From Streptomyces sp. NBC_00239 (lineage in GTDB: Bacteria; Actinomycetota; Actinomycetes; Streptomycetales; Streptomycetaceae), in NCBI RefSeq assembly GCF_036194065.1, contig NZ_CP108095.1:6758001-6822000 (forward strand): a stretch of DNA of 64,000 nucleotides, read 5' to 3'. Below the pieces are notes generated by a model. The model saw only the letters and a program-made list of their open reading frames with translations. It did no database searches and had not been told where the DNA came from. This document shows, piece after piece, positions 1 to 64,000 of this stretch; within the stretch, counting starts at the first letter, position 1, and each line of letters begins with the position of its first letter. Made by a program: the position numbers and the translations under genes.

Positions 1-625
1 GTGGCGACGCCGCTGGGCCTGGAGGTGCAGGTGGTTGCTGGGCGGCCGGTTTGGCGGAAGCGGCCTGATTGCGGATGTGCCGGATCTCGTCGCCGCCGCG
101 CGAGAGCACGCTGGTGGTGTCCATCAGCCGCATCGCGAGGTCGTTCTTGGACAGTGCGCCCTCGGTGCGCTGGCTCCAGGTGGCCCAGGTCGTGATCAGG
201 GTCTGCACCAAGTGGGACAGCAGGCCCTCGGTGGGCGCGGCCACTTCGGCGAGGATCTCGGCGACCTGCTTGTCGTCGGTGGCCTTGCTGGCCTGCTCGG
301 TGAGCTGGTCCAGGTAGCGGTGGGCCGCTGCCCGGTCGCCGTCGGGGGTGGCGAGCGTGTTCAGGGAGGGATCCAGGTAGACGCTGAACCCTGAGAGCAG
401 GAGGGCCTGGGCCGCGGCGGTCGCGTAGTGGCGCTGCTGGTCGACGGGCATGTCGTGCGGCTGGCGGAGGTAGTGGACGCCGCCGTCGCGGAAACGTCCG
501 ACGGTCTCCAGGATGCCCGCGGCTTCCGGTGTGCATCTGCTGGTCACCACCAGCTGGGTGCGCGGGTCGCGGGTGATGGTGACGTAGTCAAGGACGAGGA
601 AGTCGGGCTCTCCGCCGTCCTTCAC
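1..625 (-). CDS. Unknown element protein (3' end outside window)
   Basis: The first 208 residues are visible and the stop lies left of position 1. The GTG start at 625-623 overlaps the TGA of the upstream gene in a GTGA junction, so the two are translationally coupled. The N-terminus is a mixed alpha/beta stretch (FLVLDYVTITRDPRTQLVVTS). After about residue 110 the protein is helical and charged, and it turns proline/alanine-rich near the window edge. I recognise no family. It is the most downstream visible gene of the minus-strand run that begins at 3313. Confidence 0.7.
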   Translation of the reverse strand, partial: MKDGGEPDFLVLDYVTITRDPRTQLVVTSRCTPEAAGILETVGRFRDGGVHYLRQPHDMPVDQQRHYATAAAQALLLSGFSVYLDPSLNTLATPDGDRAAAHRYLDQLTEQASKATDDKQVAEILAEVAAPTEGLLSHLVQTLITTWATWSQRTEGALSKNDLAMRLMDTTSVLSRGGDEIRHIRNQAASAKPAAQQPPAPPGPAASP

Positions 626-1371
626 CGGGAGCGCACCGTGTTCGCCCCGGCCGGGCGCGGTGCGGGCAGCGGCCTCGTTGCCGGCGTGCCCCGGTGTGGC
701 GCGTTGCGCAGGGTCACACCGATGTTCAGGGCCCCGAGAGCGGTGCCGGCCGCCCGCACGCACCGTGCCTGGTGAGCCGTGTCGTCGCCGGAGGCGACGT
801 ACGTCTGCTGGCCGGGGTCGTGGACGAACCCGTGGGCGGTCAGGACCTTGGCCACCTCCGCCCGGTCAGTGGTGGCGGTGAGGTCGCCGGATTCCGTCCA
901 GCTCATCACCAAGGTGTCGGGCTGGGAGGAGGCGCGGTTCAGGCTCAGGGCGTTGCCCTGGACCTGGGCCAGAGCGGTCTCATAGCGGGGCAGGAGCTGG
1001 GTGGCGATGGCGTCGGCGGCCTGCTCGGGGTCGGCGGTGATCGTGATTCCGTCCGGCTCCGGCACCCCGCGAAACGCCTCCGCGTGGGTGTCGGCGGGGG
1101 CCATGGCGGCGACGAGGAACTCGTCCTCGTAGCGGGGGTGGTCCATGAGGAACAGGCGCCGGCCGTCCTCGCTGGTGAGGATGACGTCCTGCTTCAGGGG
1201 GTGCTGGGCGAGGGCGTCGGCGACACGGTTCATGTCCCAGACGTCGGCGGTGAGGAAGAACTGGTCGTCGTGGGCGGTGTGCTGACGCAGTTCCCTGGTC
1301 CAGGTACCGGGCAGGAGCTGGGTGAGGATGGCGGCGAAGGAGTCGAGCTCTTCGGGATCGTGGTCAGGCAT
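622..1371 (-). CDS. Unknown element protein, 249 aa
   Basis: ATG start at 1371. The stop overlaps the next gene by 4 bp. The acidic N-terminus (MPDHDPEELDSFAAIL) leads into an alpha/beta body containing LFLMDHPRYEDEFLVAA, followed by a proline/arginine-rich tail. There are no membrane segments or catalytic motifs. GC3 bias and 4-bp coupling on both sides support a real gene. Function unknown; by position it belongs to the accessory proteins of the conjugative element. Confidence 0.75.
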   Translation of the reverse strand: MPDHDPEELDSFAAILTQLLPGTWTRELRQHTAHDDQFFLTADVWDMNRVADALAQHPLKQDVILTSEDGRRLFLMDHPRYEDEFLVAAMAPADTHAEAFRGVPEPDGITITADPEQAADAIATQLLPRYETALAQVQGNALSLNRASSQPDTLVMSWTESGDLTATTDRAEVAKVLTAHGFVHDPGQQTYVASGDDTAHQARCVRAAGTALGALNIGVTLRNAPHRGTPATRPLPAPRPAGANTVRSR

Positions 1372-1395
1372 GGGTTCCTCGGGCGGGATCGGGCG

Positions 1396-2142
1396 TCAGC
1401 GGCGGCGGCCGGCCGGGGCGGGCGGAGCGGCGGCCGGTGCGCTGGGCGTGGTGGGGATACGGGCGGGCGCGGGACAGGGGCAGGAAGCCGACTTCTCGCG
1501 CTCGTCACCGGCGACTTCCTGCGGGCAGGGTGCTCGGTGGGGGTGTACTGCTTGCCGGTCGGCGAGATCGTTTCGGACGTGCCGCAGGTCGGAGGCGAGG
1601 ACGTGGAGCCGCTCGTCGGCAAGGTGGCGCAGCCGGGCGGCCGTGTGCGGGTCCGCGGGGTGTCCGAGGTCCTGCAGGAAGTCGGCCGCGGTGTGCAGGA
1701 CTTTGGTGAGGGCCGCCAGGATCCCGTCGTGGGTGGCGGTCAGCTCCGTGAGGGTGTCGGCAACCTCTTCGGTGCTCTCGGCTTCCCGGATCCGGACCGC
1801 GAGGTGTCGGACTTGGTCGCCGAGGGTGAGGTAATGCGGTTCGCGTCGCTCGGTGGCGAAGACGGGGTCGGTGTCGAGGTCGTAGCCGACGGTTTGCAGG
1901 CGGGCCACGGCTCGGGTGGCGAGGCGGATTTCCTCGTCCTGGTCGAGGCCGGTGGGCAGGCGGTGGTAGGTCTCGTGGCGGCGGACCACGGGGACGAACC
2001 CGGTGCGCTCAAGGAGGCTGTGGGCTTCCGGATCGCCTCCACGGGCGAGGACTTCACCGGAGTGCGGATCGCGCCGGATGGTCAGGACACGTTGGGCAAG
2101 GGCCAAGAAGAGAATGCTTTCTGCAAGGGAGAGGCGGGTCAG
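1396..2142 (-). CDS. Unknown element protein, 248 aa, probable CTG start
   Basis: The conserved-looking body starts LTRLSLAESILFLALAQRVL and includes TGFVPVVRRHETYHRLPTGLD, a segment I associate with small plasmid proteins of Streptomyces. The frame has no ATG, GTG or TTG at the junction with the upstream gene. A CTG at 2142-2140 overlaps that gene's TGA as CTGA, so I take it as the start; a TTG 12 codons later is the alternative. Residues 100-190 are predicted helical (REAESTEEVADTLTELTATHDGILAAL). The last 50 residues are basic and proline/alanine-rich. Role unknown. Confidence 0.65.
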   Translation of the reverse strand: MTRLSLAESILFLALAQRVLTIRRDPHSGEVLARGGDPEAHSLLERTGFVPVVRRHETYHRLPTGLDQDEEIRLATRAVARLQTVGYDLDTDPVFATERREPHYLTLGDQVRHLAVRIREAESTEEVADTLTELTATHDGILAALTKVLHTAADFLQDLGHPADPHTAARLRHLADERLHVLASDLRHVRNDLADRQAVHPHRAPCPQEVAGDEREKSASCPCPAPARIPTTPSAPAAAPPAPAGRRR

Positions 2143-2897
2143 CGGCCCCGGGGGGAACGGGGCGCCGGGAAGCCGGCGGGGAGACGCGGGGAAGGGCTTG
2201 CGAGCGGGGCGCCGAGATGCTGACCTGCCCTCTCCATGAGGCGGCGCGCGACGGCCAGATGCCGGTGCGCCTCGTCGGACAGGTGCGCCGCGATGCTGGG
2301 GTCGAGTCGCTCGGTGGTGGGCCGCGTAGCGGTCAGCATGTTGGCTTTGAAGGGGCTGACGTGGTGCTCTCGGGGGGAGAGAAGACCAAGGTCTGCTTCG
2401 ATACGCCGGCATTCCGCGGCCAGGACGTGGTGAACCTGCCTGGGCAGGGCCGCGCGGTTGCCGTCCTCGCGGATCAGGTTGGCGAGCAGGTCGAGGCGGT
2501 GGGACTGGTCTCGAACAGCGATCCACCTGCTTGGATTCGGTTCGCCGGGCGGTGCGATCCCTGCGACGCGCGCGAGCCGGTAGCCGACCTCGGACCATTC
2601 GGCGGGAGTGAGTTCCCGGTCCTTGGGGTGCAGGCGGACGCTGGCGTGGAAGATGACGCGGGGGTCGCCCCTGTAAGTGGCGGGGAACGGGTGGAGCCTG
2701 CGCGGGTCGTCGATGTGCTGGGCCCACTCGACCGAGGTCCAGGTCCGGTCGTCGTCGGTGAAGTAGTCGAGGTAGTGCCAGTGGGCGACGATCGTGCCCT
2801 CGGTGGTCAGCCCCTCCTGGTCGCTGACGGGTCGGCCCAGCGCTTCGGCGAGCCCGTCCACTGAGGACATGCTCGGCTCGTGCACCGTAGGGATCAT
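2139..2897 (-). CDS. Relaxase-domain relative lacking the histidine triad
   Basis: ATG at 2897 overlaps the upstream TGA (ATGA); 252 aa. Residues 80-160 align without gaps to the nuclease domain of the relaxase at 43072-44808. The shared skeleton is a SVR strand, a W-rich helix ending in GIAP, then W-[AI]-AVR and REDG, and a helix ending in GL. Where the relaxase has HADDHIH (H124, D127, H128, H130), this protein has DQSHRLD (D130, H133, R134, D136), so all three metal-binding histidines are gone. It is probably a non-catalytic DNA-binding or relaxosome partner derived by duplication. The homology is my reading of the two translations. Confidence 0.7.
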   Translation of the reverse strand: MIPTVHEPSMSSVDGLAEALGRPVSDQEGLTTEGTIVAHWHYLDYFTDDDRTWTSVEWAQHIDDPRRLHPFPATYRGDPRVIFHASVRLHPKDRELTPAEWSEVGYRLARVAGIAPPGEPNPSRWIAVRDQSHRLDLLANLIREDGNRAALPRQVHHVLAAECRRIEADLGLLSPREHHVSPFKANMLTATRPTTERLDPSIAAHLSDEAHRHLAVARRLMERAGQHLGAPLASPSPRLPAGFPAPRSPRGR

Positions 2898-3313
2898 CGG
2901 ATGCCGGCCCGGCCGTCGGCGACGTGGACGAGCTGGTTCAGCTCGGTGATTGAGTACCAGCCCACATCGACGGACTCGCTGCCGGGGAACTTCGGCACCA
3001 GGTAGTCCTGCAGGGCCCGCTGGTAGATCAGGCAGTCGGGGCAGTGCGCGGAGAGGTGGACGAGGTAGCGGGGGTGTCCGGTGATGAAGCTGCGTGCCCC
3101 TCCCTCCGGGTTGCGCAGGCGCCACCCGTCCTCGTTCGTCGGGGTGTGCCAGGACGGGGTGACCACCGTCATCGCGTCGCCCCACAGGGTGCCGTCGTCC
3201 ACACCCTTGATGACCACGATCCGGTCGCCGGGGGCGAAGTGCTCGTGGGTGATGTCCCGCTCGGGGGTGACTGCATCGGCGGGTATGAACGCGGCGCGGT
3301 TGGCGTCGGGCAC
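2894..3313 (-). CDS. Unknown element protein, 139 aa, first gene of leftmost operon
   Basis: GTG start at 3313, preceded by GGAAGGAC at good spacing; an upstream TTG at 3367 has no ribosome site. It contains HFAPGDRIVVIKGVDDGTLWGD, a small beta-barrel-like segment, and a CPDC pair around HLSAHCPDCLIYQ that could bind zinc. It is the first gene of the operon running left, 66 bp downstream of the hairpin at 3379-3403. The stop overlaps the next start by 4 bp. No family recognised. Confidence 0.7.
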   Translation of the reverse strand: MPDANRAAFIPADAVTPERDITHEHFAPGDRIVVIKGVDDGTLWGDAMTVVTPSWHTPTNEDGWRLRNPEGGARSFITGHPRYLVHLSAHCPDCLIYQRALQDYLVPKFPGSESVDVGWYSITELNQLVHVADGRAGIR

Positions 3314-3354
3314 GGCAAAAGTCCTTCCACGAAGGTGCCGCGGGGAGCGGCTGG

Positions 3355-3366
3355 TGAAGTACTTCA
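3355..3366. promoter_or_regulatory. 12-bp perfect palindrome TGAAGTACTTCA
   Basis: A perfect dyad in the gap between the minus-strand operon start (3313) and the hairpin repeat (3379). Its position fits an operator for the leftward operon, but no copy was found at the other two hairpin sites. Confidence 0.35.
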
Positions 3367-3378
3367 ATGGTCTGGAGA

Positions 3379-3403
3379 ATCCCCGGTTTGGCTGACCGGG
3401 GAT
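3379..3403 (-). repeat. Hairpin repeat copy A upstream of leftward operon
   Basis: Arms CCCCGGT and ACCGGGG around a 7-nt loop. Read on the minus strand it matches the copy at 23597-23621 over about 30 bp including flanks, and the copy at 19779 over 24 of 25. It lies 66 bp upstream of the start at 3313. All three copies point the same way relative to the gene they precede. Confidence 0.8.
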
Positions 3404-3471
3404 CGTCGGCTATATATGTCCGCTCCCGGATACCGCTGTACGCCGGTGGGCCAGCGGGCTACCTTCCCGGA

Positions 3472-4209
3472 GTGACCACGAATACCGCTGCCCCTGTGTC
3501 GGCCGACGCTCTACGCACCCTCCCGACACCCGAGCTGGGGATGCTGCTGCTGGCGGACCTGGTCAAGGAGCCGTTCTTCCTGCCGCAGAACATCTTCGCT
3601 CGGGCCAGAATGGCCTTCCGAGGTGTTCCGGATGCGGAGGAGCTCGTCGAGCGAATTGGCGAAGCTTGGGCCTGGCTGCAGTCCAAGGCGCTGGTCAGCG
3701 TTGCGACCTCACGGCCCAGCGACAATCATCGGGTGACCAAGGAAGGTCGGGAGCTCATCGGCGATCCGGCCGCGCTCCGGAAGCTGGAGGCGGCCGAGCG
3801 CCTGGCGGGGCCCCTGCACCCTGACCTGGACGGGCACGTACGAACCATCTTCAACCTCGGCGAGTATGAGACGGCCTGCTTCGCTGCAATGAAGGCCGTC
3901 GAAGTCGCTGTCCGTAACGCCGCTGGTCTGGAGAACTCCCTCGTGGGTGTCAACCTGATGAGGGCAGCGTTCCGCGTGGCGAATCCTCAGAAGACTTCTC
4001 CAGCCGGCCCTCTCACCGATCAAGGGGCAGAAGGCGGCGAGCAAGACGCGATGACGAACCTCTTCGCCGCGGCGATGGGGGCCTTCAAGAATCCTCCGAG
4101 CCACCGCACAGTTGTCTTTGACGACGCGATTGAGGCAGCCGAGATCGTCCAGTTCGCGGATCTACTCCTGCGACTTGTCGAGCGAGCCAAAGCGCGAGGA
4201 GCCGCGTAG
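3472..4209 (+). CDS. TIGR02391 (Ymh/Abi-like) family protein
   Basis: GTG start at 3472; 245 aa. The C-terminal half carries the family pattern: TIFNLGEYETACFAAMKAVEVAVR (residues ~124-147), then NPPSHR (~206-211) and a helix with EAAEIVQFADLLLRLVERA. The fold belongs to the HEPN-like Hypoth_Ymh group, found in plasmid and abortive-infection contexts; the biochemical role is unproven. The N-terminal 90 residues look like a winged-helix segment. It stands alone on the plus strand between two leftward operons. AGGAG-like bases abut the GTG, so it may be nearly leaderless. Confidence 0.75.
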   Translation: MTTNTAAPVSADALRTLPTPELGMLLLADLVKEPFFLPQNIFARARMAFRGVPDAEELVERIGEAWAWLQSKALVSVATSRPSDNHRVTKEGRELIGDPAALRKLEAAERLAGPLHPDLDGHVRTIFNLGEYETACFAAMKAVEVAVRNAAGLENSLVGVNLMRAAFRVANPQKTSPAGPLTDQGAEGGEQDAMTNLFAAAMGAFKNPPSHRTVVFDDAIEAAEIVQFADLLLRLVERAKARGAA

Positions 4210-4276
4210 TAGCGGATGTACGTCAGAGCTACCTGCGCTGCCTGATTGCGTGGCAGTGACGTCGATCGTGCTGCGG

Positions 4277-4774
4277 TTAACGAAACGGGTTCTCCGTTCC
4301 CCGATCCTCCGTTGTGGCCGCATCGAGCAGCTCGGGAAGGTCCGTGCCCTCGGCATCGCGCTGGTCTATCCACCAGCCGGCCCGGGTGACCGTACGGACC
4401 TTCTCTTCCAGGGCGGACCAGTCCGCCTCGTCCCAGGACCCTTCGGCGACGAGGGCGGTGTACGCGGTGGTCGCCAGCTGGTAGCGGGATCGCTCGCCCC
4501 AGGCCAGGGCCCGGTCCGGGCCCTCCAGCGGCGGCATGTCGAACTGCTCCGTCCAGGCTAGTGCGGCCTGCTGCTCCTCGGCGCGCTTGGCGGCGAGCCA
4601 TTCCTCCTTGGCGGCGGTGTCGGAGTCGCGGGCGGCCTTCCAGCAGTCGGTGCAGTCCCGCTCGCCGAGCCAGCGGGCGAATCCGGCCCGTTTGTCGGCG
4701 GGACGGTCCGACAGGTTCCGGGTGATTACGTGTCCACAGCTGTGGACGATCTTCCATTCGGTTCGTACGGCCAT
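4277..4774 (-). CDS. Small zinc-ribbon-like protein with internal start
   Basis: ATG at 4774, preceded by GAAGGAG with an 8-nt gap, so it can be translated on its own; 165 aa. The N-terminus MAVRTEWKIVHSCGHV and the following RDCTDCWKAAR give an H-x-C-x-H plus C-x2-C set suited to one zinc. The rest is helical and tryptophan-rich (EWLAAKRAEEQQAALAW). It lies in the same open frame as the MFS gene upstream. Similar small cytoplasmic proteins are common on Streptomyces plasmids, with no known role. Confidence 0.65.
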   Translation of the reverse strand: MAVRTEWKIVHSCGHVITRNLSDRPADKRAGFARWLGERDCTDCWKAARDSDTAAKEEWLAAKRAEEQQAALAWTEQFDMPPLEGPDRALAWGERSRYQLATTAYTALVAEGSWDEADWSALEEKVRTVTRAGWWIDQRDAEGTDLPELLDAATTEDRGTENPFR

Positions 4775-6055
4775 GCGTGAATCTCCTTCGAGGGCTGCTG
4801 AGTTGGGGTTGTGTGTCTGGCGGGGGCGCCGGTGGCGGCCGAGGCGACGGCCGGGGCCGAGCTTTCGGCGGGCGAGGGTGAGGATGGTCAGCGAGGTGGC
4901 GGCTCCGGCGGCGGGGAGCCCGGCCAGTACGTAGGGGTGCTCGGCGAGCGCTCCGGCGAGAGCGGTCCCGGCGGCCTGGCCGGTGCCGACCGACAGGATC
5001 AGCCAGGCGTACGCCTCGGTGGTGCGGGAGGCGGGGGCCAGGGAGTCAACGGTGTGGAAGCCGTTGGTGATGATCAGGGTGAGGAACAGTCCCGGGACGA
5101 CCGCCAGGGCGATGGCGGCCCGGGGTTCGGGCTGGGCCAGGAGCGGAACCCATCCGACGAGGAACAGGGCGCTGGTGGTGATGAGTTGGGTGGTGGTCGT
5201 GCCGGGCCATGTCCTGCGCGCGTAGATCAGGCCGCCGAGGAAGCTGCCGGTGGAGAACGCGGCGGGCAGTACCCCGGAGAGCATGGCCAGTCCGTGGACG
5301 GTGGCCATGCCGGCGGCCCAGACGGTCATCGCGCCGAGCGCGAAGCCCGTTCCCGCCAGGGCGGTGCACAGCAGGACCAGGCCGGCCCCGATCAAGCGGC
5401 CGCTTCCCGCCGCCCCGTCTGCGGTGACGGGACGCCAGGTCCGTGACGGGGCGGCGGTCAGGACGATCACCGTGCCCACGAGCCCGAGTGCGGCGGTCGC
5501 GGTCAAGGCGGTGTCGGAACCGTGCGTGGTGGAAAGCCAGGAGGCGAGCAACGGGCCCGCGATATAGAGGAGTCCCTGCGATCCGGTGTCCAGGGCCTGG
5601 ACGACTCGGCGCTGCCCGAGATCGGGCACGACGGTCGGCCACAGGGCCCTCAAGCCGGATTCCAGCGGCGCCGTGACCAGGCCCGCGAACCCCACCACCG
5701 CGGTCACCACCGCTGGATGCCCGCCTGCGCCGATCCAGGGGAGCGCGGCCAGGCAGCCGGAGTTCAGCAGCACCGCCGGGGCAGAGACGCGGGTCTGACC
5801 GTAGCGGTCCATCAGCCTGCCCTTGACCGGCTGGGACAGCCCGGACGCCAGCCCGTACAGCGCGGCGAGCAGGCCGGCGAAGGCCAGCGACCCACCACCT
5901 CCGGTGATCCACAAAACCAGCGAGACGGGGACCATGCCGTTGGGCAGGCGTCCGGTCAGGGTGCCGCCGAGCAGGCGGACAACGTGCCGGCTGCCTAGGA
6001 CGGCGCCGTACGTGGCGGGCGGTGGGGTGGTGGTCGGGTGATCGGCCAGGGTCAA
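4277..6055 (-). CDS. MFS transporter, continuous in frame with a zinc-ribbon protein
   Basis: TTG start at 6055; 592 codons without a stop. Residues 1-~400 form a 12-helix major facilitator: the N-terminal half has GRLMDRYGQTR between helices 2 and 3, and the second half includes ALALGAMTVWAAG-like and FLVGWVPLLAQ helices. The basic end RRKLGPGRRLGRHRRPRQ normally closes an MFS protein. Here the frame stays open into the cytosolic protein starting at residue 428, which also has its own ribosome site. Either a fusion is made, or the exporter shares its frame with a separately initiated product. The substrate is unknown. Confidence 0.7.
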   Translation of the reverse strand: MTLADHPTTTPPPATYGAVLGSRHVVRLLGGTLTGRLPNGMVPVSLVLWITGGGGSLAFAGLLAALYGLASGLSQPVKGRLMDRYGQTRVSAPAVLLNSGCLAALPWIGAGGHPAVVTAVVGFAGLVTAPLESGLRALWPTVVPDLGQRRVVQALDTGSQGLLYIAGPLLASWLSTTHGSDTALTATAALGLVGTVIVLTAAPSRTWRPVTADGAAGSGRLIGAGLVLLCTALAGTGFALGAMTVWAAGMATVHGLAMLSGVLPAAFSTGSFLGGLIYARRTWPGTTTTQLITTSALFLVGWVPLLAQPEPRAAIALAVVPGLFLTLIITNGFHTVDSLAPASRTTEAYAWLILSVGTGQAAGTALAGALAEHPYVLAGLPAAGAATSLTILTLARRKLGPGRRLGRHRRPRQTHNPNSAALEGDSRMAVRTEWKIVHSCGHVITRNLSDRPADKRAGFARWLGERDCTDCWKAARDSDTAAKEEWLAAKRAEEQQAALAWTEQFDMPPLEGPDRALAWGERSRYQLATTAYTALVAEGSWDEADWSALEEKVRTVTRAGWWIDQRDAEGTDLPELLDAATTEDRGTENPFR

Positions 6056-6109
6056 CAGGGCAGGGCTTTCCGTCAGAAGGCGGGCGAGGGGTGGGCGCCG
6101 GGCTGGCCG

Positions 6110-7294
6110 CTAGCGGCGGTGCGCGGAGGTAGTGCTCGCTGCAGGTGCTGTCGCCACGGGCGTGGTGGTGATGGCTGGTGGGCGGGGCGTGGGCAGATGC
6201 CGGGGAGCGGGGGTTCGGTGCGGTGGCAGGACGGCCACGGCTTCCTCCAGCTGCTCTCCGACGCGCGTGAGGTCCTGCAGCAGGTGGCCGGTCTGTGCCG
6301 AGAGCACCCGCAGGCGGACGGCGATCTCGTGACCGGCCCGGGTGTCCAGCGCGGCGGCCCAGGTGGCGCACGTGTCGAGGAACTCCGTGAGCTGGGCGAT
6401 GTGCCCGGCAGGGGCGTGGGGCGGCCGGTCGGTGACGTAGGAGATCGCCTCCGCGACGGAGGCGCTGTGCTGCGCGTCGATGACGTCACGCGTCAGCTGG
6501 GCGAGAGGGAGCCCGGGGAGCGCGAGCGGTGCCGGAGCGTGCCCTTCGGGGAAGAGCACCCCGGGCGGGACCGCTGGCGGAAGGTCCCGGATGGCCGCGT
6601 CGTCGGTGTCGTAGCAGCCCAGTACCTGCATGTGCGGGCTGTCGATGTCCCCAGCGAGGATCAGGACGACCTCTTCGTCCTCGTCCGGGTACGGGAGCAC
6701 GGCGAGGGTGAGCTGGCGGCCTGTGGCGTCATACCGCGATTCCTGAGGCTGGAGCAGATCACGGCTGCGGGCCGCACGGGCCCGGGCCGTCCACCACTCC
6801 TGCTCCTCTCCCGTGAGCCGCGGACCGGGGCGCGGGGGATGGGCCGGCTGGAGGGCCAGGTCCCGCAGGAGTACGTCGTGCTCGCCCCAGGTCCGCAGGT
6901 AGGGCCACAGCCGTGCGTCGCGGGCTGCGGAGTCGTGGCCCGTGGGGTGGTCCTCCAGGATGCGTACAGCTACATCCGCGGCGTGGGCGAGGTCGGAGAC
7001 CAGAAGCTGCCAGCCGGCGTGGTGGCGAGCGGGCGGCATGGCCTCGATACCGGCACTCGCGTGGGCGAGCAACGTGGGCACGTGGGGAAGGAGATTGCCG
7101 AAGAGTTCGGCGAGCTCCCGGTTGCGGTCCGCCTCGACGGCCTGGGCAGCCTGCTCGTCGAGCATGTCGCCGTGGCGGTTGTGGAGGCGCTCCAGGGCAA
7201 GCTCGCAGCTGAGCGTGGTGACCGAGAACCGGGTGCCCCAGCCGGTCAGAGCGTTGATCGCTTCTTGCAGTGGTGGGGTTGGGGAGTGAGGGAT
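6110..7294 (-). CDS. Unknown element protein, ~394 aa, start unclear (ATC candidate)
   Basis: Coding is clear from IPHSPTPPLQEAINALTGWGTRF onward. The region from the upstream stop (7314) to about 7200 has no in-frame ATG, GTG or TTG near a ribosome site. GGAG followed five bases later by ATC (7294-7292) is the best-placed start; a CTG at 7270 lacks a Shine-Dalgarno. The body is helical with LVSDLAHAADVAVRILEDH, then a beta-rich LAVLPYPDEDEEVVLILAGDIDS segment and a proline-rich tail. No family recognised. It follows the 7314-8363 gene, with which it shares general architecture (long, soluble, Pro-rich tail). Confidence 0.6.
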   Translation of the reverse strand: MPHSPTPPLQEAINALTGWGTRFSVTTLSCELALERLHNRHGDMLDEQAAQAVEADRNRELAELFGNLLPHVPTLLAHASAGIEAMPPARHHAGWQLLVSDLAHAADVAVRILEDHPTGHDSAARDARLWPYLRTWGEHDVLLRDLALQPAHPPRPGPRLTGEEQEWWTARARAARSRDLLQPQESRYDATGRQLTLAVLPYPDEDEEVVLILAGDIDSPHMQVLGCYDTDDAAIRDLPPAVPPGVLFPEGHAPAPLALPGLPLAQLTRDVIDAQHSASVAEAISYVTDRPPHAPAGHIAQLTEFLDTCATWAAALDTRAGHEIAVRLRVLSAQTGHLLQDLTRVGEQLEEAVAVLPPHRTPAPRHLPTPRPPAITTTPVATAPAASTTSAHRR

Positions 7295-7313
7295 GAAGGC
7301 TCCAGGGTGGCGG

Positions 7314-8363
7314 CTACCTGCGGTTGCGTGAGGCGGCGATCTGCAGGGGCGGGGCGGGGAGAGCGGCTGCCGTGCGGACCGGGGGGAGGACTGTCCGGGG
7401 CCAAGAGGCTCGGCTGACGGAGCGGGCGAGGTCGACCAGGTCCTGGCCTTCGAGCAGCCACACCGCCAGCGGATCGGGATCGAAGGTCTTCTGCGGCTCC
7501 GTGGCGGCTTCCTGCGGCGGGGCTGGCTGGCCGAATACGGCATCCATGTCTTCCAGGAACGCCTGCTCATGTGGGTTGAGTTGGGTGTTGCTGGCGCGCA
7601 CGGTGCTGATGATGTGCGGTGCGGCGTCGGCGAAGCGGGCGAAGGCGTCGGCCAGGTCATGCTGGGGCGGATCTGTGACCGTGCCGGGCTCGTACGCCTC
7701 GTGGGCCCAATCCAGATCGTCCCTGAGGGTGATCAACTGCAGCCGCCAGAAGGCATGGTGGTATTCGGCGAGGAGGGAGGAGCTGACCTGGTGGGCGGCG
7801 TGAGCGTGCGCGTCTCCCACTGTGATGCTGGAGGGCCCGGCAACCTCTGGGGTCAGGTTCATGTCCGCCGGGATGAGTGCGCCGACGCGGTACTGATCGC
7901 GGCCGGGGACCGGTACGACGGCCAGCTCGACGCCGCTCTCGCCGCGAAGGATCGCCGCGGCCAGCAGACGCTCGGTCTTGACCGTGTGCGCGAGGGGGTC
8001 GGCGCGGGGTGTCCACAGGTCGTACAAGAGGTCCTCTTGCACTATCGGGACCGGGTAGTTCTCGACCCGCACGCTCCACTGGCCGGGCAGGTTCTCACCA
8101 AGCTCGCGGGCGAAGTCTCCGATGTAGCGGCTGCCGTTGGTGGCGACCAGGGTCTCGTGCGCCAGAGCGGTGCCGCCGAGGGCGGCGAGCGACTGGCGGG
8201 CGCGGGCTATGTCGGTCAGGGGCGTGACGTAGTTGCCGTCGCTGTTCTTCTCGAATCCTGCGAGTTGGAGCGCGGTCCGGGCCCAGCGCCAGTTCTCGCC
8301 GGACACGAGGCCGACGATGCCGTCGTGGCGGCTGGTGAACAGGGTGATCTCGGACGAGGTCAG
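7314..8363 (-). CDS. Unknown element protein, 349 aa, probable CTG start
   Basis: CTG at 8363-8361 overlaps the upstream TGA (CTGA) and sits six bases after GGGAGG. A GTG at 8306 is in frame but has no ribosome site. The protein begins LTSSEITLFTSRHDGIVGL. The N-terminal third (WRWARTALQLAGFEKNSDGNYVTP) resembles the strand-helix layout of other element proteins here. A central helical region and an acidic C-terminal segment (FLEDMDAVFGQPAPPQEAATE) follow. No catalytic motif is seen. Confidence 0.65.
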   Translation of the reverse strand: MTSSEITLFTSRHDGIVGLVSGENWRWARTALQLAGFEKNSDGNYVTPLTDIARARQSLAALGGTALAHETLVATNGSRYIGDFARELGENLPGQWSVRVENYPVPIVQEDLLYDLWTPRADPLAHTVKTERLLAAAILRGESGVELAVVPVPGRDQYRVGALIPADMNLTPEVAGPSSITVGDAHAHAAHQVSSSLLAEYHHAFWRLQLITLRDDLDWAHEAYEPGTVTDPPQHDLADAFARFADAAPHIISTVRASNTQLNPHEQAFLEDMDAVFGQPAPPQEAATEPQKTFDPDPLAVWLLEGQDLVDLARSVSRASWPRTVLPPVRTAAALPAPPLQIAASRNRR

Positions 8364-8794
8364 CGGGGACCTCCCTCGGCGCCGGCGGTGAGTGCCGGAG
8401 CGGGCCCGGACCGGTCGCGCAGGGTGTCGTGCGCGGCGGCCAGCAGGTCGACGCCGAGCTGGAAGAGCGTGCGGTCGGCGATGTCGAGGAGGTCGCTCGT
8501 GCGGTCGTAACGGGCGGCGAGCTGCGCGTGGCCCTGTTCCCGGCAGCGGCTGCCGGCGGCGCGAAGCAGGTTCCGCAGCGCGATCAGTCCGGCGTCCTCG
8601 CCACCGGCGGCCAGTTCGGTCAGAGCGTGGACCTCGGCGGGTGTCGTGGCCTGGGACATGGCCTCGGTGCAGGCGTGCAGCGGGGCGGCGGGATCGCGCG
8701 AGACGGGCAGGCCGCGCAGGAAGGCGGCGGCCTCCTGGCCGGCCCGGCGGCGCAGTTCGCTGCTGCCGGGCCCGTCGTAGGTGGTGGTGAGCAT
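8360..8794 (-). CDS. Small helical element protein, 144 aa
   Basis: ATG start near 8794, after a GGATCC-rich leader. Almost entirely alpha-helical: RAGQEAAAFLRGLP, ALTELAAGGEDAGLIALRNLLRAAGSRC, and a C-terminal helix QLGVDLLAAAHDTLRD. It has the same general size and helix pattern as the plus-strand proteins at 23719-25013. Its TGA overlaps the CTG start of the next gene. Function unknown. Confidence 0.65.
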   Translation of the reverse strand: MLTTTYDGPGSSELRRRAGQEAAAFLRGLPVSRDPAAPLHACTEAMSQATTPAEVHALTELAAGGEDAGLIALRNLLRAAGSRCREQGHAQLAARYDRTSDLLDIADRTLFQLGVDLLAAAHDTLRDRSGPAPALTAGAEGGPR

Positions 8795-8817
8795 GGGCGG
8801 GTTGGATCCTTCTCGCG

Positions 8818-9252
8818 TTAGCGGGTGCGGCTGGGCTGTGTGGATGCGGCTGGTGTGGGGGTGGCCGGCGTGGTCTGCGGCGGCTTGGAGCCCCAGGCCC
8901 GTGCGGTGGCGTACTGGGGCGAGGCAGTGGCGGCGGCCTGCGGTACTCCGATGCGGTACCACTCGCGCGGGTCCCGGACCGGCCCGGTCTGTGCCGTCTT
9001 GGTGTTCGCGGGATCGAGGGAGTAGTCGGCGTGGACGTGGTATCCGCTGCTGCGCAGGCTCTCGACGGCCTGGCGGGTGCGGCGGGGCCCGTCGTGGGTG
9101 GGGGCCGTCAGCAGGTACACGCCGTGCAGGCCGTGAAGGGGCTGGAAGCCGAGGCGGGTCAGGTACCACTGGCTGATGTGGTGGGGGATTCCTTGGGCGG
9201 AGGCGACGTACCCGTACCTGGGGTGCGTGCCGACGACGAACTGTTCGGGCAG
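8818..9252 (-). CDS. Unknown element protein, 144 aa, CTG start
   Basis: AAGGAG is followed after five bases by CTG (9252-9250). No ATG, GTG or TTG lies in frame for dozens of codons on either side, so CTG is the only credible start. It begins LPEQFVVGTHPRYGYVASAQG, a beta-rich start. Next come HHISQWYLTRLGFQPLHGLHGVYLL and RTRQAVESLRSSGYHVHADYSLDP, an alpha/beta pattern. The tail is Thr/Pro-rich. The pattern 'GF-x-P-L ... Y-L-L' followed by 'AVESLRSSGY' recalls small two-layer folds, but I cannot name it. Confidence 0.65.
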   Translation of the reverse strand: MPEQFVVGTHPRYGYVASAQGIPHHISQWYLTRLGFQPLHGLHGVYLLTAPTHDGPRRTRQAVESLRSSGYHVHADYSLDPANTKTAQTGPVRDPREWYRIGVPQAAATASPQYATARAWGSKPPQTTPATPTPAASTQPSRTR

Positions 9253-9268
9253 AAAGACTCCTTGTGGA

Positions 9269-9856
9269 TCAGCGGCGCGTGGTGCGCGATGGGGAGGCGG
9301 GGGCGGAGACGCTCGTGGCGACCGGGGTGGTGGACAGCTTCGGCGCGGTTCGGGGCACCCGGCCCGGGCCAGGACCTGTCGGCGCCCACATCGCCGCGTT
9401 GTCGGTGAAGGGGTAGAGGGGGTCGGTCGCCCACCCGACAACAGGACCGCGGTGCTGTTCGCTCAGGCTGATGACCTCGATGCCGTGCGGGTGCAGCACG
9501 TACCCCCACTCCAGATCGTCTGTGGCCTCGGGGTTGACGGTCATCCGCTGCGGGGGCGAGCCGTCCAGGGTCCAGAGGTTCTCGGGCTGAGTGCTCGGCC
9601 AGGTCTCGCCGCCGGTGAGCGCGAGGAACAGCTCCGGGGGAGCGTGGTCGAGGAGGTCGGTACCCAGCTCGTCCCAGCCGATGGCCACGTCGTCGACCAG
9701 GTGCCGGGACATGGCTTCCAGGTCACAGTTGAACCTGTACTGGTAGGCGGTGAGGAGGAGGGGGAGATGGTGGCTGGGCAGCCCGTCGAGATGGACGTAG
9801 ATGCCGTCGTACCCGCCGGCCTCGGTGGGTCGGGCGATGAAGGAGCGGGTGGTCAT
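9269..9856 (-). CDS. Unknown element protein, 195 aa
   Basis: ATG at 9856 overlaps the upstream TGA (ATGA). It starts MTTRSFIARPTEAGGYDGIYVHLDGLPSHHLPLLLTAY, and a central DLEWGYVLHPHGIEVISL hairpin follows. Acidic segments surround DDVAIGWDELGTDLLDH. The tail is Pro/Thr/Ser-rich. Aromatic-rich beta segments suggest a compact soluble domain. No family recognised. Confidence 0.7.
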   Translation of the reverse strand: MTTRSFIARPTEAGGYDGIYVHLDGLPSHHLPLLLTAYQYRFNCDLEAMSRHLVDDVAIGWDELGTDLLDHAPPELFLALTGGETWPSTQPENLWTLDGSPPQRMTVNPEATDDLEWGYVLHPHGIEVISLSEQHRGPVVGWATDPLYPFTDNAAMWAPTGPGPGRVPRTAPKLSTTPVATSVSAPASPSRTTRR

Positions 9857-10101
9857 GCGGAAGCCGCAGGGTGGTGGAGATGGGCCACGGGAAGTCCGAG
9901 CGGCTGCAGTGCATGCACGGCCTGGTGCACGAGCTGCTCCTGCTGTTTGACGGGCAGGGCGGCCGGCGCGGTGTACGCATCCAGCCGGGAGCAATACGTG
10001 AACCCCCTTGACCACAGAAGGCGTTGCACCGGGTCGGTGAGGGGCAGCGTCATGGGTCCGGCGGCATGCAGTCCTATGTGGATGCTGACGGGGTGGTACA
10101 C
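9853..10101 (-). CDS. Small element protein, 82 aa
   Basis: GTG start at 10101, preceded by AGGAAGG at a 6-base gap. The product carries LPLTDPVQRLLWSRGFTYCSRLDAY and a helical VKQQEQLVHQAVHALQPLGLPVAHLH. Coupled to the next gene by 4 bp. Function unknown. Confidence 0.6.
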   Translation of the reverse strand: MYHPVSIHIGLHAAGPMTLPLTDPVQRLLWSRGFTYCSRLDAYTAPAALPVKQQEQLVHQAVHALQPLGLPVAHLHHPAASA

Positions 10102-10134
10102 GGGGAACCTTCCTGAAAGACGGGGGCGGGGTGG

Positions 10135-10611
10135 TCAGCGGCTGCGGGTGCCGCGCCCGGTCGCCGGAGGGGCGGGGACTTCGGCCACGTGCACGCCGTG
10201 GGCTGCCGGTGGTGACTGTGCGCGGGCGAGCCGTGCGAGGAGTGCGTCGACCGCGGAGAGCAGTGGCTCGACGTCGGCGAAGTCGTCGGGGCCAGGGGAC
10301 ACCGTGGTGTCGTAGAGGACCGACATCGAGGTCGGGCTCTCGGCCGGAGCTTGGTGGGTGGCCAGCCAGCCGTTCTGCCTTCCGACGAGGACGACGGAGT
10401 CGTGCCCGGGCAGCCAGGCGTAGACGATCCAGTCGTCCAGCCCGTACTGGACATCGCAGCTCAGGCCGCGTTCGCGCAGCGGCGTGGTCACGTGGCCGAA
10501 CCGGGCCCAGGCTCGCTGCCAGCTGGGGTCGAAGACGTTGCGGTGATCTGGCAGGGGCGCCAGTGCACGCTCCTTTGGCCGAGCTGCCGAAGGCTCCTGA
10601 CGCGCGATCAT
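10135..10611 (-). CDS. Unknown element protein, 158 aa
   Basis: ATG at 10611 overlaps the upstream TGA (ATGA). The central part ERGLSCDVQYGLDDWIVYAWLPGHDSVVLVG is a beta-meander of the type seen in small DUF317-like or Ymh-neighbour proteins. A helix FADVEPLLSAVDALLARLARA precedes a basic proline tail. No known domain is secure. Confidence 0.65.
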   Translation of the reverse strand: MIARQEPSAARPKERALAPLPDHRNVFDPSWQRAWARFGHVTTPLRERGLSCDVQYGLDDWIVYAWLPGHDSVVLVGRQNGWLATHQAPAESPTSMSVLYDTTVSPGPDDFADVEPLLSAVDALLARLARAQSPPAAHGVHVAEVPAPPATGRGTRSR

Positions 10612-11183
10612 CGGGTCCGGCCGGGCGGGAGCGCGGTGGTCGGGGGTGTCACGGTGTGTGTATTGGCCGCGAGGGCGCCGCGGGTGGTGATCATCCGGCT
10701 GATCTCGGTTGCCTTGCCGCGCAGTTGCTGGACGGCCATGCCCAGGTCGGTGCCGACGAGATCGAGGTACGCCTGGATGACAACCCGGACGTCGTCGGGC
10801 GGTGGGGTCCGCTCAGTGGAGGAGTGCCGGATGCTCGCGTGGAGGAAGCCGAGACGGTCCACTACGTGGCTCAGGTGGGCCAGGGCCGTACCGATAGGAA
10901 TCGCGCACTGGGCGAGGGACGCGGTGCCGAAACGCTCGTACTCGGTGTAGTGGGTGAGCTTCTGGGTCTCGTAGCGGCTACTGGCGGCAAGCTCCTCGCA
11001 GACTTCGGTCAGGATCACGCCGAGGTCGCCAACCATGGTGTGGATGTCCGGGGTGATGTCGGCGCCGCGGCGCAGCTCTTCAGCCTTCGGAAGGTCGTTG
11101 GAGATCTTGTCCACGGTTCGTGCGAGCTGGAGGAAGTAGTCGGGATTCGTGATGTCAGGAATGGACTGTTCACGGCCTTTCAA
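10608..11183 (-). CDS. Unknown helical protein, 191 aa, directly after VirB4-type ATPase
   Basis: TTG at 11183-11181 overlaps the ATPase stop (TTGA), so translation is coupled to the conjugation ATPase. It begins LKGREQSIPDITNPDYFLQLARTVDKISNDL. The whole protein is helical and heptad-like (AHLSHVVDRLGFLHASIRH; YLDLVGTDLGMAVQQLRGKATEISRM). It may be a small structural or chaperone-like partner of the transfer apparatus; that is inferred from position only. Confidence 0.65.
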   Translation of the reverse strand: MKGREQSIPDITNPDYFLQLARTVDKISNDLPKAEELRRGADITPDIHTMVGDLGVILTEVCEELAASSRYETQKLTHYTEYERFGTASLAQCAIPIGTALAHLSHVVDRLGFLHASIRHSSTERTPPPDDVRVVIQAYLDLVGTDLGMAVQQLRGKATEISRMITTRGALAANTHTVTPPTTALPPGRTR

Positions 11184-12697
11184 TGCATTCGGGCGTCGGT
11201 ATCGAACAAGGCCTGCTCGGCGGGGTGGAGCAGATGCTGGACGATGAAGGACCGGCCTGCGACCTTCCACAGGCCGCGCCCGCGGCTGAGGTGGGAGATG
11301 GCTTCGGTCTCGACGGAGGTCAGGCCGAGCAGGGTGGCGGCTGCGTGGACCTGGTCGGTTTCCTGCCGGTAGATGATGCGGGTGGAGCAGTCCGCGAGGA
11401 GGCCTTCGGCTAGGGCGCGGCCCTGGGATCCGGCGTCACCGGCGGTCAGGAGGTCGGAGAGCCGGTGGATGACCATGAGGTTGGCGATGCCGAGTCCGCG
11501 GGAGAGCTTCCACTGGGACTGCATGCGCTGCAGCAGCGCGGGGTGGCGCATCAGGCGCCACGCCTCGTCGTAGACGATCCACCGTCGGCCGCCGCGCGGG
11601 TCGGTGAGGGCGGACTCCATCCAGGCGGAGGCGCAGGTCATGGCGAGGACGAGTGCGGTGTCGTCTCCGGATCCGCCGAGGCGGGACAGGTCGATGGACA
11701 GCATCGGGGTGGCCGGGTCGAAGGCGACTGTGGAGGGGGCGTCGAACATGCCGGCCAGGTCACCGTGGACCAGGCGGCGCATGGCGTGGGCGAGGTCGCG
11801 GGCCGCGTCTCCGAGGTGGCCGGAGACGGTGCCGGCTGCTTGGTCGAGGAGGGCGGGCTGGGCCAGGGTGTGGGCGATGTCGCCCAGGAGCGGGGTGCGG
11901 CCAGCTGCGGCGGCGGCCTTGACGACGCCGTCGAGGGTGATGTCGAGGGCGGTGTGCTCCATCGGCATGAGGTCGCGGCCCAGGACGGTGCGGGCGAGGG
12001 AGCCGAGCAGGAGCAGGCGGCGCTTTCGGATTTCACCCGCCCAGTCGGCCTCTGTCACGGACGGGGGGCGGGGGGCGGCGTCCATGGGGTTGAGGCGGCC
12101 GGGCAGGCCGGGGCCGAGCGCGATCGAGGTGCCGCCGAGGGCCTGCGCGACGGGCGTCCACTCACCCTTGGGGTCGCAGGGGACGTACACGCGGTATCCG
12201 AAGGCGACCGACCGCAGCGCGAAGCTCTTCGCGAGGGCGCTCTTGCCCTGGCCGATCACCCCGGCGAGCAGGATGTTCGGGTTGGTGAACCCGTCGACCT
12301 TGCCGTACAGGGTGAACGGGTCGAAGACGAAGGCGGCTTCGGCGTGGACGTCGCGGCCGATGTAGATGCCGTCGGCTCCGAGACCGCCTTCGGCGAGGAA
12401 CGGGTAGGCGCCAGCGGCGACGGCGGTGGTCATGCGGTGGGCGGGCAGCCGGAGCTTGTTGGCCCGGGCGCTGGCGGCGCCGGGCCGTCCGGCGGCGGAG
12501 TAGAGGGGGAGGGGCATCTCCGACTCGGCGGGCTCGTGTTCGCCGGAGGAGGAGGTGGACTCGGCGCGGGCTTTGGCCTGGGCTTCGGCGAGCTGACGGC
12601 GGGCTGCCTTGCGGGCATGGCGGTCGGTGCCGTGGGGGGTGAACAGGGGGCTGGCGGAGGCGCGGCGGGCGCGGCGTCCGGGGCGGTGCTGGGACAT
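11180..12697 (-). CDS. VirB4/TraC-type conjugation ATPase
   Basis: 505 aa, ATG start. Walker A GVIGQGKSA (residues 146-154), Walker B RRWIVYDEAW (371-380) and the following VIHRLSD (409-415) mark the VirB4/TraG P-loop ATPase fold that powers type IV secretion. The N-terminal 80 residues are basic and disordered. The usual N-terminal VirB4 domain is missing here and appears instead in the SCO6880-type gene at 13214, so the function is split over two proteins, as in related actinomycete clusters. It acts at the inner face of the membrane. Confidence 0.9.
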   Translation of the reverse strand: MSQHRPGRRARRASASPLFTPHGTDRHARKAARRQLAEAQAKARAESTSSSGEHEPAESEMPLPLYSAAGRPGAASARANKLRLPAHRMTTAVAAGAYPFLAEGGLGADGIYIGRDVHAEAAFVFDPFTLYGKVDGFTNPNILLAGVIGQGKSALAKSFALRSVAFGYRVYVPCDPKGEWTPVAQALGGTSIALGPGLPGRLNPMDAAPRPPSVTEADWAGEIRKRRLLLLGSLARTVLGRDLMPMEHTALDITLDGVVKAAAAAGRTPLLGDIAHTLAQPALLDQAAGTVSGHLGDAARDLAHAMRRLVHGDLAGMFDAPSTVAFDPATPMLSIDLSRLGGSGDDTALVLAMTCASAWMESALTDPRGGRRWIVYDEAWRLMRHPALLQRMQSQWKLSRGLGIANLMVIHRLSDLLTAGDAGSQGRALAEGLLADCSTRIIYRQETDQVHAAATLLGLTSVETEAISHLSRGRGLWKVAGRSFIVQHLLHPAEQALFDTDARMH

Positions 12698-12727
12698 GGG
12701 GGCGGATCGTTTCTGCGGGGGCTGCCC

Positions 12728-13171
12728 TCAGGCGGTGCGTGCCGGGCGGGGGCCGTGGTCGGCGGGGGTGGTCTTGCGGCGGATGGCGTGGCCGGAGGCG
12801 AGCTGGCGCTGGCAGATGGTGAGGACCGGTGGTCCCTCGGGCAGCCGGTCGGGGCGGCAGCCCGCATCCGTGCTGGACTCGGTGGCCGGGAGGGTGTGGA
12901 AGGCCTCGTGGAGGCTCGTCGCGGCCTGCCACAGCCGCAGGTGGGCGGCGGCTATGTGCCTTCCGGCTGCCGGATGCGGGGGCCGGGTGGTCTCGGCGAG
13001 CTGGTCCATCAGGAGGTGGAGGCCGGTCAGGTGGCTGTGCAGGACGTCCAGGTGCACACGGTCGGCGTGGCCAAGCGTTCGTGCTGACTGGCGGGTGTGG
13101 TGGCGGATGCCGGCGGTCGCGGCCCGCAGGTAGGGGTGGGCGTCGCCGGGCGGGATCGTGGTGTTGGTCAA
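12728..13171 (-). CDS. Unknown protein between the two VirB4-related genes, 147 aa
   Basis: TTG start at 13171 after AAGGAC. Histidine-rich and helical: YLRAATAGIRHHTRQSARTLGHADRVHLDVLHSHLTGLHLLMDQLAETT. The C-terminal part PPVLTICQRQLASGHAIRRKT is basic. Its place between the SCO6880-type gene and the VirB4-type ATPase implies a part in the transfer machine, but no homology is evident. Confidence 0.65.
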   Translation of the reverse strand: MTNTTIPPGDAHPYLRAATAGIRHHTRQSARTLGHADRVHLDVLHSHLTGLHLLMDQLAETTRPPHPAAGRHIAAAHLRLWQAATSLHEAFHTLPATESSTDAGCRPDRLPEGPPVLTICQRQLASGHAIRRKTTPADHGPRPARTA

Positions 13172-13213
13172 GTGGTGGGTCCTTGCTGCCGCGGCGGTGC
13201 GGCGGATGGTCGG

Positions 13214-14677
13214 CTACAGAGCGGTGCGGGCCAGGGGCAGCGCGGCGAGGGTGAGGGCTTCGGGCTGCTGGTAGATCAGGCGGCGAAGGTCGACCTGGGC
13301 GGATACGGCGGCGGTTTCGATCTGTGCGCACGCGGCGTCGAGTTGGGCGTCGGTCTCGGCGGAGACGGTCAGGAGTCCGGTGAGGGCGACGTCGGCGTGC
13401 CCGGCGATCAGCTGGCGCTCGCGTTCCTTGACGTCCCCGTACTCGACGGAGTCGGCCTCGGAGTCGACCTGTCCGCGGCGCTGGCGTTCGGCGGCGTCGG
13501 CGATGATCGTGGCCTTGGTGCGCTGCACGTCGCGCAGCGCGGACTCGAGTCCCTGGGGCACGTAGATAAGGGAGAAGGAGCGGCGCACGCCGGCGGTGAA
13601 CATCAGCCCGTGCAGGAAGCCCGACGTGGTCTCGGTGCGCGGCCAGTTCTCCACCCAGTAGGTGGCGTGACGGGCGCTGTCGGTGATGACGCGGTCGTAC
13701 TCCTCGACCTGGACAACGGGACCTGCGGCGGCCGGTTCGGCCTCGGCCCTGCCGTGCTCGGACCACTGCTGCAGCCCGGCCAGGGCCTTGGGGTCGTACG
13801 CGGTGCGGACCACGGCGGCTATCTCGCGGGCGGTGAGCCAGCCGGTGACCATCAGTCCGGCGCCGCGCGCGGCCTGGGCGACGGAGGCGGTGGTCTGCCC
13901 GAGCACGGTGAAGGCACCGGGCAGTCCGCCGCCGGCCTGGGAGATGAGCCGCTTGGCGGCCTTCAGGTCCAGGGAGATCGCCAGGTAGCTCTCGTGCGGG
14001 GCGGCGGCGGGCCCTGCGGAGGAGACGAGCTCGGAGTACACCTGCCCGGCGACCGGGGCCTGGGGATGGCCGTGGGTGGTCCAGTGCCGGGTCAGGGTGT
14101 CGCCGCTGTCGGGGACGGTGCGTTCCAGGACCTGCACGGTGGCGATGTGGCCGCTGCGGGCGATGCCGGCCAGGGCCCGGCCCCACGAGGTGACGTTGCT
14201 GTTCTGGGTGGCGGGGTCAAGGAGGGCGAAGGCCCTGCTGGAGACGCGGGCGATGGCGGTCAGGGTCTGGGCGTGGGGGTCGTGGACGGCGGCGGCCTGC
14301 GATCCGGAGGGGGTGACCACGCGCAGCGAGGCGGCGGTGCCGGGCAGGTGGAGCACACCGTCGGTGCGGGGCCTGGACACCACCCGGGCCAACCACAGGC
14401 TCTGGCCGGTGCGCCGGCGCTGGGCGTAGCGCAGGACGATCGGCGCCCAGTCGATCAGGGAGCGGCCGTGGCGCCGGATGACGACGAGGGCTGCGACCGC
14501 GGCCCACAGGGGGGTCAGGGCCAGGGCGCCGACGAGGCCGGTGGAGACCACGGTGGCCAGGAGCAGGGCGAGTGCGGTGGAGGTGAGGACGAGCTGGGGC
14601 AGGGACAGGCCGAGCAGGATGCCGCGCCGCGACCTGTGGGGGAATTTGATCGTGAGGGGGAGGACAAGGTCAGACAA
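13214..14677 (-). CDS. SCO6880-type conjugation protein (PrgI-like plus VirB4 N-terminal region)
   Basis: 487 aa, TTG start. Residues ~20-68 hold two membrane helices (LLGLSLPQLVLTSTALALLLATVV and GALALTPLWAAVAALVVI), as in PrgI/VirB3-like proteins. The long cytosolic part matches the arrangement of the actinomycete SCO6880 family, which stands in for the N-terminal domain of VirB4. Two features of the family are visible: DRVITDSARHATYWVENWPRTE and SFSLIYVPQGLESALRDVQRTKATIIADA. It probably pairs with the ATPase at 11180-12697. Confidence 0.85.
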   Translation of the reverse strand: MSDLVLPLTIKFPHRSRRGILLGLSLPQLVLTSTALALLLATVVSTGLVGALALTPLWAAVAALVVIRRHGRSLIDWAPIVLRYAQRRRTGQSLWLARVVSRPRTDGVLHLPGTAASLRVVTPSGSQAAAVHDPHAQTLTAIARVSSRAFALLDPATQNSNVTSWGRALAGIARSGHIATVQVLERTVPDSGDTLTRHWTTHGHPQAPVAGQVYSELVSSAGPAAAPHESYLAISLDLKAAKRLISQAGGGLPGAFTVLGQTTASVAQAARGAGLMVTGWLTAREIAAVVRTAYDPKALAGLQQWSEHGRAEAEPAAAGPVVQVEEYDRVITDSARHATYWVENWPRTETTSGFLHGLMFTAGVRRSFSLIYVPQGLESALRDVQRTKATIIADAAERQRRGQVDSEADSVEYGDVKERERQLIAGHADVALTGLLTVSAETDAQLDAACAQIETAAVSAQVDLRRLIYQQPEALTLAALPLARTAL

Positions 14678-14772
14678 GGCGGAGTCCGCTTTCGGGGCAC
14701 GGGGTTGGGACCCGGGCGGGACACGGCATCGTGGTGCGGCGTGTCCCGCCCGGGTGGCGGGGAGGGGTCAGC

Positions 14773-16125
14773 TCAGGAGCCGGTGGGCGAGGGACCGCTC
14801 GCGAAGGGACTGCTCGCGGCGGCCGGACCCTGCGCAGGTGCACCCTGCGGCGGGCCTTCCTGGGTGCTGCGGGGAACGGGACCCGTACCGCCCGAACCCG
14901 AGGGACCGGAGGGACCGGACGGGGAGGATCCGGTGCTTCCGCCGAGCTGGCCGCTGGTGTCCTGGCTCACGCTGGTCGGCGGAGGCTGAACCGCCTTGGA
15001 CAGCGCATCGGTTGCCGCACCCCCGCCGGAGGACGGCATCGGGGCGCTGTTCTGCTCGCCTCCGGAGCCACCGGTGGGGTTGGCGGCGATGTCGCCGGGG
15101 AACCCGGCGGGGCCCTGCGGTGCCGCGCCCGCTCCGGCAGCTGCGCCGGCTCCGCCGGTGGCGGCCATCGCGGCTGCCTTGCGGGCTGCCTGCTCGGTGT
15201 GCTGCTTGGCCATCTGCGCGCCGGTGCCACCGGCCCGGTGGAGCGACTCGCCGTCGGTGCCCTCGGCCGCCCAGTGGACAAATTTGAACGTGGCGTACGG
15301 GCAGAGCAGGACCATCATCATGATCACGACTCCGGCGAGGCAGTCGGCGAGGGCGCCCAGACCGTCCTTGGCCTGGGTCTGGCCCAGGGCGGAGATGCCC
15401 AGGAGGAACACGATCGTCATCAGCAGCTTAGAGACGACCAGGGTGGCCGTGGCTTCGATCCAGCCCCGGCGCCAGCGCCGCGCGGCCTCCCATCCGCCTC
15501 CGGCTCCGGCGAAGACAGCCAAGGTCACCAGGACGAGGATGCCGACCTTGCGGACCATCATCACGCACCAGTAGAGGATGGCCCCGATGCCGGCTCCGAT
15601 ACCGACGATGCCGGGGATCATCCAGCCCAGCGGCACCATGGAGGCGACAGAGCTGGCCTTGACCATGCGGCGCACCGACTCTTCGATCGAGGTGCCGGCT
15701 GCCGCGAACAGGCCGTCACTCAAGGCATCGACGACTTCGATGGCGACGGTGGTGCCGGCGATGGCGACGAAGCAGAAGATCACGCCGCCGGCGGTGCCGG
15801 TGAAGGCCTGGGTCAGGGCCTGGCCGTCGCGCCGGATCGCGGCCCGGATGAGCTGGGCGCAGAAGGTGGCGACCAGGATTGTCAGGCCGATGGGCAGCAG
15901 CAGCTCGTAGTTGGCGACGAACCAGCCGGCGCGCAGGTCGACCTTGGTGGTCGTGTTGACGGCTTCGGCGGCGAGGTCGGCGGATGCGGCGGCGAATTGG
16001 CCGGCCGACTTGGCGATCCAGTTGCCGATGCCCTCGGTGATGGCCTTGCCTGGGTCGTTGACGAAGTCGATGGCGTCGGCGGCGCTGCAGAGCTTGCTGG
16101 CGATGGGGATGGAACAGAAGTCCAC
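14773..16125 (-). CDS. SCO6881-type polytopic transfer protein (TrbL/VirB6-like)
   Basis: GTG start at 16125 with AAGGAGG nearby; 450 aa. The N-terminus has MDFCSIPIASKLCSAADAIDF, then five to six membrane helices between residues ~70 and 285 (LLLPIGLTILVATFCAQLI; WMIPGIVGIGAGIGAILYWCVMMV; VGILVLVTLAVFAGAGG; LLMTIVFLLGISALG; ALADCLAGVVIMMMVLLC). The last ~160 residues are Gly/Pro/Ser/Ala-rich and disordered. It likely forms part of the membrane channel. The neighbour order (SCO6880-type, VirB4, DUF6112-like) supports this. Confidence 0.85.
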   Translation of the reverse strand: MDFCSIPIASKLCSAADAIDFVNDPGKAITEGIGNWIAKSAGQFAAASADLAAEAVNTTTKVDLRAGWFVANYELLLPIGLTILVATFCAQLIRAAIRRDGQALTQAFTGTAGGVIFCFVAIAGTTVAIEVVDALSDGLFAAAGTSIEESVRRMVKASSVASMVPLGWMIPGIVGIGAGIGAILYWCVMMVRKVGILVLVTLAVFAGAGGGWEAARRWRRGWIEATATLVVSKLLMTIVFLLGISALGQTQAKDGLGALADCLAGVVIMMMVLLCPYATFKFVHWAAEGTDGESLHRAGGTGAQMAKQHTEQAARKAAAMAATGGAGAAAGAGAAPQGPAGFPGDIAANPTGGSGGEQNSAPMPSSGGGAATDALSKAVQPPPTSVSQDTSGQLGGSTGSSPSGPSGPSGSGGTGPVPRSTQEGPPQGAPAQGPAAASSPFASGPSPTGS

Positions 16126-16157
16126 TGGAGGGGTACCTCCTTGTCTTCAGTGGCGTG

Positions 16158-16841
16158 TTACGGGGCGACGCTCGGGGCGAGGGAGACCAGGGCGCAGTCG
16201 GAGCTGGGGCGGCACTGGACGGCGAGGGTGACGGCGCGGTCCTCGGCGCCGCCCCCGCCGCCCTTCCAGACGATGGTCTGCTTGCCGGTGACGGTGACCG
16301 CGTAGATGTACGCCTCGGTGATCGCGGAGGGGTTCTCGGCGAGGGCCTGTTTGAACGCCGAGGGGAAGTGGGCTTCGCCCACGGCGGCGGTGGCGTACTG
16401 GGCGTTGTCGGCCATGCGCGACCACAGCACCGGGTCCGGGACCTGCCCGGAGATCGCCGTCCAGTCGGTGTACTTCGTCTCGCTGGTCATCCACGCGTGC
16501 ATGCCGGCGAGGTGCTGGTCACGGCTGGTGGTGCGGGTGTCGTACGACCAGAGCAGCACCGCCGCCGCCTTGGCGTAGGTGAGCGGGTCGGTGAGCTTGG
16601 GCGGAGCCGGGACCGAGCCCGTACCGACCGAAGGCTTCGGGGCCGTCGGGGCGGGCGAGCTCGCTCCCGGGGCTGCGGGGGATGCGTCGGTCTTGGTCTG
16701 GCCGTCGCGGGAGGTGAACCAGGCGGTCAGTCCGGCGGCTCCGAGGAGCGCGGTGATGACCATGGCGGCGACGAGGATCCGTCGCCTGGTCGTCCAGTGC
16801 GTGGTGGCCCGGTGAAGGGGGGAGAGGGAACGTTTCGGCAC
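16158..16841 (-). CDS. Single-TM conjugation accessory protein, VirB8/TcpC-like role possible
   Basis: GTG at 16841 overlaps the stop of the upstream small gene by one base; 227 aa. The basic cytosolic N-terminus (VPKRSLSPLHRATTHWTTRRR) precedes one membrane helix (ILVAAMVITALLGAAGLTAWF). A Pro/Ala linker and an extracytoplasmic domain of about 140 residues follow, containing AAAVLLWSYDTRTTSRDQHLAGMHAWMTSE and a disulfide-capable CRPSSDC near the end. This topology equals that of VirB8/TcpC-type scaffold proteins. The assignment is by topology and context, not sequence identity. Confidence 0.75.
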   Translation of the reverse strand: MPKRSLSPLHRATTHWTTRRRILVAAMVITALLGAAGLTAWFTSRDGQTKTDASPAAPGASSPAPTAPKPSVGTGSVPAPPKLTDPLTYAKAAAVLLWSYDTRTTSRDQHLAGMHAWMTSETKYTDWTAISGQVPDPVLWSRMADNAQYATAAVGEAHFPSAFKQALAENPSAITEAYIYAVTVTGKQTIVWKGGGGGAEDRAVTLAVQCRPSSDCALVSLAPSVAP

Positions 16842-17155
16842 TACTTGACCTGCGTTCCGAGTGCGGAGAAGAACGCGACGATGCCGTTGGCGGCGCCCAG
16901 GCCCAGGGCGGCGCCCGCGGCTACGACGGCGCCCTTCTTGCCGTTGGCCTCGGCCTGGTGGCCGCCGCTGTGGTGGCCCCAGGCCCACACGCCGAGGGAG
17001 ACGGCGAGGGCGCCGACGACGGCGATGATGCCGAACATGTTGATCGAGTTGACGACCTTCTTCAGGACGTCGAGCCCGGGGAGGCCGCCGTCCGTTGGAG
17101 TGATTCCGGGGTCGTAGGCGAGGTAGAGGACGCGGTCTGCGAGTGAAATGGGTAT
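16841..17155 (-). CDS. DUF6112-like small two-helix membrane protein, start possibly ATA
   Basis: Two membrane helices (MFGIIAVVGALAVSLGVWAWG and GAVVAAGAALGLGAANGIVAFF) flank a short glycine/histidine loop. This matches the small DUF6112 proteins of actinomycete T4SS clusters, which resemble VirB2/TrbC subunits. The first ATG (17038) would remove a segment YDPGITPTDGGLPGLDVLKK that reads as the family's usual N-terminus. Upstream in frame there is no ATG, GTG or TTG. AAGGAG followed after seven bases by ATA (17155-17153) is the best-placed start; ATT at 17149 is another. With ATA it is 104 aa. Confidence 0.7.
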   Translation of the reverse strand: MPISLADRVLYLAYDPGITPTDGGLPGLDVLKKVVNSINMFGIIAVVGALAVSLGVWAWGHHSGGHQAEANGKKGAVVAAGAALGLGAANGIVAFFSALGTQVK

Positions 17156-17270
17156 GGCGAAGCTCCTTGCGGGCGCAGGCCTAAGGGGCCTGCGGCTGTG
17201 CGGGGAAGGGAGAGGGGCGCTCGGGGCGCGAAGAGGGGCCCGGCGCGGGCCCGCATCGGCGGGCGGCGGC

Positions 17271-18410
17271 CTAGCTGTTGAGCGCGGGGATGCGGCGGAC
17301 GGCGAGGATCTGCCAGTCGCCGACCTTCTCGATCCGCACCGGTTTCGTTGTGCGCGGTGCGTTGATCACCAGGCCGGCGCCGATGTACATGCCGACGTGC
17401 TCGGGGACGGCGGCGGTGCCGCGGGTGAAGAGCAGGTCGCCGGGCTTCAGAGTGTTCGCCGGTACGGCGTCACCCTCCTTGACCTGCGTGTACGTGGTGC
17501 GGGTGAGCTGGATACCGGACTTGGCGTAGGCCTGCTGCATGAGGCTGGAGCAGTCGCAACGGCCCATGGGGTCGGGGCCGCGCGGCGCGGTGCAGGTGCC
17601 GCCCCACTGGTAGAGGGTGCCGAGCTGGTGCATCGCCCAGTCGATCGCGGTACGGGCCTTCGGCGAGGCGTCAGCAGGGATCTTGTACCCGGCGGGGACG
17701 GTCCCTTCCGGGATGGAGCCCCAGTCGGCTCCGTCCTCGCCCGGCTTGCAGCCACCGGCACCGCCCGGAGCGGTACCCGGTTCCTGACCGGTCTGGCCTG
17801 TGCCGCCGTTCGGCAGGGTCTTGACGATGGCCTGCTGCAGGGCCCGGGCCAGCGGCTCCCACTGCGCGTACGCGTCCGGGAATCCGGAGAGCTGCACGGC
17901 CTGGGCGGCCTGGGTGATGGTCATCTGCTGCCACCCCTTGACCTCCAGCAGCCCCTTGTAGAACTTCGTGGAGGCGTAGACCGGGTCGCGGATTTGCTCG
18001 GGGGTGCCCCAGCCCTGGCTGGGCCGCTGCTGGAACAGCCCGAGGCTGTCGCGGTCGCCGTAGGTGAGGTTGCGGAGCCGGGATTCCTGGATGGCGGTGG
18101 CGAGCGCGACGACCTGTCCGCGCTCGGGCACCTTCAGGGCGATGCCGGTGGCGACGATGGTCTTCGCGTGGGGGATCTGCTCGTCGGGCAGTTCCAGACC
18201 CTCGACGCGGATCGAGCTGTCGCCGCCCTGGCCGCCGAGGATCGCCGCGACCTGCTTGGCGACCGCGGCGGCATCGACGCTGCTGCCGCCGGGAGTGCAG
18301 GCGGCGCTTCTGGAGGCGGCGCCGCTTCCGGCCGCGGCCATGGCGGCGGTGGTGGCGAGGACGAGGGGGGAGAGGCAGAGGACGCCGATGGCGGCGGCTA
18401 CGGCCTTCAA
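17271..18410 (-). CDS. Secreted NlpC/P60 peptidase with lysozyme-like domain
   Basis: TTG start; 379 aa. N-terminal signal sequence (AVAAAIGVLCLSPLVLATTAAMAAAG). Residues ~85-195 form a lysozyme/SLT-like segment with ATAIQESRLR (E109) and SLGLFQQRPS. The C-terminal NlpC/P60 domain carries DCSSL (catalytic C287) and EHVGMYIG (H338). Two-domain wall hydrolases of this kind open the peptidoglycan for the mating channel, like VirB1/TcpG. It lies at the 5' end of the transfer operon. The TTG overlaps the stop of a tiny upstream frame (TTGA). Confidence 0.9.
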   Translation of the reverse strand: MKAVAAAIGVLCLSPLVLATTAAMAAAGSGAASRSAACTPGGSSVDAAAVAKQVAAILGGQGGDSSIRVEGLELPDEQIPHAKTIVATGIALKVPERGQVVALATAIQESRLRNLTYGDRDSLGLFQQRPSQGWGTPEQIRDPVYASTKFYKGLLEVKGWQQMTITQAAQAVQLSGFPDAYAQWEPLARALQQAIVKTLPNGGTGQTGQEPGTAPGGAGGCKPGEDGADWGSIPEGTVPAGYKIPADASPKARTAIDWAMHQLGTLYQWGGTCTAPRGPDPMGRCDCSSLMQQAYAKSGIQLTRTTYTQVKEGDAVPANTLKPGDLLFTRGTAAVPEHVGMYIGAGLVINAPRTTKPVRIEKVGDWQILAVRRIPALNS

Positions 18411-18484
18411 CCCGGAGTACCTCCGCGCTCGCCGGTCAGGGCCGGCAGCCGGGGTTCAGGCAGGGGAGGGCGCAGGAATGGCAT
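18407..18484 (-). CDS. Possible 25-aa leader peptide of the transfer operon
   Basis: ATG at 18484 follows AAGGACACCGCT. The 25 codons (MPFLRPPLPEPRLPALTGERG...) end in a TGA that overlaps the TTG of the NlpC/P60 gene. The overlap and the ribosome site suggest translational coupling; a longer frame from 18682 is also open. Low certainty because of its size. Confidence 0.35.
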   Translation of the reverse strand: MPFLRPPLPEPRLPALTGERGGTPG

Positions 18485-18703
18485 AGCGGTGTCCTTGAAG
18501 TGTGTGAAGTCCCAGCCGCGCGGTGCCGTGGAGATGTGAGAAGGAGCGCGGCAGGCCGGGTGATGGGTGAGCTGTGCCTCGGGGCGTCGCTGCGAGTTGC
18601 CGCTCGCAATGACGTCCGGGCGGTCAGGTGTGCCGGGACAAGGGGGTGCCTCCGTGTGGGCATGACGGGGGAATACGGCCATCGGCGGTGTGTGTACCGG
18701 GCA

Positions 18704-18822
18704 GTTCCAAAACAGTAAGTGCCGATCCCCGGTTGACCAAGAAAAAGATGATCAAGGCTCTATTTCAAGGGTTTTCGCGGCGACCGTGGTCAACCGGGGA
18801 TCGTGCCCTACAGTTTTGGAAC
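18704..18822. repeat. 36-bp imperfect inverted repeat in the divergent control region
   Basis: Left arm 18704-18739 and right arm 18787-18822 match at 31 of 36 positions, with a 47-bp spacer. The outer ten bases (GTTCCAAAAC) and the inner sixteen (GATCCCCGGTTGACCA) are identical. The inner part shares GATCCCCGGT with the hairpin repeats at 3379, 19779 and 23597. It lies between the leftward transfer operon and the rightward methyltransferase operon, so it could be a divergent operator, a replication iteron pair or a recombination site. Confidence 0.75.
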
Positions 18823-18943
18823 TCCCCCCGCACGACCGCCCTATGGCCCTATGGCACACCTGTGTCCACATCCGGGCTGGCGGTTTTGTTGCGGCGAGCC
18901 GGAGTTCACCCTCGCCTTCCCGAACCGATATTGGGGTACCTCT

Positions 18944-19699
18944 TTGCCTTTCTCCCTGCACCAGGGCGACGCCCTCAGCGTCCTGTCCACCCTCCCGGAC
19001 AACTGCGTCGACTCCGTCATCACCGACCCGCCGTACAACTCAGGCGGGCGGACGGCGAAGGAGCGCACCTCCCGGACGGCCCGGCAGAAGTACACCTCCG
19101 CGGACGCCGGCCATGCCCTGCCGGACTTCACCGGCGAGAACATGGACCAGAGGTCTTATGGCTTCTGGCTGACGCAGATCATGACCGAAGCCCAGCGGGC
19201 GACCCGCCCCGGAGGCACGGCGCTGCTGTTCACCGACTGGCGCCAGCTGCCCATCACCACTGACGCGATCCAGGCCGCCGGCTGGACATGGCGCGGGGTG
19301 CTGGCCTGGCACAAGCCCGCCGCCCGCCCGCAAAAGGGGCGATTTACCCAAAATTGTGAGTTTATCGTCTGGGGATCCAACGGAGACATGGACGGCTCCC
19401 GGAACGAGGTCTACCTCCCGGGCCTGTACTCCGGCTCGCAGCCGACCGGCCGGAAGCGGCAGCACATCACGCAGAAGCCCGTCTCGGTGATGCGCGAGCT
19501 CGTCAAGATCAGCCCGCCGGGCGGCACCGTCCTGGACTTCTGCGCCGGCTCCGGCTCCACCGGTGTCGCAGCTCTGCTGGAGGGCCGGGACTTCATCGGC
19601 GTCGAGAAGACCAAGCACTATGCCGAGATCGCCTCCGACCGGCTCACCGAAGCCCTCCAGCAGGCCTATTCCCAGGACGACTTCGTCCTTTCCGCCTGA
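18944..19699 (+). CDS. Orphan DNA methyltransferase, beta-type order (N4/N6)
   Basis: TTG at 18944 gives MPFSLHQGDALSVLSTLPDN, the usual start of this family; earlier in-frame ATGs at 18803 and 18851 are alternatives. The catalytic DPPY is at residues 28-31 and the AdoMet motif DFCAGSGSTG at 198-207. Motif IV before motif I defines the beta class, with KPVSVMRELVK just before motif I. No endonuclease gene is adjacent, so it probably protects or epigenetically marks the element. A strong hairpin terminator follows. Confidence 0.85.
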   Translation: MPFSLHQGDALSVLSTLPDNCVDSVITDPPYNSGGRTAKERTSRTARQKYTSADAGHALPDFTGENMDQRSYGFWLTQIMTEAQRATRPGGTALLFTDWRQLPITTDAIQAAGWTWRGVLAWHKPAARPQKGRFTQNCEFIVWGSNGDMDGSRNEVYLPGLYSGSQPTGRKRQHITQKPVSVMRELVKISPPGGTVLDFCAGSGSTGVAALLEGRDFIGVEKTKHYAEIASDRLTEALQQAYSQDDFVLSA

Positions 19700-19711
19700 C
19701 CCTCACGGGCT

Positions 19712-19758
19712 CGCTGCGGGGGCAGGAGGCGATATCTCGCCTTTCTGTCCCCGCAGCG
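19712..19758 (+). terminator. Terminator after the methyltransferase gene
   Basis: A 14-pair stem (CGCTGCGGGGGCAG with CTGTCCCCGCAGCG, one G-U) encloses a loop that itself pairs GGCGA with TCGCC. It lies 13 bp after the stop codon. Confidence 0.75.
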
Positions 19759-19778
19759 CGGGGGCTTTGTAGCACGTG

Positions 19779-19803
19779 ATCCCCGGTCAGCCAAACCGGG
19801 GAA
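19779..19803 (+). repeat. Hairpin repeat copy B upstream of DUF4913 operon
   Basis: CCCCGGT and ACCGGGG arms with loop CAGCCAA, matching copies A and C. It ends 74 bp before the GTG at 19878 and follows the methyltransferase terminator, so it sits in promoter position for the next operon. Confidence 0.8.
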
Positions 19804-19877
19804 TGTGTGGATGGTTGAACTCCTGCCCTTCTTTCGAATTCCGACGTGCCGCATGCGGCTGCAAGGAGAGACCTTTC

Positions 19878-20519
19878 GTGCTCGAACCCATAGACGGCCC
19901 CGACGGCCAGCCGATGGATCCGATCCGCGTTCCCGAAGCCGACCTGGAGAGCATCGAGGCCAGCGTCCGCAAGCTCCTGGACCAGTCGGCCCAGCAGGCC
20001 CGGCAGCTCGACAGCCTGGCCGCCGCACCCGACCCGATGCCCTTCGCCGGCTTCTCCATGCCGGGCCTTCCCGGCATGCCCGCCCCCGCGCTGCCGCCCG
20101 ACCCGAAGCCGATCCTGGAACTGGACGGCGAGGAACGGGAGAACGAACTCGACTCGCTGACCGACTGGGTGGAGGACTTCCTCATGCCGGTCTACGGCGC
20201 GGAGATCACCACCGCCGCGCCGTGGTGCGAACAATGGCAGGAACACCTCGACGTCGTGGCCTGGCTGCACGCCCTGTGGATGGCCTACCAGCAGCACAAG
20301 GACCCCGAGGCCGGGCCCAGCGGCATGTTCGTGTGGCACCGGGACTTCCTCACCCACGCGATGGCGGCCATCCGCTCGGCCGGTGGACCGCTCTCGGCCT
20401 GCCAGACCGACCCCGACCGCCCCGCGCACCGCCTGCTGCGAGGCCCCGGCCGATCCACCCGCCCAGCTTCCTCCGCAGCCGAGGTAGAAGCGGGCCACGC
20501 CTTCGAGGCGGCTTCGTGA
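19878..20519 (+). CDS. DUF4913 family protein
   Basis: GTG at 19878 after AAGGAG with an 8-base gap; 213 aa. Residues ~95-190 carry the DUF4913 pattern: LTDWVEDFLMPVYG, APWCEQWQEHLDVVAWLHALWMAYQQH, then MFVWHRDFLTHAMAAI. The family is common on Streptomyces plasmids and has no defined biochemical role. The preceding ~90 residues are helical and proline-rich. First gene of the operon governed by hairpin copy B. Confidence 0.8.
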   Translation: MLEPIDGPDGQPMDPIRVPEADLESIEASVRKLLDQSAQQARQLDSLAAAPDPMPFAGFSMPGLPGMPAPALPPDPKPILELDGEERENELDSLTDWVEDFLMPVYGAEITTAAPWCEQWQEHLDVVAWLHALWMAYQQHKDPEAGPSGMFVWHRDFLTHAMAAIRSAGGPLSACQTDPDRPAHRLLRGPGRSTRPASSAAEVEAGHAFEAAS

Positions 20520-21001
20520 GCGGCAACGACCAACCCGCATTCGGACTGACCTTCGACCCCCGTGCCTTGACCGACCTCCTCCAGGCACCCAGCGACATCC
20601 GCGACCTCGCGCTCGTCAAGCTCCAGGACGTCGTCAACGCCAACCTGTTCGGCGGGAAGCTCACCCACGAACTCGACGGGCTCCGCAAGGTCTACGTCGA
20701 CTCCCGCTCGGCCTGGCGCATCGTCTACGCCACACGCCGAGCCCCCGAAGGATCCGCGTTCCACAACGAGATCCACGTCGTCGCGGTCAGGCCCCGTGAA
20801 CAGAGCGACGTCTACCGCACCGCCGCCGCCCGCCTGGGGATCAAACGTAGGCCGGTCGACGCCCTCACCCATGCGGCCAGGGGCCGGTCTCCCCAGCTCG
20901 GCACCACTCGCACCATCCCCAAGCCCGGACCCCAGACCTACGTGGTCCCCGGACTTCCCCAGCCCGCCCTTCCCCTCAGCCCGAAAGGCCCCTCCCGTTG
21001 A
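20516..21001 (+). CDS. RelE/ParE-like toxin-fold protein
   Basis: GTG overlaps the preceding TGA (GTGA); 161 aa. Residues ~20-105 follow the RelE/ParE pattern: a helix pair (DIRDLALVKLQDVVNANL), then LTHELDGLRKVYVDSRSAWRIVYATRR and NEIHVVAVRPREQSDVYRTAAARLG. The extra basic, proline-rich C-terminus is unusual for a toxin. No obvious antitoxin gene adjoins it, so it may be a repurposed or orphan RNase-like domain. Confidence 0.6.
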   Translation: MSGNDQPAFGLTFDPRALTDLLQAPSDIRDLALVKLQDVVNANLFGGKLTHELDGLRKVYVDSRSAWRIVYATRRAPEGSAFHNEIHVVAVRPREQSDVYRTAAARLGIKRRPVDALTHAARGRSPQLGTTRTIPKPGPQTYVVPGLPQPALPLSPKGPSR

Positions 21002-21612
21002 TGCCCTTCCCCAATTTCATCGATAGCTTCGCCACCAACATCACCGGTGCCACACCGCCTGAGACAAACCCCCAGCACCGGGCCCTTTTGGACGCCTTCA
21101 TCGATGTCCAGAACTGCGACCGGCGTCTGCTGACCGACCTTGCCACCGCGATCGAGGCCGGTAAGGGAACCGCCCAGCAGCTGGAGGCATGTGCCGATGC
21201 CCTGATCGAGCGCTTCATCGCCGGGTACGAGCTGTCCCTGCTCCTGTCCACCGACTGCTGCTGCGCGCAGGACGCCGAGCCCTGCGCGCCGTGCGGTCTG
21301 GAACAGGGCGAGGAGTGCTGCCAGGACCCGGAACTGCCGGACAGCCTGCTCGAAGCCTGCCTCGGAGTGTTCGCCCAGCTCGGTGACCCGTACGCTGTGG
21401 CCTCCGCCGACCTCGTCGATGCCCTTCGAGACCTGCCCGGCGTCGCCGGGAAGGACTGGCGATACAACGATCTCACCCAGGCCCGCCTCGCCCAGCTTCT
21501 GGCCCCGTACGGCATACGGACCCGCGACATCACCCTGCCGGACGGCCGCCGCCGCAAGTCATACAGCCGCGAAGCCCTCCTGGCCGCCACGGGCGTGTGC
21601 ACCAGCTGCTGA
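21001..21612 (+). CDS. Unknown protein with DUF3631-like end and cysteine cluster
   Basis: ATG at 21001; 203 aa. The last 50 residues (WRYNDLTQARLAQLLAPYGIRTRDITLPDGRRRKSYSREALLAA) resemble the C-terminal winged-helix end of DUF3631 replication/primase-type proteins. A cluster of eight cysteines between residues ~82 and 103 (DCCCAQDAEPCAPC... ECC) could bind metal. The N-terminal part is helical. It starts on the base that ends the RelE-like gene. Confidence 0.6.
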   Translation: MPFPNFIDSFATNITGATPPETNPQHRALLDAFIDVQNCDRRLLTDLATAIEAGKGTAQQLEACADALIERFIAGYELSLLLSTDCCCAQDAEPCAPCGLEQGEECCQDPELPDSLLEACLGVFAQLGDPYAVASADLVDALRDLPGVAGKDWRYNDLTQARLAQLLAPYGIRTRDITLPDGRRRKSYSREALLAATGVCTSC

Positions 21613-22157
21613 ACTCCGCCGGCGACACCTACGTCCGGACTGCAACCTTGGCGGACTTGCCGCTCATCGAGACACTCCACCGCAGCTGCTCCGAGCAGGC
21701 CCTACACCGCCGCTGGGGCAGAACGAGGATCACCCGCCGCGACATCGAGCGCCTCCTGAACCACTCCCGCTGCTGGATCGCCCTCCATGCCACCGACGCG
21801 GTCATCGCCCTCGCTTCGACTGGACCGATCAGCCGAGAGCCGGGCGTCTTCGACCTCGGCCTGCAGGTCGCCGACGCCCACCAGCGCCGAGGTATCGGCC
21901 TGGCCCTCGCCCGGCACGCCGCCGCCCACGCCCATTCCCGCGGTGCGCACACCCTGGCCGTTTACACGCAGGCGTCGAACCAGCCCATGCTCGGTCTGCT
22001 CCGACGGCTCGGCCACGTCACCGCATCCCGGGACGCCCCCCACCTCGACGTCCGCCTGTCGCTGTCCGCGGCAGGCGCGATCCCGCCCCGCACCGCACGC
22101 CCAGGAGGCTCTCCTGCCGTCCATCACACCCCCGATGAAGGCCCTGACCAGCCTTGA
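21597..22157 (+). CDS. GNAT family N-acetyltransferase
   Basis: GTG start within the end of the previous gene; 186 aa. The acetyl-CoA loop QRRGIG is at residues 96-101, preceded by the strand VFDLGLQVADAH and followed by ALARHAAAHAHSRGAHTLAVYTQASNQPMLGLLRRLGHV, the classic C-terminal GNAT layout. The substrate cannot be read from sequence. The gene overlaps its neighbours on both sides. Confidence 0.75.
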   Translation: MHQLLNSAGDTYVRTATLADLPLIETLHRSCSEQALHRRWGRTRITRRDIERLLNHSRCWIALHATDAVIALASTGPISREPGVFDLGLQVADAHQRRGIGLALARHAAAHAHSRGAHTLAVYTQASNQPMLGLLRRLGHVTASRDAPHLDVRLSLSAAGAIPPRTARPGGSPAVHHTPDEGPDQP

Positions 22158-22803
22158 CCACCGCGTCGAGGTAGCCGTCGGATACAGCGTCGACCTCCTG
22201 TGGGCGCACCACGACCGCGGGCTGCTCGACGGGCCGCTCACCCACCTCGCCGAAGCCCACCGCGCCCTCTCGAACGCGGAGCGCGATGTGACCTTCTACC
22301 GGGTACTCCTCCAACGTCTGGCCTCGGGCGAACTGCAAGTCGACCAGCATCTGTTCGCGCGCATCGACCGGACCGTGACCCAGCTCAAGGACGCCGTCGC
22401 CATACGCGATACCCGGCAAGCCGAGGCACTCGCCGGACTCGAATCGCTGGAGGCCGCGGCCCCGGTGCGCATCACGGCGGAGGGCAAAGACCTGCTCGCA
22501 CACGAATTTGCTGCACTCCTGGCCATCAGCCAGGGCGCGCGGCTCCACCAGCACCTACAAACCGGGCGGATGTCCGTCGTCACGGCCTCCGGCGTACGGG
22601 TCGCCCATCCGCTCTACCAGCGCCTGGAGGAAGCCCACTTGGTGGCCCGTGACACCTCACACCCCCTCCACGCCGGACAGCCCATCTCCCTCACGGACGC
22701 CGGGCGCACGACGCTCACCGGCACCAGCCGCCCTCCCGCCGCGACGCCAACGTCCGCACCCCGGGTCGGCTCCTGGCCAGCGACCTCCGGGCGGTCGCGC
22801 TGA
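22114..22803 (+). CDS. Helical protein with C-terminal winged-helix-like part, CTG start likely
   Basis: AGGAGG (22103-22108) is followed after five bases by CTG at 22114. An in-frame ATG at 22135 has no ribosome site. 229 aa from CTG. The N-terminal half is helical (RALSNAERDVTFYRVLLQRLASG; VTQLKDAVAIRDTRQAEALAGLESLEAA) with the AVxRDxxxAxxLxxL signature shared by the proteins at 23719 and 24618. The C-terminal half (MSVVTASGVRVAHPLYQRLEEAHLV ... ISLTDAGRTTL) resembles a winged helix of marR/HxlR type. Confidence 0.65.
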   Translation: MPSITPPMKALTSLDHRVEVAVGYSVDLLWAHHDRGLLDGPLTHLAEAHRALSNAERDVTFYRVLLQRLASGELQVDQHLFARIDRTVTQLKDAVAIRDTRQAEALAGLESLEAAAPVRITAEGKDLLAHEFAALLAISQGARLHQHLQTGRMSVVTASGVRVAHPLYQRLEEAHLVARDTSHPLHAGQPISLTDAGRTTLTGTSRPPAATPTSAPRVGSWPATSGRSR

Positions 22804-22857
22804 CCGAACGAACCACTCCACCCCACCCCACCCCACTTCGGCACCGAAATGAGTTGA

Positions 22858-23568
22858 ATGCCGCAAAGCTACCGGCCTGATTTCCGGCTCGACGGCTTCG
22901 AGCCCGTCAACGAAGTCGTCGAGGAGGCGTTCTGGCACCACCTCGACTCGGACCACGACTCGATGACCGCGCTGGCCACCCACCACAGCCCCAATGGCCG
23001 TCACAGCTTCTACGTCATCCACAACGGCGCCGTCACCTGGGGCATCCCCGGCGAACCCCAGCTCATCGCCCTGCGCATCGAACGAGACCACGCGGCGCAG
23101 GTGTTCAGCTTCGAACACGCCGAGCTGCCGCTCGCGGCGATGGCCCAGTCCTGGCTCATCAAGCGCGGCTGCCCCGCCGAGGCCATCGCCCTGCCGCCGA
23201 ACATGGGCACGACAGCCGCCGACACCACCACCGTGGCCCTGCAACAGCGGCTCATGGGCGACGGAGACCACTACGCGCTGCTCCACAGCTACACCGACGA
23301 CACCTCGCGCAAGCCAGAGACCACCGTGCTCCTGCGCGCCCTGGATGAAAGAGCGGTGAAGCCGTTCCGAGTCCTGGTGGAGCAAGCCGACCTGGAAACC
23401 TTCACCCACACCCTGCGCGAAGGCGCGTTCGAGAGCCTTGAGGCCGCCGTCGGCTGGATGGACGACCGCTCCACTCCGCTGCCGCCACCCGCACCGTCCA
23501 CGGTGCGTACCGCCGTGCCGACCGCCCTCCCGAGCACCTCGCCGAAGGCCCCCGGTCGAACCCGCTGA
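22858..23568 (+). CDS. Unknown element protein, 236 aa
   Basis: ATG at 22858. An alpha/beta protein with DSMTALATHHSPNGRHSFYVIHNGAVTWGIPGEPQLIALRIERDHAAQVFSFEHAELPLAAMAQSWL. It carries a proline-rich end with repeated TALPSTSP-like elements. No catalytic set is visible. A short low-complexity CCCCA tract precedes it. Last gene before hairpin copy C. Confidence 0.65.
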   Translation: MPQSYRPDFRLDGFEPVNEVVEEAFWHHLDSDHDSMTALATHHSPNGRHSFYVIHNGAVTWGIPGEPQLIALRIERDHAAQVFSFEHAELPLAAMAQSWLIKRGCPAEAIALPPNMGTTAADTTTVALQQRLMGDGDHYALLHSYTDDTSRKPETTVLLRALDERAVKPFRVLVEQADLETFTHTLREGAFESLEAAVGWMDDRSTPLPPPAPSTVRTAVPTALPSTSPKAPGRTR

Positions 23569-23596
23569 TGCCGCTGGCCCGGGAAGTTAGCAGCAC

Positions 23597-23621
23597 ATCC
23601 CCGGTCAGCCAAACCGGGGAT
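23597..23621 (+). repeat. Hairpin repeat copy C upstream of 23719 operon
   Basis: The same CCCCGGT/ACCGGGG hairpin as copies A and B. Together with the following TTCTCC it matches copy A over about 30 bp. It ends 98 bp before the ATG at 23719. Confidence 0.8.
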
Positions 23622-23718
23622 TCTCCGGACCCTTGTAACAAGCCCACCACGCACGACCGGGCCACCCTGACACCCTTCCGGCCTTGGCCGCCCCATGCCC
23701 TTTGGAGAGGAGTTCGCC

Positions 23719-24171
23719 ATGCCCGAAGAACTCGACGACGTGCTCGGCGTCTTCGCCCAGCAGATCGAATCCCGCTTCCAGATGCCTCTGCAGCAGCTGC
23801 GCCACGCGGTGACGGCGGCCCCGCAGGCGAGCCCCGAGGCGACGACCACGATCCGGTGGTACGGGCTCCTCGAAGAAGCTCAAGGAGCCCTGTCCGCCGC
23901 CGAGGACCACCTCCTCGCCGCCTTGGACCGGGCTCCCGCCGGCGAGCTCGAAGACCCGGTGATGGCGCTCGCCGACCGCGTGAACACCCTGGTCGCCGTA
24001 CGCGACGGCCGAGCCATGGTCGTCCGCCACCTCCTCGACGACAACGCCCCGGGCAACCGCACACCAGGGCCTTGGCGCGGCGCCGCCCGCACCGGGCCCG
24101 CCATCGCGACCACCCCCGTACCCCGGCCTGCCGTAGTGCCCGCCGTACCTGTCAGGGGAGGTGTGCGATGA
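23719..24171 (+). CDS. Small helical element protein, 150 aa
   Basis: ATG at 23719 with GGAGAGGAG upstream. Helical: LDDVLGVFAQQIESRFQMPLQQLRHAV, YGLLEEAQGALSAAEDHLLAALD, and DPVMALADRVNTLVAVRDGRAMVVRHLLDD. The last segment shares the AVRD helix with the proteins at 22114 and 24618. The tail is Pro/Ala-rich. First gene after hairpin copy C; its stop overlaps the next ATG by 4 bp. Confidence 0.7.
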   Translation: MPEELDDVLGVFAQQIESRFQMPLQQLRHAVTAAPQASPEATTTIRWYGLLEEAQGALSAAEDHLLAALDRAPAGELEDPVMALADRVNTLVAVRDGRAMVVRHLLDDNAPGNRTPGPWRGAARTGPAIATTPVPRPAVVPAVPVRGGVR

Positions 24172-24617
24172 GCACCCCCACGAAGCCGTCCAGCCAGGAC
24201 GCGCACCTCGAAGAGGTCTTCGCTACTCCGGTAGCGCAGCTCTACGCCGCCGCGGCTGCCGGTACTGCCACGCCCGCCGCGCAACGCGCCCTGGAGCTGC
24301 GCTCATTCTTGGCCTTGGCCGAAGAGCAGGTTGCCCGCGTCCGGGACCGCGTCCACCGGTACACCGCCCCGGACGCCGACATGGGCACGCTGTCCGCCTC
24401 CGAGCTCCGCTTCGATTCGCAGTGGATGGACGCAGCCCTCTCCGCTCGCGCCCAGTACGTCACAGCCCTGCGTGAACTTCTTCGCGCCATGCCACCGCCG
24501 GGTACCGCGCGCCACGGACCGCCGAAGTTGGACCAGCTATGGGCCACCACCCGACCCGCCGCCGGAGTCTCACCTGTCGGGGCGCGCCCGGCGGCGCAGA
24601 GCGCGAGAGGCCGCTGA
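24168..24617 (+). CDS. Small helical element protein, 149 aa
   Basis: ATG overlaps the upstream TGA. Helices AHLEEVFATPVAQLYAAAAAG, ALELRSFLALAEEQVARVRDRVHRY and FDSQWMDAALSARAQYVTALRELLRAMP are predicted. The tail is disordered. Similar in plan to its neighbours, suggesting tandem duplication and divergence. No function known. Confidence 0.7.
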   Translation: MSTPTKPSSQDAHLEEVFATPVAQLYAAAAAGTATPAAQRALELRSFLALAEEQVARVRDRVHRYTAPDADMGTLSASELRFDSQWMDAALSARAQYVTALRELLRAMPPPGTARHGPPKLDQLWATTRPAAGVSPVGARPAAQSARGR

Positions 24618-25013
24618 TTGACCCACACCACCTCCCGGCAGATCGCCGAGCACATCGAGGCCCTGTACGGCCGCCCGCGTGCCGAACTTGAAGCGCACGC
24701 TGGCTCCACGACCCACCCGAACATGCTGTCCGCGCTCTTGGCCGCCAACAGCGCCATCGAGTTCGCCGAAACCGACATCGGCTTCCAGCTCCAGCGGCTG
24801 CGGAAGCTGGTCGACCCCGAGCGCGAGGTCGGACGCCACGACGCCGGCCACATCTTCGACTGCGCCCGCCGCATCGGTGAAGCCGTCGCTGTCCGCGACA
24901 CCCAGGCCAGGCACATCTCCGCAGTCCTGCAGAGCCTGCACCGCACCCCCGCGCTGGAGACCACACCCGCCGCCCCGGTCCCGGCCGCCGCCCCGCCCTC
25001 CCGCGCCCGCTGA
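24618..25013 (+). CDS. Small helical element protein, 131 aa
   Basis: TTG start at 24618, abutting the previous stop codon. Helical (IAEHIEALYGRPRAELEAHA; LLAANSAIEFAETDIGFQLQRLRKLV) with DCARRIGEAVAVRDTQARHISAVLQSL, the AVRD helix shared with 22114 and 23719. Short proline tail. Probable paralogue of the neighbouring small proteins. Confidence 0.7.
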   Translation: MTHTTSRQIAEHIEALYGRPRAELEAHAGSTTHPNMLSALLAANSAIEFAETDIGFQLQRLRKLVDPEREVGRHDAGHIFDCARRIGEAVAVRDTQARHISAVLQSLHRTPALETTPAAPVPAAAPPSRAR

Positions 25014-25044
25014 ACCTCATACCCACATTCCAGGAGCACCCGCT

Positions 25045-25917
25045 TTGGCTACCACCGGCCTGCCCGAATCCATATCGTCCGACCTGTCCCGTGTCACCGA
25101 GAGCCTGCAGATGCTGGCCCCGCGGTGGAACGTCTGGGTGCTGCTCACCCTGTCCCAGAAGCCTCTGCGCTACCGGGAGATCAAGAGCGCACTGCCTTGG
25201 CTGCCCGACGGCCAGCTCCACCCCAGGCTCGGCAAGCTCACCGAATCCGGACTCCTTGAACGCACCGAGTTCGAGCCCCAGGACGTGCTGTACGGCCTGT
25301 CCGTCCGAGGCCGCGAGCTGCTGCCGGTCCTCGGCGTGATCGCTGCCTGGGGTGGCAAGCACCTGGAGAAGGAGACGGTGCTGGATCCGGCGACCGGCCA
25401 CCGCGTACCCAAGGCGGTGCCCCGCGCGCAGGACATCGAGGACGCCATCGCTCTGATCGCCCCGCGACAGGCCACCCCGATCCTGTGGGCACTGCGAGTC
25501 CGCGGAACATCCAGCGCCAAGGCCCTGGCCGCCACCGCCATGCCCGACCGACACCTGACCAACGTCTACGCCCCGCTCAACCGCCTGGCCGAGGACTTCC
25601 TCGTCACCAAGGACCGCGAGGGCCGCGTCGAACTCACGGCCGCCGGCCGGGACCTGGCCCCCGTCTACCAGGCACTGTCCGCTTGGGCCGCCGGCGCCCC
25701 CCTGACCGAGGCCGCGAACCACCCGGTGTGGGCACCACCGCCCGTGCAGCCCCAGGACCGCCCGGCCCTGTGGGTCACCACCCAGCCGCGTATCCCAGCA
25801 GCTCCGACGCCCCAGGCCCGTCCGGCATGGAAGCCGGGCGATCTCTTCTTCTCCCACACCACCACCACCGTGGTCCGCCCTGCGGGTGCGCCGACGACTG
25901 GAGGCCGCACCCGATGA
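25045..25917 (+). CDS. HxlR-type double winged-helix regulator
   Basis: TTG at 25045 after AGGAG; 290 aa. Domain 1 (residues ~12-105) follows HxlR: LAPRWNVWVLLTLSQKPLRYREIKSAL, then LHPRLGKLTESGLLERTEF and YGLSVRGRELLPVL. Domain 2 (~130-230) repeats the plan: PRQATPILWALRVRGTSSAKALA ... PLNRLAEDFLVTKDREGRVELTAAGRDLAPVYQAL. HxlR proteins are usually single-domain dimers, so this is a built-in pseudo-dimer. Likely a transcriptional regulator of the element. Confidence 0.75.
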   Translation: MATTGLPESISSDLSRVTESLQMLAPRWNVWVLLTLSQKPLRYREIKSALPWLPDGQLHPRLGKLTESGLLERTEFEPQDVLYGLSVRGRELLPVLGVIAAWGGKHLEKETVLDPATGHRVPKAVPRAQDIEDAIALIAPRQATPILWALRVRGTSSAKALAATAMPDRHLTNVYAPLNRLAEDFLVTKDREGRVELTAAGRDLAPVYQALSAWAAGAPLTEAANHPVWAPPPVQPQDRPALWVTTQPRIPAAPTPQARPAWKPGDLFFSHTTTTVVRPAGAPTTGGRTR

Positions 25918-26432
25918 ACACCGACACCCACGCGAAGGCGCTGGTACCGACTACGGCCGCTCTCTCCCACCCGGGCCTCATCCGGATCGTCAGCGATATC
26001 GACGACAACGGGGCCTTGGAACGGCACCTCCTGAGCCGGACTCTCACCGGACTCTCCCGCTGGCAACTGCGCCAGGCCTCCGCGGTCGGGCGTGCACTGG
26101 GCCTGCTGAAGGCCTCCACCGACGGAGGAATCCCGAGCCTGGTCCTGACCCCGGCCGGAGAGGCTCTGGCCGAGGTCTACGACACGGCAGCCCGCTGGGC
26201 CCGAACCCACCACCACCCCAGCGACGTCAGCGACTTCGTCACGCGAGTCCAGGCCACCCTCACCCTCCTCGGGTCCACCACGGCCGGTTCAAACGGGCAC
26301 GTACTCGAGTTCGACTTCGAATCCCTTCATGGGCCCCGGACCGTGCTCGCGTCCTGGGTCCGCGACCACGGGGCAACCCTGATCGCCCAGCTGACCGGCG
26401 TCTCCCAGGACGAGATGGAACTTGCCGCGTGA
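25914..26432 (+). CDS. Winged-helix-like protein, 172 aa
   Basis: ATG overlaps the HxlR-type gene's stop (ATGA). LSHPGLIRIVSDIDDNGALERHLLSRTLTGLSRWQLRQASAVGRALGLL, followed by PSLVLTPAGEALAEVYDTAARWAR, echoes the second domain of the upstream regulator. Likely a DNA-binding or partner protein derived from it. The final 60 residues differ. Confidence 0.6.
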   Translation: MNTDTHAKALVPTTAALSHPGLIRIVSDIDDNGALERHLLSRTLTGLSRWQLRQASAVGRALGLLKASTDGGIPSLVLTPAGEALAEVYDTAARWARTHHHPSDVSDFVTRVQATLTLLGSTTAGSNGHVLEFDFESLHGPRTVLASWVRDHGATLIAQLTGVSQDEMELAA

Positions 26433-26884
26433 GCGGCGCACGGTACGAGGGCGCCGTGGCCGCGCTGGGGACCAGCGAGGTGGCCCGTGCGGTCGGCATG
26501 GACCCCAATGCCTGGGCCTTCACGGTGATGCAGGACGCACCCGGCCACATGAAGGAGACGGTTGCGGCCGTGATGAACACGGCATTTGAAGTTGATGCCG
26601 TGCAGCGGCAGCTCCTCCACGAAGTGGACCGTGCCATCAAGGAATTGTCCAAGACCCTGACCGGCAAAGACACCGCCGGCCACCGCTGGACCGAGGGCCT
26701 CCTCGGTGACCGCATCGACAACCTGACGACCAAGCGGGGCTACCTGCTCCGCCAGCTCGACACGCACCTGGCCGTCTACCGCCAGGCCGCAGCCGAGCCG
26801 AGCCCCTCGGTCAGGCCGTCGCCGGCCCACGGCCCGACGCATCCGGCGCACGCCGCGCCGCAGGCGCGCACGCCGCGCCGCTGA
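26429..26884 (+). CDS. Small helical element protein, 151 aa
   Basis: GTG overlaps the upstream TGA (GTGA). A long central helix pair (MKETVAAVMNTAFEVDAVQRQLLHEVDRAIKELSKTL; IDNLTTKRGYLLRQLDTHLAVYRQAA) suggests a coiled-coil hairpin. The tail is rich in Pro/His/Arg. No family recognised. Confidence 0.65.
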   Translation: MSGARYEGAVAALGTSEVARAVGMDPNAWAFTVMQDAPGHMKETVAAVMNTAFEVDAVQRQLLHEVDRAIKELSKTLTGKDTAGHRWTEGLLGDRIDNLTTKRGYLLRQLDTHLAVYRQAAAEPSPSVRPSPAHGPTHPAHAAPQARTPRR

Positions 26885-26936
26885 CCTCTTCCTGTTCTGC
26901 TCGCCGCGGCGGGCGTCTTCTTGCGTGAAAGCGACG

Positions 26937-28202
26937 ATGACCGATCTTGTGATCGCCGGCCCACGGCATGCCCTCCTCCCGCAGCTATCCCTGCTGCGCC
27001 GCATCTACCTCCCTCGTACTGCCGATGCTGGCGCGTTCGCGATGACCACGTACGGCATCCCGCTGATCGTGCTCGCCACCACCCGGTCTGCCACCCTCAC
27101 CGGGCTGGCGTTCGCGTTGGAGTGGATTCCCCGCCTTGCTGCGTTCTCTTTGGCCGGGACGATGGTCGACAGGCACGGCACGAAGCGGGTTTTCCGGATC
27201 GCTTCCGTGCTGCGCGCTCTGGTGGTCTTGGCCGCGGCGGTCATCCTGCCCACCCAGGCCGGTGGCCTCGGAGCGACGATCACGGTGATGGCGCTCGCGG
27301 CCATCACCGGGGTGGCCACCGAGTTCTCCTACATCGCGGCCGAGACGGACGGGGCGGCGGCCAGCAAGGACGCGGGGGAGCGGGCCCACCGGGTGCAGTC
27401 GGCCCTCCTGGGCATCGACCAGACCGCCACCCTCGCCGGGCCCGCCGCCGCCGGATTCCTCCTGGCATGGGCTGGCGTCACCGGCACCCTGATCACCATC
27501 GCCGCCTGTTCCCTCCTGGGCGCCGCCCTCGCCCCCTGGCACCGCGAGACCCGTCTGGTACCCGCTGCCGCATCCGCGCTCACCGGACTGCGCACCGGAT
27601 GGTCAACCCTCGCCTCGCTGCCGGCCCTCGCTTGGCTGATCGCCGGACTCACCGTCTCCAACCTGGCCACCGGCATGCTCCAGGCCGCCGCCCCGATCAT
27701 CGTCGTGCAGCACCTGGGCTACTCCAGCGCCGCCGTCGGCGTGATCTGGTCGGCTGCAGCCGCAGTCTCCCTCGTCGTGGTCGCCTGCTGCCGCTTCGTC
27801 ATCGACCGCGTCGGCCTGTGGCCCACCGGGGCCGCCAGCGCGGTGGTCGCAGCCCTGGCCGGCCTCGCCGTCTCCCAGGCCGGCACGTACAACCAGCTCC
27901 TCGTCCTGACCGCCGTACTGATGGCAGGCGAAGGCGGCATGACCGTCGTGCTGCGCACTCTTCGCTCCCACCTCATCCCCGAAGCGGTTTTCGGCGCCAC
28001 CCTCAGCATCACCATCCTGATCATGCTCGCCCCGTTCCCGCTCGCCGGAGTCCTCGTCGCCGTCACGCCCGCAGCGGCGCTCGGACACGTCCTGACCGGC
28101 TGCGCCGCCCTCCAGGCCATCGGCCTCCTGTCCGCGTTCTGGCGCCTGCGCCGCGAACCCGCCATGCGCCACGGCCGCTCTCCCGCACACAAGCGGACCT
28201 GA
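26937..28202 (+). CDS. MFS exporter
   Basis: ATG at 26937 (a GTG four codons earlier is possible); 421 aa. Twelve predicted helices in two halves, with the helix 2-3 loop GTMVDRHGTKRVFRIASV typical of major facilitators and a second-half loop CRFVIDRVGLWPTG. The first half is of the MFS_3/enterobactin-exporter style. It precedes an ATP-grasp ligase gene by two genes, so export of a small amide product is conceivable. Confidence 0.8.
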   Translation: MTDLVIAGPRHALLPQLSLLRRIYLPRTADAGAFAMTTYGIPLIVLATTRSATLTGLAFALEWIPRLAAFSLAGTMVDRHGTKRVFRIASVLRALVVLAAAVILPTQAGGLGATITVMALAAITGVATEFSYIAAETDGAAASKDAGERAHRVQSALLGIDQTATLAGPAAAGFLLAWAGVTGTLITIAACSLLGAALAPWHRETRLVPAAASALTGLRTGWSTLASLPALAWLIAGLTVSNLATGMLQAAAPIIVVQHLGYSSAAVGVIWSAAAAVSLVVVACCRFVIDRVGLWPTGAASAVVAALAGLAVSQAGTYNQLLVLTAVLMAGEGGMTVVLRTLRSHLIPEAVFGATLSITILIMLAPFPLAGVLVAVTPAAALGHVLTGCAALQAIGLLSAFWRLRREPAMRHGRSPAHKRT

Positions 28203-28236
28203 ACGCCCCACTCCGCTCACCCGACCAGAGAGACCC

Positions 28237-28647
28237 ATGCCCCCGAGCTCTTCGGCCATCTCCTCGCTCAACGCGGACCAAGCAGCCGCAGCAGGAAGCC
28301 TCGTACGCCTGCTCACCGACCGCTTCGACACCCTGCCCACCGCCGAGACCACCGTCCTGGCCCAGAACCTGCTGGCCCAGGACGGCCTCGTCGCCGACGT
28401 CCACCACCTGCTCCGCGCCGTATCCCACTGGGCGGGCACCACCGGCCCCACCCTCTACGAGGGAGCGCTCCCCTTCGAAGTCCAGGACGCACTGGGCCAG
28501 GCAGCAGACCAGCTGGAACCGCTCGCGCTCCTGGCCAAGGAGACGGCCTTCCCCCAGCCCCTGCCCCGCAGGCAACCCCCACCCGCAGCGATAACACCCG
28601 CGCCCCGCACTGCGGCCTCCGCCCAGAGCCCCGGCATGCGCCGCTGA
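28237..28647 (+). CDS. Small helical element protein, 136 aa
   Basis: ATG at 28237. SSLNADQAAAAGSLVRLLTDRFDTLPTAETTVLAQNLLAQDGLVADVHHLLRAVSHW and a helix VQDALGQAADQLEPLALLAKET are predicted. Proline-rich tail. Architecture as in the 23719-25013 group. Function unknown. Confidence 0.65.
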   Translation: MPPSSSAISSLNADQAAAAGSLVRLLTDRFDTLPTAETTVLAQNLLAQDGLVADVHHLLRAVSHWAGTTGPTLYEGALPFEVQDALGQAADQLEPLALLAKETAFPQPLPRRQPPPAAITPAPRTAASAQSPGMRR

Positions 28648-28703
28648 ACTTCCCCGCCCCGATCGCTCCCCGCTCCCGTCCGTTCCGAAAGGCCCCCTGA
28701 CCC

Positions 28704-29963
28704 TTGACCCCGCCCGAGAACCTCCGTACTGTCCCGGCCCGCCCCGTTGTCCTGGTCGTCGCGCCCAACGACGAGCTTTACCGCGGCTACTGCCTCGAAT
28801 CCGTCGCCGCCGCCTACGACACCGTCGTCATCACCCCGGCCGCCCTCACCTGGGAGAAGTCTCTCGTCGTCGACCATGAGGTCACCGACCCGTATGACAT
28901 CGAGTCGCTGCTGGCCGCGGGGGAGGCGCTGGCCGCCCGGCAGCCCATCTCCGCCGTGCTCACCTGGAACGAGATGCTCCTGGTCAACGCCGCGGCCCTC
29001 GCCCAGCATCTGCAGGTGACCACCGACGGCCCGGACGTTCTCCACGGATGCCGCGACAAGTCCCTCAGCCGCGAGCTCTTTGACCTCCACCGGGTTCCGT
29101 CCGCCCGGTCGATGAAGGCCGCCAACCTCCTGGAGGCAGTCCTCGCTGCCGAGTTCATTGGCTACCCCGTCGTCGTCAAGCCGTCCGGACAGGCCGGCAG
29201 CGTCGGCGTCATCCGCGTCGACCGCGCCGAAGAACTCCCCGCCGGCTTCGAGTTCGCGACCGAAGGAGCGAGCCTGTGGGGCGGCGAGTCCACCGACGTC
29301 CTGGTCGAGGAGTACCTCGACGGCGAAGAGATATCCGTCGAATGCGTCACCCACCACGGAGTCACCACCCCGGTCGCCGTCACCCGCAAGCAGCTCGCGT
29401 TCGCTCCGTACTTCGAGGAAGTCGGCCACACCGTGGACGGGGCCGACCCCCTGCTCCGCCGCGTCGGACCCATCGCCCAGGCAGCCATCGCCGCCCTCGG
29501 GATCACCACAGGCATCCAGCACGTGGAGATGCGTCTCACGGCCACGGGCCCGCGGATCATCGAAGTGAACGGCCGCATCGGCGGCGACCTGATCGGCAAG
29601 CTCGTCCTGCTCGCCACCGGCATCGACCTGCCGCGCGCCGCCGCCGACCTCGCCCTCGGCCTGCAGCCCGACCTCACCCCCACCCGACAGCAGGCCGCGG
29701 CCGTCGCCCTCCTCTACCCCGAGGTCTCCGGCACCATCGTCGAGCGCGGCATCGACCCGGAGTTCACGAAGGCCACCGACTGGCTGGAGCAGACCAGCTG
29801 GATCCTCTTCCCAGGCGAACAGGTCACCCTGCCGCCGGAGGGCGACGTCGATGTCGCCCGCGTCGGCCTCCTCGTCGTCACCGCCCCCGACGCCGACCAG
29901 GCCGAAGCCCGCATCCGTGCCGCCCGCGACCACATCACGATCACCATCACGCCGACCGCATAG
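28704..29963 (+). CDS. ATP-grasp carboxylate-amine ligase
   Basis: TTG start at 28704; 419 aa. The ATP-binding loop YPVVVKPSGQAGSVGV lies at about residues 154-169, DVLVEEYLDGEEISVECV near 210, and the metal-binding EVNGRIGGD near 288. This is the fold of PurK/PylC/carnosine synthase-type enzymes, which join an acyl phosphate to an amine using ATP. The first 100 residues form the usual preATP-grasp Rossmann part (PVVLVVAPNDELYRGYCLESVAAAY). A nearby MFS exporter and GNAT suggest a small metabolite route; substrates cannot be inferred. Confidence 0.8.
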   Translation: MTPPENLRTVPARPVVLVVAPNDELYRGYCLESVAAAYDTVVITPAALTWEKSLVVDHEVTDPYDIESLLAAGEALAARQPISAVLTWNEMLLVNAAALAQHLQVTTDGPDVLHGCRDKSLSRELFDLHRVPSARSMKAANLLEAVLAAEFIGYPVVVKPSGQAGSVGVIRVDRAEELPAGFEFATEGASLWGGESTDVLVEEYLDGEEISVECVTHHGVTTPVAVTRKQLAFAPYFEEVGHTVDGADPLLRRVGPIAQAAIAALGITTGIQHVEMRLTATGPRIIEVNGRIGGDLIGKLVLLATGIDLPRAAADLALGLQPDLTPTRQQAAAVALLYPEVSGTIVERGIDPEFTKATDWLEQTSWILFPGEQVTLPPEGDVDVARVGLLVVTAPDADQAEARIRAARDHITITITPTA

Positions 29964-29995
29964 CCGCCACTCACCCCTGCCCCCTGGACTGCTCT

Positions 29996-30835
29996 TTGAC
30001 CGACACCGCACCTGACCCGATCGAGGGCGACGTCTACGTCACCCCCCGCTACCTGGCCGGCAGCGCCTGGATCGGAAACCCAGCCCTCCAGCCCCTGTTC
30101 GAACTCGGCTGGGACCGCCACCACGACGACGACGGCAACCTGTACGTCGCCTCCCCGGACCGCAAGGTCCGACTCGGCTTCCTCCCCGAAGGAGACGATG
30201 ACGGCCTGTGGCGCATCACGGCCTACCGCGACCCCTTCGCCGCTCCCGCCTGGGGCGTGTGCTTCAACGACATGACTCCCACAGAGCTGGTCACCGCCTT
30301 CACCACCGCCCTCGCCGCCGCGTATGCCCAGGGCCCGGACGCCTACCTCGACAAGGAGCCGCGCGACCGGTTCGAGGCCGTTGCCCCGCTCCTGAAGGGA
30401 GGTTGGGAACTCCAGCACCCCCGTTGGGGCGTGATGGAACTCCAGAGCGCCGACGGCCTGGCCGGTCTGGAGTACGTCACCGGTCGGCTCGACGAGACCA
30501 AGGAGCTCACCACCCTGGAGGCACGCTGGTACATGTGGGGCGGCCCCAAGGGACCCCGCTGGTACGCCACCGCCTCCACCGGCACCCCGGTCCACCTGGT
30601 CACCGCGATCACCACCGCCCTGGCCGACCCCGCACCCGTTCCTCGCTGGCAGGAAGGGATCCTCTCCTCCCTCCTCCCGCACATCCAGCTCACGCCGATC
30701 GTCCCGCCCCCGCCGCCGGCACCCACTCCGCTCGATGTGCACCGCCGCACGGCAGCCCGGCCCCGGCCGGTGCTCACCACGACCAGCGTGCCGCGATGGA
30801 GCACCAGCACCACCCCAGCTCCCGCCCGCCGCTGA
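29996..30835 (+). CDS. DUF317 protein with two repeats
   Basis: TTG start at 29996; 279 aa. Repeat 1: GDVYVTPRYLAGSAWIGNPALQPLFELGWDRH followed by LYVASPDRKVRLGFLPE and PAWGVCFNDMTPTELVTAFTTAL. Repeat 2: GWELQHPRWGVMELQSADGLAGLEYV then WYMWGGPKGPRWYATASTGTPVHLVTAITTALAD. DUF317 is a Streptomyces plasmid/accessory family without a known activity. Proline-rich tail. Confidence 0.85.
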   Translation: MTDTAPDPIEGDVYVTPRYLAGSAWIGNPALQPLFELGWDRHHDDDGNLYVASPDRKVRLGFLPEGDDDGLWRITAYRDPFAAPAWGVCFNDMTPTELVTAFTTALAAAYAQGPDAYLDKEPRDRFEAVAPLLKGGWELQHPRWGVMELQSADGLAGLEYVTGRLDETKELTTLEARWYMWGGPKGPRWYATASTGTPVHLVTAITTALADPAPVPRWQEGILSSLLPHIQLTPIVPPPPPAPTPLDVHRRTAARPRPVLTTTSVPRWSTSTTPAPARR

Positions 30836-30853
30836 CTGGCCCTGGAGGATCAC

Positions 30854-31321
30854 CTGTCCCTGCACGCAGCGGAGTTCTTCGCCGAACTCCAGCCACCCTT
30901 CCCCGTCGGCGCGGTCGTCGGGAGCACCTACTACGGCAGCCCCGTAGCCGATTCCCCGGTCCGGATCCGTATCGACTTCCAGAGCACGATCCGTCACCGG
31001 GAATACGGCGGCCTGAGCTTGGCGGTGATCCATCCCGACCTGGGAACCCTGGACACGGCCTCCCTCTCCTTCGCCGACCACCAGACCTTCGCCCGGCGTG
31101 ACGCCGCAAAGGGCATCGGCCCCGGATGGGACGGCTACGCCCGCATCCGCGACTGGCACGAGACCGGGCCCCCGCCCTGGAAGGGCGCAGACCTGACCGG
31201 CCTCCGCCGCGCCATCACGCACTACACCCAGATCTGGGCTCCCGCCCCGGCACCCGATCACTCCCGCCCGGGTCTGCCCACCCTGCCTGCCACGCTCCCC
31301 GCCTCCGGCCGCTCCCGCTGA
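30854..31321 (+). CDS. Unknown element protein, 155 aa, CTG start
   Basis: GGAGG (30844-30848) is followed after five bases by CTG at 30854. The first standard start in frame, a TTG at 31019, would cut 55 conserved-looking residues, starting LSLHAAEFFAELQPPFPVGAV. The beta-rich core (IRIDFQSTIRHREYGGLSLAVIHPDLG) leads to FADHQTFARRDAAKGIGPGWDGYARIRDWHE. It resembles DUF317-neighbour proteins in tone, but I cannot name it. Confidence 0.65.
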   Translation: MSLHAAEFFAELQPPFPVGAVVGSTYYGSPVADSPVRIRIDFQSTIRHREYGGLSLAVIHPDLGTLDTASLSFADHQTFARRDAAKGIGPGWDGYARIRDWHETGPPPWKGADLTGLRRAITHYTQIWAPAPAPDHSRPGLPTLPATLPASGRSR

Positions 31322-31381
31322 CCTCCGGCCCGACGCGGCCCCGGCACACCACCCTCCACGATCAAGGACACCACTCCCTCC

Positions 31382-32374
31382 ATGCACTCCAGCGCCACCA
31401 ACCGCTTCCCGACCGTAGTCACCACAACCGTGGCGGCCCTCGTGGCGAGCACCCTGCTCAGCGCCCCGAGCGCCTGGGCGGAAGCCCCCGAACCGCAGCC
31501 CGGCACCGTCGAGATCACCAAGAAGGACCCCGACGGAGCCCTCCTCGCAGGCGCCGAGTTCAACCTGCTCGACACCCTTAACGGGACCAAGGCCCTGACC
31601 GGCAAGACCAACGCGGACGGCATCCTGCGCTTCGAAAGCGTCGCCCCCGGCGTCTGGCGACTCAAGGAGACCGCCACCGGCAGCCCGATCCACGACCTCG
31701 CACCGGACCAGGACGTCATCGTCACCCCCGGACAGACCGTGAAGCTCGCCGTCGTCGACCCGTTCAAGCCCGCCGACCTCACGGTCACCAAGACCGACAA
31801 GACCAGCGGGAAGCCCCTCGCCGGCGCCGTCATCAACATCACCCCCGCCTCCGGCGACGGCAAGCCCGTCACCCTGACCATGGGCAAGGACGGCACCGCC
31901 ACGACCAAGCTCCCGGTCGCCGCCCGCGCCGGCACCAGCTACACCGCCACCGAGACGAAGGCCCCCGACGGCTACCAGCTGAACTCCACCCCGGTGAAGA
32001 TCACCGCCAAACCCGGCGCCCCGGTCACCGCCGCCTTCACCAACACGAAGAAGGAGCAGCCGACCCAGCCGCCCACCACCCCGGCACCTACCCCGACCAC
32101 CCCCACGACCCCGCCGGTCACACCGTCGACCAAGCCGACCCCGAGTACGCCGGCCACCTCCCAGCCCCCCACCAGCTCCGCGGCCCCGACCCCCGAGGAG
32201 ACCACCTCCAGCACCTCCTCGCCCGCCCCCACGGGCTCACTCGCCCAGACCGGCGCGGACGCCACCGGATGGCTGCTCGCCGGAGCGGGAGTGCTGGTCG
32301 CCGCAGGCGGAGGCGCACTGATCGCCGTACGTCGGCGCCGCGATGCCGACCAGGATGACCAGACCACCGGCTGA
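31382..32374 (+). CDS. LAXTG-anchored surface protein with Cna-B/SpaA-type domains
   Basis: ATG after AAGGACAC; 330 aa. A signal peptide (residues 1-~37) is followed by two prealbumin-like domains. The first is ~38-125 (VEITKKDPDGALLAGAEFNLLD ... LKET). The second is ~135-222 (LTVTKTDKTSGKPLAGAVINI ... ATETKAPDGYQL). Lys, Glu and Asn in TKTD, ETKAPDGY and AFTNTKK fit an internal isopeptide bond. A Thr/Pro stalk precedes LAQTG, a membrane helix and RRRR, the sorting signal of class E sortase substrates in Streptomyces. It may act as an adhesin in mating. Last gene of the long rightward operon. Confidence 0.85.
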   Translation: MHSSATNRFPTVVTTTVAALVASTLLSAPSAWAEAPEPQPGTVEITKKDPDGALLAGAEFNLLDTLNGTKALTGKTNADGILRFESVAPGVWRLKETATGSPIHDLAPDQDVIVTPGQTVKLAVVDPFKPADLTVTKTDKTSGKPLAGAVINITPASGDGKPVTLTMGKDGTATTKLPVAARAGTSYTATETKAPDGYQLNSTPVKITAKPGAPVTAAFTNTKKEQPTQPPTTPAPTPTTPTTPPVTPSTKPTPSTPATSQPPTSSAAPTPEETTSSTSSPAPTGSLAQTGADATGWLLAGAGVLVAAGGGALIAVRRRRDADQDDQTTG

Positions 32375-32407
32375 CCGGACCACCACCCAAAACTGATAAC
32401 CAACGCC

Positions 32408-32447
32408 AAGGCCCCAGGAACCGAGCCCGACCGGTTCCTGGGGCCTT
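32408..32447. terminator. Strong bidirectional terminator
   Basis: Perfect 15-bp stem (AAGGCCCCAGGAACC with its complement) and a 10-nt loop, between the surface-protein gene and the oppositely directed reductase gene. AA and TT at the stem base allow use on both strands. Confidence 0.9.
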
Positions 32448-32488
32448 CGTGCGTCTCCGCTCAAGGCCGCTCCTGGCAGATGCCCTTC

Positions 32489-33316
32489 TCAGCCCTGACC
32501 GAGGAACTCGTGGGCTCCACGGAATCGGGTAGTCAGCTGCTGCTGTGTGGCCCGGCAGTCGAGGCGCACGTCGAGGGCTCCCGGGAGCCCGGTATCCGCC
32601 CGACGACCGGCGGGCAGCAGAGAGGGGTCGAGGCCGTCACGGCGTGCGATGAGCACACCGAGCTCGTACCGGGTGAGCGCCTCGGAGCCAGCGACGTGGG
32701 CGATGCCGCCCACCTCGGACGTCCCGAGCTCCAAGAGTGCGGCTGCCAGATCGGCGACATGCACCGGGCACCGTACGTCGTCCGTGAACAAGGCTCCTGG
32801 CCTTGTGCCAGCGGCCAGTTCGTGCACCACCCGTTCGTGGGCAGACCCGCCATCCCCGATGATCAGCGAGGTCCGCACGATGGCTGCGGCAGGGTGCAGG
32901 AGGCGAGCGGCAGTCTCGGCGGCCCCCTTCGCCGCACCGTAGGGCGTGACCGGATCGGGGAGCGCCTTCTCGTCATAGCCGGAGCCGCGGTTCCCGGAGA
33001 AGACCGCGTCACTTGAGACGTGCACGAGACGAATGCCCCGCCTCGCCGCGCTCTGGGCTATCCGGCCAGGACCGTCGGCGGTGACCGCCCAGTTGCTGTT
33101 CCCGCTGGAGGAGTTGATCACCACGCTGGGCTGCACTACGTCGAGGACCTCGTCGAGACGCCGGGGGTCACGAAGGTCCAGGTGGTGCCACGAGGTGCCA
33201 GGGGCCTCGCCGGGACGGGAGTTGAACGTCGCGGCCGTTGAGCGGCCGGCGGACGTCGCCTGGCGCAGCAGCTCTGTGCCCAGGAATCCACTGCCGCCGA
33301 TGATTAACACCGTCAT
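32489..33316 (-). CDS. RmlD-like NAD(P)-dependent reductase (SDR)
   Basis: ATG at 33316; 275 aa. Rossmann motif MTVLIIGGSGFLGTELL at the N-terminus, HVSSDAVFSGNRGSGYDE with the SSD.VF element of RmlD, and the catalytic YGAAK (PVTPYGAAKGAAE). dTDP-4-dehydrorhamnose reductase and related sugar-nucleotide reductases have this arrangement. No other rhamnose genes adjoin it, so the role here is unknown. It converges on the surface-protein gene. Confidence 0.8.
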   Translation of the reverse strand: MTVLIIGGSGFLGTELLRQATSAGRSTAATFNSRPGEAPGTSWHHLDLRDPRRLDEVLDVVQPSVVINSSSGNSNWAVTADGPGRIAQSAARRGIRLVHVSSDAVFSGNRGSGYDEKALPDPVTPYGAAKGAAETAARLLHPAAAIVRTSLIIGDGGSAHERVVHELAAGTRPGALFTDDVRCPVHVADLAAALLELGTSEVGGIAHVAGSEALTRYELGVLIARRDGLDPSLLPAGRRADTGLPGALDVRLDCRATQQQLTTRFRGAHEFLGQG

Positions 33317-33317
33317 G

Positions 33318-33598
33318 TCAGGACACGCTAGTGGAATCGTACGCAGTCCGCGGTGGAACAGGAGATGCCCACCACCACGAACTGCCGGACCTCCGATCGC
33401 CGAAGCCCTGCTCTGTAAGAGCGTCCGCCGGGAGGCGGTGAGCTAGGGGTTGCCGGATGCGGGCGCTGACGGGGCGAGTGTCCCAGCGGTGGGTGTACCA
33501 GGCACTGCGGATGAGGCTACGGACTGTGGTGATCGCGGTGGCCAGGTGAAGGAAGAACCAGTCGGCGAATCGACGTGCTCGCAGCGCAGTCGAGCCGT
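33318..33598 (-). pseudogene. C-terminal remnant of a transposase
   Basis: Reading the minus strand from 33598 gives RRFADWFFLHLATAITTVRSLIRSAWYTHRWDTRP, matching the usual C-terminal end of IS4/IS701-like transposases (helix, R-x-W-x-x-x-RWDTRP). No upstream catalytic part is in frame; the region before it belongs to the 33630-34637 gene. It is a relic left by an insertion and deletion. Confidence 0.55.
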
Positions 33599-33629
33599 CA
33601 GGCCGGGATGCTCGTGGCCCTTGCCTGGA

Positions 33630-34637
33630 TCAGCCTGGGCTGCCTCGAAAGCGTCGGGGTCGAGATCCAGTGACGTTTGCCGAGTCGAGAGATGGGTGCG
33701 GGGCCTGGCCGGGCGCGGGGTCCTGCCAGGTGGACGGCGGGAGATCCCCCGCAGTCCGCCCGAGGGTGGGAGCCATGGCAGGCGCACTCCGGTCCCAAAC
33801 GCTGGGGACCAACACCCTGTTCTCTCCGTAGTGGACCTTGATGCTGTCTTGGCGCGTCGTGCGCATCCACAACGGAGCCCCGATCAGGATGCGGCTGACG
33901 CCCTCCAAGTCCGGGTCGCCTCGGAGGTTCCAGCGGCTCGGCGTGAGCGTCACGTCCTTGTAGATGACGGCCACGTACTCAGTCGCGTCGAACCCCATAA
34001 TCGTGTAGCCGCGGGTTTCGGGACGACCCTGGTGATCAGCCGGGGCGCCGTAGATGCCCTGCGTCAGCGCGACCTTGAGGATCTCCAGGGCGGCCTCCTC
34101 GTCGTCGAGCGAATATTCCGGTCCCCTCCTGGTGCTCGCCTCCGTGCCCCTGCGGGCCATGAACTCCTCGATCAGAGGAGCATTCGACGAGGTCCATCCG
34201 CCGGCAGAGTCTTCCTCAGGGACGTCGTAGCCCTTCAGGTTCTTCAGGCTTCCGAACAGGCAGAGGTCGACACGGCGGCTCTGTTGGGTGATGGTCTGTA
34301 TGTGGGTCAGGGCGGTTCGCCCCGGGAGGCGGTGCTCCGGAAACCCCCACCGCTGGAACTCCGCGATCTCGGCCCAGCCCGCTCCCTGAACGTACTGCCC
34401 GGAAGTCGGGGCGTCGAAGTCCGTGACGATGGACCTGCGGAGCTTCTTCTTCAGCTTCTCGGCAATGTCGAAGGTGGTGTTCTCGCGGTCCCGGCTGGCG
34501 AGATTGACGCCGTTCCCCGCCAGACCAAGATTCAAGGCGGGCTTGATGCGATGGTCCAGTCGAATCCCGTTGTCGTCGATCACCTCACCGACGAGCCTTT
34601 CGGACCAGTAGACGTATCTGCCTACAGGCTTGGGCAA
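33630..34637 (-). CDS. Unknown protein, weakly like the SAVMC3_10250 family
   Basis: TTG at 34637 after GGAGG with a 6-base gap; 335 aa. The N-terminus LPKPVGRYVYWSERLVGEVIDDNGIRLDHRIKP and the central VDLCLFGSLKNLKGYD recall a small actinomycete family of unknown role (SAVMC3_10250/DUF7019-like), but this is from memory of pattern only. The C-terminal 120 residues (MGFDATEYVAVIYKDVTLTPSRW ... RILIGAPLWMRTT) are beta-rich. Neighbour of a transposase scar. Confidence 0.6.
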   Translation of the reverse strand: MPKPVGRYVYWSERLVGEVIDDNGIRLDHRIKPALNLGLAGNGVNLASRDRENTTFDIAEKLKKKLRRSIVTDFDAPTSGQYVQGAGWAEIAEFQRWGFPEHRLPGRTALTHIQTITQQSRRVDLCLFGSLKNLKGYDVPEEDSAGGWTSSNAPLIEEFMARRGTEASTRRGPEYSLDDEEAALEILKVALTQGIYGAPADHQGRPETRGYTIMGFDATEYVAVIYKDVTLTPSRWNLRGDPDLEGVSRILIGAPLWMRTTRQDSIKVHYGENRVLVPSVWDRSAPAMAPTLGRTAGDLPPSTWQDPAPGQAPHPSLDSANVTGSRPRRFRGSPG

Positions 34638-34862
34638 GGCTGACCTCCGCAGGAAATCAGGCCCGGCTACGGACGCGAGGCCACTGACCGAGCAAGACGA
34701 TACGCAGACGGTACTAGTTCCCGATGTCACCCATTCCAGTGACTCCTCTACCGCTCGGTATAGTTTGGTGCTCCGAATTGGAGCCTCCTCCTTCGGTCCC
34801 GGGAGAAGGGGCGGCTGGCTCTCCGACTTCGGTAGGGTGCTGCCCCTCACGGAGGTACGACA

Positions 34863-35183
34863 ATGACCGAAGAACCCCTCGAACGCTGGGCTGCCCGCCG
34901 TCAAGGGCGCCTGCGCAAGCCCGGCGAACGCAAGGCCATCACCCTCGGCGCCGGCCCACAGCGAGCCGCCCACGTCGCCCCCGATGCCCCGCGGATGATC
35001 TTGGAATGGGATGGCTTCGCCTGGCAGCCGCTCATGACCGTGGAGAACTACGCAGCGGCCTGCCTCGCCCTCAGCCCGATGCCTGAAAGCACGTCCGGCG
35101 ACCAGGTCGAGGCAACGGGCCCGGTCGTGGGGCGCAATCCCCTGGCGCCGGGTACTGGGCGCCATCGCAAGCCCAGGTCCTGA
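34863..35183 (+). CDS. DUF6087 family protein
   Basis: ATG at 34863 after GGAGG; 106 aa. The pattern PLERWAARRQGRLRKPGERKAITLG, then RAAHVAPDAPRMILEWDGFAWQP, is that of DUF6087, small Streptomyces proteins of unknown role. Followed by a hairpin terminator. Confidence 0.75.
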   Translation: MTEEPLERWAARRQGRLRKPGERKAITLGAGPQRAAHVAPDAPRMILEWDGFAWQPLMTVENYAAACLALSPMPESTSGDQVEATGPVVGRNPLAPGTGRHRKPRS

Positions 35184-35255
35184 GTGCGCACCTTCGACAC
35201 GCTGCTCGGGGTGATCCCGGGAGCCGACCAGCTCAAGGTCTGATGCCTCGCAGTC

Positions 35256-35284
35256 TTGCGCCCGAGTGCCGTAGCCGGGCGCAA
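35256..35284 (+). terminator. Terminator after the DUF6087 gene
   Basis: A 9-bp stem TTGCGCCCG/CGGGCGCAA with an 11-nt loop, 73 bp after the stop codon. Confidence 0.55.
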
Positions 35285-35627
35285 CCCTGAGCAGGGCTGG
35301 ATTGGCTTCGGTGGACCTTCAGACACGTGACCCCCTACTAGCGGAATCGGGGGAGGCCGCGGGGTAGTCTCCCCTCTTTTCCGCTATCGGTATTACGGAC
35401 GCATGTAAGGACGGTCTCCCCGGCAGTCCTTCCGCTCCGAGGAGACCACCTCGGCGCCAATGCCGCAAACGTACGGAACGGCCTATCCGACCCCTTGTTG
35501 GGCGGCCCTGAAATGCCAGTTCGCCCGGGGCAGACAAGAAAGAGTCCAAAAAGACTGGTGCAACGCCGCAACCAATGTCAACGTAGACACCTTCCCAAGA
35601 AACCCCAGGTCAGAGAGGTGTCTGCCG
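35285..35627. other. Region without a convincing gene
   Basis: Several open frames cross this stretch, but none has a ribosome site or the GC3 bias of its neighbours. It is less G+C-rich than the flanks (for example around 35500-35600). It probably holds the promoter of the DUF317-like gene at 35628. Confidence 0.5.
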
Positions 35628-35990
35628 TTGACTGTGGACACAGCGAAACCCGGATTCTCTACGACGATCGAGGCCCTTCGGCTCCGCACTTGGCGACTCG
35701 GCCCTGGGCAGCCGGCCATGGTGATTGACCAGTTCACCGACGAGGACTTCAAACTCGTCGTGGACGACCGGGCCGATATGCACATCAACTCTCGCGACGG
35801 CCGCTTCTACCTCGGTTGGTTCCCTACGGGGCGGCCCGGCACGGACGGCGAGGGCTGGGTAATCGCCATCACTGGAACGGCCGCCGTCCCCGGGTATCGG
35901 GTCACCTTCGACACCGAGACCCCAGCCCAGGTCGTAGCCGCGGTGGTGGCCGAGGTCATCGCCACCTCTGCACCCATACGCTCGCACTGA
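35628..35990 (+). CDS. Short DUF317-like protein
   Basis: TTG at 35628 (preceded by AGAGGTG); 120 aa. FTDEDFKLVVDDRADMHINSRDGRFYLGWFPTG, then GWVIAITGTAAVPGYRVTFDTETPAQVVAAVVAEV, follows the second half of the DUF317 repeat (strand, W/Y, 'TP..V..A'). The true start could be slightly different. Confidence 0.6.
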   Translation: MTVDTAKPGFSTTIEALRLRTWRLGPGQPAMVIDQFTDEDFKLVVDDRADMHINSRDGRFYLGWFPTGRPGTDGEGWVIAITGTAAVPGYRVTFDTETPAQVVAAVVAEVIATSAPIRSH

Positions 35991-36057
35991 CCCATACCTG
36001 CGTGCGCTGCGGCATGATCCCCGCGCACGCGTCCTGTTGACGATGAAGGAGAACACC

Positions 36058-36336
36058 TTGGACCCGGAGTACACAGTCAGTGAGATCATCGAACGACTCT
36101 CCGCCTTCGACGGCAATGCCATCTGCCGGATGGCCATCAACCCGCTCTTCCCGATGGAGCACACTGCCGGCGAATTCGTCAGCACCCTCGACCCCCAGGG
36201 CCGGACCGTCGTCTACCTCGCCGACGGCGGCGAGCAGCTCGGCCCCCTGCCCAAGTCTGTGGCCGTTGACCTGACCTGGCACAAGCCGTTCGAAGCCCCG
36301 CCCCGCCGCCGCCGAAGCGCCACCGGCAACCAGTAG
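36058..36336 (+). CDS. Small element protein, 92 aa
   Basis: TTG at 36058, six bases after AAGGAG. EYTVSEIIERLSAFDGNAICRMAINPLFPMEHTAGEFVSTL, then GRTVVYLADGGEQLGPLP, suggests a compact alpha/beta domain with a basic tail. No family recognised. Confidence 0.65.
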   Translation: MDPEYTVSEIIERLSAFDGNAICRMAINPLFPMEHTAGEFVSTLDPQGRTVVYLADGGEQLGPLPKSVAVDLTWHKPFEAPPRRRRSATGNQ

Positions 36337-36371
36337 TCCGCTCCCCGCTCCGTACCGCCTTGGAGGCGCCC

Positions 36372-37106
36372 CTGAACCCCCCCTCTTCCCGCTACCCGTC
36401 CACCCCCAACCCTGGCCCCTTCTACTGGGTCACTCCCCGCCACCTCGCAGGCGACGACGGTGTCCTCGCCGACCGGATCTGCGACTCCCTCGCCGAGTCC
36501 GGCTGGACGAGCTGGACGACCGCCCGCAGCACCCTTCTCCTCCCGAGCCCGTCCGGGCTGTGCGGCGCCGAGTGGATCCGTACCGACCACGCCTTCTTGC
36601 TGGGCGGACTGCCCGTGGCCTGGCAGATTTCCGCCCGCACGCACCCGGGCGATGCCCTGGCTGAGTGGAACGCATACTTCACCCCCGATACTCCGCACGA
36701 GGCCGTCGCGGACTTCCTCCTCGCCGTCGAGGCCCGGACCGATCCCACCGTCAACTACTGCGGTCCGGAGAGCGTCATGTCGGCGCTGACGGCCCTGGGA
36801 TGGCTCCGGGACTTCGACCACCCGGAGACCACTGCCTGGGATGCGGGAATGTCTGCCGGCTTCACGTGGGGGGAGCTGCCGGCGGGGATCCAGGACGGGG
36901 ACCCGCGCCCGGACCTTGTGGGCTGGCAGGCGTGGGCCGAACCGGTCCTCGGTGCCCCCTACCTGTGGTGCGCGACCTTCAGCGCCAGCACCCCGCACGA
37001 CCTGGTCGCGGCCTTCGCCGCATCGATCGCCTCGCCCGCCCCGGTGCGACGCCGAATCCTGCCGGAACTCGCCGCGGGACGTCTGACCTTCAGCCTCCCC
37101 GGCTAA
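36372..37106 (+). CDS. DUF317 protein with two repeats, CTG start likely
   Basis: GGAGG at 36362-36366 is followed after five bases by CTG at 36372. A TTG at 36360 is in frame but lies on the ribosome site itself. 244 aa. Repeat 1: YWVTPRHLAGDDGVLADRICDSLAESGWTSWTT with HAFLLGGLPVAWQISARTH and TPHEAVADFLLAVE. Repeat 2: GWLRDFDHPETTAWDAGMSAGFTW with PYLWCATFSASTPHDLVAAFAASI. Family role unknown. Neighbour genes are also DUF317-like. Confidence 0.8.
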   Translation: MNPPSSRYPSTPNPGPFYWVTPRHLAGDDGVLADRICDSLAESGWTSWTTARSTLLLPSPSGLCGAEWIRTDHAFLLGGLPVAWQISARTHPGDALAEWNAYFTPDTPHEAVADFLLAVEARTDPTVNYCGPESVMSALTALGWLRDFDHPETTAWDAGMSAGFTWGELPAGIQDGDPRPDLVGWQAWAEPVLGAPYLWCATFSASTPHDLVAAFAASIASPAPVRRRILPELAAGRLTFSLPG

Positions 37107-37203
37107 CACTGCCGGCCTGCACCAACGGGCTGCCGTCCGTCCTTTCTCATGCCGACGGCAGCCCCCTTCGGCATGCCCACTTCTCCGGCCACCAGGAGGC
37201 CCG

Positions 37204-38112
37204 TTGCCCTACCCCCTGATCCGACTCTCCATCGGCCGCACCAACGGCGTGGCCCACTACGGCGTGTTGCTCGAAAACGACGAGCCCCTGACGGCGTGCG
37301 CCACGCACTCACCCGAACTCGAGCCGATCGGCGAGCGTACAGCTCACCACACCTGCCAGAGCTGTACTCGGGCTCTCCTGGTGCTGACGACCCCGCCCCA
37401 CGCCGGCGAGCTCGAAGCCCGGCCCGCAGCCGGTGCGGGAAGGAGCGCAGCCGCCCACCGCCCGATCCCCGGCCACCTGCTCGGCTACTGCGGCAAGCCT
37501 CTCGACCTCCGCCGCGCCACCGGCAAGCGGGCCTGCGCCAACTGCGCCCACCTAACCAAGACGCTGGAGGCGCTGCGGGGGCGCGCGGGAGAACTCATCC
37601 TCCCCGCGGGCGAGTCGTGTCACAGCGACGACAGCCTGCTGTGGACTCCACCCGGCGCCGGTCCCCTCACCTTCGGTCACCGCCGCAACAGCGCCACCGG
37701 CCAGACCTACTGCGGTGAACGGCAGCCCACCGTTCCGAACCCCGGGGCACACGAGTGCCCTGCCTGCCTGCGCCTGTGGGCCGAGGAGGAGACCTTCCGC
37801 CAGATGTACACCCTGCCCGAAATGCGCGTGCAGACCGCCGCATGGGCGGTCGATGTGCACGGCGCCTTCGAAGAGCGGGCGTGGCTGCTGGAGCCGGGCG
37901 ACCGGTACACGATCTCGGGCTGCGGCGAAGGCCACCACGTGGTTGCCGTCTCCCGGAATCGCTACGCCAGCCATGTCGACCTCGTCGTCTATCTGCCTGG
38001 AGAGGACCGCATTGCCGATGCCCGAGTCCACTGCGACCGGCTCCTCGGCATCGAGCGACCCTTCGCCGACGGCAGCACGACCGGACTGCCCGCCCCGCAA
38101 CGCGAGGCGTAA
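37204..38112 (+). CDS. Protein with three zinc-ribbon-like modules
   Basis: TTG start at 37204, four to five bases after AGGAGG; 302 aa. Three consecutive units each pair an early cysteine with a C-x2-C: TACATHS/HTCQSC, YCGKPL/RACANC, and YCGERQ/HECPACLRLW. The C-terminal 110 residues (MYTLPEMRVQTAAWAVDVHGAFEERAWLLEPGDRYTIS...) form an alpha/beta domain. Probably a zinc-binding nucleic-acid or protein-binding factor of the element. Confidence 0.65.
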   Translation: MPYPLIRLSIGRTNGVAHYGVLLENDEPLTACATHSPELEPIGERTAHHTCQSCTRALLVLTTPPHAGELEARPAAGAGRSAAAHRPIPGHLLGYCGKPLDLRRATGKRACANCAHLTKTLEALRGRAGELILPAGESCHSDDSLLWTPPGAGPLTFGHRRNSATGQTYCGERQPTVPNPGAHECPACLRLWAEEETFRQMYTLPEMRVQTAAWAVDVHGAFEERAWLLEPGDRYTISGCGEGHHVVAVSRNRYASHVDLVVYLPGEDRIADARVHCDRLLGIERPFADGSTTGLPAPQREA

Positions 38113-38204
38113 CGAGCCGCACGCCGCCTGGGGAGATCCACCGAGCGGCTTTGGGCCACCCTGAGCGCGGGGTGGCCACCTTCCCACACGCGTCGCCAGC
38201 TGGA

Positions 38205-38247
38205 CAGGCCCGGTTCCCCCTCCGCTAGGAGAAGGGAACCGGGCCTG
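38205..38247. terminator. Terminator upstream of the IS array
   Basis: Perfect 14-bp stem CAGGCCCGGTTCCC/GGGAACCGGGCCTG with a 15-nt loop, 92 bp after the zinc-ribbon gene and just before the first IS element. Confidence 0.8.
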
Positions 38248-38288
38248 ACGCGTACCCCCCCCAGCCAGTGCCCGTGCTGCGCCGGCGT

Positions 38289-38633
38289 CTAAGACGTCAT
38301 CTCATTTGGTGCTGGGTAGGTTCCTGACACGAGCACAGCGAGCTGGTGCAACCGCTGGCAGTACTGGCCTCCTACAGGGTCATTGATCTCGGGGATGACC
38401 CGGCCCAAGTCCTCGATGCGGCTCTGCAGGAGGATGTCGTTCTTCGAGTCGAGAGTGCCGTTGTTGTCGAGCCAGCGAAGAACGCAGCCAGCGATGTCCA
38501 ACTCGATGAGCCACACGTCTGTGCCCTCGAACGTGGCACGTCGCAGGCTGTCGGGGAAAGGCTCTTGGCGGAATTCCTGCCAGAGACGATCTGTGGTCTG
38601 CACCTGCTCAGTCGATTCGCTCACTTGAGCCAT
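38289..38633 (-). CDS. Passenger protein of IS element 1, 114 aa
   Basis: ATG at 38633 overlaps the transposase end by 26 bp; the stop falls on the left target duplication. TFEGTDVWLIELDIAGCVLRWLDNNGTLDSKNDILLQ forms a beta-rich centre of the kind seen in small immunity or adaptor proteins. A helix LGRVIPEINDPVGGQYCQRLHQLAVLVSG follows. It is inside the inverted repeats and hence moves with the IS. No family recognised. Confidence 0.6.
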   Translation of the reverse strand: MAQVSESTEQVQTTDRLWQEFRQEPFPDSLRRATFEGTDVWLIELDIAGCVLRWLDNNGTLDSKNDILLQSRIEDLGRVIPEINDPVGGQYCQRLHQLAVLVSGTYPAPNEMTS

Positions 38634-39510
38634 CTTGCAGTAGCCGTGGAGCCGGTTTGACGTTCATCTTCAAGCGGCGGTAGCAGATGAGGGCTGCAGC
38701 GATGCCTGCGAACGCCAGGAAGTGGTCAGCCTTGCGTTCATAGCGCCGGTGTAAGCGACGGCAGCCTGAGAGCCAGGACACCGTCCGCTCTACGACCCAT
38801 CGGTGCCGGCCGAGCCGGTTCGACGGCTCGATTCCCTTGCGGGCGATGCGGTGACGGATCCCGCGGTTGCGCAGCCATCTCCGCAGGTGGGCGTAGTCGT
38901 AGCCCTTGTCGCCGTGGAGCTTGCCGGGGCGACGGCGACGGGGTCCGCGGTGAGATCTGATCGGCGGGATACCGCGGACCAGAGGCTGGAGGGCCTGGCT
39001 GTCGTGGAGGTTCGCCCCGGAGATTCCGACAGAGAGGGGCAGACCAGTCCGCTCCGTGATCAAGTGGATCTTCGACCCGAATTTGCCCCTGTCGACAGGA
39101 TTCGGGCCCGTCAGGTCCCCCTTTTCAGGGCCCGCATGTTCACCGAGTCGATCGCGCAGCGGGACCAGTCCAGCTCGCCTCGGGCGCCGAGTTCGTCGAG
39201 GACCAAGCGGTGGAGCTTGGCCCACACCCGGGCCTTCGTCCATTCGGAGAACCGCCGGTGGGCTGTCGCCCCCGACGGCCCGAACGACGCCGTGGGTAGC
39301 TGCTGCCAAGTACAGCCCGACGTAGCCACGAACAGAATCGCCGCCAGCACCTCCCTGTCACCATGCCGACGCCGGCCACCGCCTTGCGGCCGCGCTGGCG
39401 CTTCCGGCACCACCCGCTGGAACAGCTCCCACAACTCATCCGGCACCAGCCGCTCAACAATCCCCGCCACGACCAGCAGCCTACCCAGGCCGCCAAATGA
39501 GATGACTTCT
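38293..39510 (-). mobile_element. IS5/IS427-type element with a passenger gene (element 1)
   Basis: 17-bp terminal inverted repeats (GACGTCATCTCATTTGG, one mismatch) at 38293-38309 and 39494-39510. Both are flanked by TAA (38290-38292 and 39511-39513), the TNA target typical of this group. At 1218 bp it is some 350 bp longer than usual for one transposase; the extra part holds the 114-aa gene. The transposase is read in two frames. Confidence 0.85.
38608..39470 (-). CDS. IS5-family transposase, two frames joined by -1 frameshift
   Basis: Frame A: GTG at 39470 to TGA at 39111, with SGCTWQQLPTASFGPSGATAHRRFSEW and DSVNMRALKRG. Frame B, shifted by -1 and open to 38608, continues GPNPVDRGKFGSKIHLITERTGLPLSV, GANLHDSQALQPLV, KLHGDKGYDY and RWVVERTVSWL, giving the DDE set (D...D...E with the R-x-x-V-E-R-x motif). 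The switch can occur at AAAAGGGGG (39125-39117), just before the frame A stop. The product is probably a full transposase made by ribosomal slippage. Confidence 0.85.
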
Positions 39511-39513
39511 AAG

Positions 39514-39624
39514 AGGGCGGTTCGTGAGTCTTTGAGTGGCTCTGCCATCGCCTGCTGGTGTGGGTGCGCGGCGGAACCCGCCGGTCCGCAGGCGCTCGCC
39601 TGCTGGTGTGATGATGTTCCCAAG
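39514..39624 (+). repeat. Solo (outer) left end of IS element 2
   Basis: About 110 bp similar to the inner left end at 40308-40407, including GCGGAACCCGCCG and the GGTGTGATGATGT just before the transposase start. After this the sequences part: the outer copy leads to the SUKH gene, the inner copy to the transposase. Confidence 0.75.
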
Positions 39625-39737
39625 ACCTACGGGCCTTCGACACTCCAGTGGCATGACCTCGGACGAGTCGCCGAAGGTGGAGAACCGGTTCCCAAGCGAG
39701 GCCACGACTGGCTGGACTACGAAAGATGAGAGAAACC

Positions 39738-40262
39738 ATGACCGCCCTTGAGCGACTTCGACACCTCATGCAGCCGTCGAGTATGGGGACCTTCATCGAC
39801 TGGGACGACATCGCGGTGGCGTACGGCACTCGATTCCCGTCCGATTACAGGAACTTCCTGTCCGTCTACGGCAGCGGTGAAATCGACGGAATGCTGGCCG
39901 TCTTCGCTCCGAGCGTGGATCCTTATGCTCCTTCCCGTCACACCTCAAGGCTTCCGGCGGATGTTCTCGACCTGCCGGAGGTCAACGAGTGGAACGACCC
40001 GCTGCACGCCGAGCTCTATGGCCCGGCAGACATCATGGTCTGGGGGGAGACAGCCGAAGCGGACGTACTGGGCTGGATCACGAGCAACCACGAACCCGGC
40101 ACCTGGCCTGTGGCTGTCTATACGCACGGAGGCGAGTGGACGGTCTACGACTGCACCATGACGGAATTCCTGCTGCAGCTCCTCACTGGAGAATTCGATG
40201 GGAACCCGACAGGGCTGACGCGTCTGTACGGAAAGGGTAGCGCGGAGTTCACCACCGGCTGA
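39738..40262 (+). CDS. SUKH (SMI1/KNR4) family protein, probable immunity factor
   Basis: ATG at 39738; 174 aa. FIDWDDIAVAYGTRFPSDYRNFLSVYGSGEIDGMLAVFAP is the SUKH signature (W-x2-[IV]...G-x3-P-x-D-[YF]-x2-[FL]-x3-YG-x-G). The later DIMVWGETAEADVLGWITS and GTWPVAVYTHGGEWTVYDCTMTEFLLQLLTG complete the fold. Such proteins neutralise polymorphic toxins. No toxin gene adjoins it; it is flanked by IS ends and may be mobile as an orphan immunity gene. Confidence 0.8.
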   Translation: MTALERLRHLMQPSSMGTFIDWDDIAVAYGTRFPSDYRNFLSVYGSGEIDGMLAVFAPSVDPYAPSRHTSRLPADVLDLPEVNEWNDPLHAELYGPADIMVWGETAEADVLGWITSNHEPGTWPVAVYTHGGEWTVYDCTMTEFLLQLLTGEFDGNPTGLTRLYGKGSAEFTTG

Positions 40263-40307
40263 CAGGTCAGGGCACCGGAGTAGGACACTGTCTCCAGAGC
40301 TTCTCAG

Positions 40308-40407
40308 CGGGCGGTTCGTGACTTTTGAGCGACTCTGTCGTCACCTGATGGTGTGGGTGCAGGGCGGAACCCGCCGATCCGCAGGCACTCGTCTGCTGGT
40401 GTGATGA
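40308..40407 (+). repeat. Inner left end of IS element 2
   Basis: GCGGGCGGTTCGTGAC matches the outer and right ends at 14 of 16 bases and is preceded by TCA, a TNA site. It lies directly upstream of the transposase gene. Confidence 0.7.
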
Positions 40408-40408
40408 T

Positions 40409-41257
40409 GTGAGTGAACGCATGTCCTACCCCAGCGACTTATCCCAGGCGCAATGGGCTCTGATCGAGCCGGTGATCACGGCGTGGAAGGACCGGCACCG
40501 CTCGGTCAGCGGTCATCAGGGGGCATACGCGATGCGGGAGATCGTGAACGCGATCCTCTATCAGGGCCGGACCGGCTGCCAGTGGACCTACCTCCCGCAC
40601 GACCTGCCGCCGAAGAGCGCGACGTACTACTACTTTGCGGCCTGGCGGGACGACGGAACGGACCAGGTCATCCACGAGCTCCTGCGCTGCCAGGTACGTG
40701 AGAAGGCCCGTCGATTAGAGGACCCGACCCTGGTGGTCCTGGACACCCAAAGTATCCACGCTGCCGCGGGGGTCCCCGCCTCCACGACCGGCCGGGATCC
40801 GGCGAAGAGGGTCCCGGGCCGCAAGCGCGGACTGGCCGTGGACGTGCTCGGCCTGGTCATCGCGGTGGTCGTTCTCGCCGCGAGCGCGCACGACAACACC
40901 GCGGGCGTCGCTTTGCTGGACCAGGTCGCCGAGCACACCGGCGGAAGCGTCAACAAGGCCCTGGTCGACCAGGGCTTCAAGAACCAGGTCACCGCGCACG
41001 GAGCCGGCCTGGGCATCGACGTCGAGACCGTGCAACGCAATCCGCAGGAGAAGGGGTTCGTTCCGCAGACGAAGCGGTGGAGGGTCGAGCAGACCTACGG
41101 GATCCTGATACTGCACCGGCGTCTGGTCCGCGACTACGAACACCGCCCGGCCTCGTCCGCCTCCCGGGTCTACTGGGCCATGACCCACGTCATGGCCCGC
41201 CGTCTTACCGGCAAGAACACCCCCACACGGCGCGAACGGCAGACGGTGAGCGCGTGA
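40409..41257 (+). CDS. IS5-family transposase
   Basis: GTG at 40409; 282 aa. Helical DNA-binding N-terminus YPSDLSQAQWALIEPVI and GRTGCQWTYLPHDLPPKSATYYYFAAWR. The DDE catalytic core includes VLDTQSIHAAAG, RKRGLAVDVLG and KALVDQGFKN, ending RWRVEQTYGILILHRRLVRDYE with the Y/R-x-V-E-x-T motif. Belongs to the IS112/IS1647-like branch. Intact, so probably active. Confidence 0.9.
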   Translation: MSERMSYPSDLSQAQWALIEPVITAWKDRHRSVSGHQGAYAMREIVNAILYQGRTGCQWTYLPHDLPPKSATYYYFAAWRDDGTDQVIHELLRCQVREKARRLEDPTLVVLDTQSIHAAAGVPASTTGRDPAKRVPGRKRGLAVDVLGLVIAVVVLAASAHDNTAGVALLDQVAEHTGGSVNKALVDQGFKNQVTAHGAGLGIDVETVQRNPQEKGFVPQTKRWRVEQTYGILILHRRLVRDYEHRPASSASRVYWAMTHVMARRLTGKNTPTRRERQTVSA

Positions 41258-41652
41258 ACCTCCAGTCCCTGCTCGACGCGCTCGACATCCAGGAGAACGC
41301 CGCCCGGGGCCTGGCCGACGGCCTCCACACTCGCATCGGCGAACTACAGGCCCGCCTGCGGGAGGCCGAGACCCACCTCGAACACCTCGCGATCACACGG
41401 AAAACCATCACCGGTCTTGCCGACCGGCTCCCCGCCGGCCCGCCAGACCTGCCCGAGCACCCGGACTATCCCCGCATCCTGGGCGTCTTCAACGACGCGA
41501 CCGGCCCGCTGCGTGCCCGGGACGTCTGCGAAGCTCTGGACCACGAACTGCTGCCGAAGAACATCGAGGGCACCCGCGCCAAACTGAAACGCCTGGTCAA
41601 GCTCGACATCCTCACCGAAGTCGATACCGGCAGCTTCACCAGGAAGCAGTAA
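41254..41652 (+). CDS. IS-associated accessory protein, 132 aa
   Basis: GTG overlaps the transposase TGA (GTGA), so it is co-translated. N-terminal coiled coil (GLHTRIGELQARLREAETHLEHLAITRKTI), then a winged-helix-like part DYPRILGVFNDATGPLRARDVCEALDHELLPKNIEGTRAKLKRLVKLDILTEV. It probably binds DNA and assists or restrains transposition. Inside the element ends. Confidence 0.7.
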   Translation: MNLQSLLDALDIQENAARGLADGLHTRIGELQARLREAETHLEHLAITRKTITGLADRLPAGPPDLPEHPDYPRILGVFNDATGPLRARDVCEALDHELLPKNIEGTRAKLKRLVKLDILTEVDTGSFTRKQ

Positions 41653-41742
41653 CCGGCCGAGCACCGTGACCAGCAGCCCCGTCCCAGCCTCACCCGGAAA
41701 CAGACATCAGCTCACGAACCGCCCTCTAAGGGCGTACGAGTC

Positions 41743-41774
41743 GGCCCCGCCGGTCCTGGGGGAGCGGCGGGGCC
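41743..41774. terminator. Terminator between IS element 2 and the lipoprotein gene
   Basis: 10-bp stem GGCCCCGCCG/CGGCGGGGCC with a 12-nt loop, between two converging genes. Confidence 0.7.
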
Positions 41775-41789
41775 GTGCAGGCGGTGCGG

Positions 41790-42482
41790 TCAGCGTCCGG
41801 TGCTGGCCTTGGCGAGGGCCTTCTCCACGTGGGAGTCGACCAGGGCCGGTGATCCGGAGACGACCAGCAGGATGGTCCCGGTGCGGACGGCGGTCTGCTT
41901 CACGATGCTGTCCTGCCCGTCGGCGGTGAAGGTGAGGAGCTGGCTCCAGGCCTCGTCGCCCAGAGCGGGGGCGGCCAGCTTCTGAGTGGCGATCTTCACG
42001 GGCTTGCTGCCGATCACCAGCTGGTAGACGGGGCAGTCGGTCATCGCGTCGAAGATCCGCTTCGTGCCGGCGGTCAGCTTCGGGGCGGTATCGCTGTAGA
42101 GCTCCTCGGAGATCTCGGAGCCGGTGCTGCCGCTGTAGAGGAACGTGGCCGTCGCCTTGTTCGGGAAGTCCAGGCTTCCGCCGGCGGCGGCGTCACCGCC
42201 GAGCTGTTCCAGTTCGGGGCAGCCGATCACCGTCGTGTCGTCGTGACGGGCGGCCTTCTCGGGCTTGCGGGTGTAGTCCTGGCCGAGATCGGCCTCGGTG
42301 AGGAGGCGCCCGGCGAGCGCGGAAGCCGACAGGGGAGTGCTGGAGGCTGGGGTGCCGGGCTTGGTCTGGCCCGACGGCTTCCCGAGGGGGGAGGCGGCGT
42401 CTGCGGGCGTGCCGCTGGAGCACCCGGATATGGCGAGGGAGGCGGCGACAGCCAGGCCGGTGGCGATGGTACGGATGCGCAT
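41790..42482 (-). CDS. Secreted lipoprotein
   Basis: ATG at 42482; 230 aa. The signal peptide ends in the lipobox ISGC (Cys21). After a Ser/Pro-rich linker comes a domain starting LSASALAGRLLTEADLGQDYTRKPE and containing two further cysteines (VIGCPELEQL, MTDCPVYQL), probably disulfide-bonded. The plan is that of actinomycete lipoproteins of the PknH-sensor-like type. Anchored outside the membrane; next to the mobilisation genes, so a surface exclusion role is possible but unproven. Confidence 0.75.
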   Translation of the reverse strand: MRIRTIATGLAVAASLAISGCSSGTPADAASPLGKPSGQTKPGTPASSTPLSASALAGRLLTEADLGQDYTRKPEKAARHDDTTVIGCPELEQLGGDAAAGGSLDFPNKATATFLYSGSTGSEISEELYSDTAPKLTAGTKRIFDAMTDCPVYQLVIGSKPVKIATQKLAAPALGDEAWSQLLTFTADGQDSIVKQTAVRTGTILLVVSGSPALVDSHVEKALAKASTGR

Positions 42483-42567
42483 GTGAACCCCTGGTGTGGT
42501 CGTGCGGGTCTGACGGCCGGACCCCCGTGGGGTTCTCCTCCGGCGTTATGGGTGGCAGGGGTTCGGG

Positions 42568-42990
42568 TCAGTGGCCGAGGAAGCGCAGGCATTCCTCGTA
42601 CGTGGCGTGCTGTCCGGTGGTGGGCCCGCTGGTGCGGTTGTACCAGGCGGCGTCGAGCCGGGGCTCGACCTGCTCGTGGCCGGCCGGGCACCGCAGCCAC
42701 ACCCCGTCGGGGGTGCTGACGACGATCCATTTCCGGTACGCGCCGCACTCGGAGCAGGCGCGGACCTCGCCGTCGAGGACGAGCGGAAAATCGTGGGCCA
42801 TCAGCATCCCGGCCAGCTCCTCGCGCGTCGGCAGGCGCAGGTCGGGCGGCAGGAAGTCGTCCACGACCGGCACGGCCGCTGGCTCCTGGTGGTCCGGGTC
42901 CAACGGCGGCTCGATGTGCCCCGCGGTCCATGCTTCCCACTGCTGCTGGGCTTCGAGCCGTTCTCGTCGTTCGCGATTGCGTCCGAACAT
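42568..42990 (-). CDS. Small zinc-ribbon-like protein, 140 aa
   Basis: ATG at 42990 after GGGGGAA. A basic helical start (MFGRNRERRERLEAQQQWEAW), then EVRACSECGAYRKWIVV and GVWLRCPAGHEQVE, giving C-x2-C and C-x3-H ligands for one zinc. Aromatic C-terminal part (AAWYNRTSG ... CLRFLGH). Function unknown; lies downstream of the relaxase. Confidence 0.65.
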   Translation of the reverse strand: MFGRNRERRERLEAQQQWEAWTAGHIEPPLDPDHQEPAAVPVVDDFLPPDLRLPTREELAGMLMAHDFPLVLDGEVRACSECGAYRKWIVVSTPDGVWLRCPAGHEQVEPRLDAAWYNRTSGPTTGQHATYEECLRFLGH

Positions 42991-43071
42991 AAGGTTCCCC
43001 CCTCGTCCTTGTCCTGCCGGGCACCATAGATCGTGCACCACGCTCCCGTCGTCGTTCCACTCTAGAAACTC

Positions 43072-44808
43072 TCAAAGTCCACGGCCCCGGTCACGGCTGT
43101 CCCGGCGGGCGTCGGCGGGGCCATTCGTGTGCGAAAGCGACGGCTGGCTGGTGGGATTGCTGTGGAGCGGCATGGCGGACGCGTCGGCGGGGAGACCGGC
43201 CAAACGGCGCAGCCGCCACACCAGGACGTCACTGACCGAGGACGCGGTGTCCAACTCCCGTCGTCCAGTGGCCTGCACGAGGAGTTCAGCGGGATCGTGC
43301 CCAGCCGCTTCGGCGTCGGCAAGGGTGGAGGCGAGCGCCAGCCAGCCCGCCTCGGCCAGGACCTGCTCGGCGAGATGCGGCACCGCTGCGCGCAGGACGG
43401 CGGCATGCCGCCGCTGGAGTACGGGGGGCAACAGGCGGCCCCGCTGGTGCAGTGCGGCCATGGGGTGGCTGGCCGCGGCCTGGTAGGCGGCGCGCAGGTG
43501 TTCGGCGGCCTGGAGGGCAGCAGCGGCCTGCTGGGCGTGCTCCTTCTTTCCGTGCCAGGCTGCGGCGGCGGTGACGAGGAAGAACGCCATGTCGATAAGC
43601 ATCGCGGTGGTCGCCCCGTCCTCCCCTCGGCCGAGCGCCGGCCCGCCGTGCACGAGGTCGCGGGCGGCCTGGCGCAGGGTGCGGTCGTGACCGCGGGCGG
43701 CCCGGACGTGGGAGCGTGAGGCCCGCTCGAACGCGATGGCGGCCTCGCCCAGTTGCTTGCGGGTGTGGGCGGCGGAGGTCTTGGCGAGCGCGTCCAGGAC
43801 TTCGCCGGCCGCCGCGATGTGCGCGGAGATCGCGCCGTCGTCACCGTCGTCGAAGACCAGCACCGCCTGCCAGGCGGCGGTCGTCGCGGCCCGCCGCGCG
43901 GAAGCGGGCCCGGGCACCGAGCGCAACGGAGCATCTGCTGTGACTCCCTCGGTGTCCCGGTCGGGGGCCACCGTGGTGCTCCAGCGCTCGCGGATTCGGG
44001 GCAGGGACAGGTCCGGGGCGAGCCGTGCGCCGGGGTAGAACACCGGCTCGCCCTTCCTGTTGCGGTCGTCGGGGAGCGCGACCTTGTACCCGAGAAGATC
44101 GCCGGACGGGGCGATCCTCTTGTGAACGAGCAGACCTGCCGAGGCAAGGCGTTCGAAGAACTCCCCTTCGCTCTGGGTGCCGGCGACCGCACGGCGGACG
44201 GTCTCGCGCAGTTCTTCCCGGGCGGTCCGCTCGCGACCTTGGCGCTCGGCCTTGTGGCGCTCGGCGCTGGTGGGGCGCTGGGCTGCCGTGCCGTCACCGG
44301 TATGGAGGCGCCGCAAGCCGTAGTCGATCTCGATCTGGCGTGCTTCGGCCTGGGATCGGGCCGCATCGTTGTGAAGGCGGGGCTTGCGGCCGTCCTCGCG
44401 AACCAAGGTGGCGACGATGTGGATGTGGTCGTCCGCGTGACGGACAGCGGCCCACCGACACCCGGGCCGACCATCCTCGGGAGCGATGCCCGTAGCGGAA
44501 ACCATGCGCCGGGCGATGTCCGCCCACTGCTCGTCGGAGAGGACAGGATCCTCGGGGGCCGCTCGTACGGACAGGTGCCACACGTGCCTAGCCGGTCGCC
44601 GGCTCGGGGCGACGGAGTCGACGGGAAGATCCAGAAGCTGCTGCAAGGCCTGGTGGGTGGCTTCGGGATCGCGTCCGGGATCCGGCGCGAGGCTGTCCCA
44701 GGCGGCGACCAAGTGCGGGTCGATGTGCTCTTCGTGGGTGCCCGGACCATACAGGTAGTACAGCAGCCCGATGGTCCGGGTCCCCCGCTTGTGAACGCGG
44801 GGTATCAC
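43072..44808 (-). CDS. mobA: Conjugative relaxase, MobA/VirD2-like
   Basis: GTG at 44808 overlaps the MobC stop (GTGA); 578 aa. The N-terminal nuclease domain has the active tyrosines in GLLYYLYGPG (Y17, Y18, Y20) and the metal-binding HADDHIH (H124, H128, H130). It should nick the origin of transfer, stay linked to the 5' end, and be pumped through the secretion channel. The C-terminal half is long and helical, with Arg/Ala-rich segments (residues ~290-540), probably for translocation signals or partner binding. The pairing with MobC and the T4SS genes fits strand-transfer conjugation. Confidence 0.9.
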   Translation of the reverse strand: MIPRVHKRGTRTIGLLYYLYGPGTHEEHIDPHLVAAWDSLAPDPGRDPEATHQALQQLLDLPVDSVAPSRRPARHVWHLSVRAAPEDPVLSDEQWADIARRMVSATGIAPEDGRPGCRWAAVRHADDHIHIVATLVREDGRKPRLHNDAARSQAEARQIEIDYGLRRLHTGDGTAAQRPTSAERHKAERQGRERTAREELRETVRRAVAGTQSEGEFFERLASAGLLVHKRIAPSGDLLGYKVALPDDRNRKGEPVFYPGARLAPDLSLPRIRERWSTTVAPDRDTEGVTADAPLRSVPGPASARRAATTAAWQAVLVFDDGDDGAISAHIAAAGEVLDALAKTSAAHTRKQLGEAAIAFERASRSHVRAARGHDRTLRQAARDLVHGGPALGRGEDGATTAMLIDMAFFLVTAAAAWHGKKEHAQQAAAALQAAEHLRAAYQAAASHPMAALHQRGRLLPPVLQRRHAAVLRAAVPHLAEQVLAEAGWLALASTLADAEAAGHDPAELLVQATGRRELDTASSVSDVLVWRLRRLAGLPADASAMPLHSNPTSQPSLSHTNGPADARRDSRDRGRGL

Positions 44809-45464
44809 CGTACGGAGCCCGCCGACTCGACGTGGCGGCGGGTGAAGTCGTCGACGCGCTCTGCCGCCCTGCGTACGGCCGCGAGCACGGCCTCCGCATG
44901 GGGTGCGTCCGCGCCGGAGTTCAAGGCCTTGGCCACCTGGTTGACGTTGTTGCCGATCTGGCCGAGGTGCCGGCGCAGGGCGAACAGCTCGTTCAGCATT
45001 TCGCGTTCTCCGGCGACCGCAGCAGCCGTACGGGAGAGATCGCGCGCGGCGGCGAGAGAGGCATGCGCGAGGAAGCCGGACACCGTCATCGCGCTGGCGC
45101 TGGCGGCATCGAGGAGGCTCTGCTTCTCGGAGTCGTTGAATCGGCTAGCGATCATGTGGACGCGTTTGTCGGCGGCGGGCTTACGTAGACGGTTACGGAC
45201 GGACGGTTTCTCGGGTGCGCGATGCACGCAGAGTGGGTTGTGGCACGAGTGCGTCTCCTCCTGGGTATGCGGTCCGCCCTCGGCCGCATCCTCCCTGGCC
45301 GGCGCCCCCTGGTGCCTGCCTGGGCCCGCCTCCCCTGGGGCGGGGACACCATGAGTAGCACTCCCGACGGGAGTGCTACTCATGGGATAACTTGCTCGCC
45401 ACGAGAGCGAGTTGTCGTCCGGCTGGTCTTGGTCGGTGGGTGCGCTGTTCGGCGGGACTGTCAT
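44805..45464 (-). CDS. mobC: MobC-like mobilisation protein
   Basis: The C-terminal 140 residues match the MobC family: VHMIASRFNDSEKQSLLDAASASAMTVSGFLAHASLAAARD (ribbon-helix-helix-like) and LNELFALRRHLGQIGNNVNQVAKALNSGADAPHAE with the conserved GNNVNQVAK. The frame is open from ATG 45464, but the first ~75 codons cross the oriT-like palindrome and look unstructured, so the real start may be GTG 45227. MobC helps the relaxase open the DNA at oriT. Coupled to the relaxase by 4 bp. Confidence 0.85.
   Translation of the reverse strand: MTVPPNSAPTDQDQPDDNSLSWRASYPMSSTPVGSATHGVPAPGEAGPGRHQGAPAREDAAEGGPHTQEETHSCHNPLCVHRAPEKPSVRNRLRKPAADKRVHMIASRFNDSEKQSLLDAASASAMTVSGFLAHASLAAARDLSRTAAAVAGEREMLNELFALRRHLGQIGNNVNQVAKALNSGADAPHAEAVLAAVRRAAERVDDFTRRHVESAGSVR
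45349..45385. other. oriT: Candidate origin of transfer (perfect 17-bp palindrome)
   Basis: Arms CCATGAGTAGCACTCCC and its complement around a 3-nt loop, just upstream of the conserved part of mobC. A second, weaker dyad (CTCGC/GCGAG, 45395-45411) follows. Hairpins beside mobC are the usual place for oriT in relaxase systems. The nick site cannot be read from sequence alone. Confidence 0.6.
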
Positions 45465-45538
45465 CGGGTTCGGGTCCTCGTGGAGCTGGTTCGGTCGGGG
45501 GTGCGGCAGGGGCGTTCGGGAGTGTGCTGCCCGGACGG

Positions 45539-45571
45539 CAGGGTGGCCCGGCAGGAGCCCGGGCCACCCTG
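45539..45571. terminator. Hairpin terminator upstream of mobC
   Basis: 12-bp stem CAGGGTGGCCCG/CGGGCCACCCTG with a 9-nt loop, followed by a second hairpin AGACGGC/GCCGTCT at 45583-45598. It separates the replication/regulation operon from the mobilisation genes. Confidence 0.75.
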
Positions 45572-45613
45572 TGGAGCGCCTCAGACGGCGAGCCGTCTGC
45601 CGTTATGGGTTGG

Positions 45614-45805
45614 TCATCCGCATTCGGGGCAGTGTGCGTAGTGCCGTGTGAGGGCTTCGGCCATGCGCTGCTTGGTGCCGAGGGCGGCTCGGGCGCTGGT
45701 CTTGGCCGGGGCAGTGCCCGGGTGGCGGGCAGCGTGGTTGCCGAGGTAGTGGATGTCCCGCTCGAAGTCGGCACGGATGCGGGTGAAGCGGGGGCACGTC
45801 TTCAT
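45614..45805 (-). CDS. Small protein, 63 aa
   Basis: ATG overlaps the upstream TGA (ATGA). Basic and helical (MKTCPRFTRIRADFERDIHYLGNHAARH ... MAEALTRHYAHCPECG). The final HCPEC and the early CPRF could bind zinc. Last gene before the hairpins. Confidence 0.65.
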   Translation of the reverse strand: MKTCPRFTRIRADFERDIHYLGNHAARHPGTAPAKTSARAALGTKQRMAEALTRHYAHCPECG

Positions 45806-46752
45806 CGGGGGCTCCTCGTCTTGGTGTTGTCGTCGCGCAGTCGGGCGAGGACTGGGGTGAGGCGGTCGTTGCGGATGGGGATCTGCTGGGCGCGCATGAT
45901 CGCTCGCAGCTGCACGCGGGTGACGGACTCGTTGCCGTCCCGTTCAAGTGCGGTCCGCACGTGGGGACGCAGCCGGTCGACGATCTCGTCCTCGGTGAGG
46001 CGGGACCGGGACCGCGGTCCCGGTGCCTTGCGGGACCGCTCCGGTACGCGGTTTCCCGTCCCCCGCTTCGGTTTGGGGACCGGTCCCCGGCGCGGCTTCG
46101 CCGGCGGGTCCTCGGGGTCGGCGTTGCCTCGGTCCCCATCACGGTCCCCATCGCTGTCCTGGTCCCCGTCCGGTGTGGGGTGGGGACGGGGACCGTCCGT
46201 CTCGGTCCCGGGGACCGTCTCCTGGCGGTCCCCGGTCCCCGGGACCGAGGAGGTGCGGTCGTGTCGGGGACGGTCCCCGCTGACGCCGTTGTTCCGCACC
46301 GTTGCGGGCGCGTGGCCCACCCGGTCCCCGCTGGCGGCCTTGATGTTAGGGACCACGCGGGGCTCGTTGCCGGTGCCCGCAGGGGCGCCGGTCCCCGGGA
46401 CGGTCCCCGTGCCGGGGCCCGCCGGTCCCGTCGGGACGTTCCCCGTGTTCGGGACCGTCGGTCCCCTTGGGACGGTCCCCATGTGGGACGGGGACCGTGT
46501 GGGGACCGGGATTCTGAGCGGGGACTGTGTCTGGCCGGTCCCCGGTCCACAGACTGGGGACGGTCCCCGATGCCTCCGCCGTATCGAAGCCGGTGGGGAC
46601 CGGCGGGTCGGGGACCGGGTGGGGACCGTGCCTCTGCTCGGGGAACGTGCTCGTCCGGTCCCCATCAGAACGTTCCCCCGCCTGGTGGTCCCCACCGGAG
46701 CGGACCGCGGTCCCGATACCGTCCCCTGACTGCGCGGAAGGCTGGTCCCCAA
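45802..46752 (-). CDS. C-terminal part of a DUF2637/Spd-type protein in a shifted frame
   Basis: The last 60 residues (LTEDEIVDRLRPHVRTALERDGNESVTRVQLRAIMRAQQIPIRNDRLTPVLARLRDD) form the helix-turn-helix tail that DUF2637 proteins carry after their membrane domain. The preceding ~250 residues are low-complexity Gly/Thr/Val/Pro/Asp encoded by GGGGACC-type repeats. The membrane domain lies in another frame at 46346-47269. The real protein probably joins both by a frameshift in the repeat region, or the gene is split. Confidence 0.6.
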   Translation of the reverse strand: MGTSLPRSQGTVSGPRSAPVGTTRRGNVLMGTGRARSPSRGTVPTRSPTRRSPPASIRRRHRGPSPVCGPGTGQTQSPLRIPVPTRSPSHMGTVPRGPTVPNTGNVPTGPAGPGTGTVPGTGAPAGTGNEPRVVPNIKAASGDRVGHAPATVRNNGVSGDRPRHDRTSSVPGTGDRQETVPGTETDGPRPHPTPDGDQDSDGDRDGDRGNADPEDPPAKPRRGPVPKPKRGTGNRVPERSRKAPGPRSRSRLTEDEIVDRLRPHVRTALERDGNESVTRVQLRAIMRAQQIPIRNDRLTPVLARLRDDNTKTRSPR

Positions 46753-47269
46753 TGGCCGTCCGAAAGCTCATGGCGCCTTCGGGGACTGTCTCCGCAGGGA
46801 GTGGAGCCCGGTCTTCGGCTGTGGCGACGTGCTGGTGAATCTGGCGCATCAGCACCCCGAAGGCGAGCAGAGCGGCGGTGGGCGGGACAGCGGCGACCAC
46901 GTAGTCCAGCACGGGGACCGGGTCGGTGCCGGTCCCACTGACGCCGGCGACGTTGAGCGCGATGGAGCCGACCGATCCGATGGCGGTGAGGGCCACGGCC
47001 CACCAGTCGGTGACCTTGCGCAGTCCTGCCCGCAGCATCAGCAGTTCGCCGATGATGATGAAGGCGTCCAAGGTGCCTGGCCAGGCCCACTGCCGCTCGG
47101 GCGACTTGGCCAGGCCGTGCTGGCCGGCGACCTCGGCCAGGTGCGCGTAGGACAGCCAGAACGCGGCGGCGGTCAGGGCCGCGATGACGGCTCCGGCGGC
47201 AGCGAGGGTGAACCGCTCCGCGGACTCAGTGCTCTTCGTGGCCCTGGGGCCCATGCCGGGGGTGGTCAT
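46346..47269 (-). CDS. DUF2637 (Spd-type) membrane protein, N-terminal part
   Basis: ATG at 47269 overlaps the WhiB stop (ATGA). Four membrane helices in residues ~20-140 (FTLAAAGAVIAALTAAAFWLSYAHL; LDAFIIIGELLMLRAGL; WAVALTAIGSVGSIALNVAG; VLDYVVAAVPPTAALLAFGVLM) match DUF2637, found in spread proteins of Streptomyces plasmids. From residue ~165 it is a Gly/Asp/Pro/Thr repeat region ending at a stop in this frame. The expected C-terminal tail is in the other frame at 45802. Confidence 0.8.
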   Translation of the reverse strand: MTTPGMGPRATKSTESAERFTLAAAGAVIAALTAAAFWLSYAHLAEVAGQHGLAKSPERQWAWPGTLDAFIIIGELLMLRAGLRKVTDWWAVALTAIGSVGSIALNVAGVSGTGTDPVPVLDYVVAAVPPTAALLAFGVLMRQIHQHVATAEDRAPLPAETVPEGAMSFRTAIGDQPSAQSGDGIGTAVRSGGDHQAGERSDGDRTSTFPEQRHGPHPVPDPPVPTGFDTAEASGTVPSLWTGDRPDTVPAQNPGPHTVPVPHGDRPKGTDGPEHGERPDGTGGPRHGDRPGDRRPCGHRQRAPRGP

Positions 47270-47982
47270 ACCGCCTCCCGGAGGTTGTTGATCAGTGCCT
47301 GTGTCTGCACGTGGCGAGCCACTGGCCTCGACTGTCGCGCTACGACCTTGCCTCGCCTGGTCTTGCGGGGAATACCGCGGTCGCGTTCGGGGCCGTCACC
47401 GTCGTGAACCTGGCCGGCGAGCGGGGGCTGCCGCCCGTCGAGGGCGGCCTGCCGGGCGGTCTCGACCGGATTCGGGTCCGAGGCGAGGTTGTGGTTGTCG
47501 CGGTTCTCGATGGCGCGGGCCTCCACCCGGAGCAGGTCACGGGCCCACTCGACACCGATCTGGAGGGTGTGGGCCAGGCGGGTCGGCGTCCAGCCCTGGG
47601 CGCTCGCGTAGCGGGTGAGGGTCCTGCGCTCGAGTCGGCTCAGCTGGACGTCCCGGCCCTCGAGCACCGCCTTCACCCGGCTGTAGTCCAGCCGGTTCTC
47701 CACCTGGTCGTGCCAGGTCGAGCGCTCGGCCTCGGTCAAGCCGCCCCAGACGCCCTCCTTGACCTCGTTGTCCAAGGCGTAGTTGAAGCACTCGCGGCGG
47801 ACTGGGCACCAGCTGCACATCTCCTTCGCCTCCGCGATGGCGTAGTCATCGTTGGGCGTGTGGAAGAACAGCTCGTCCGCCGTGGAGGGGTCGACCCCGT
47901 TGCAGGTGGCTCGGGCGTGCCAGCTGATGTCGGCGACGCCGTGGAGGTCGGTGGGCGGGACATTGGCGGTGATGTAGCGCAT
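47266..47982 (-). CDS. WhiB-family iron-sulfur regulator
   Basis: ATG at 47982; 238 aa. Four cluster cysteines C27, C56, C59 and C65 (CSWCPVRRECFNYAL) and the GVWGG turn (77-81) define WhiB. The long C-terminal extension (QLSRLERRTLTRYASAQGWTPTRLAHTLQIGVEWARDLLRVEARAIENR) contains a helix-turn-helix-like part absent from short WhiB proteins. It likely senses redox or NO state and controls the element's genes. Confidence 0.9.
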   Translation of the reverse strand: MRYITANVPPTDLHGVADISWHARATCNGVDPSTADELFFHTPNDDYAIAEAKEMCSWCPVRRECFNYALDNEVKEGVWGGLTEAERSTWHDQVENRLDYSRVKAVLEGRDVQLSRLERRTLTRYASAQGWTPTRLAHTLQIGVEWARDLLRVEARAIENRDNHNLASDPNPVETARQAALDGRQPPLAGQVHDGDGPERDRGIPRKTRRGKVVARQSRPVARHVQTQALINNLREAV

Positions 47983-48133
47983 GGTGATGGTTCTCCGGGT
48001 ACGCCTCAGGGGCCAGCGGGCAGCATCGCGGCACACCAGCGGTGCGGTTTGGGTGCGGCCGAGGCGGCAGTGAGGAAGGTCAGGGTGCGCGGCTACGGGG
48101 CCGCGCCGAAGGGGAGAGAGTGGGCAGGGCCGG

Positions 48134-48892
48134 TCAGGCGCGCTGGAAGCGCCGGTCGGGGCCGTCGAACTGCACCGGCGTACACATCCCGGACAGCCGG
48201 GAGAGGATCCGGTCCCCGACCTTGTCGCGCAGCACCGGCTGACGCTGGTCCATGTTCTCGGTGCGGATCGGTGCCAGGTTGGTGGTGACCAGCGTCGGGA
48301 GGTGGTTCTCGCCGCGCCAGGCCAGCAGCCGGAAGGTGATCTCCTCGTTCCACTCGCTGGACTTGCCGGCCCCGAGGTCGTCCAGGAGCAGCAGCGGCAC
48401 CCGGCAGATGTCGCGCAGCAGCCACTCGACGTCCACGCCGCTGCGCTGGCGCATCTGCCCGAAGAGGTCGACGGCCTTGACGGCGTGCCAGCGGACCGCG
48501 CACCCGGCGGCGGTGAGCGACCGGATCGCCCCGTACGCCTGGCGGGTCTTGCCCGCACCGGTGTTGCCCCACAGCAGCAGCGAAGGCCCGCGGGCGATCA
48601 CCCGGCGCCCGCCACTGCCCCAGTGCGGGTTGTGGTCATCGGTGTGCGGTGCGGTCGCCGCGTCGGCGATGGTTCGCACCCAGGTCATGACCGCCGGGTG
48701 GTCGGCGAAGGCGTCCCGGTAGTCGTACGGGATGCGCCGCTGGGCTGCCTCCAAGGCCGGGATCGGCTCCGGAGTATCTGCGAGGACCGGGGCGGCGGGG
48801 TCGATACCGCGGGCGGCGAGGCGGGCGGCAAGGCGGGCCTGCAGGCGGTCGGAGACGACGGGCTGCGGGTCGGCGAGACGGGCGCGGGTCAC
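48134..48892 (-). CDS. DnaC/IstB-like AAA+ ATPase, helicase loader
   Basis: GTG overlaps the upstream TGA (GTGA), after GGAGGAAG; 252 aa. Walker A GNTGAGKT (109-116), Walker B VPLLLLDDLG (165-174), sensor TTNL (VTTNLAPIRTENM) and the arginine RILSRL are as in DnaC/DnaI. Paired with the DnaD-like protein upstream, as in phage and plasmid replication modules. Confidence 0.85.
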   Translation of the reverse strand: MTRARLADPQPVVSDRLQARLAARLAARGIDPAAPVLADTPEPIPALEAAQRRIPYDYRDAFADHPAVMTWVRTIADAATAPHTDDHNPHWGSGGRRVIARGPSLLLWGNTGAGKTRQAYGAIRSLTAAGCAVRWHAVKAVDLFGQMRQRSGVDVEWLLRDICRVPLLLLDDLGAGKSSEWNEEITFRLLAWRGENHLPTLVTTNLAPIRTENMDQRQPVLRDKVGDRILSRLSGMCTPVQFDGPDRRFQRA

Positions 48893-49971
48893 AGGCTTCC
48901 TCCGAACGTGGTGGGCGCGGGCGCCGGGTTGAAGTAGGGCGTGTAGGCGGATCCAGTGCTGGCCCATTGCCCCGCGCCGGAGGCGGAGGACGGCGTCGAG
49001 CCTGCGTACTGCGGCGCGGCGTTGATGACCTGGTTCACCAGGCTGGGCAGGACGCTCGGATGCAGGCCCTTGTCCCTCAGCAGGTCCATGGCGGCGCGGA
49101 TGTCCCTGGGCTCGAAGCCCTCGTCGAGGAGCATCTTGATCTTGCGGCCCAGCAGCCCGCGAGTGTCACTTGGCGGTGCCTTGCGGCAGCCCTTGACGTA
49201 CTCGGCCACCAGGTCCTTCGCGGAGACTCTCTCCGAGACGCTGCCAGGCGCTGGCGCAGCGCGCCCCGTAGGTACAGATCCAGGATCCAAGATCCTAGAT
49301 CCAGACGACGAGCCCTCGCGCATTTGCGTCGAGTCCCCGTCGAACACCGTCTGACCTGCAGTTTCTCCAGACCGGTCCGGAAGGGCCTCGCCGGGTGCAT
49401 TCGGAGCGGATCCGGGGGCGGTGCTGGAGCCCGGGGGCTGGGAGGGCAGATCGGCTGCCGAATCGAAATCGGACGAAACCGTCTGATCGAGGGCTCGGCG
49501 AATATTCGTCGAGCCCCGCGAGGTGGCACCTGCGATCTCGGCCGCGGTGTTCGGAACCGAGGTCTTGGCCGGTGAAGAGGAGGCAGGGCAGACCGCGTCG
49601 CCGCAGCCGCTGCACCGGTGGTGAGTCTGGTGCGCCGGGCAGCGCGGCATGCGCGATGCCGACGGCCGGTCGATCTTCTGGTGCTTGTCCCAGGTGACGA
49701 TGTGCAGGTAGTTCTTGCCGTCGCATCCGGTGTAGCGGCAGATCAGGCCGGCCGTCTCCAGCTGCTCCAGGTCGTTGGCGACATGGGCAGGAGTGTGCTC
49801 GGCGCGCAGCGGCCACAGGACTCCGGCGATGATCGCCGGGTGAGCCAGGAATCGCCCGTTGTCATCGGCCTGGGTAAGCAGTCCGAAGAAGGTCAGCACG
49901 GCGGTGACGTCGACCGAGGCCAGGTCCTCCGACAGGAACGCCTCGGGCTTGATGGTCCGGATTCGCGCCAT
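48889..49971 (-). CDS. DnaD/phage-type replication protein
   Basis: ATG at 49971; 360 aa. The N-terminal winged helix starts MARIRTIKPEAFLSEDLASVDVTAVLTFFGLLTQADDNGRFLAHPAIIAGVLW, as in replication initiators of actinophages and plasmids. CRYTGCDGKNYLHIVTWDKHQKIDRPS follows, then a C-x2-C pair in HHRCSGCGDAVC. Middle linker rich in Ser/Pro/Asp. The C-terminal SAKDLVAEYVKGCRKAPPSDTRGLLGRKIKMLLDEGFEPRDIRAAMDLL is DnaD-like. Likely the first replication gene of the operon. Confidence 0.8.
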   Translation of the reverse strand: MARIRTIKPEAFLSEDLASVDVTAVLTFFGLLTQADDNGRFLAHPAIIAGVLWPLRAEHTPAHVANDLEQLETAGLICRYTGCDGKNYLHIVTWDKHQKIDRPSASRMPRCPAHQTHHRCSGCGDAVCPASSSPAKTSVPNTAAEIAGATSRGSTNIRRALDQTVSSDFDSAADLPSQPPGSSTAPGSAPNAPGEALPDRSGETAGQTVFDGDSTQMREGSSSGSRILDPGSVPTGRAAPAPGSVSERVSAKDLVAEYVKGCRKAPPSDTRGLLGRKIKMLLDEGFEPRDIRAAMDLLRDKGLHPSVLPSLVNQVINAAPQYAGSTPSSASGAGQWASTGSAYTPYFNPAPAPTTFGGSL

Positions 49972-50539
49972 CAGGCGGCACCCCCCTGCTGGCGAGGGGC
50001 GGGACTGGGCGTACGCTCCGGTCTTTTGCGCAGGGCGGTCGCCATGCGACACTCTCCTCCGTTGTGAACATCGCACCGGTGTGCCCCGTGAGATAGGGCC
50101 GGTGCGATGGTGATGGGTAGCTGTCACGCCCTTGCCGGGGCGGTCGTGCTGCCAGAAGCGTCCGGCGTCTGAGAGTTCCCGCTCTCGGGCGCCGTCGCTG
50201 TTTCCGGGCTCAGCCAGTCCGTAAGGTCCATCCGCTGCGCATCCAGTCCCCCTCCGAATCTTCCGCCGGACCTGGTGGCCGGCGGGCGACGACGAACATA
50301 CGTAGAACCTGCCGGAATACCTAGACTTCGCTCTAGAACTCCTCACAGGTCACGACATGCATCCTGACCAGCGCCGATCCCTCGGGTGACAAGACAGTCA
50401 CGAGGGCTAGGCGACCTGGCCGGCGGCCGGTACCGTTCGTCGAGTCGAAGTTATCTGCGTACAGCGAACCGCACAAGTGGCTAAAACTAGGTTTCCTGAA
50501 TACAGTGAACCCAGGACGCTACGGAAGGAGAGGAGGGGC
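49972..50539. promoter_or_regulatory. Divergent promoter region between replication operon and XRE regulator
   Basis: No gene fits here. The right part is A/T-richer (50440-50510) and contains two direct repeats: 50450-50470 and 50491-50511, both with CTGnnTACAGnGAACC, 41 bp apart. It may hold divergent promoters and operator sites for the XRE protein at 50540. Confidence 0.6.
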
Positions 50540-51394
50540 ATGCCGGCACGTATCTTCGATGGACAGCGTGTGCGCGCGCTCCGTCGCTCCGCCGAGCTGA
50601 CGCAGGAGGCCGTGGCTACCGCCGTGGGAGTCCACGCGACCAGCGTGACCGCGTGGGAGAGGGGCACGAGCCACCCAGATCCGGAGAGACTTCCGGCTCT
50701 TGCCCGCGCGCTGGGACAGTCGCTCGGCGAGCTGTTCCCGCGCGACGGTCTGCCCACCCTGGCCGATCTGCGCGCTGATGCGGGCTACTTCCAGAACGAG
50801 GTCCCGGCACTCCTGGGCACCAAATCCGCCGGCCCGGTCGCGAACGCGGAGCGGGCCAAGCGGAGGCTTTCGGGCGTCTACGTGGAGCCGCTGGCCAAGG
50901 CGTACGGCGTGAGCGTCGAGCAGCTGATGGCGGCCCAGGAGCGCTCCTTCGGCGTGGATGTGCCCGAGCCTCACCCCGAGGTGCCCACGAGCCTTGCCGA
51001 CAAGATGCGGTATCTGCTGGACAACCCGGGCGACGATCAAGTGCCGCCCTCGGATGCTGAGATCGCCAGCGCGGTGAACGAGTACGTCGGTGCGCGGGTG
51101 ATCTCCGCTGCCGGTGTGGCGGACATGCGGACGGGCGAGGTGACCGAGGCGTCTCCGCCTGTCCTGGAGGGTCTCAGCGCTGCGTTCGGTGTCAGCGCCC
51201 TCTTCTTCCGCAGCCGCGACGTGGTCAAGCAGCAGGTGGCCGAGGGGCTGACGCTCCTCGCTCACGTGAAGTCAGGCAGCATTCGAGGCCTGAAAGGCCG
51301 GCAGATGGGGCCCGAGGGGCTGCCCACCGAGGTCATGGCCATGATCAATGACATCGTCGCGGAAATCGAAGAGCGGGGCCTGCCCAGCGCCTAG
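50540..51394 (+). CDS. XRE-family regulator with C-terminal sensing domain
   Basis: ATG at 50540 after GGAGAGGAGG; 284 aa. HTH at residues ~8-62 (VRALRRSAELTQEAVATAVGVHATSVTAWERGTSHPDPERLPALARAL). The second half (MRYLLDNPGDDQVPPSDAEIASAVNEYVGARVISAAGVADMRTGEV and LEGLSAAFGVSALFFRSRDVVKQQV) looks like a second helix-turn-helix of the ESX-regulator style. Tandem repeats upstream suggest autoregulation. Confidence 0.85.
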   Translation: MPARIFDGQRVRALRRSAELTQEAVATAVGVHATSVTAWERGTSHPDPERLPALARALGQSLGELFPRDGLPTLADLRADAGYFQNEVPALLGTKSAGPVANAERAKRRLSGVYVEPLAKAYGVSVEQLMAAQERSFGVDVPEPHPEVPTSLADKMRYLLDNPGDDQVPPSDAEIASAVNEYVGARVISAAGVADMRTGEVTEASPPVLEGLSAAFGVSALFFRSRDVVKQQVAEGLTLLAHVKSGSIRGLKGRQMGPEGLPTEVMAMINDIVAEIEERGLPSA

Positions 51395-51431
51395 TGGCGC
51401 CGGGCGGAGCCCCGCTCGTTCGTGTGCCCGG

Positions 51432-52625
51432 TTACGCGGCTTGGTGTTGGCGGCCGTTGGCGAACACGGCGCGCACCGCGCTGAGGGCGGCCAGGTCTTC
51501 GAGCGGGCTGCCGTCGACCACGAGGAGGTCGGCGGTGTAGCCGGGCGTGACGCGGCCGGTCTGCTCGCCCACTCCGAGGGCTGCCGCGGCGTCGGTGGTG
51601 GCCATGGCCAGGATCCGGTCGCGGGAGACCCCGAGGTGCTCGTAGAAGCCGAGGGCTCCGACGATCCCGTCGAACCCGGCGCGCTGGACGCCGGCGTCGG
51701 TGCCGGCGATCAGCCGGGCCCCGGCCTCGGCCATCTGCCGTACGAGCGCGAAGATGGCCGCTGCCTTCTCCTCGCCGAAGAAGCGCGGGAGCATCCGCCA
51801 GTGCGGGCTGACGGCCGGGCATACGTAGATGCCCTTCTCGATGATCTGCGCTAGGACGTCCTCGCGCAGGTCGAAGCCGTCCTCGGTCATCCAGGTGCAG
51901 TGCTCGATGGTGTCGACGCCGGCGGTCACCGCGTCGGTGATGGCGTCGGTGCCGTGTGCGTGGGCGGCGACCTTGAGGCCGGCCCGGTGGGCCTCCTCCA
52001 CGACGACCGTGAGTTCTTCCGCGCCGAACTGGCTCTTCCAGCTGGGCGCTCCGCCCTTGGTGAGTCCGCCGCCGCCCGCCATTACCTTGACGACCTTGGC
52101 GCCGGCGGCCACGTTGCGCTGGACCAGGGCGCGGGCTTCTTCGGCATCGGAGACTTCGCCGCCGAGGAACCAGCAGTGGCCGCCGGGCGGGGTGATGGGT
52201 GCTCCGGCTCCGATGATGCGGGGGCCTGCCGAGTTGCCGGCGGCGATCTCCTGGGCGAGGCGCAGGGCGAGGCCGCTCCGGTCGCCGAGGTCGCGGGCCG
52301 TGGTGACGCCGGTGGCCAGCAGCTGGTCGGCGCGCTTGCGCATGCCCTCCAGCAGGTCCTCGTCGCTGGCTTCCTGCATGGTGGCGACGGGATCGGCGCC
52401 GGCGTCGAAGACGAGGTGGACGTGGGCGTCGATCAGCCCGGGCAGCAGGGTGGAGTCCGGGAAATCGTGCCGTAGCTCACCGCTGCCGGCCTGTGCTTCG
52501 ATGTCTGCCCGCGGTCCGACGGCCGTGATGATGCCGTCCCGTACGAGCACGGCTCCGTCGGCTACTTCGGCGTCTCCGGTCAGGATGCGGCCGGCTGTGA
52601 TCAGCATCGGGGTGTCTCTTTCCAT
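51432..52625 (-). CDS. Metal-dependent amidohydrolase (imidazolonepropionase/prolidase-like)
   Basis: ATG; 397 aa. Begins MLITAGRILTGDAEVADGAVLV, with HVH at 68-70 (GLIDAHVHL), KVVKVMAGGGG with the carboxylated-lysine position, HAHGTDAI, HCTWM and GTDAGV, the complete binuclear metal site of the family. It probably hydrolyses a small amide or peptide. Homologues are close to imidazolonepropionase-like Xaa-Pro peptidases. The gene converges on the XRE regulator. Confidence 0.85.
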   Translation of the reverse strand: MERDTPMLITAGRILTGDAEVADGAVLVRDGIITAVGPRADIEAQAGSGELRHDFPDSTLLPGLIDAHVHLVFDAGADPVATMQEASDEDLLEGMRKRADQLLATGVTTARDLGDRSGLALRLAQEIAAGNSAGPRIIGAGAPITPPGGHCWFLGGEVSDAEEARALVQRNVAAGAKVVKVMAGGGGLTKGGAPSWKSQFGAEELTVVVEEAHRAGLKVAAHAHGTDAITDAVTAGVDTIEHCTWMTEDGFDLREDVLAQIIEKGIYVCPAVSPHWRMLPRFFGEEKAAAIFALVRQMAEAGARLIAGTDAGVQRAGFDGIVGALGFYEHLGVSRDRILAMATTDAAAALGVGEQTGRVTPGYTADLLVVDGSPLEDLAALSAVRAVFANGRQHQAA

Positions 52626-52634
52626 GAGGGGTGG

Positions 52635-53744
52635 TCAGGCGGCGCGAAGTGCGTCGGAGAGGGCGAAGAGGTGAGCGGCGTCAGCGCCGCGGCTGTCGGT
52701 CCGGGGCACGGCCAGTGGGATCACCGGCTGGGCTTCCTCGCGCGTGTGGACGTCGGCAGCGGCTGCCGCGCGGAGACGGTCAGCCAAGACGTTGGCGTCC
52801 ATGGACATCAGCTCCTCCGGGGTCAGGTCGCCCATGAGCGGGCTGATGCGGACCAGCCCGTCCCGACACTCGACCACGCGGCGGTGGTAGAGGCGGTGCA
52901 CGCCACGCACACCCCACCGCTCGAGCAGGGTTGACCGCGAGGCGAGGACGGTCTCGGGGAACCGGGCGGAGAGCAGAGTCCACAGCGCGTCCAACCGGTG
53001 GTACCCGCGCCGGTGCTGCCTCCACACCCGGAGCGCCGAGAGGCGGCTGCGGGCACCGGAGTAGGAGACTCCCACGACGAAGAGGAGGATGGAGACGACC
53101 AGCAGCATCGCCACCGAAGCCATCAGGCCCTTCGGCACGGTGCCGCCCTGCCAGCGGGTCGCGACGAAGACCGCCCGGACCGCGCAAGCCGCGGCCATGG
53201 CCAGCAGCCCGACCGCCGTGATCCACAACCCAGTGGAATGCGGGCGCGGAGAGAGCCGGGCATAGCGAACGGTCCAGACGCCCGCCGCGCCCAGCGCGTA
53301 CGTGAGATACAGCCCCGCAATGCCGTAGAAGGCGGCGAGCTGCGTGATCGTCATATCAGCCGAAGAGAAGCTTCCGGCGAAGGTCTCGTGCGGCACGGTC
53401 GTGGCCGCGACGACCAGCACCACCGCGACGCCGAGCACGACGACGGCCTCCAGACGCGCCCGCCGCCTGCTGGTCGCCCGATCGGCCGACGAATACAGGT
53501 AGAAGCACATCAGGAAGTACACCGTGCCGAGCAGCAGCAAGTTCTGCACAAGCTTCGCTGCACCGTGGCCGGCGACGGTGTCCATGCCACTCGCGCCTCC
53601 TGGCATGGCCACCGGGTAAGAGAGGGCGGCGCACAGCAGGCAGAGCGTCACGGACCGAAGGGCCCCGTCGCGGGGCGCCTTCGTAAGCTGGTACACCTTC
53701 CACGCCACGGCAGCGGCGAGGACGAGAAGGAACAGGACGGTCAT
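52635..53744 (-). CDS. MAB_1171c-type putative transporter
   Basis: ATG at 53744 overlaps the upstream stop in TAATG; 369 aa. Six to seven N-terminal membrane helices (VLFLLVLAAAVAWKVYQLT; LVQNLLLLGTVYFLMCFYLY; VVVLGVAVVLVVAATTV; ...; LMASVAMLLVVSILLFVVGV). A soluble C-terminal domain follows, with YHRLDALWTLLSARFPETVL and HRLYHRRVVECRDGLVRISPLM. This is the MAB_1171c/DUF6545 architecture, often next to ImmA/IrrE-like genes in Streptomyces. Substrate unknown. Confidence 0.8.
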   Translation of the reverse strand: MTVLFLLVLAAAVAWKVYQLTKAPRDGALRSVTLCLLCAALSYPVAMPGGASGMDTVAGHGAAKLVQNLLLLGTVYFLMCFYLYSSADRATSRRRARLEAVVVLGVAVVLVVAATTVPHETFAGSFSSADMTITQLAAFYGIAGLYLTYALGAAGVWTVRYARLSPRPHSTGLWITAVGLLAMAAACAVRAVFVATRWQGGTVPKGLMASVAMLLVVSILLFVVGVSYSGARSRLSALRVWRQHRRGYHRLDALWTLLSARFPETVLASRSTLLERWGVRGVHRLYHRRVVECRDGLVRISPLMGDLTPEELMSMDANVLADRLRAAAAADVHTREEAQPVIPLAVPRTDSRGADAAHLFALSDALRAA

Positions 53745-54247
53745 TACAGCCACCCCTGCCGGTCACCCAGCGCCAGGTTGACGCGCCGTACGGAGGGGTC
53801 GGCAGCGGGCGGTGGTCCTACCTGCTCCAGCACGGACGCCCACTCCATGATGATCGTGGCTGCCTTCTCCACCCGGCACTCCTCCGTGTCGTCGTAAGAG
53901 CACCGCTGGAAGAGCTGATGCACGTCGTCCGCTTCGCTGCCCGATACAAGCGACTCCCAGGGCGTTGCCTCCGAGACTTCGGCCTTCAGGTGGCACAGCT
54001 CGTGCAGGACGATGTGGTCCTGGTGGAGCTTCGTGGTGCGCTCCTGAACGACGATGATGTCGGCGAGCTTGTGATCGATCCAGAAGCCCAGCGGTCCCGG
54101 CATCGGCAGAGGCTTTTGCTGAACCACGATGGGACGGCCGCGCTGAGCTGCGAGCGCCATCCGGAGCTCGTCCACGCTTAGCGGAGGCTGGATGCCGAGC
54201 TCCTGAAGCTCCCGCCGTACGCGCCGGCGCAGTTGGCGGTCTGTCAG
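53744..54247 (-). CDS. ImmA/IrrE-type metalloprotease, CTG start likely
   Basis: CTG at 54247-54245 overlaps the TGA of the upstream short frame (CTGA). It gives LTDRQLRRRVRRELQELGIQ, the usual family start; 167 aa. The zinc motif HELCH (82-86) follows HQDHIVL, and a downstream EVSEATPW and ECRVEKAATIIMEWA provide the later acidic ligand region. These proteases cleave regulators (for example XRE repressors) in response to stress. It pairs with the MAB_1171c gene. Confidence 0.75.
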   Translation of the reverse strand: MTDRQLRRRVRRELQELGIQPPLSVDELRMALAAQRGRPIVVQQKPLPMPGPLGFWIDHKLADIIVVQERTTKLHQDHIVLHELCHLKAEVSEATPWESLVSGSEADDVHQLFQRCSYDDTEECRVEKAATIIMEWASVLEQVGPPPAADPSVRRVNLALGDRQGWL

Positions 54248-54420
54248 TCGGTCAGCACGCCCTCGCGGACGCGAGATATCCAGTCGGAGGAGTGGCCAGG
54301 CACGTGCCGGGCGATCAAGTCTGCTGTGGGGAAGCGTTGTTTCCCCGGTTCGCCACCACATAGGTCCCTCGTCAGTCGGCGTGCCGGCCGCCGCGCCCTG
54401 CGAAGGAGGAGGCCGGTCAC
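54244..54420 (-). CDS. Possible short gene upstream of the ImmA/IrrE-like protease
   Basis: A frame of 58 aa from GTG 54420 ends in TGA overlapping the CTG of the next gene. It is basic (LLLRRARRPARRLTRDLC). It may be the relic of a regulator normally found here, or a short coupled leader. Weak evidence. Confidence 0.3.
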   Translation of the reverse strand: MTGLLLRRARRPARRLTRDLCGGEPGKQRFPTADLIARHVPGHSSDWISRVREGVLTD

Positions 54421-55041
54421 TACCAAAATCGTGCGTATGTTCGATGCGCGGGCCGGACGCCACGGCAGTGGGGGCGCGGCTCGGCATCGTCCTGCTGTGC
54501 AGAGGGGAGGGCTGCGGCTGGTCGACCGCGCGCCCTTGATGCCCTCCAAGCGGAGCCGTTTCCGTGGTGATCATTTAACGGCCCTGAGGGCGGGTCACTT
54601 CCGCGCCTGTCTGGGAGAGGTGCGACGCACGGGTCCCATGGGGTTGCGGGTTGGCCGGGGGCGCGGGGCGCCCCTGAACCTGTGGTTCCGCTTGCTTGAT
54701 CGAACCGTACGTCATGCGCGGGCTTTGGGAATCTTCGAGCCCGCTCTCGCGGCGACGCTGCAAAATCAAAGCAAGATCAAGACGGCTCGTTGTGATCAAG
54801 CTTCAAGGTGGCACGAATTGCCACGCATAGCCTCTGACCTGCCAGAACGATACTGAGCACTTGTCGGGTACGCGAGGATCTCGTTCTGTTGCGGGCGTTA
54901 TGAATCTGAAATGAAAGGGGTTAGTCGATCGCGCCCAAAATGCCACTTTCCGGGCGCCGGGGTGGGGTGTGGATTAGCGATCTTGGGTCACGTGACATAG
55001 CTCGCAGTGATCCGAATGCAGAAGTGAATTAACCTGGCGAC
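54421..55041. other. Region without convincing gene
   Basis: The G+C content drops after about 54700 and no frame has a ribosome site. A 10-bp palindrome GTCACGTGAC lies at 54987-54996, near the promoter zone of the 55042 gene. Confidence 0.5.
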
Positions 55042-55461
55042 ATGGCTACCGCGATCAACAAGACCGATGCCTTCGTGGACTTCTGGTCTGAGTACCATCT
55101 CGCCACGCTGACGACATTGCGTCCGGATGGAACCCCGCATGTTGTGCCCGTCGGTGTGACATACGACCACGGGGCGGGTGTCGCACGCGTCATTACGCGA
55201 AAGAGCAGCGTGAAGGTCACCAACATTCTGTCCGCGCTTCCAGGTGAAGCGCGCGTGGCTGTGTCGCAGGTCGCAGGTCCAAGGTGGCTGACAATCGAGG
55301 GCGTTGCGGAAGTTCGAACCGCTGAAGACGAAGTCTCCAGTGCGGTGAACAGTTACGCGGATCGCTATGGACGACGGCCCGCGCCGGACCCCGAGCGAGT
55401 CGTCCTGGAGATAACACCGGTGCGCACCATGGGCAGGGTTGAGTTGCCCACCCGCTCCTAA
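55042..55461 (+). CDS. F420/FMN-dependent PPOX-class oxidoreductase
   Basis: ATG at 55042; 139 aa, the family's usual size. HLATLTTLRPDGTPHVVPVGVTYD is the split-barrel start, with VTNILSALPGEARVAVSQVAGPRWLTIEGVAEV and a C-terminal LEITPVRTMGRVELP. Split-barrel proteins of this type (TIGR03618-like) bind F420 or FMN. Substrate not predicted. Confidence 0.85.
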   Translation: MATAINKTDAFVDFWSEYHLATLTTLRPDGTPHVVPVGVTYDHGAGVARVITRKSSVKVTNILSALPGEARVAVSQVAGPRWLTIEGVAEVRTAEDEVSSAVNSYADRYGRRPAPDPERVVLEITPVRTMGRVELPTRS

Positions 55462-55737
55462 GCTGTTGGGGTGCGAGCTTCTTATCGTTGGGTGGAATGG
55501 TTTTTCAAGTGCTGTGATAGTAGGGCGTCTGGATTGCCAGGTGGGTTCAATTCGTCGGCGACTTAAGATCGCTTCCGTGCTGGCGTCATTCTGCGGTGGA
55601 GAGCACCCGGAGAGACCTACTTCCTCATACCCTCATCTCCTGACGGTACTTGCGCCCAGAATTGGTCCATGCGTCATATGGTCCACGAAAATGGCTAGCG
55701 TCTAACTCTTCGCGCGGCATGGCTCGATCCGGCGGAC

Positions 55738-56067
55738 GTGCGTGATCGAACATCCGCGCCTTGGCCTTCCCTCTCGCCCGTCGGAAAGGCTGAGGGTAGC
55801 GAAGCCCTTGGCAGGCGCGGGACCGGGCTTGTTACCGCTCGTCACCACCACTTCAAGTGGCGCTTCGGCATCCGCGAAGACCTCACCCGCAGGTATCAGC
55901 ACAGCCTCGACGGCAGTTGGCAGACCGATTCGCTGGCCATTCCCACCGAGACGCGGCGGATCCTCGACCAGCACGACGGCCGGATCAACGTCCACGACGA
56001 GCACCTGTGCTTCCGGCCCGTCTCCCTGGCGAACACGCCCTCTTGGTGGGCCGAGGAATCCACCTAA
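55738..56067 (+). CDS. Doubtful small coding frame
   Basis: From about 55840 the frame (HHFKWRFGIREDLTRRYQHSLDGSWQTDSLAIPTETRRILDQHDGRINVHDEHLCFRPVSL) has good GC3 bias and protein-like composition. The first ~35 codons do not, and the start is unclear. Possibly the 3' part of a damaged gene. No family recognised. Confidence 0.4.
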   Translation: MRDRTSAPWPSLSPVGKAEGSEALGRRGTGLVTARHHHFKWRFGIREDLTRRYQHSLDGSWQTDSLAIPTETRRILDQHDGRINVHDEHLCFRPVSLANTPSWWAEEST

Positions 56068-56098
56068 TCGTCGAGACCTGGAGGCCGCCGGCCAGCGG

Positions 56099-56614
56099 TC
56101 AGAGCCAGCCCGGCTCGACGATCTCCTCGCCTTCGCCCTGAGGCGCCTCGAACCGTGCGAAGAAGTCGTCCAGCGCCTCTGGCGACACGAACATGGCGTT
56201 CGCGTCCTCGCGCCGGTTGCGCTCCTGGAGCCGCCTGAGCAACTCCGTCTGGTCGACGGGGAAGTACAGCAGGCGCCACTGCCCACCAGCCCCCTCCACG
56301 AATTCCTTCATCTCATCCCGGTGCTTGCGAGGCCACAGCCCGTGGTCCCACACCACATCCAGGCCCTCCGCCACCAGCCGCGCCAGCCGCTCCTGCAGCT
56401 CGGCGACGACGGGGGCCTCTTTCGCGAAGTAGGTGTTCTCCGGGTAGTCCACGCCGTATCGGCCGTACCGGTCGTGCACCACCTCGTCCACCGAGAGTCG
56501 CACCGCACCCGCCGGCTCGAGCCGCTGCCTGGAGTAGGTCGTCTTCCCCGAACCCGTCAGCCCGACGAGCAGGTACACCACCGGCACATCGCGCCCCACC
56601 GTCACACCTTCCAC
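56099..56614 (-). CDS. P-loop kinase (zeta-toxin/AAA_33-like)
   Basis: ATG at 56614; 171 aa. Walker A GLTGSGKTT (18-26), VRLSVDEVVHDRYGR after the first helix, and VVWDHGLWPRKHRDEMKEFVEGAGGQWRLLYFPVDQTELLRRLQERNRRE with a lid-like arginine region. These are features of small nucleotide or amino-sugar kinases. The substrate is unknown. Confidence 0.8.
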   Translation of the reverse strand: MEGVTVGRDVPVVYLLVGLTGSGKTTYSRQRLEPAGAVRLSVDEVVHDRYGRYGVDYPENTYFAKEAPVVAELQERLARLVAEGLDVVWDHGLWPRKHRDEMKEFVEGAGGQWRLLYFPVDQTELLRRLQERNRREDANAMFVSPEALDDFFARFEAPQGEGEEIVEPGWL

Positions 56615-56670
56615 CGACTGCCTCTGACCCGCCCAGCTCTCGAAGAGTTTCGGCCCTCGTGGCGCCCCGG

Positions 56671-57641
56671 CTATGCGGTGCGGAGGCGTTCGAGAAGTTC
56701 AGCAACGCTGGCCTCGCCACAGTATGGGGCGAAGTCGGGCGCCATCTCTCGCACGAGGGCCACGCACCGGTCGGCGCCGATGCGCTCCGCGAGGTCGAGG
56801 GACTGAGCGGCGACGGCGGCGGCCTGCTCGATCTCGCCGGACTTGAGGAAGGAGCGTCCCTGGCTGAGGAGGAAGACCCCGCGGGTCTTGTCCCGGCTGA
56901 CGGGGAGCAGGGCCAGCCCTTCGTCGATCCGGGCACGTGCTTCGGGGCGTTGCCGAGGTCGAGGAGGCACTGCCCCGCGTCGACAGACAGGTCAGCCGTG
57001 CTCATCCACGAGCACCACGATGGCGGAGGGGTGCTGGCGTCCGTGGTGATGGCCGTCTCCGCCGCGGTCAGGTCCCGGTAGCACTCGGCGCGCGCGCCAG
57101 CGGCTGCGTAGGCCCGGGCCCGTCGAAGGTGCAGGAGGGAACGAGCGGTCGGGTGCGACGTGCGCGCGAGGGCATGGGTGAGGGGGTCTACGGCGGCGTG
57201 CGGGCGGCCGACCCAGATCGACTGGTACGCATAGTCAGCCAGGACCCCGGCGCCGGCATCGTGGTCGTCGGCGGCGTGGGCGTTGGTGAGTGCGGCGTTC
57301 CAGTAGACGTCGGCGGCGTGGTGTTTGCCCTGGTCGAAGCGGTACCAGCCACATGTGCTGGCCAGGCGGGTGGCGAGAGCGTGTAGCCGGAGTCCGAGGT
57401 GCTGGGGGTAGCGGCCGCCTTCGAGTAGGTCGGTGACCGTGTCGAGGTGGGCGTCCATCAGCTTGACGGTGTGCTGGCGACGTTCGGTCGGCAGCGAGGT
57501 GAGCGCGGCTGCGGTCGTCTCCAGCCAGTCCACAAGCTCGGTGTCCACGGGGCGTCCGTCGAGGGAGCTCGGGAGCCGGTCCGGTTCGAGGCTCGCCCAC
57601 TGGGCGGACAGCCCGGACAGCGCCACCGCGCTGAAGGCCAT
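56671..57641 (-). pseudogene. Frameshifted TPR-type regulator remnant
   Basis: Frame 1 from 57641 reads MAFSAVALSGLSAQWASLEPDRLP and long helical TPR-like repeats (WYRFDQGKHHAADVYWNAALTNAHAADDHDAGAGVLADYAYQ). It breaks near 56953: LLDLGNAP continues as EARARIDEGLALLPVSRDKTRGVFLLSQGRSFLKSG in another frame, ending at 56671. One base is missing. The N-terminal DNA-binding part is also gone; a TAA lies five codons upstream. A single-base sequencing error could explain the shift but not the missing domain. Confidence 0.75.
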
Positions 57642-57686
57642 GAAGTTGCGGCGTTATTCCGCCGCGGCCGATGGGCACGGCGGCTG

Positions 57687-58574
57687 TCAGGGGATCTCGC
57701 CGGGGCTGCGGACCACCGCCACTGGGCAGTGTGCATGATGCAGCAATGCCTGGCTCACCGATCCCAGCAGCAGTCCGGCGAAACCTCCGCGTCCGCGCGC
57801 GCCGACCACCAGCAGCTGGGCTGTGCGGCTCGCCTCGATTAGCGTCTCGCGCGTCGCGCCCTGCACAACCTCGCGTTTCACCCGCACCCCCGGGTACCTC
57901 TCCTGGTGGCCCGCGAGCACCTGGGACATCAGAGCTTCTTGCCTTGCCTTCAGAGCTTGCGGCTCGTTCGCGTACGGCATCGCCTCGTCCTGCGGCGGTG
58001 GCATCGGCGTGTTCCAGGTGGTCCAGGCGTGCAAGGCGACGATGTCGACCCCGCGCAGTGCCGCCTCGGCGAAGGCGAAGTCAACCGCTCCGGAAGCGGC
58101 CGAGGAGCCGTCGACACCCACGACGATCGGCCCTGTGTCCTCACCTTGCTCCCGCACGACGAGGACCGGGCACCGGCCATGAGCTGCCAGATGCACGGCC
58201 GTCGATCCAACCATCAGCCCGACGAAGCCCCCCATGCCGCGAGACCCGACGACTACGAGTTCCGCGGCACGCGATTGCGCCTCCAGGACCGTCAGCGGTT
58301 CACCCGTCACCACAGCGCGGGAGACATCGACCTCCGGTGCCACGGTCCTGGCGCGCTCCTCCGCCTCGGCCAGCAGGCGTTCCGCCATATTGCGCAAGCC
58401 GCCCTCGGGCGGGCCCAGTGGCGACGGGCCCAACGGCACGTGCATGGCGGGCCAGATGAACGCGTGCACTACCCGCAAATCTGCACCGCGCCACCGCGCC
58501 TCCCGCGCCGCCGCTTCTACCGCGGCCAAACCAGAGTCCGAACCGTCCACGCCGACCACGACCAGAGCGCTCAT
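57687..58574 (-). CDS. Universal stress protein, two domains
   Basis: ATG at 58574; 295 aa. Two USP domains, residues ~1-140 and ~150-290, each with the ATP-binding pattern G-x2-G-x9-G-[ST]: [21 protein letters not shown] and [21 protein letters not shown]. Each begins with a VVGVDGS strand. Tandem USPs respond to hypoxia and stress in actinomycetes. Confidence 0.9.
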
Positions 58575-58699
58575 CACGCCTCCACAACTTCCCGCTGTCA
58601 ATGGATCAAGGGGACATCGCATACGTGCGCAGGCGGCTTTGCTTCGGTACATGCCCCAACGCGCCGGTGTTGTCGTCCGGTGGCCCGGTCGGCGCCCTG

Positions 58700-59000
58700 A
58701 AGGGGATCTACCGGCGGGTGAGTTTCTGCAGGCCCACTGGCGTCGGCATGAGGACTTCAACTCTTACGGCTCGCGGCGCGGCAACCACGAGTTGATGATC
58801 CGCGGCACCTTTGCCAGCCTCAGGCTGCGCAGACTTTGGGCCCTTGGGACAGAGGGCGGTTACACCCGGCATCTGCGACGGCGAGGGGATCACGATCCAC
58901 CAGGGGGCGATGCGGTACGCAGCCGAGGGCGTCCGCCTCCTCGTCATCGCCGGCAAGGAATACGGCTCCGGATCGTCGCGCGATTGGGCCGGCAATGTCG
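58700..59000 (+). pseudogene. Aconitase gene fragment, inverted relative to the intact copy
   Basis: [26 protein letters not shown] (aconitase catalytic region) runs to about 58840. In another frame follows [34 protein letters not shown] (to ~58990), the region containing the conserved GSGSSRDWA. Both are on the plus strand, opposite to the aconitase at 63541-64000, whose sequence they match. Frameshift near 58850 and loss of both ends. Confidence 0.8.
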
Positions 59001-59025
59001 CACCGTGGCTGCCATGGGCCACGCC

Positions 59026-59496
59026 TCACTCGGCCTGGGTTGCGGAGTCTCTAACCTCGGTGGTCGGACGCACGATGACGACCGGGCACGTGGCGTACAG
59101 CGCACACTGCTGACTCACCGAACCCAGCAGCGCACGGCGGAATCCGCCCAGACCCCGGTTGCCCAGCACGAGCGCCTCTGCACCCTCGGCCTCGCTAAGC
59201 AGGACTTCAACGGGATTGCCGTGCATCAGACGCTGTCGGACCTTGGCAGCGCCGGACTCGCCCAGGACCTCGTTCAGCTGGTTGACGAGGCCTTGCTCGG
59301 CAATGGACTTGTCGAATCCGGGGTCCACGGCGGGCGCGGACCATCCGTGGGCCCCCGGCAGCTCCCAGGCAGCCACTGCCACCACATCACCGCCGATCAG
59401 CTCGGCATGCCGGACCGCCCACCGAAGCGCGGCATGCGACGAAGGCGAACCGTCGACGCCCACCACGACGCGCAAGGCCGAATCCTGCTTCTCCAT
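59026..59496 (-). CDS. Universal stress protein
   Basis: ATG at 59496 after GAAGGG; 156 aa. [19 protein letters not shown] start and [31 protein letters not shown] with the G-x2-G-x9-G-S ATP site. About 75% identical to the USP at 62709-63179, placed on the opposite strand. Forms one end of the inverted duplication around the ATPase. Confidence 0.9.
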
Positions 59497-59681
59497 GGCA
59501 TTTATCCCTTCCGTTCTCACGTGGGTCCACACTGTGCGACCCGGGGGCGTTCCGCCATACAAGCGCCGCCGACAGGTGCAGCCCGCCTCGACGCCGATCC
59601 GGCGCGTGGGTGGGAGGCGGTGCGGTCCGGCCACGCTGCGCCCGTACTGCATCAGTGCTCGGTCGTAGAAACAATGAAGGC

Positions 59682-62450
59682 ATGGCCTATTCGACGAGCG
59701 CGGGACTGCCCCGTTCCTGGCATGCCTCGCCGGCCCGTGAGGTCGCCGCCGGGCTCGATGTCGATCCTTCCTCGGGGCTGTCGTCGGCTGAGGCGGCCCG
59801 GCGGCTTGCGGAGTATGGGCCGAACCAGCTCGCGGCGGCCCCACGAGAGCCCGGGTGGCGGGCGTTCCTACGGCAGTTTCAGGACTTGCTGATCGTCATC
59901 CTTCTGATCGCAGCGGCGGTCAGCCTGGTGGTGTCCCGGGAGTGGGAGACGCCGGTGGCGATTGTCGTCGTGGTGCTGCTCAACGCGACGATCGGGTTCG
60001 TGCAGGAGTCTCGCGCCGAGGCGGCGCTGGATGCGCTGCGGCAGATGACCGTGACCACCGCCACCGTGCGTCGTGACGGCCGACTGGTGCGGTTGGACGC
60101 CGCGGAACTGGTGCCCGGAGATGTGGTCGTCCTGGCGGCCGGTGACCGGGTGCCCGCGGACGGCCGGTTGTTTTCGGCGAGCTCCCTGGAAGTGCAGGAA
60201 TCCGTCCTGACGGGTGAGGCGCTGGCCGTGGCGAAATTGGCGGATGCCGTCGTCGGGGCCGATGTGCCGCTGGCAGACCGGGTGACCGCTGTGTACATGA
60301 ACACGGCGGTCACCCGAGGTCGCGGGGAGGTGCTGGTCACCGACACCGGTATGGCCGGCGAGACCGGCCGCATCGCCGATATGCTTCACAAGGCCCAGCC
60401 GGGGCCGACACCGCTGCAGCGGCAGATCGACACCCTGAGCCGCACCCTGGCCTGGGTCTCCGGGGTGGTCATCCTCGCCGTCTTCGTCCTGGGTCTCGTG
60501 CGCGGGCAGGATTTCGGCGACCTGTTCGTCAGCGCCGTGTCCTTGGCGGTCGCGGCCATCCCCGAGGGACTGCCGGCCGTCGTGGCGTTCACGCTGGCCA
60601 TGGGCACGGGCCGGATGGCCAAGCGAGGCGCGATCGTCAAGCGGCTGGCATCGGTGGAGACCCTCGGCAGTACCTCGCAGGTCTGCACCGACAAGACCGG
60701 CACGCTGACCTTGAATCAGATGACCGCGCGCGAGCTGCTGCTGGCCGGGCGCCGGTTCACGGTCTCGGGGCAGGGCTACTCCTTCGACGGCCGCATCCGC
60801 ACCACCGACGGCTCTCCCGTGCCGGCCACCATGGACGACGCGTTGACCGCGATGGCCCTGTGCTCCGATGCCGTGATCCGGGACGGGCAGGTGGTGGGGG
60901 ACCCGACTGAGGGTGCGCTGGTGGTGCTGGCCGAGAAGGCGGGCATCGATGTGGCCCGGCTGCGCCAGGAGCGGCCCAGGCGACTGGAGATCCCTTTCGA
61001 CTCCGCTTACAAGTTCATGGCGACCTTCCACGACTGGACCGATGACACCGGCCGCGATGTGATCCGGTGTTTCGTCAAGGGTGCCCCCGATGTGCTGGCC
61101 GACCGCGCGGACCGGCATCTCGGCGCAGAGACGATCCTGCCGTTCGATCAGGAAGCCCGGCAGCGCTACGAGAAGGCCAACAGCGCCTTGGCCGGACAGG
61201 GCATGCGGGTGCTGGCCCTGGGGACGGAAGACTTCCCGGCCGAGGACTTCCAGGCTCCCGCCGACCCGAAGGAACTACTGGACCGGGTGGTGCTGCTGGC
61301 CCTGGTCGGCATCGTCGACCCACCGCGCGCGGAGGCGCGCACGGCGATCGCCGAGTGCCGCGACGCTGGGATCCGGGTCCGGATGATTACCGGTGACCAC
61401 GCGATGACCGCTGGAGCCATCGCCGGTGAACTCGGCATCCCGGGGCAGGCCATCACCGGCGCCGACCTGGACCGGATCGACGACGACGCCCTGCCCGGCC
61501 GGCTCGACGAGGTGGGGGTGGTCGCCCGCGTATCGCCGGAGCACAAGATCCGGATCGTACGGGCGCTGCAGGCCCGCGGGGACGTGGTCGCCATGACCGG
61601 CGACGGAGTCAACGACGCACCCGCGCTGCGCCGAGCTGACATCGGGGTGGCGATGGGCGTCACCGGGACGGAGGTGACCAAGGAAGCCTCGACGATGGTC
61701 CTGACCGACGACAACTTCGCGACCATCGTGGCCGCCGTCCGCGAGGGCCGGGGCATCTACGACAACATCGTGAAGTTCGTCCGCTTCCAGGTCTCGACGG
61801 CCTTGGGCTTCGTGACCACGTTCCTGGTGAGCTCACTGACCGGCCTGGCGGGGGGCGCACCGTTCACGGCGCTGCAGATCCTGTTCGTCAACCTGGTGAT
61901 GGACGGCCCGCCGGCGATGTCCCTCGGAGTCGACCCGGTCAGCCCGGACGCGATGAACAAGCCCCCACGCCCGACCGGCGAACCCATCCTCAGCAGAAAG
62001 CGGCTTGCCCGGATCCTGCTGACCAGCACGGTCATGGCGGCAGGCACCCTCGCGGTGCTGAAATGGGCCCCAGGCCCGGAGGCGGAACCGGGGCAAGCCA
62101 CCGTCGCGGGCACCATGGCCTTCGTCACCTTCGTCTTCTTCCAGGTCTACAACCTGCTCAACGTCCGGCACGACACACACAGCGTCTTCAGCAGGCGGAC
62201 ACTGGAGAACCCCTCCATGTTCGTCGCCGGTGCCGCTGTGATCGTGCTGCTGGTCCTCATTGTCGAGATGGACGCCCTGCACGGCTTCTTCACCACGACC
62301 AACCTGACCTCCAGCCAGTGGCTTGTATGCGCAGCCGTCGGCTCGACCATCCTGTGGGCCGGCGAGCTGGTCAAGACGGTGCTCCGGTCCCGTACCCGGC
62401 GTCGCACGCGCTCACAGACCATGCAGCCACCGCCCGCCGGAGCACAGTGA
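59682..62450 (+). CDS. Cation-transporting P-type ATPase (P2 type)
   Basis: ATG at 59682; 922 aa. Phosphorylated D337 in [15 protein letters not shown], the TGE loop [24 protein letters not shown] and [16 protein letters not shown], and ten membrane helices with [29 protein letters not shown] in helix 4. The helix 4 PEGLP motif is that of Ca2+ and Na+/K+-type P2 pumps. Probable calcium or related cation exporter. Flanked by stress proteins. Confidence 0.9.
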
Positions 62451-62708
62451 TCCGTCGGCTTCTTTGACCGCTCAGCCGTTGGCCGATGGTGGGCGCGCAG
62501 GCGTCGTAATGCGATCACGGGATTCGCAGCGTACCGACCTGCTCAGGGTGCTGCGTCGCGACCGGCGACCGGCTGGACACGCCGACCGGAACCGACTCCT
62601 ACCCACTCGCCGGATCGGCGGGGGTGTACCTGTCGGCTGCGGTTATATGGCGAATTGCCTGCGTGTCACACAATGTGGACACATATCTGAGCAGAAGGGG
62701 CAAACATC

Positions 62709-63179
62709 ATGGGGATGCAGGATGCCGCCTTGCGCGTCGTGGTCGGTATCGACGGGTCGCCTTCGTCGCATGCCGCGCTTCGGTGGGCGGTGCAGTATGC
62801 CGAGCTGACCGGCGGTGGTGTGGTGGCAGTGGCTGCCTGGGAGCCGCCCTGGGCGTACGGGTGGTCCGCGCCCGCGGTGGACCCCACTTTCGACAGAACC
62901 ATCGCCGAGCGGGGCCTCCTCAACCAGGTGCACCAGGTTCTCGGCGAGTCCGGCGCCGCCCAGGTACGAAAGCGTCTGGTGAAAGGCCATCCCGTCGAGG
63001 TGCTGCTCAGTGAGGCGGAGGGGGCCGAGGCCCTCGTGGTGGGCAGCCGGGGCATGGGCGGATTCCGTCGAACGCTGCTGGGCTCCGTGAGCCAGCAGTG
63101 CGCGCTGCACGCCACATGTCCGGTCGTCATCGTTCGTGGGAACGTCGAGGTGACGGACTCCGGTACACAGGCCGAGTGA
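62709..63179 (+). CDS. Universal stress protein
   Basis: ATG at 62709; 156 aa. Near copy of the 59026-59496 product (for example [37 protein letters not shown]) with [31 protein letters not shown]. It diverges mostly at conservative positions, so the duplication is not recent. Confidence 0.9.
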   Translation: MGMQDAALRVVVGIDGSPSSHAALRWAVQYAELTGGGVVAVAAWEPPWAYGWSAPAVDPTFDRTIAERGLLNQVHQVLGESGAAQVRKRLVKGHPVEVLLSEAEGAEALVVGSRGMGGFRRTLLGSVSQQCALHATCPVVIVRGNVEVTDSGTQAE

Positions 63180-63189
63180 GGCGGGGCTC

Positions 63190-63240
63190 GTCAGCGGCAC
63201 AAGCCCCTTGGCGGCCCAATCGCGCGGCGCACAGTCCTTG
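63190..63240 (-). pseudogene. Short aconitase scrap next to the stress protein
   Basis: The minus strand at 63204-63224 encodes RDWAAKG, the piece of aconitase also found at the junction beside the other USP gene. It marks the end point of the duplication. Confidence 0.45.
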
Positions 63241-63540
63241 CGCTTTGGCGTACGCCTCCCAGGGCTACCTGGCCAGGGTCGCGGCTGGTGAGCCGTAGGT
63301 GCACCGTACTCCAGGCTCAACGTTCTCAACCGGCTCAGGTTCCGGATGCGGCGCACGGTGCGTCCCTCGGGTCCTCCTGCGTCTCGCTTCGGCTGCACCC
63401 CCTTGCACCGGCCGCGGAGGCGGGCGACGGCATCGCTGCCGACCCGCCAGAAGGCGGCCGTTAAGGCGTGGATGCCGTTCATGGGCGGATTTGTGGTGTC
63501 AATGTTTCGGGAAGCCCGCGGTGCGGCTCTCGGCGCGGTG

Positions 63541-64000
63541 TCATGTGGGGAGCAGGGCGCGCAGTGCGTAGGGCAGGATGCCGCCGTGCCGGTAGTAGTC
63601 GGCTTCGGTGGGGGTGTCCAGGCGCAGGCGTGCGGTGAACCGCGTGGTGCCGCCGGTCCCTGTCGCTTCGACGGTGACCTCGCGGGGCAGCTCGGCCAGT
63701 CCGTGGACGGTGTAGGTCTCCTCACCGGTCAGGCCCAGGGAGCCGGCGTTGTCGCCGGGGGCGAACTGCAGCGGCAGGACGCCCATCCCGATCAGGTTGG
63801 AGCGGTGGATTCGCTCGAACGACTCTGCCAGGACGGCTTTGACGCCGAGCAGGGCGGTTCCCTTGGCGGCCCAGTCCCGCGACGAGCCCGAGCCGTATTC
63901 CTTGCCGGCGATGACGAGGAGGGGGACGCCCTCGGCTGCGTACCGCATCGCCGCCTGGTAGATCGTGGCCGGCTCGCTGTCGGGGAGGTGGCGGGTGTAG
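63541..64000 (-). CDS. acnA: Aconitate hydratase, C-terminal part (5' end outside window)
   Basis: Visible residues: [79 protein letters not shown]. The swivel-domain motif [13 protein letters not shown] and the [19 protein letters not shown] segment are characteristic of AcnA-type aconitases in the citrate cycle. The rest continues past position 64000. Confidence 0.9.

Follow-up and report, generated by a model that had tools for sequence, protein, structure and literature searches.

By comparison with homologous sequences, five CTG codons (at 8363, 9252, 22114, 30854 and 36372) are shown to be gene starts of a conjugative element in Streptomyces sp. NBC_00239, and we think it probable that they are genuine starts at which weak initiation is selectively kept in the element family. 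The CTG (CUG) start codon is seldom used in bacteria; the initiator fMet-tRNA reads it inefficiently, through a mismatch at the first position. To our knowledge, CTG starts are usually regarded as isolated oddities, and the common gene callers that we know of do not use CTG as a start.

The window, i.e. the whole stretch of 64,000 nucleotides that was analysed, is part of the NBC_00239 chromosome and holds most of a T4SS-type conjugative element. The element covers a minimum of about –8 kb to +45 kb in window coordinates, limits set by homology to fetched stretches of relatives, and by comparison its family occurs in a minority of Streptomyces genomes. A coupling protein is present (L004:12766-14538; PF12696, 1e-33; PF02534, 6.3e-21), along with two further candidates:

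11180..12697, minus strand, VirB4-like conjugation ATPase with an ATG start (NCBIfam NF045971, match at 11183-12697, 1.6e-20; 73 bits, below the cut-off of 325)
43072..44439, minus strand, possible relaxase (PF03432, E 2.8e-4, below the cut-off)

The genes with CTG starts, their Shine-Dalgarno (SD) sequences and two associated genes are as follows:

1396..2106, minus strand, gene earlier read from CTG 2142; the conserved start is TTG 2106
7314..8363, minus strand, CTG-start gene, 349 aa, without a Pfam match; its start and the stop of the 8360 gene share a CTGA overlap
8370..8375, minus strand, SD GGGAGG of the 8363 start (from the sequence)
8818..9252, minus strand, CTG-start gene, 144 aa, conserved unknown family (comparison of starts)
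9258..9263, minus strand, SD AAGGAG of the 9252 start, 5 nt ahead of the CTG (from the sequence)
9269..9856, minus strand, neighbour of the 9252 gene; begins here with an ATG that lacks an SD; most of the relatives found have CTG
22103..22108, plus strand, SD AGGAGG of the 22114 start (from the sequence)
22114..22803, plus strand, CTG-start gene, 229 aa, no Pfam match (comparison of starts)
30844..30848, plus strand, SD GGAGG of the 30854 start (motif match)
30854..31321, plus strand, CTG-start gene, 155 aa, no Pfam match (comparison of starts)
36362..36366, plus strand, SD GGAGG of the 36372 start (motif match)
36372..37106, plus strand, CTG-start gene with a DUF317 (SPDY) domain, 244 aa (Pfam PF03771, 2.4e-24)
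53744..54247, minus strand, probable CTG-start gene without a strong SD, 167 aa, no Pfam match

The first-pass annotation had proposed seven CTG starts, and all seven codons lie where it placed them (2142, 8363, 9252 and 54247 on the minus strand). Its spacings also held: five bases at 9252 after AAGGAG, at 22114 after AGGAGG and at 30854 and 36372 after GGAGG, and six bases past GGGAGG at 8363. The CTGA overlaps that it reported at 2142, 8363 and 54247 are there, with an additional one at 36372. As to the codons being true starts, homologues bear this out for the five named above, 54247 is probable, and 2142 falls away. It had also stated that most of these genes lack a suitable ATG, GTG or TTG, which is correct for 9252 and 30854. 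At 22114 an ATG follows seven codons downstream, and at 36372 a TTG lies within the SD; at both, homologues locate the start at the CTG column despite the nearby codon. At 8363, 9252, 22114 and 30854 the CTG stands at the column where orthologues carry ATG, GTG or TTG, and at 36372 the column rests on CTG in three relatives and one distant GTG two codons off.

CTG 2142 was rejected as a start because 28 of the 39 rows shown have a TTG 11 or 12 codons downstream of it, at 2106 in the window; in 7 of these 28, an in-frame stop lies between the 2142 and 2106 places. Judging from the aligned sequences, a CTGA overlap alone is a poor guide to a true start, 2142 having failed. The 54247 gene lies beyond the part of the element having homologues in the fetched relatives. 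Of 24 homologue loci, 7 have GTG at its start column and 2 have ATG; the two closest, at 72 and 71% identity, are among those with GTG. Its CTG is probably a true start.

The fullest evidence comes from the 9252 gene (the 8818 family) and its neighbour at 9269–9856. Start tallies were taken from curated columns, since an automatic search ignoring CTG gave wrong columns for several families. For these tallies and for the leucine comparison below, we left out alignments starting past query residue 15 and matches near a locus end, and dropped rows identical around the start. With the reservation that related sequences are not independent, the 9252 family has a picked start of TTG in 43, CTG in 39, ATG in 3 and GTG in 1 of 87 distinct sequences (none in 1), while the 9269 family column has CTG in 45, TTG in 9, ATG in 3 and ATC in 2 of 59. 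In both families, exchanges among the weak starts greatly outnumber those with ATG or GTG. CTC occurs in none of the 84 placed rows of the 9252 family (3 of the 87 could not be placed), and neither CTC nor GTG among the 59 sequences of the 9269 family. Interior leucine columns, on the other hand, mix CTG with CTC in 14 of 14 cases in the 9269 family and 8 of 8 in the 9252 family. In these two families the third base of the start codon is thus fixed as G, unlike in interior leucines, which argues that the start columns act as initiation codons. No solved structure matched the 9252 family profile. In the 9269 family tree, CTG is deepest and widespread, occurring to either side of the midpoint root, and ATG has a single origin, in the window's clade; CTG is the commonest start of this family and, on this tree, apparently the ancestral one. 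The recurrence of a rare start in two adjacent genes across many strains suggests that it is probably selected rather than an annotation slip.

Alternatively, the true starts could lie elsewhere, through an upstream extension, a downstream GTG or a frameshift, with the SD-CTG pairs coincidental. This is what happened at 2142, and in the window GGAGGN5CTG occurs about as often as chance predicts (6 seen versus 5.79 expected, 3 of the 6 at gene starts). Upstream in-frame ATG, GTG or TTG codons also exist in some CTG rows: 19 of 45 in the 9269 family have one between the upstream stop and the CTG (26 do not), as do 23 of 38 in the 9252 family. Of the database proteins of the 9269 family (120 listed of 291), 73 start downstream of the CTG column, 21 upstream and 26 at it, although some of these proteins may truly start elsewhere. 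Their scatter over 21 positions suggests that starts of element genes are often misplaced. Against such displaced starts, orthologues have ATG, TTG or GTG at the exact column and synonymous CTC is absent; several rows have close upstream in-frame stops, and downstream alternatives fall within conserved sequence, the next in-frame ATG, GTG or TTG in 9269 family CTG rows being at median codon 25. A programmed frameshift from the upstream gene was rejected: the distance from the CTG to the nearest upstream TGA (taken as the upstream gene's presumed stop) leaves the three possible remainders in 21, 12 and 3 of 36 rows, and this variable frame argues against a fixed frameshift. By comparison, displaced starts are unlikely for the five genes, and we regard this explanation as a whole as very improbable.

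The remaining families add to the reading of the CTG codons as starts. For 8363, CTG occupies the same column in relatives at 94, 51 and 50% identity and in loci L163 and L164, and one codon off in seven further rows; many others have ATG or GTG, and the picked start (n = 70) is ATG in 34, CTG in 14 and GTG in 14. The 22114 CTG occurs with an SD of 6, 12 and 8 nt in the window and two relatives (71 and 72% identity), the other 16 of 19 rows having ATG (10), GTG (3), ATC (1) or none (2); no called gene lies close upstream. The 30854 column (n = 14) has TTG in 8, GTG in 3, CTG in 2 and TAT in 1. GGAGG-N5-CTG at 36372 is conserved in three elements (the window and relatives at 89 and 58%), and the 4 of 7 rows that differ are more distant. 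Just outside the window we found two further likely CTG starts, at –3958 and –3097. A candidate SD-CTG pair at 10563 (10135–10563, minus strand) has CTG in three close elements and CTC or CGC in three distant ones; with CTC at the column, its third base is not fixed as G.

In some families SD strength accompanies the weak codon. Mean SD length in the 22114 family is 8.7 for CTG (n = 3) versus 0.8 for ATG (n = 10), and the three GTG rows have no SD; in the 9269 family it is 4.2 for CTG/TTG (n = 54) versus 1.3 for ATG (n = 3). In the 9269 family, the CTG is preceded by an exact SD of at least 4 nt in 43 of 45 rows. The 9252 family has one at spacing 4–9 in no more than 14 of its 38 CTG rows, and AAGG, AGGA, GGAG or GAGG of some kind lies upstream in 37 of 38. 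Such compensation does not hold everywhere: an SD is missing at 13214 under TTG and ATG alike, and at 14773 the values are 5.6 for ATG versus 5.0 for GTG.

We next consider whether the CTG habit belongs to the element or to its host, both of which the first-pass annotation had allowed. Codons within 36 nt of the coding onset were scored for an SD of at least 5 nt at spacing 4–8, leaving out SD hits directly beside ATG, GTG or TTG. In the element, an SD precedes 7/48 CTG, 0/49 CTC and 15/1327 non-NTG codons; in a chromosome sample (561 genes, 36 stretches), 4/494 CTG and 166/12225 non-NTG. The excess of SD-CTG pairs in the element (Fisher P-value = 7e-6) is not an independent test: 5 of the 7 pairs prompted the finding, a sixth is the ambiguous candidate 10563, and the element limits come from the homology comparison. 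With the window as unit and a wider search, the counts are 6/79 versus 10/800. The genome's smaller contigs are intermediate between element and chromosome (5/180), and other mobile DNA may share the habit. Bare motif counts were discarded as uninformative, AAGGAGN5CTG being seen 6 times versus 0.29 expected with 9252 alone at a called gene start. A tally of post-SD codons over all families (CTG 31/966, close to many other codons) was also discarded, being too noisy because related rows share sequence.

Genome-wide CTG initiation as a peculiarity of Streptomyces would agree with the fact that 79 of 80 loci with a relative of the 9252 gene (80 of 115 loci) are titled Streptomyces. However, the 561 sampled chromosomal genes show no SD-CTG excess, the genome has one IF3 match and no tRNA gene lies within the window. 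On this sample, we reject host-wide CTG use as very unlikely. The evidence points to the element, whose relatives have CTG starts in other Streptomyces. An element-borne initiation factor or initiator tRNA was rejected on the same results, the single IF3 match in the genome and the lack of tRNA genes within the window.

Other starts of the element were compared in the same way:

13214..14677, minus strand, SCO6880 family protein, TTG start (NF042935, 5.7e-126; picked TTG 41/48, ATG 7/48)
14773..16125, minus strand, SCO6881 family protein, GTG start (NF047967, 2.3e-164; GTG 25/40, ATG 8/40, TTG 7/40)
16841..17149, minus strand, DUF6112 gene, likely start ATT (from the relatives' start column)
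17271..18410, minus strand, NlpC/P60 protein, TTG start (PF00877, 1.8e-21; TTG in 23/25)
18944..19699, plus strand, DNA methylase, TTG start (PF01555, 1.3e-29; TTG in 23/23)

The DUF6112 gene has no ATG, GTG, TTG or CTG within 20 codons of its onset in the window; by eye, its start column has ATG or GTG in relatives and TTG or ATC in other clades. ATA, the automatic pick in 6 of 32, was rejected: in relatives that codon is ACA or ATC, and an ATG or GTG follows two codons later, for which reason ATT 17149 is preferred. In several element genes, then, TTG, CTG and occasionally ATT or ATC have long been maintained as starts.

The CTG starts could be real but neutral, with weak selection and NTG codons drifting under a GC-rich mutation or fixation bias, without tuning. 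In support, CTG, GTG, TTG and ATG interchange at one column in the 30854 and –3958 genes. Moreover, according to PMC5622118, AUG starts are under purifying selection, most of all in conserved, highly expressed genes, so that lowly expressed genes would be freer in their start codon. Set against this are the predominance of CTG and lack of GTG in the 9269 family, the uniform TTG of the methylase and the TTG picked in 60/62 for the 12728 gene; the same paper also counts switches to CUG as very rare (2 of 61,358 ancestral AUG, 1 of 2,468 UUG). We consider neutrality possible but doubtful.

Under selectively kept weak initiation, the initiator fMet-tRNA would most likely read CTG inefficiently via the first-position mismatch, and a strong SD lying 5–6 bases ahead of the codon would raise initiation to a low yet usable level. 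Termination-reinitiation from an adjacent upstream gene may help at several genes. Selection would keep output low or in a fixed ratio to neighbours; the lowered expression suggested by the first-pass annotation would fit the long-kept CTG and TTG starts and the rarity of ATG and GTG starts in two families. With the genome at 70% GC, one T-to-C change would turn a weak TTG into CTG, which would explain the presence of both at one column. It is conceivable, if a long shot, that the element is a start-codon regulon, in which CTG, TTG, ATT and ATC starts with strong SDs would rise jointly in translation whenever the host initiates less faithfully, through reduced IF3 or a changed initiator tRNA, e.g. 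in stationary phase; conjugation would then be tied to the physiological state of the host.

Among known systems, the AUU of infC is a rare near-cognate bacterial start in a single autoregulated core gene. The element resembles it in that selection would keep a weak start, so that initiation strength itself matters, and differs in involving several unrelated mobile-element genes, mostly with CTG. A search limited to the open subset of PubMed Central turned up no description of conserved CTG starts for Streptomyces or for elements of this genus. In gene content, the VirD4/TraG-like coupling protein, candidate VirB4-like ATPase and possible relaxase recall the T4SS-type Streptomyces ICEs of PMC9513070; the term 'start codon' is absent from the main text of that paper. 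The CTG starts also contrast with a mycobacterial selection in which, according to PMC4633059, CTG was not enriched (0.03%) despite the SD present and ATT was (9.8%), which suggests that CTG may be too weak a start by itself. The pairing of non-AUG starts with stronger SDs is like the start-codon/SD compensation described for prokaryotes in PMC5622118, but there CUG switches are almost absent and CUG genes were omitted from the SD analysis, while here CTG is a family majority and apparently deepest. A family with majority and apparently ancestral CTG, in a mobile element shared among Streptomyces, offers a natural system for studying weak initiation.

Genes were called by codon usage on 62 stretches of 20 kb from the same 9.3-Mb genome (main contig 8.51 Mb; window at C1:6758001-6822000, GC 69.6%). 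Between about –8.2 kb, left of the window, and +45 kb, most called genes have homologues in the regions fetched from 18 other Streptomyces genomes, and also at a second place in the strain's own genome (1.64–1.68 Mb). Between 33.6 and 41.7 kb, four of the called genes lack a homologue in the fetched relative regions. Judged from sequence, the most plausible reading of the segment is a T4SS-type conjugative element, with the following content:

TraG/VirD4-like coupling protein
SCO6880 and SCO6881 family proteins
NlpC/P60 protein
DNA methylase
several DUF317 proteins
VirB4-like ATPase (match below the curated cut-off)
possible relaxase

These limits depend on the reach of the fetched relatives, the left one being the stretch end of the closest relative (G039), and in G039 the homologues of the genes at 54247 and 8363 lie ~52 kb apart; the element or island may therefore be longer. 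Of 199 genomes in the genus, 20 (counting that of the window itself) were hit with the 8363 query and 32 with the 22114 query. A second, diverged copy of the element type lies on the same chromosome (G000:C1:1641001-1681000; stretches L141 and L142), and in another genome, G013, homologues of the element's two halves are ~2.3 Mb apart on one contig (L128-L129 versus L130).

CTG start codons are real, linked to this element and conserved. The first-pass annotation had proposed seven (2142, 8363, 9252 and 54247, minus strand; 22114, 30854 and 36372, plus strand), and all seven codons were found in the sequence with the Shine-Dalgarno (SD) spacings it gave. The bare pattern GGAGGN5CTG is uninformative (6 seen versus 5.79 expected). 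The SD-CTG count that it had proposed genome-wide was run on a sample, and proved high in the element and at background level in the chromosome sample (genes from chromosome stretches of the same genome). Among CTG codons at most 36 nt from a coding onset, an SD precedes 7/48 in the element, 0/15 in the rest of the window, 1/193 in other neighbouring sequence, 5/180 on smaller contigs and 4/494 in the chromosome sample, where non-NTG codons give 166/12225; hits directly adjoining an ATG, GTG or TTG codon are excluded from these counts. The P-value for placement (7e–6) is descriptive, not independent, as the seven include five of the prompting sites and the mere candidate 10563. Six of these seven genes have no ATG, GTG or TTG within 36 nt of the onset. 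SD-linked codons near the onset are ATG 1, GTG 3, TTG 4 and CTG 7 in the element versus ATG 56, GTG 30, TTG 2 and CTG 4 in the chromosome sample. The frequency with which these CTG codons stand at start columns behind an SD is unseen in that sample.

The pattern AAGGAGN5CTG occurs six times on the two strands of the window (0.29 expected), five of them away from called gene starts. On the smaller contig C4, a gene at 6734-7444 (minus strand) of stretch L050 has AGGAGG with CTG, and the 36 nt around its onset hold no standard start; from this gene, CTG starts may also occur in other mobile DNA of the strain.

Homologues support five of the proposed sites (8363, 9252, 22114, 30854 and 36372), and we consider it very probable that these five are starts at all. 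For 9252 (gene 8818-9252), TTG is picked as the start at the curated alignment column in 43 of 87 distinct sequences, CTG in 39, ATG in 3 and GTG in 1, and one sequence has no pick; where the start is TTG, it stands two codons upstream of the CTG position, and CTC stands at the CTG column in 0 of 84 placed rows. At 8363, CTG (picked in 14/70) is at the column in relatives with 94, 51 and 50% identity and shifted by a single codon in a further seven, with ATG or GTG in many others. Three elements carry CTG at 22114, with SDs of 6, 12 and 8 nt (remaining 16 rows: ATG 10, GTG 3, ATC 1, none 2), and three keep GGAGG plus CTG at 36372, the other four rows being too distant to decide. The 30854 column (n = 14) has TTG 8, GTG 3, CTG 2 and TAT 1. 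Two additional likely CTG starts fall just beyond the window's edge, at –3958 (CTG in two elements, GTG in others) and at –3097 (CTG in two, with GTG close by in others).

A CTG start at 54247 is probable: GTG occupies the same column in 7 of 24 homologue loci, the two closest included, ATG in two, and GTG lies one codon downstream in seven; CTG is found in none of the 24, the window alone having it. The proposed CTGA overlap at 2142 was wrong as a start. A conserved TTG at 2106, or its neighbour, is present in 28 of the 39 rows printed, and in seven of these 28 an in-frame stop separates the two positions.

The best case for a conserved CTG start is the adjoining gene 9269-9856 (minus strand), absent from the first-pass list, which in the window has ATG without an SD. 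Its relatives have CTG in 45/59 rows, TTG in 9 and ATC in 2, with an exact SD of at least 4 nt in 43/45 CTG rows. All 14 interior leucine columns mix CTC with CTG; the start column has no CTC. In the 59-row tree CTG is present in both halves about the midpoint root, ATG has a single origin (three rows, support 99/90), and TTG and ATC are nested inside; most simply, therefore, CTG would be ancestral and the window's clade switched to ATG. Two of the three rows of that clade lack an SD of 4 nt. The ATC rows, with an AAGG-type SD, come from two related elements (L141-L142 and L157-L158), one being the second element of the window's own genome.

Annotation tends to hide CTG starts: among the 120 of 291 9269-family proteins listed, 73 start downstream of the column, 21 upstream and 26 at it, and two such CDSs on plasmid L269 (9001-9052 and 3950-4001), whose annotation table carries no flag for incomplete genes, are annotated from an ATC 51 nt (17 codons) past GGAGG-CTG. 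Ancestral start-codon reconstruction in 36 genome groups reportedly rests on annotated starts.

Other weak starts occur in the element. The DUF6112 gene (16841-17149, minus strand) seems, in the clade of the window, to begin at an ATT, as read by eye (the automatic pick differed), at a column where relatives carry ATG or GTG and other clades TTG or ATC. Several element genes almost always start with TTG, of which the chromosome sample has only 2 SD-linked cases: with picks allowed up to five codons from the aligned column, TTG was chosen in 23/23 rows at 18944, 60/62 at 12728, 19/20 at 25045 and 23/25 at 17271.

We infer a regulatory meaning. fMet-tRNA would initiate weakly on these CTG codons, the SD and in places an adjacent upstream stop would compensate, and selection would hold initiation weak. 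A stronger SD accompanies the weaker start codon in the 22114, 9269 and 19878 families, though not in all others. The main rival is drift among weak start codons in unselected genes, which overlaps the tuning half of this explanation; against it, CTG and TTG are conserved long and GTG is scarce. Genuine CTG starts kept weak by selection are, as a whole explanation, reasonably likely; we go no higher because of that overlap and because an upstream in-frame standard codon is present in 19/45 and 23/38 CTG rows (9269 and 8818 families, recount).

According to structural work, initiation complexes on CUG have lower stability than those on AUG, GUG or UUG (PMC11497404), and a mycobacterial selection with an SD enriched ATT but not CTG (PMC4633059). 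Across 36 genome groups, one study counts switches to CUG as 2 among 61,358 ancestral AUG, 1 among 5,080 GUG and 1 among 2,468 UUG starts, and associates non-AUG starts with stronger SDs (PMC5622118).
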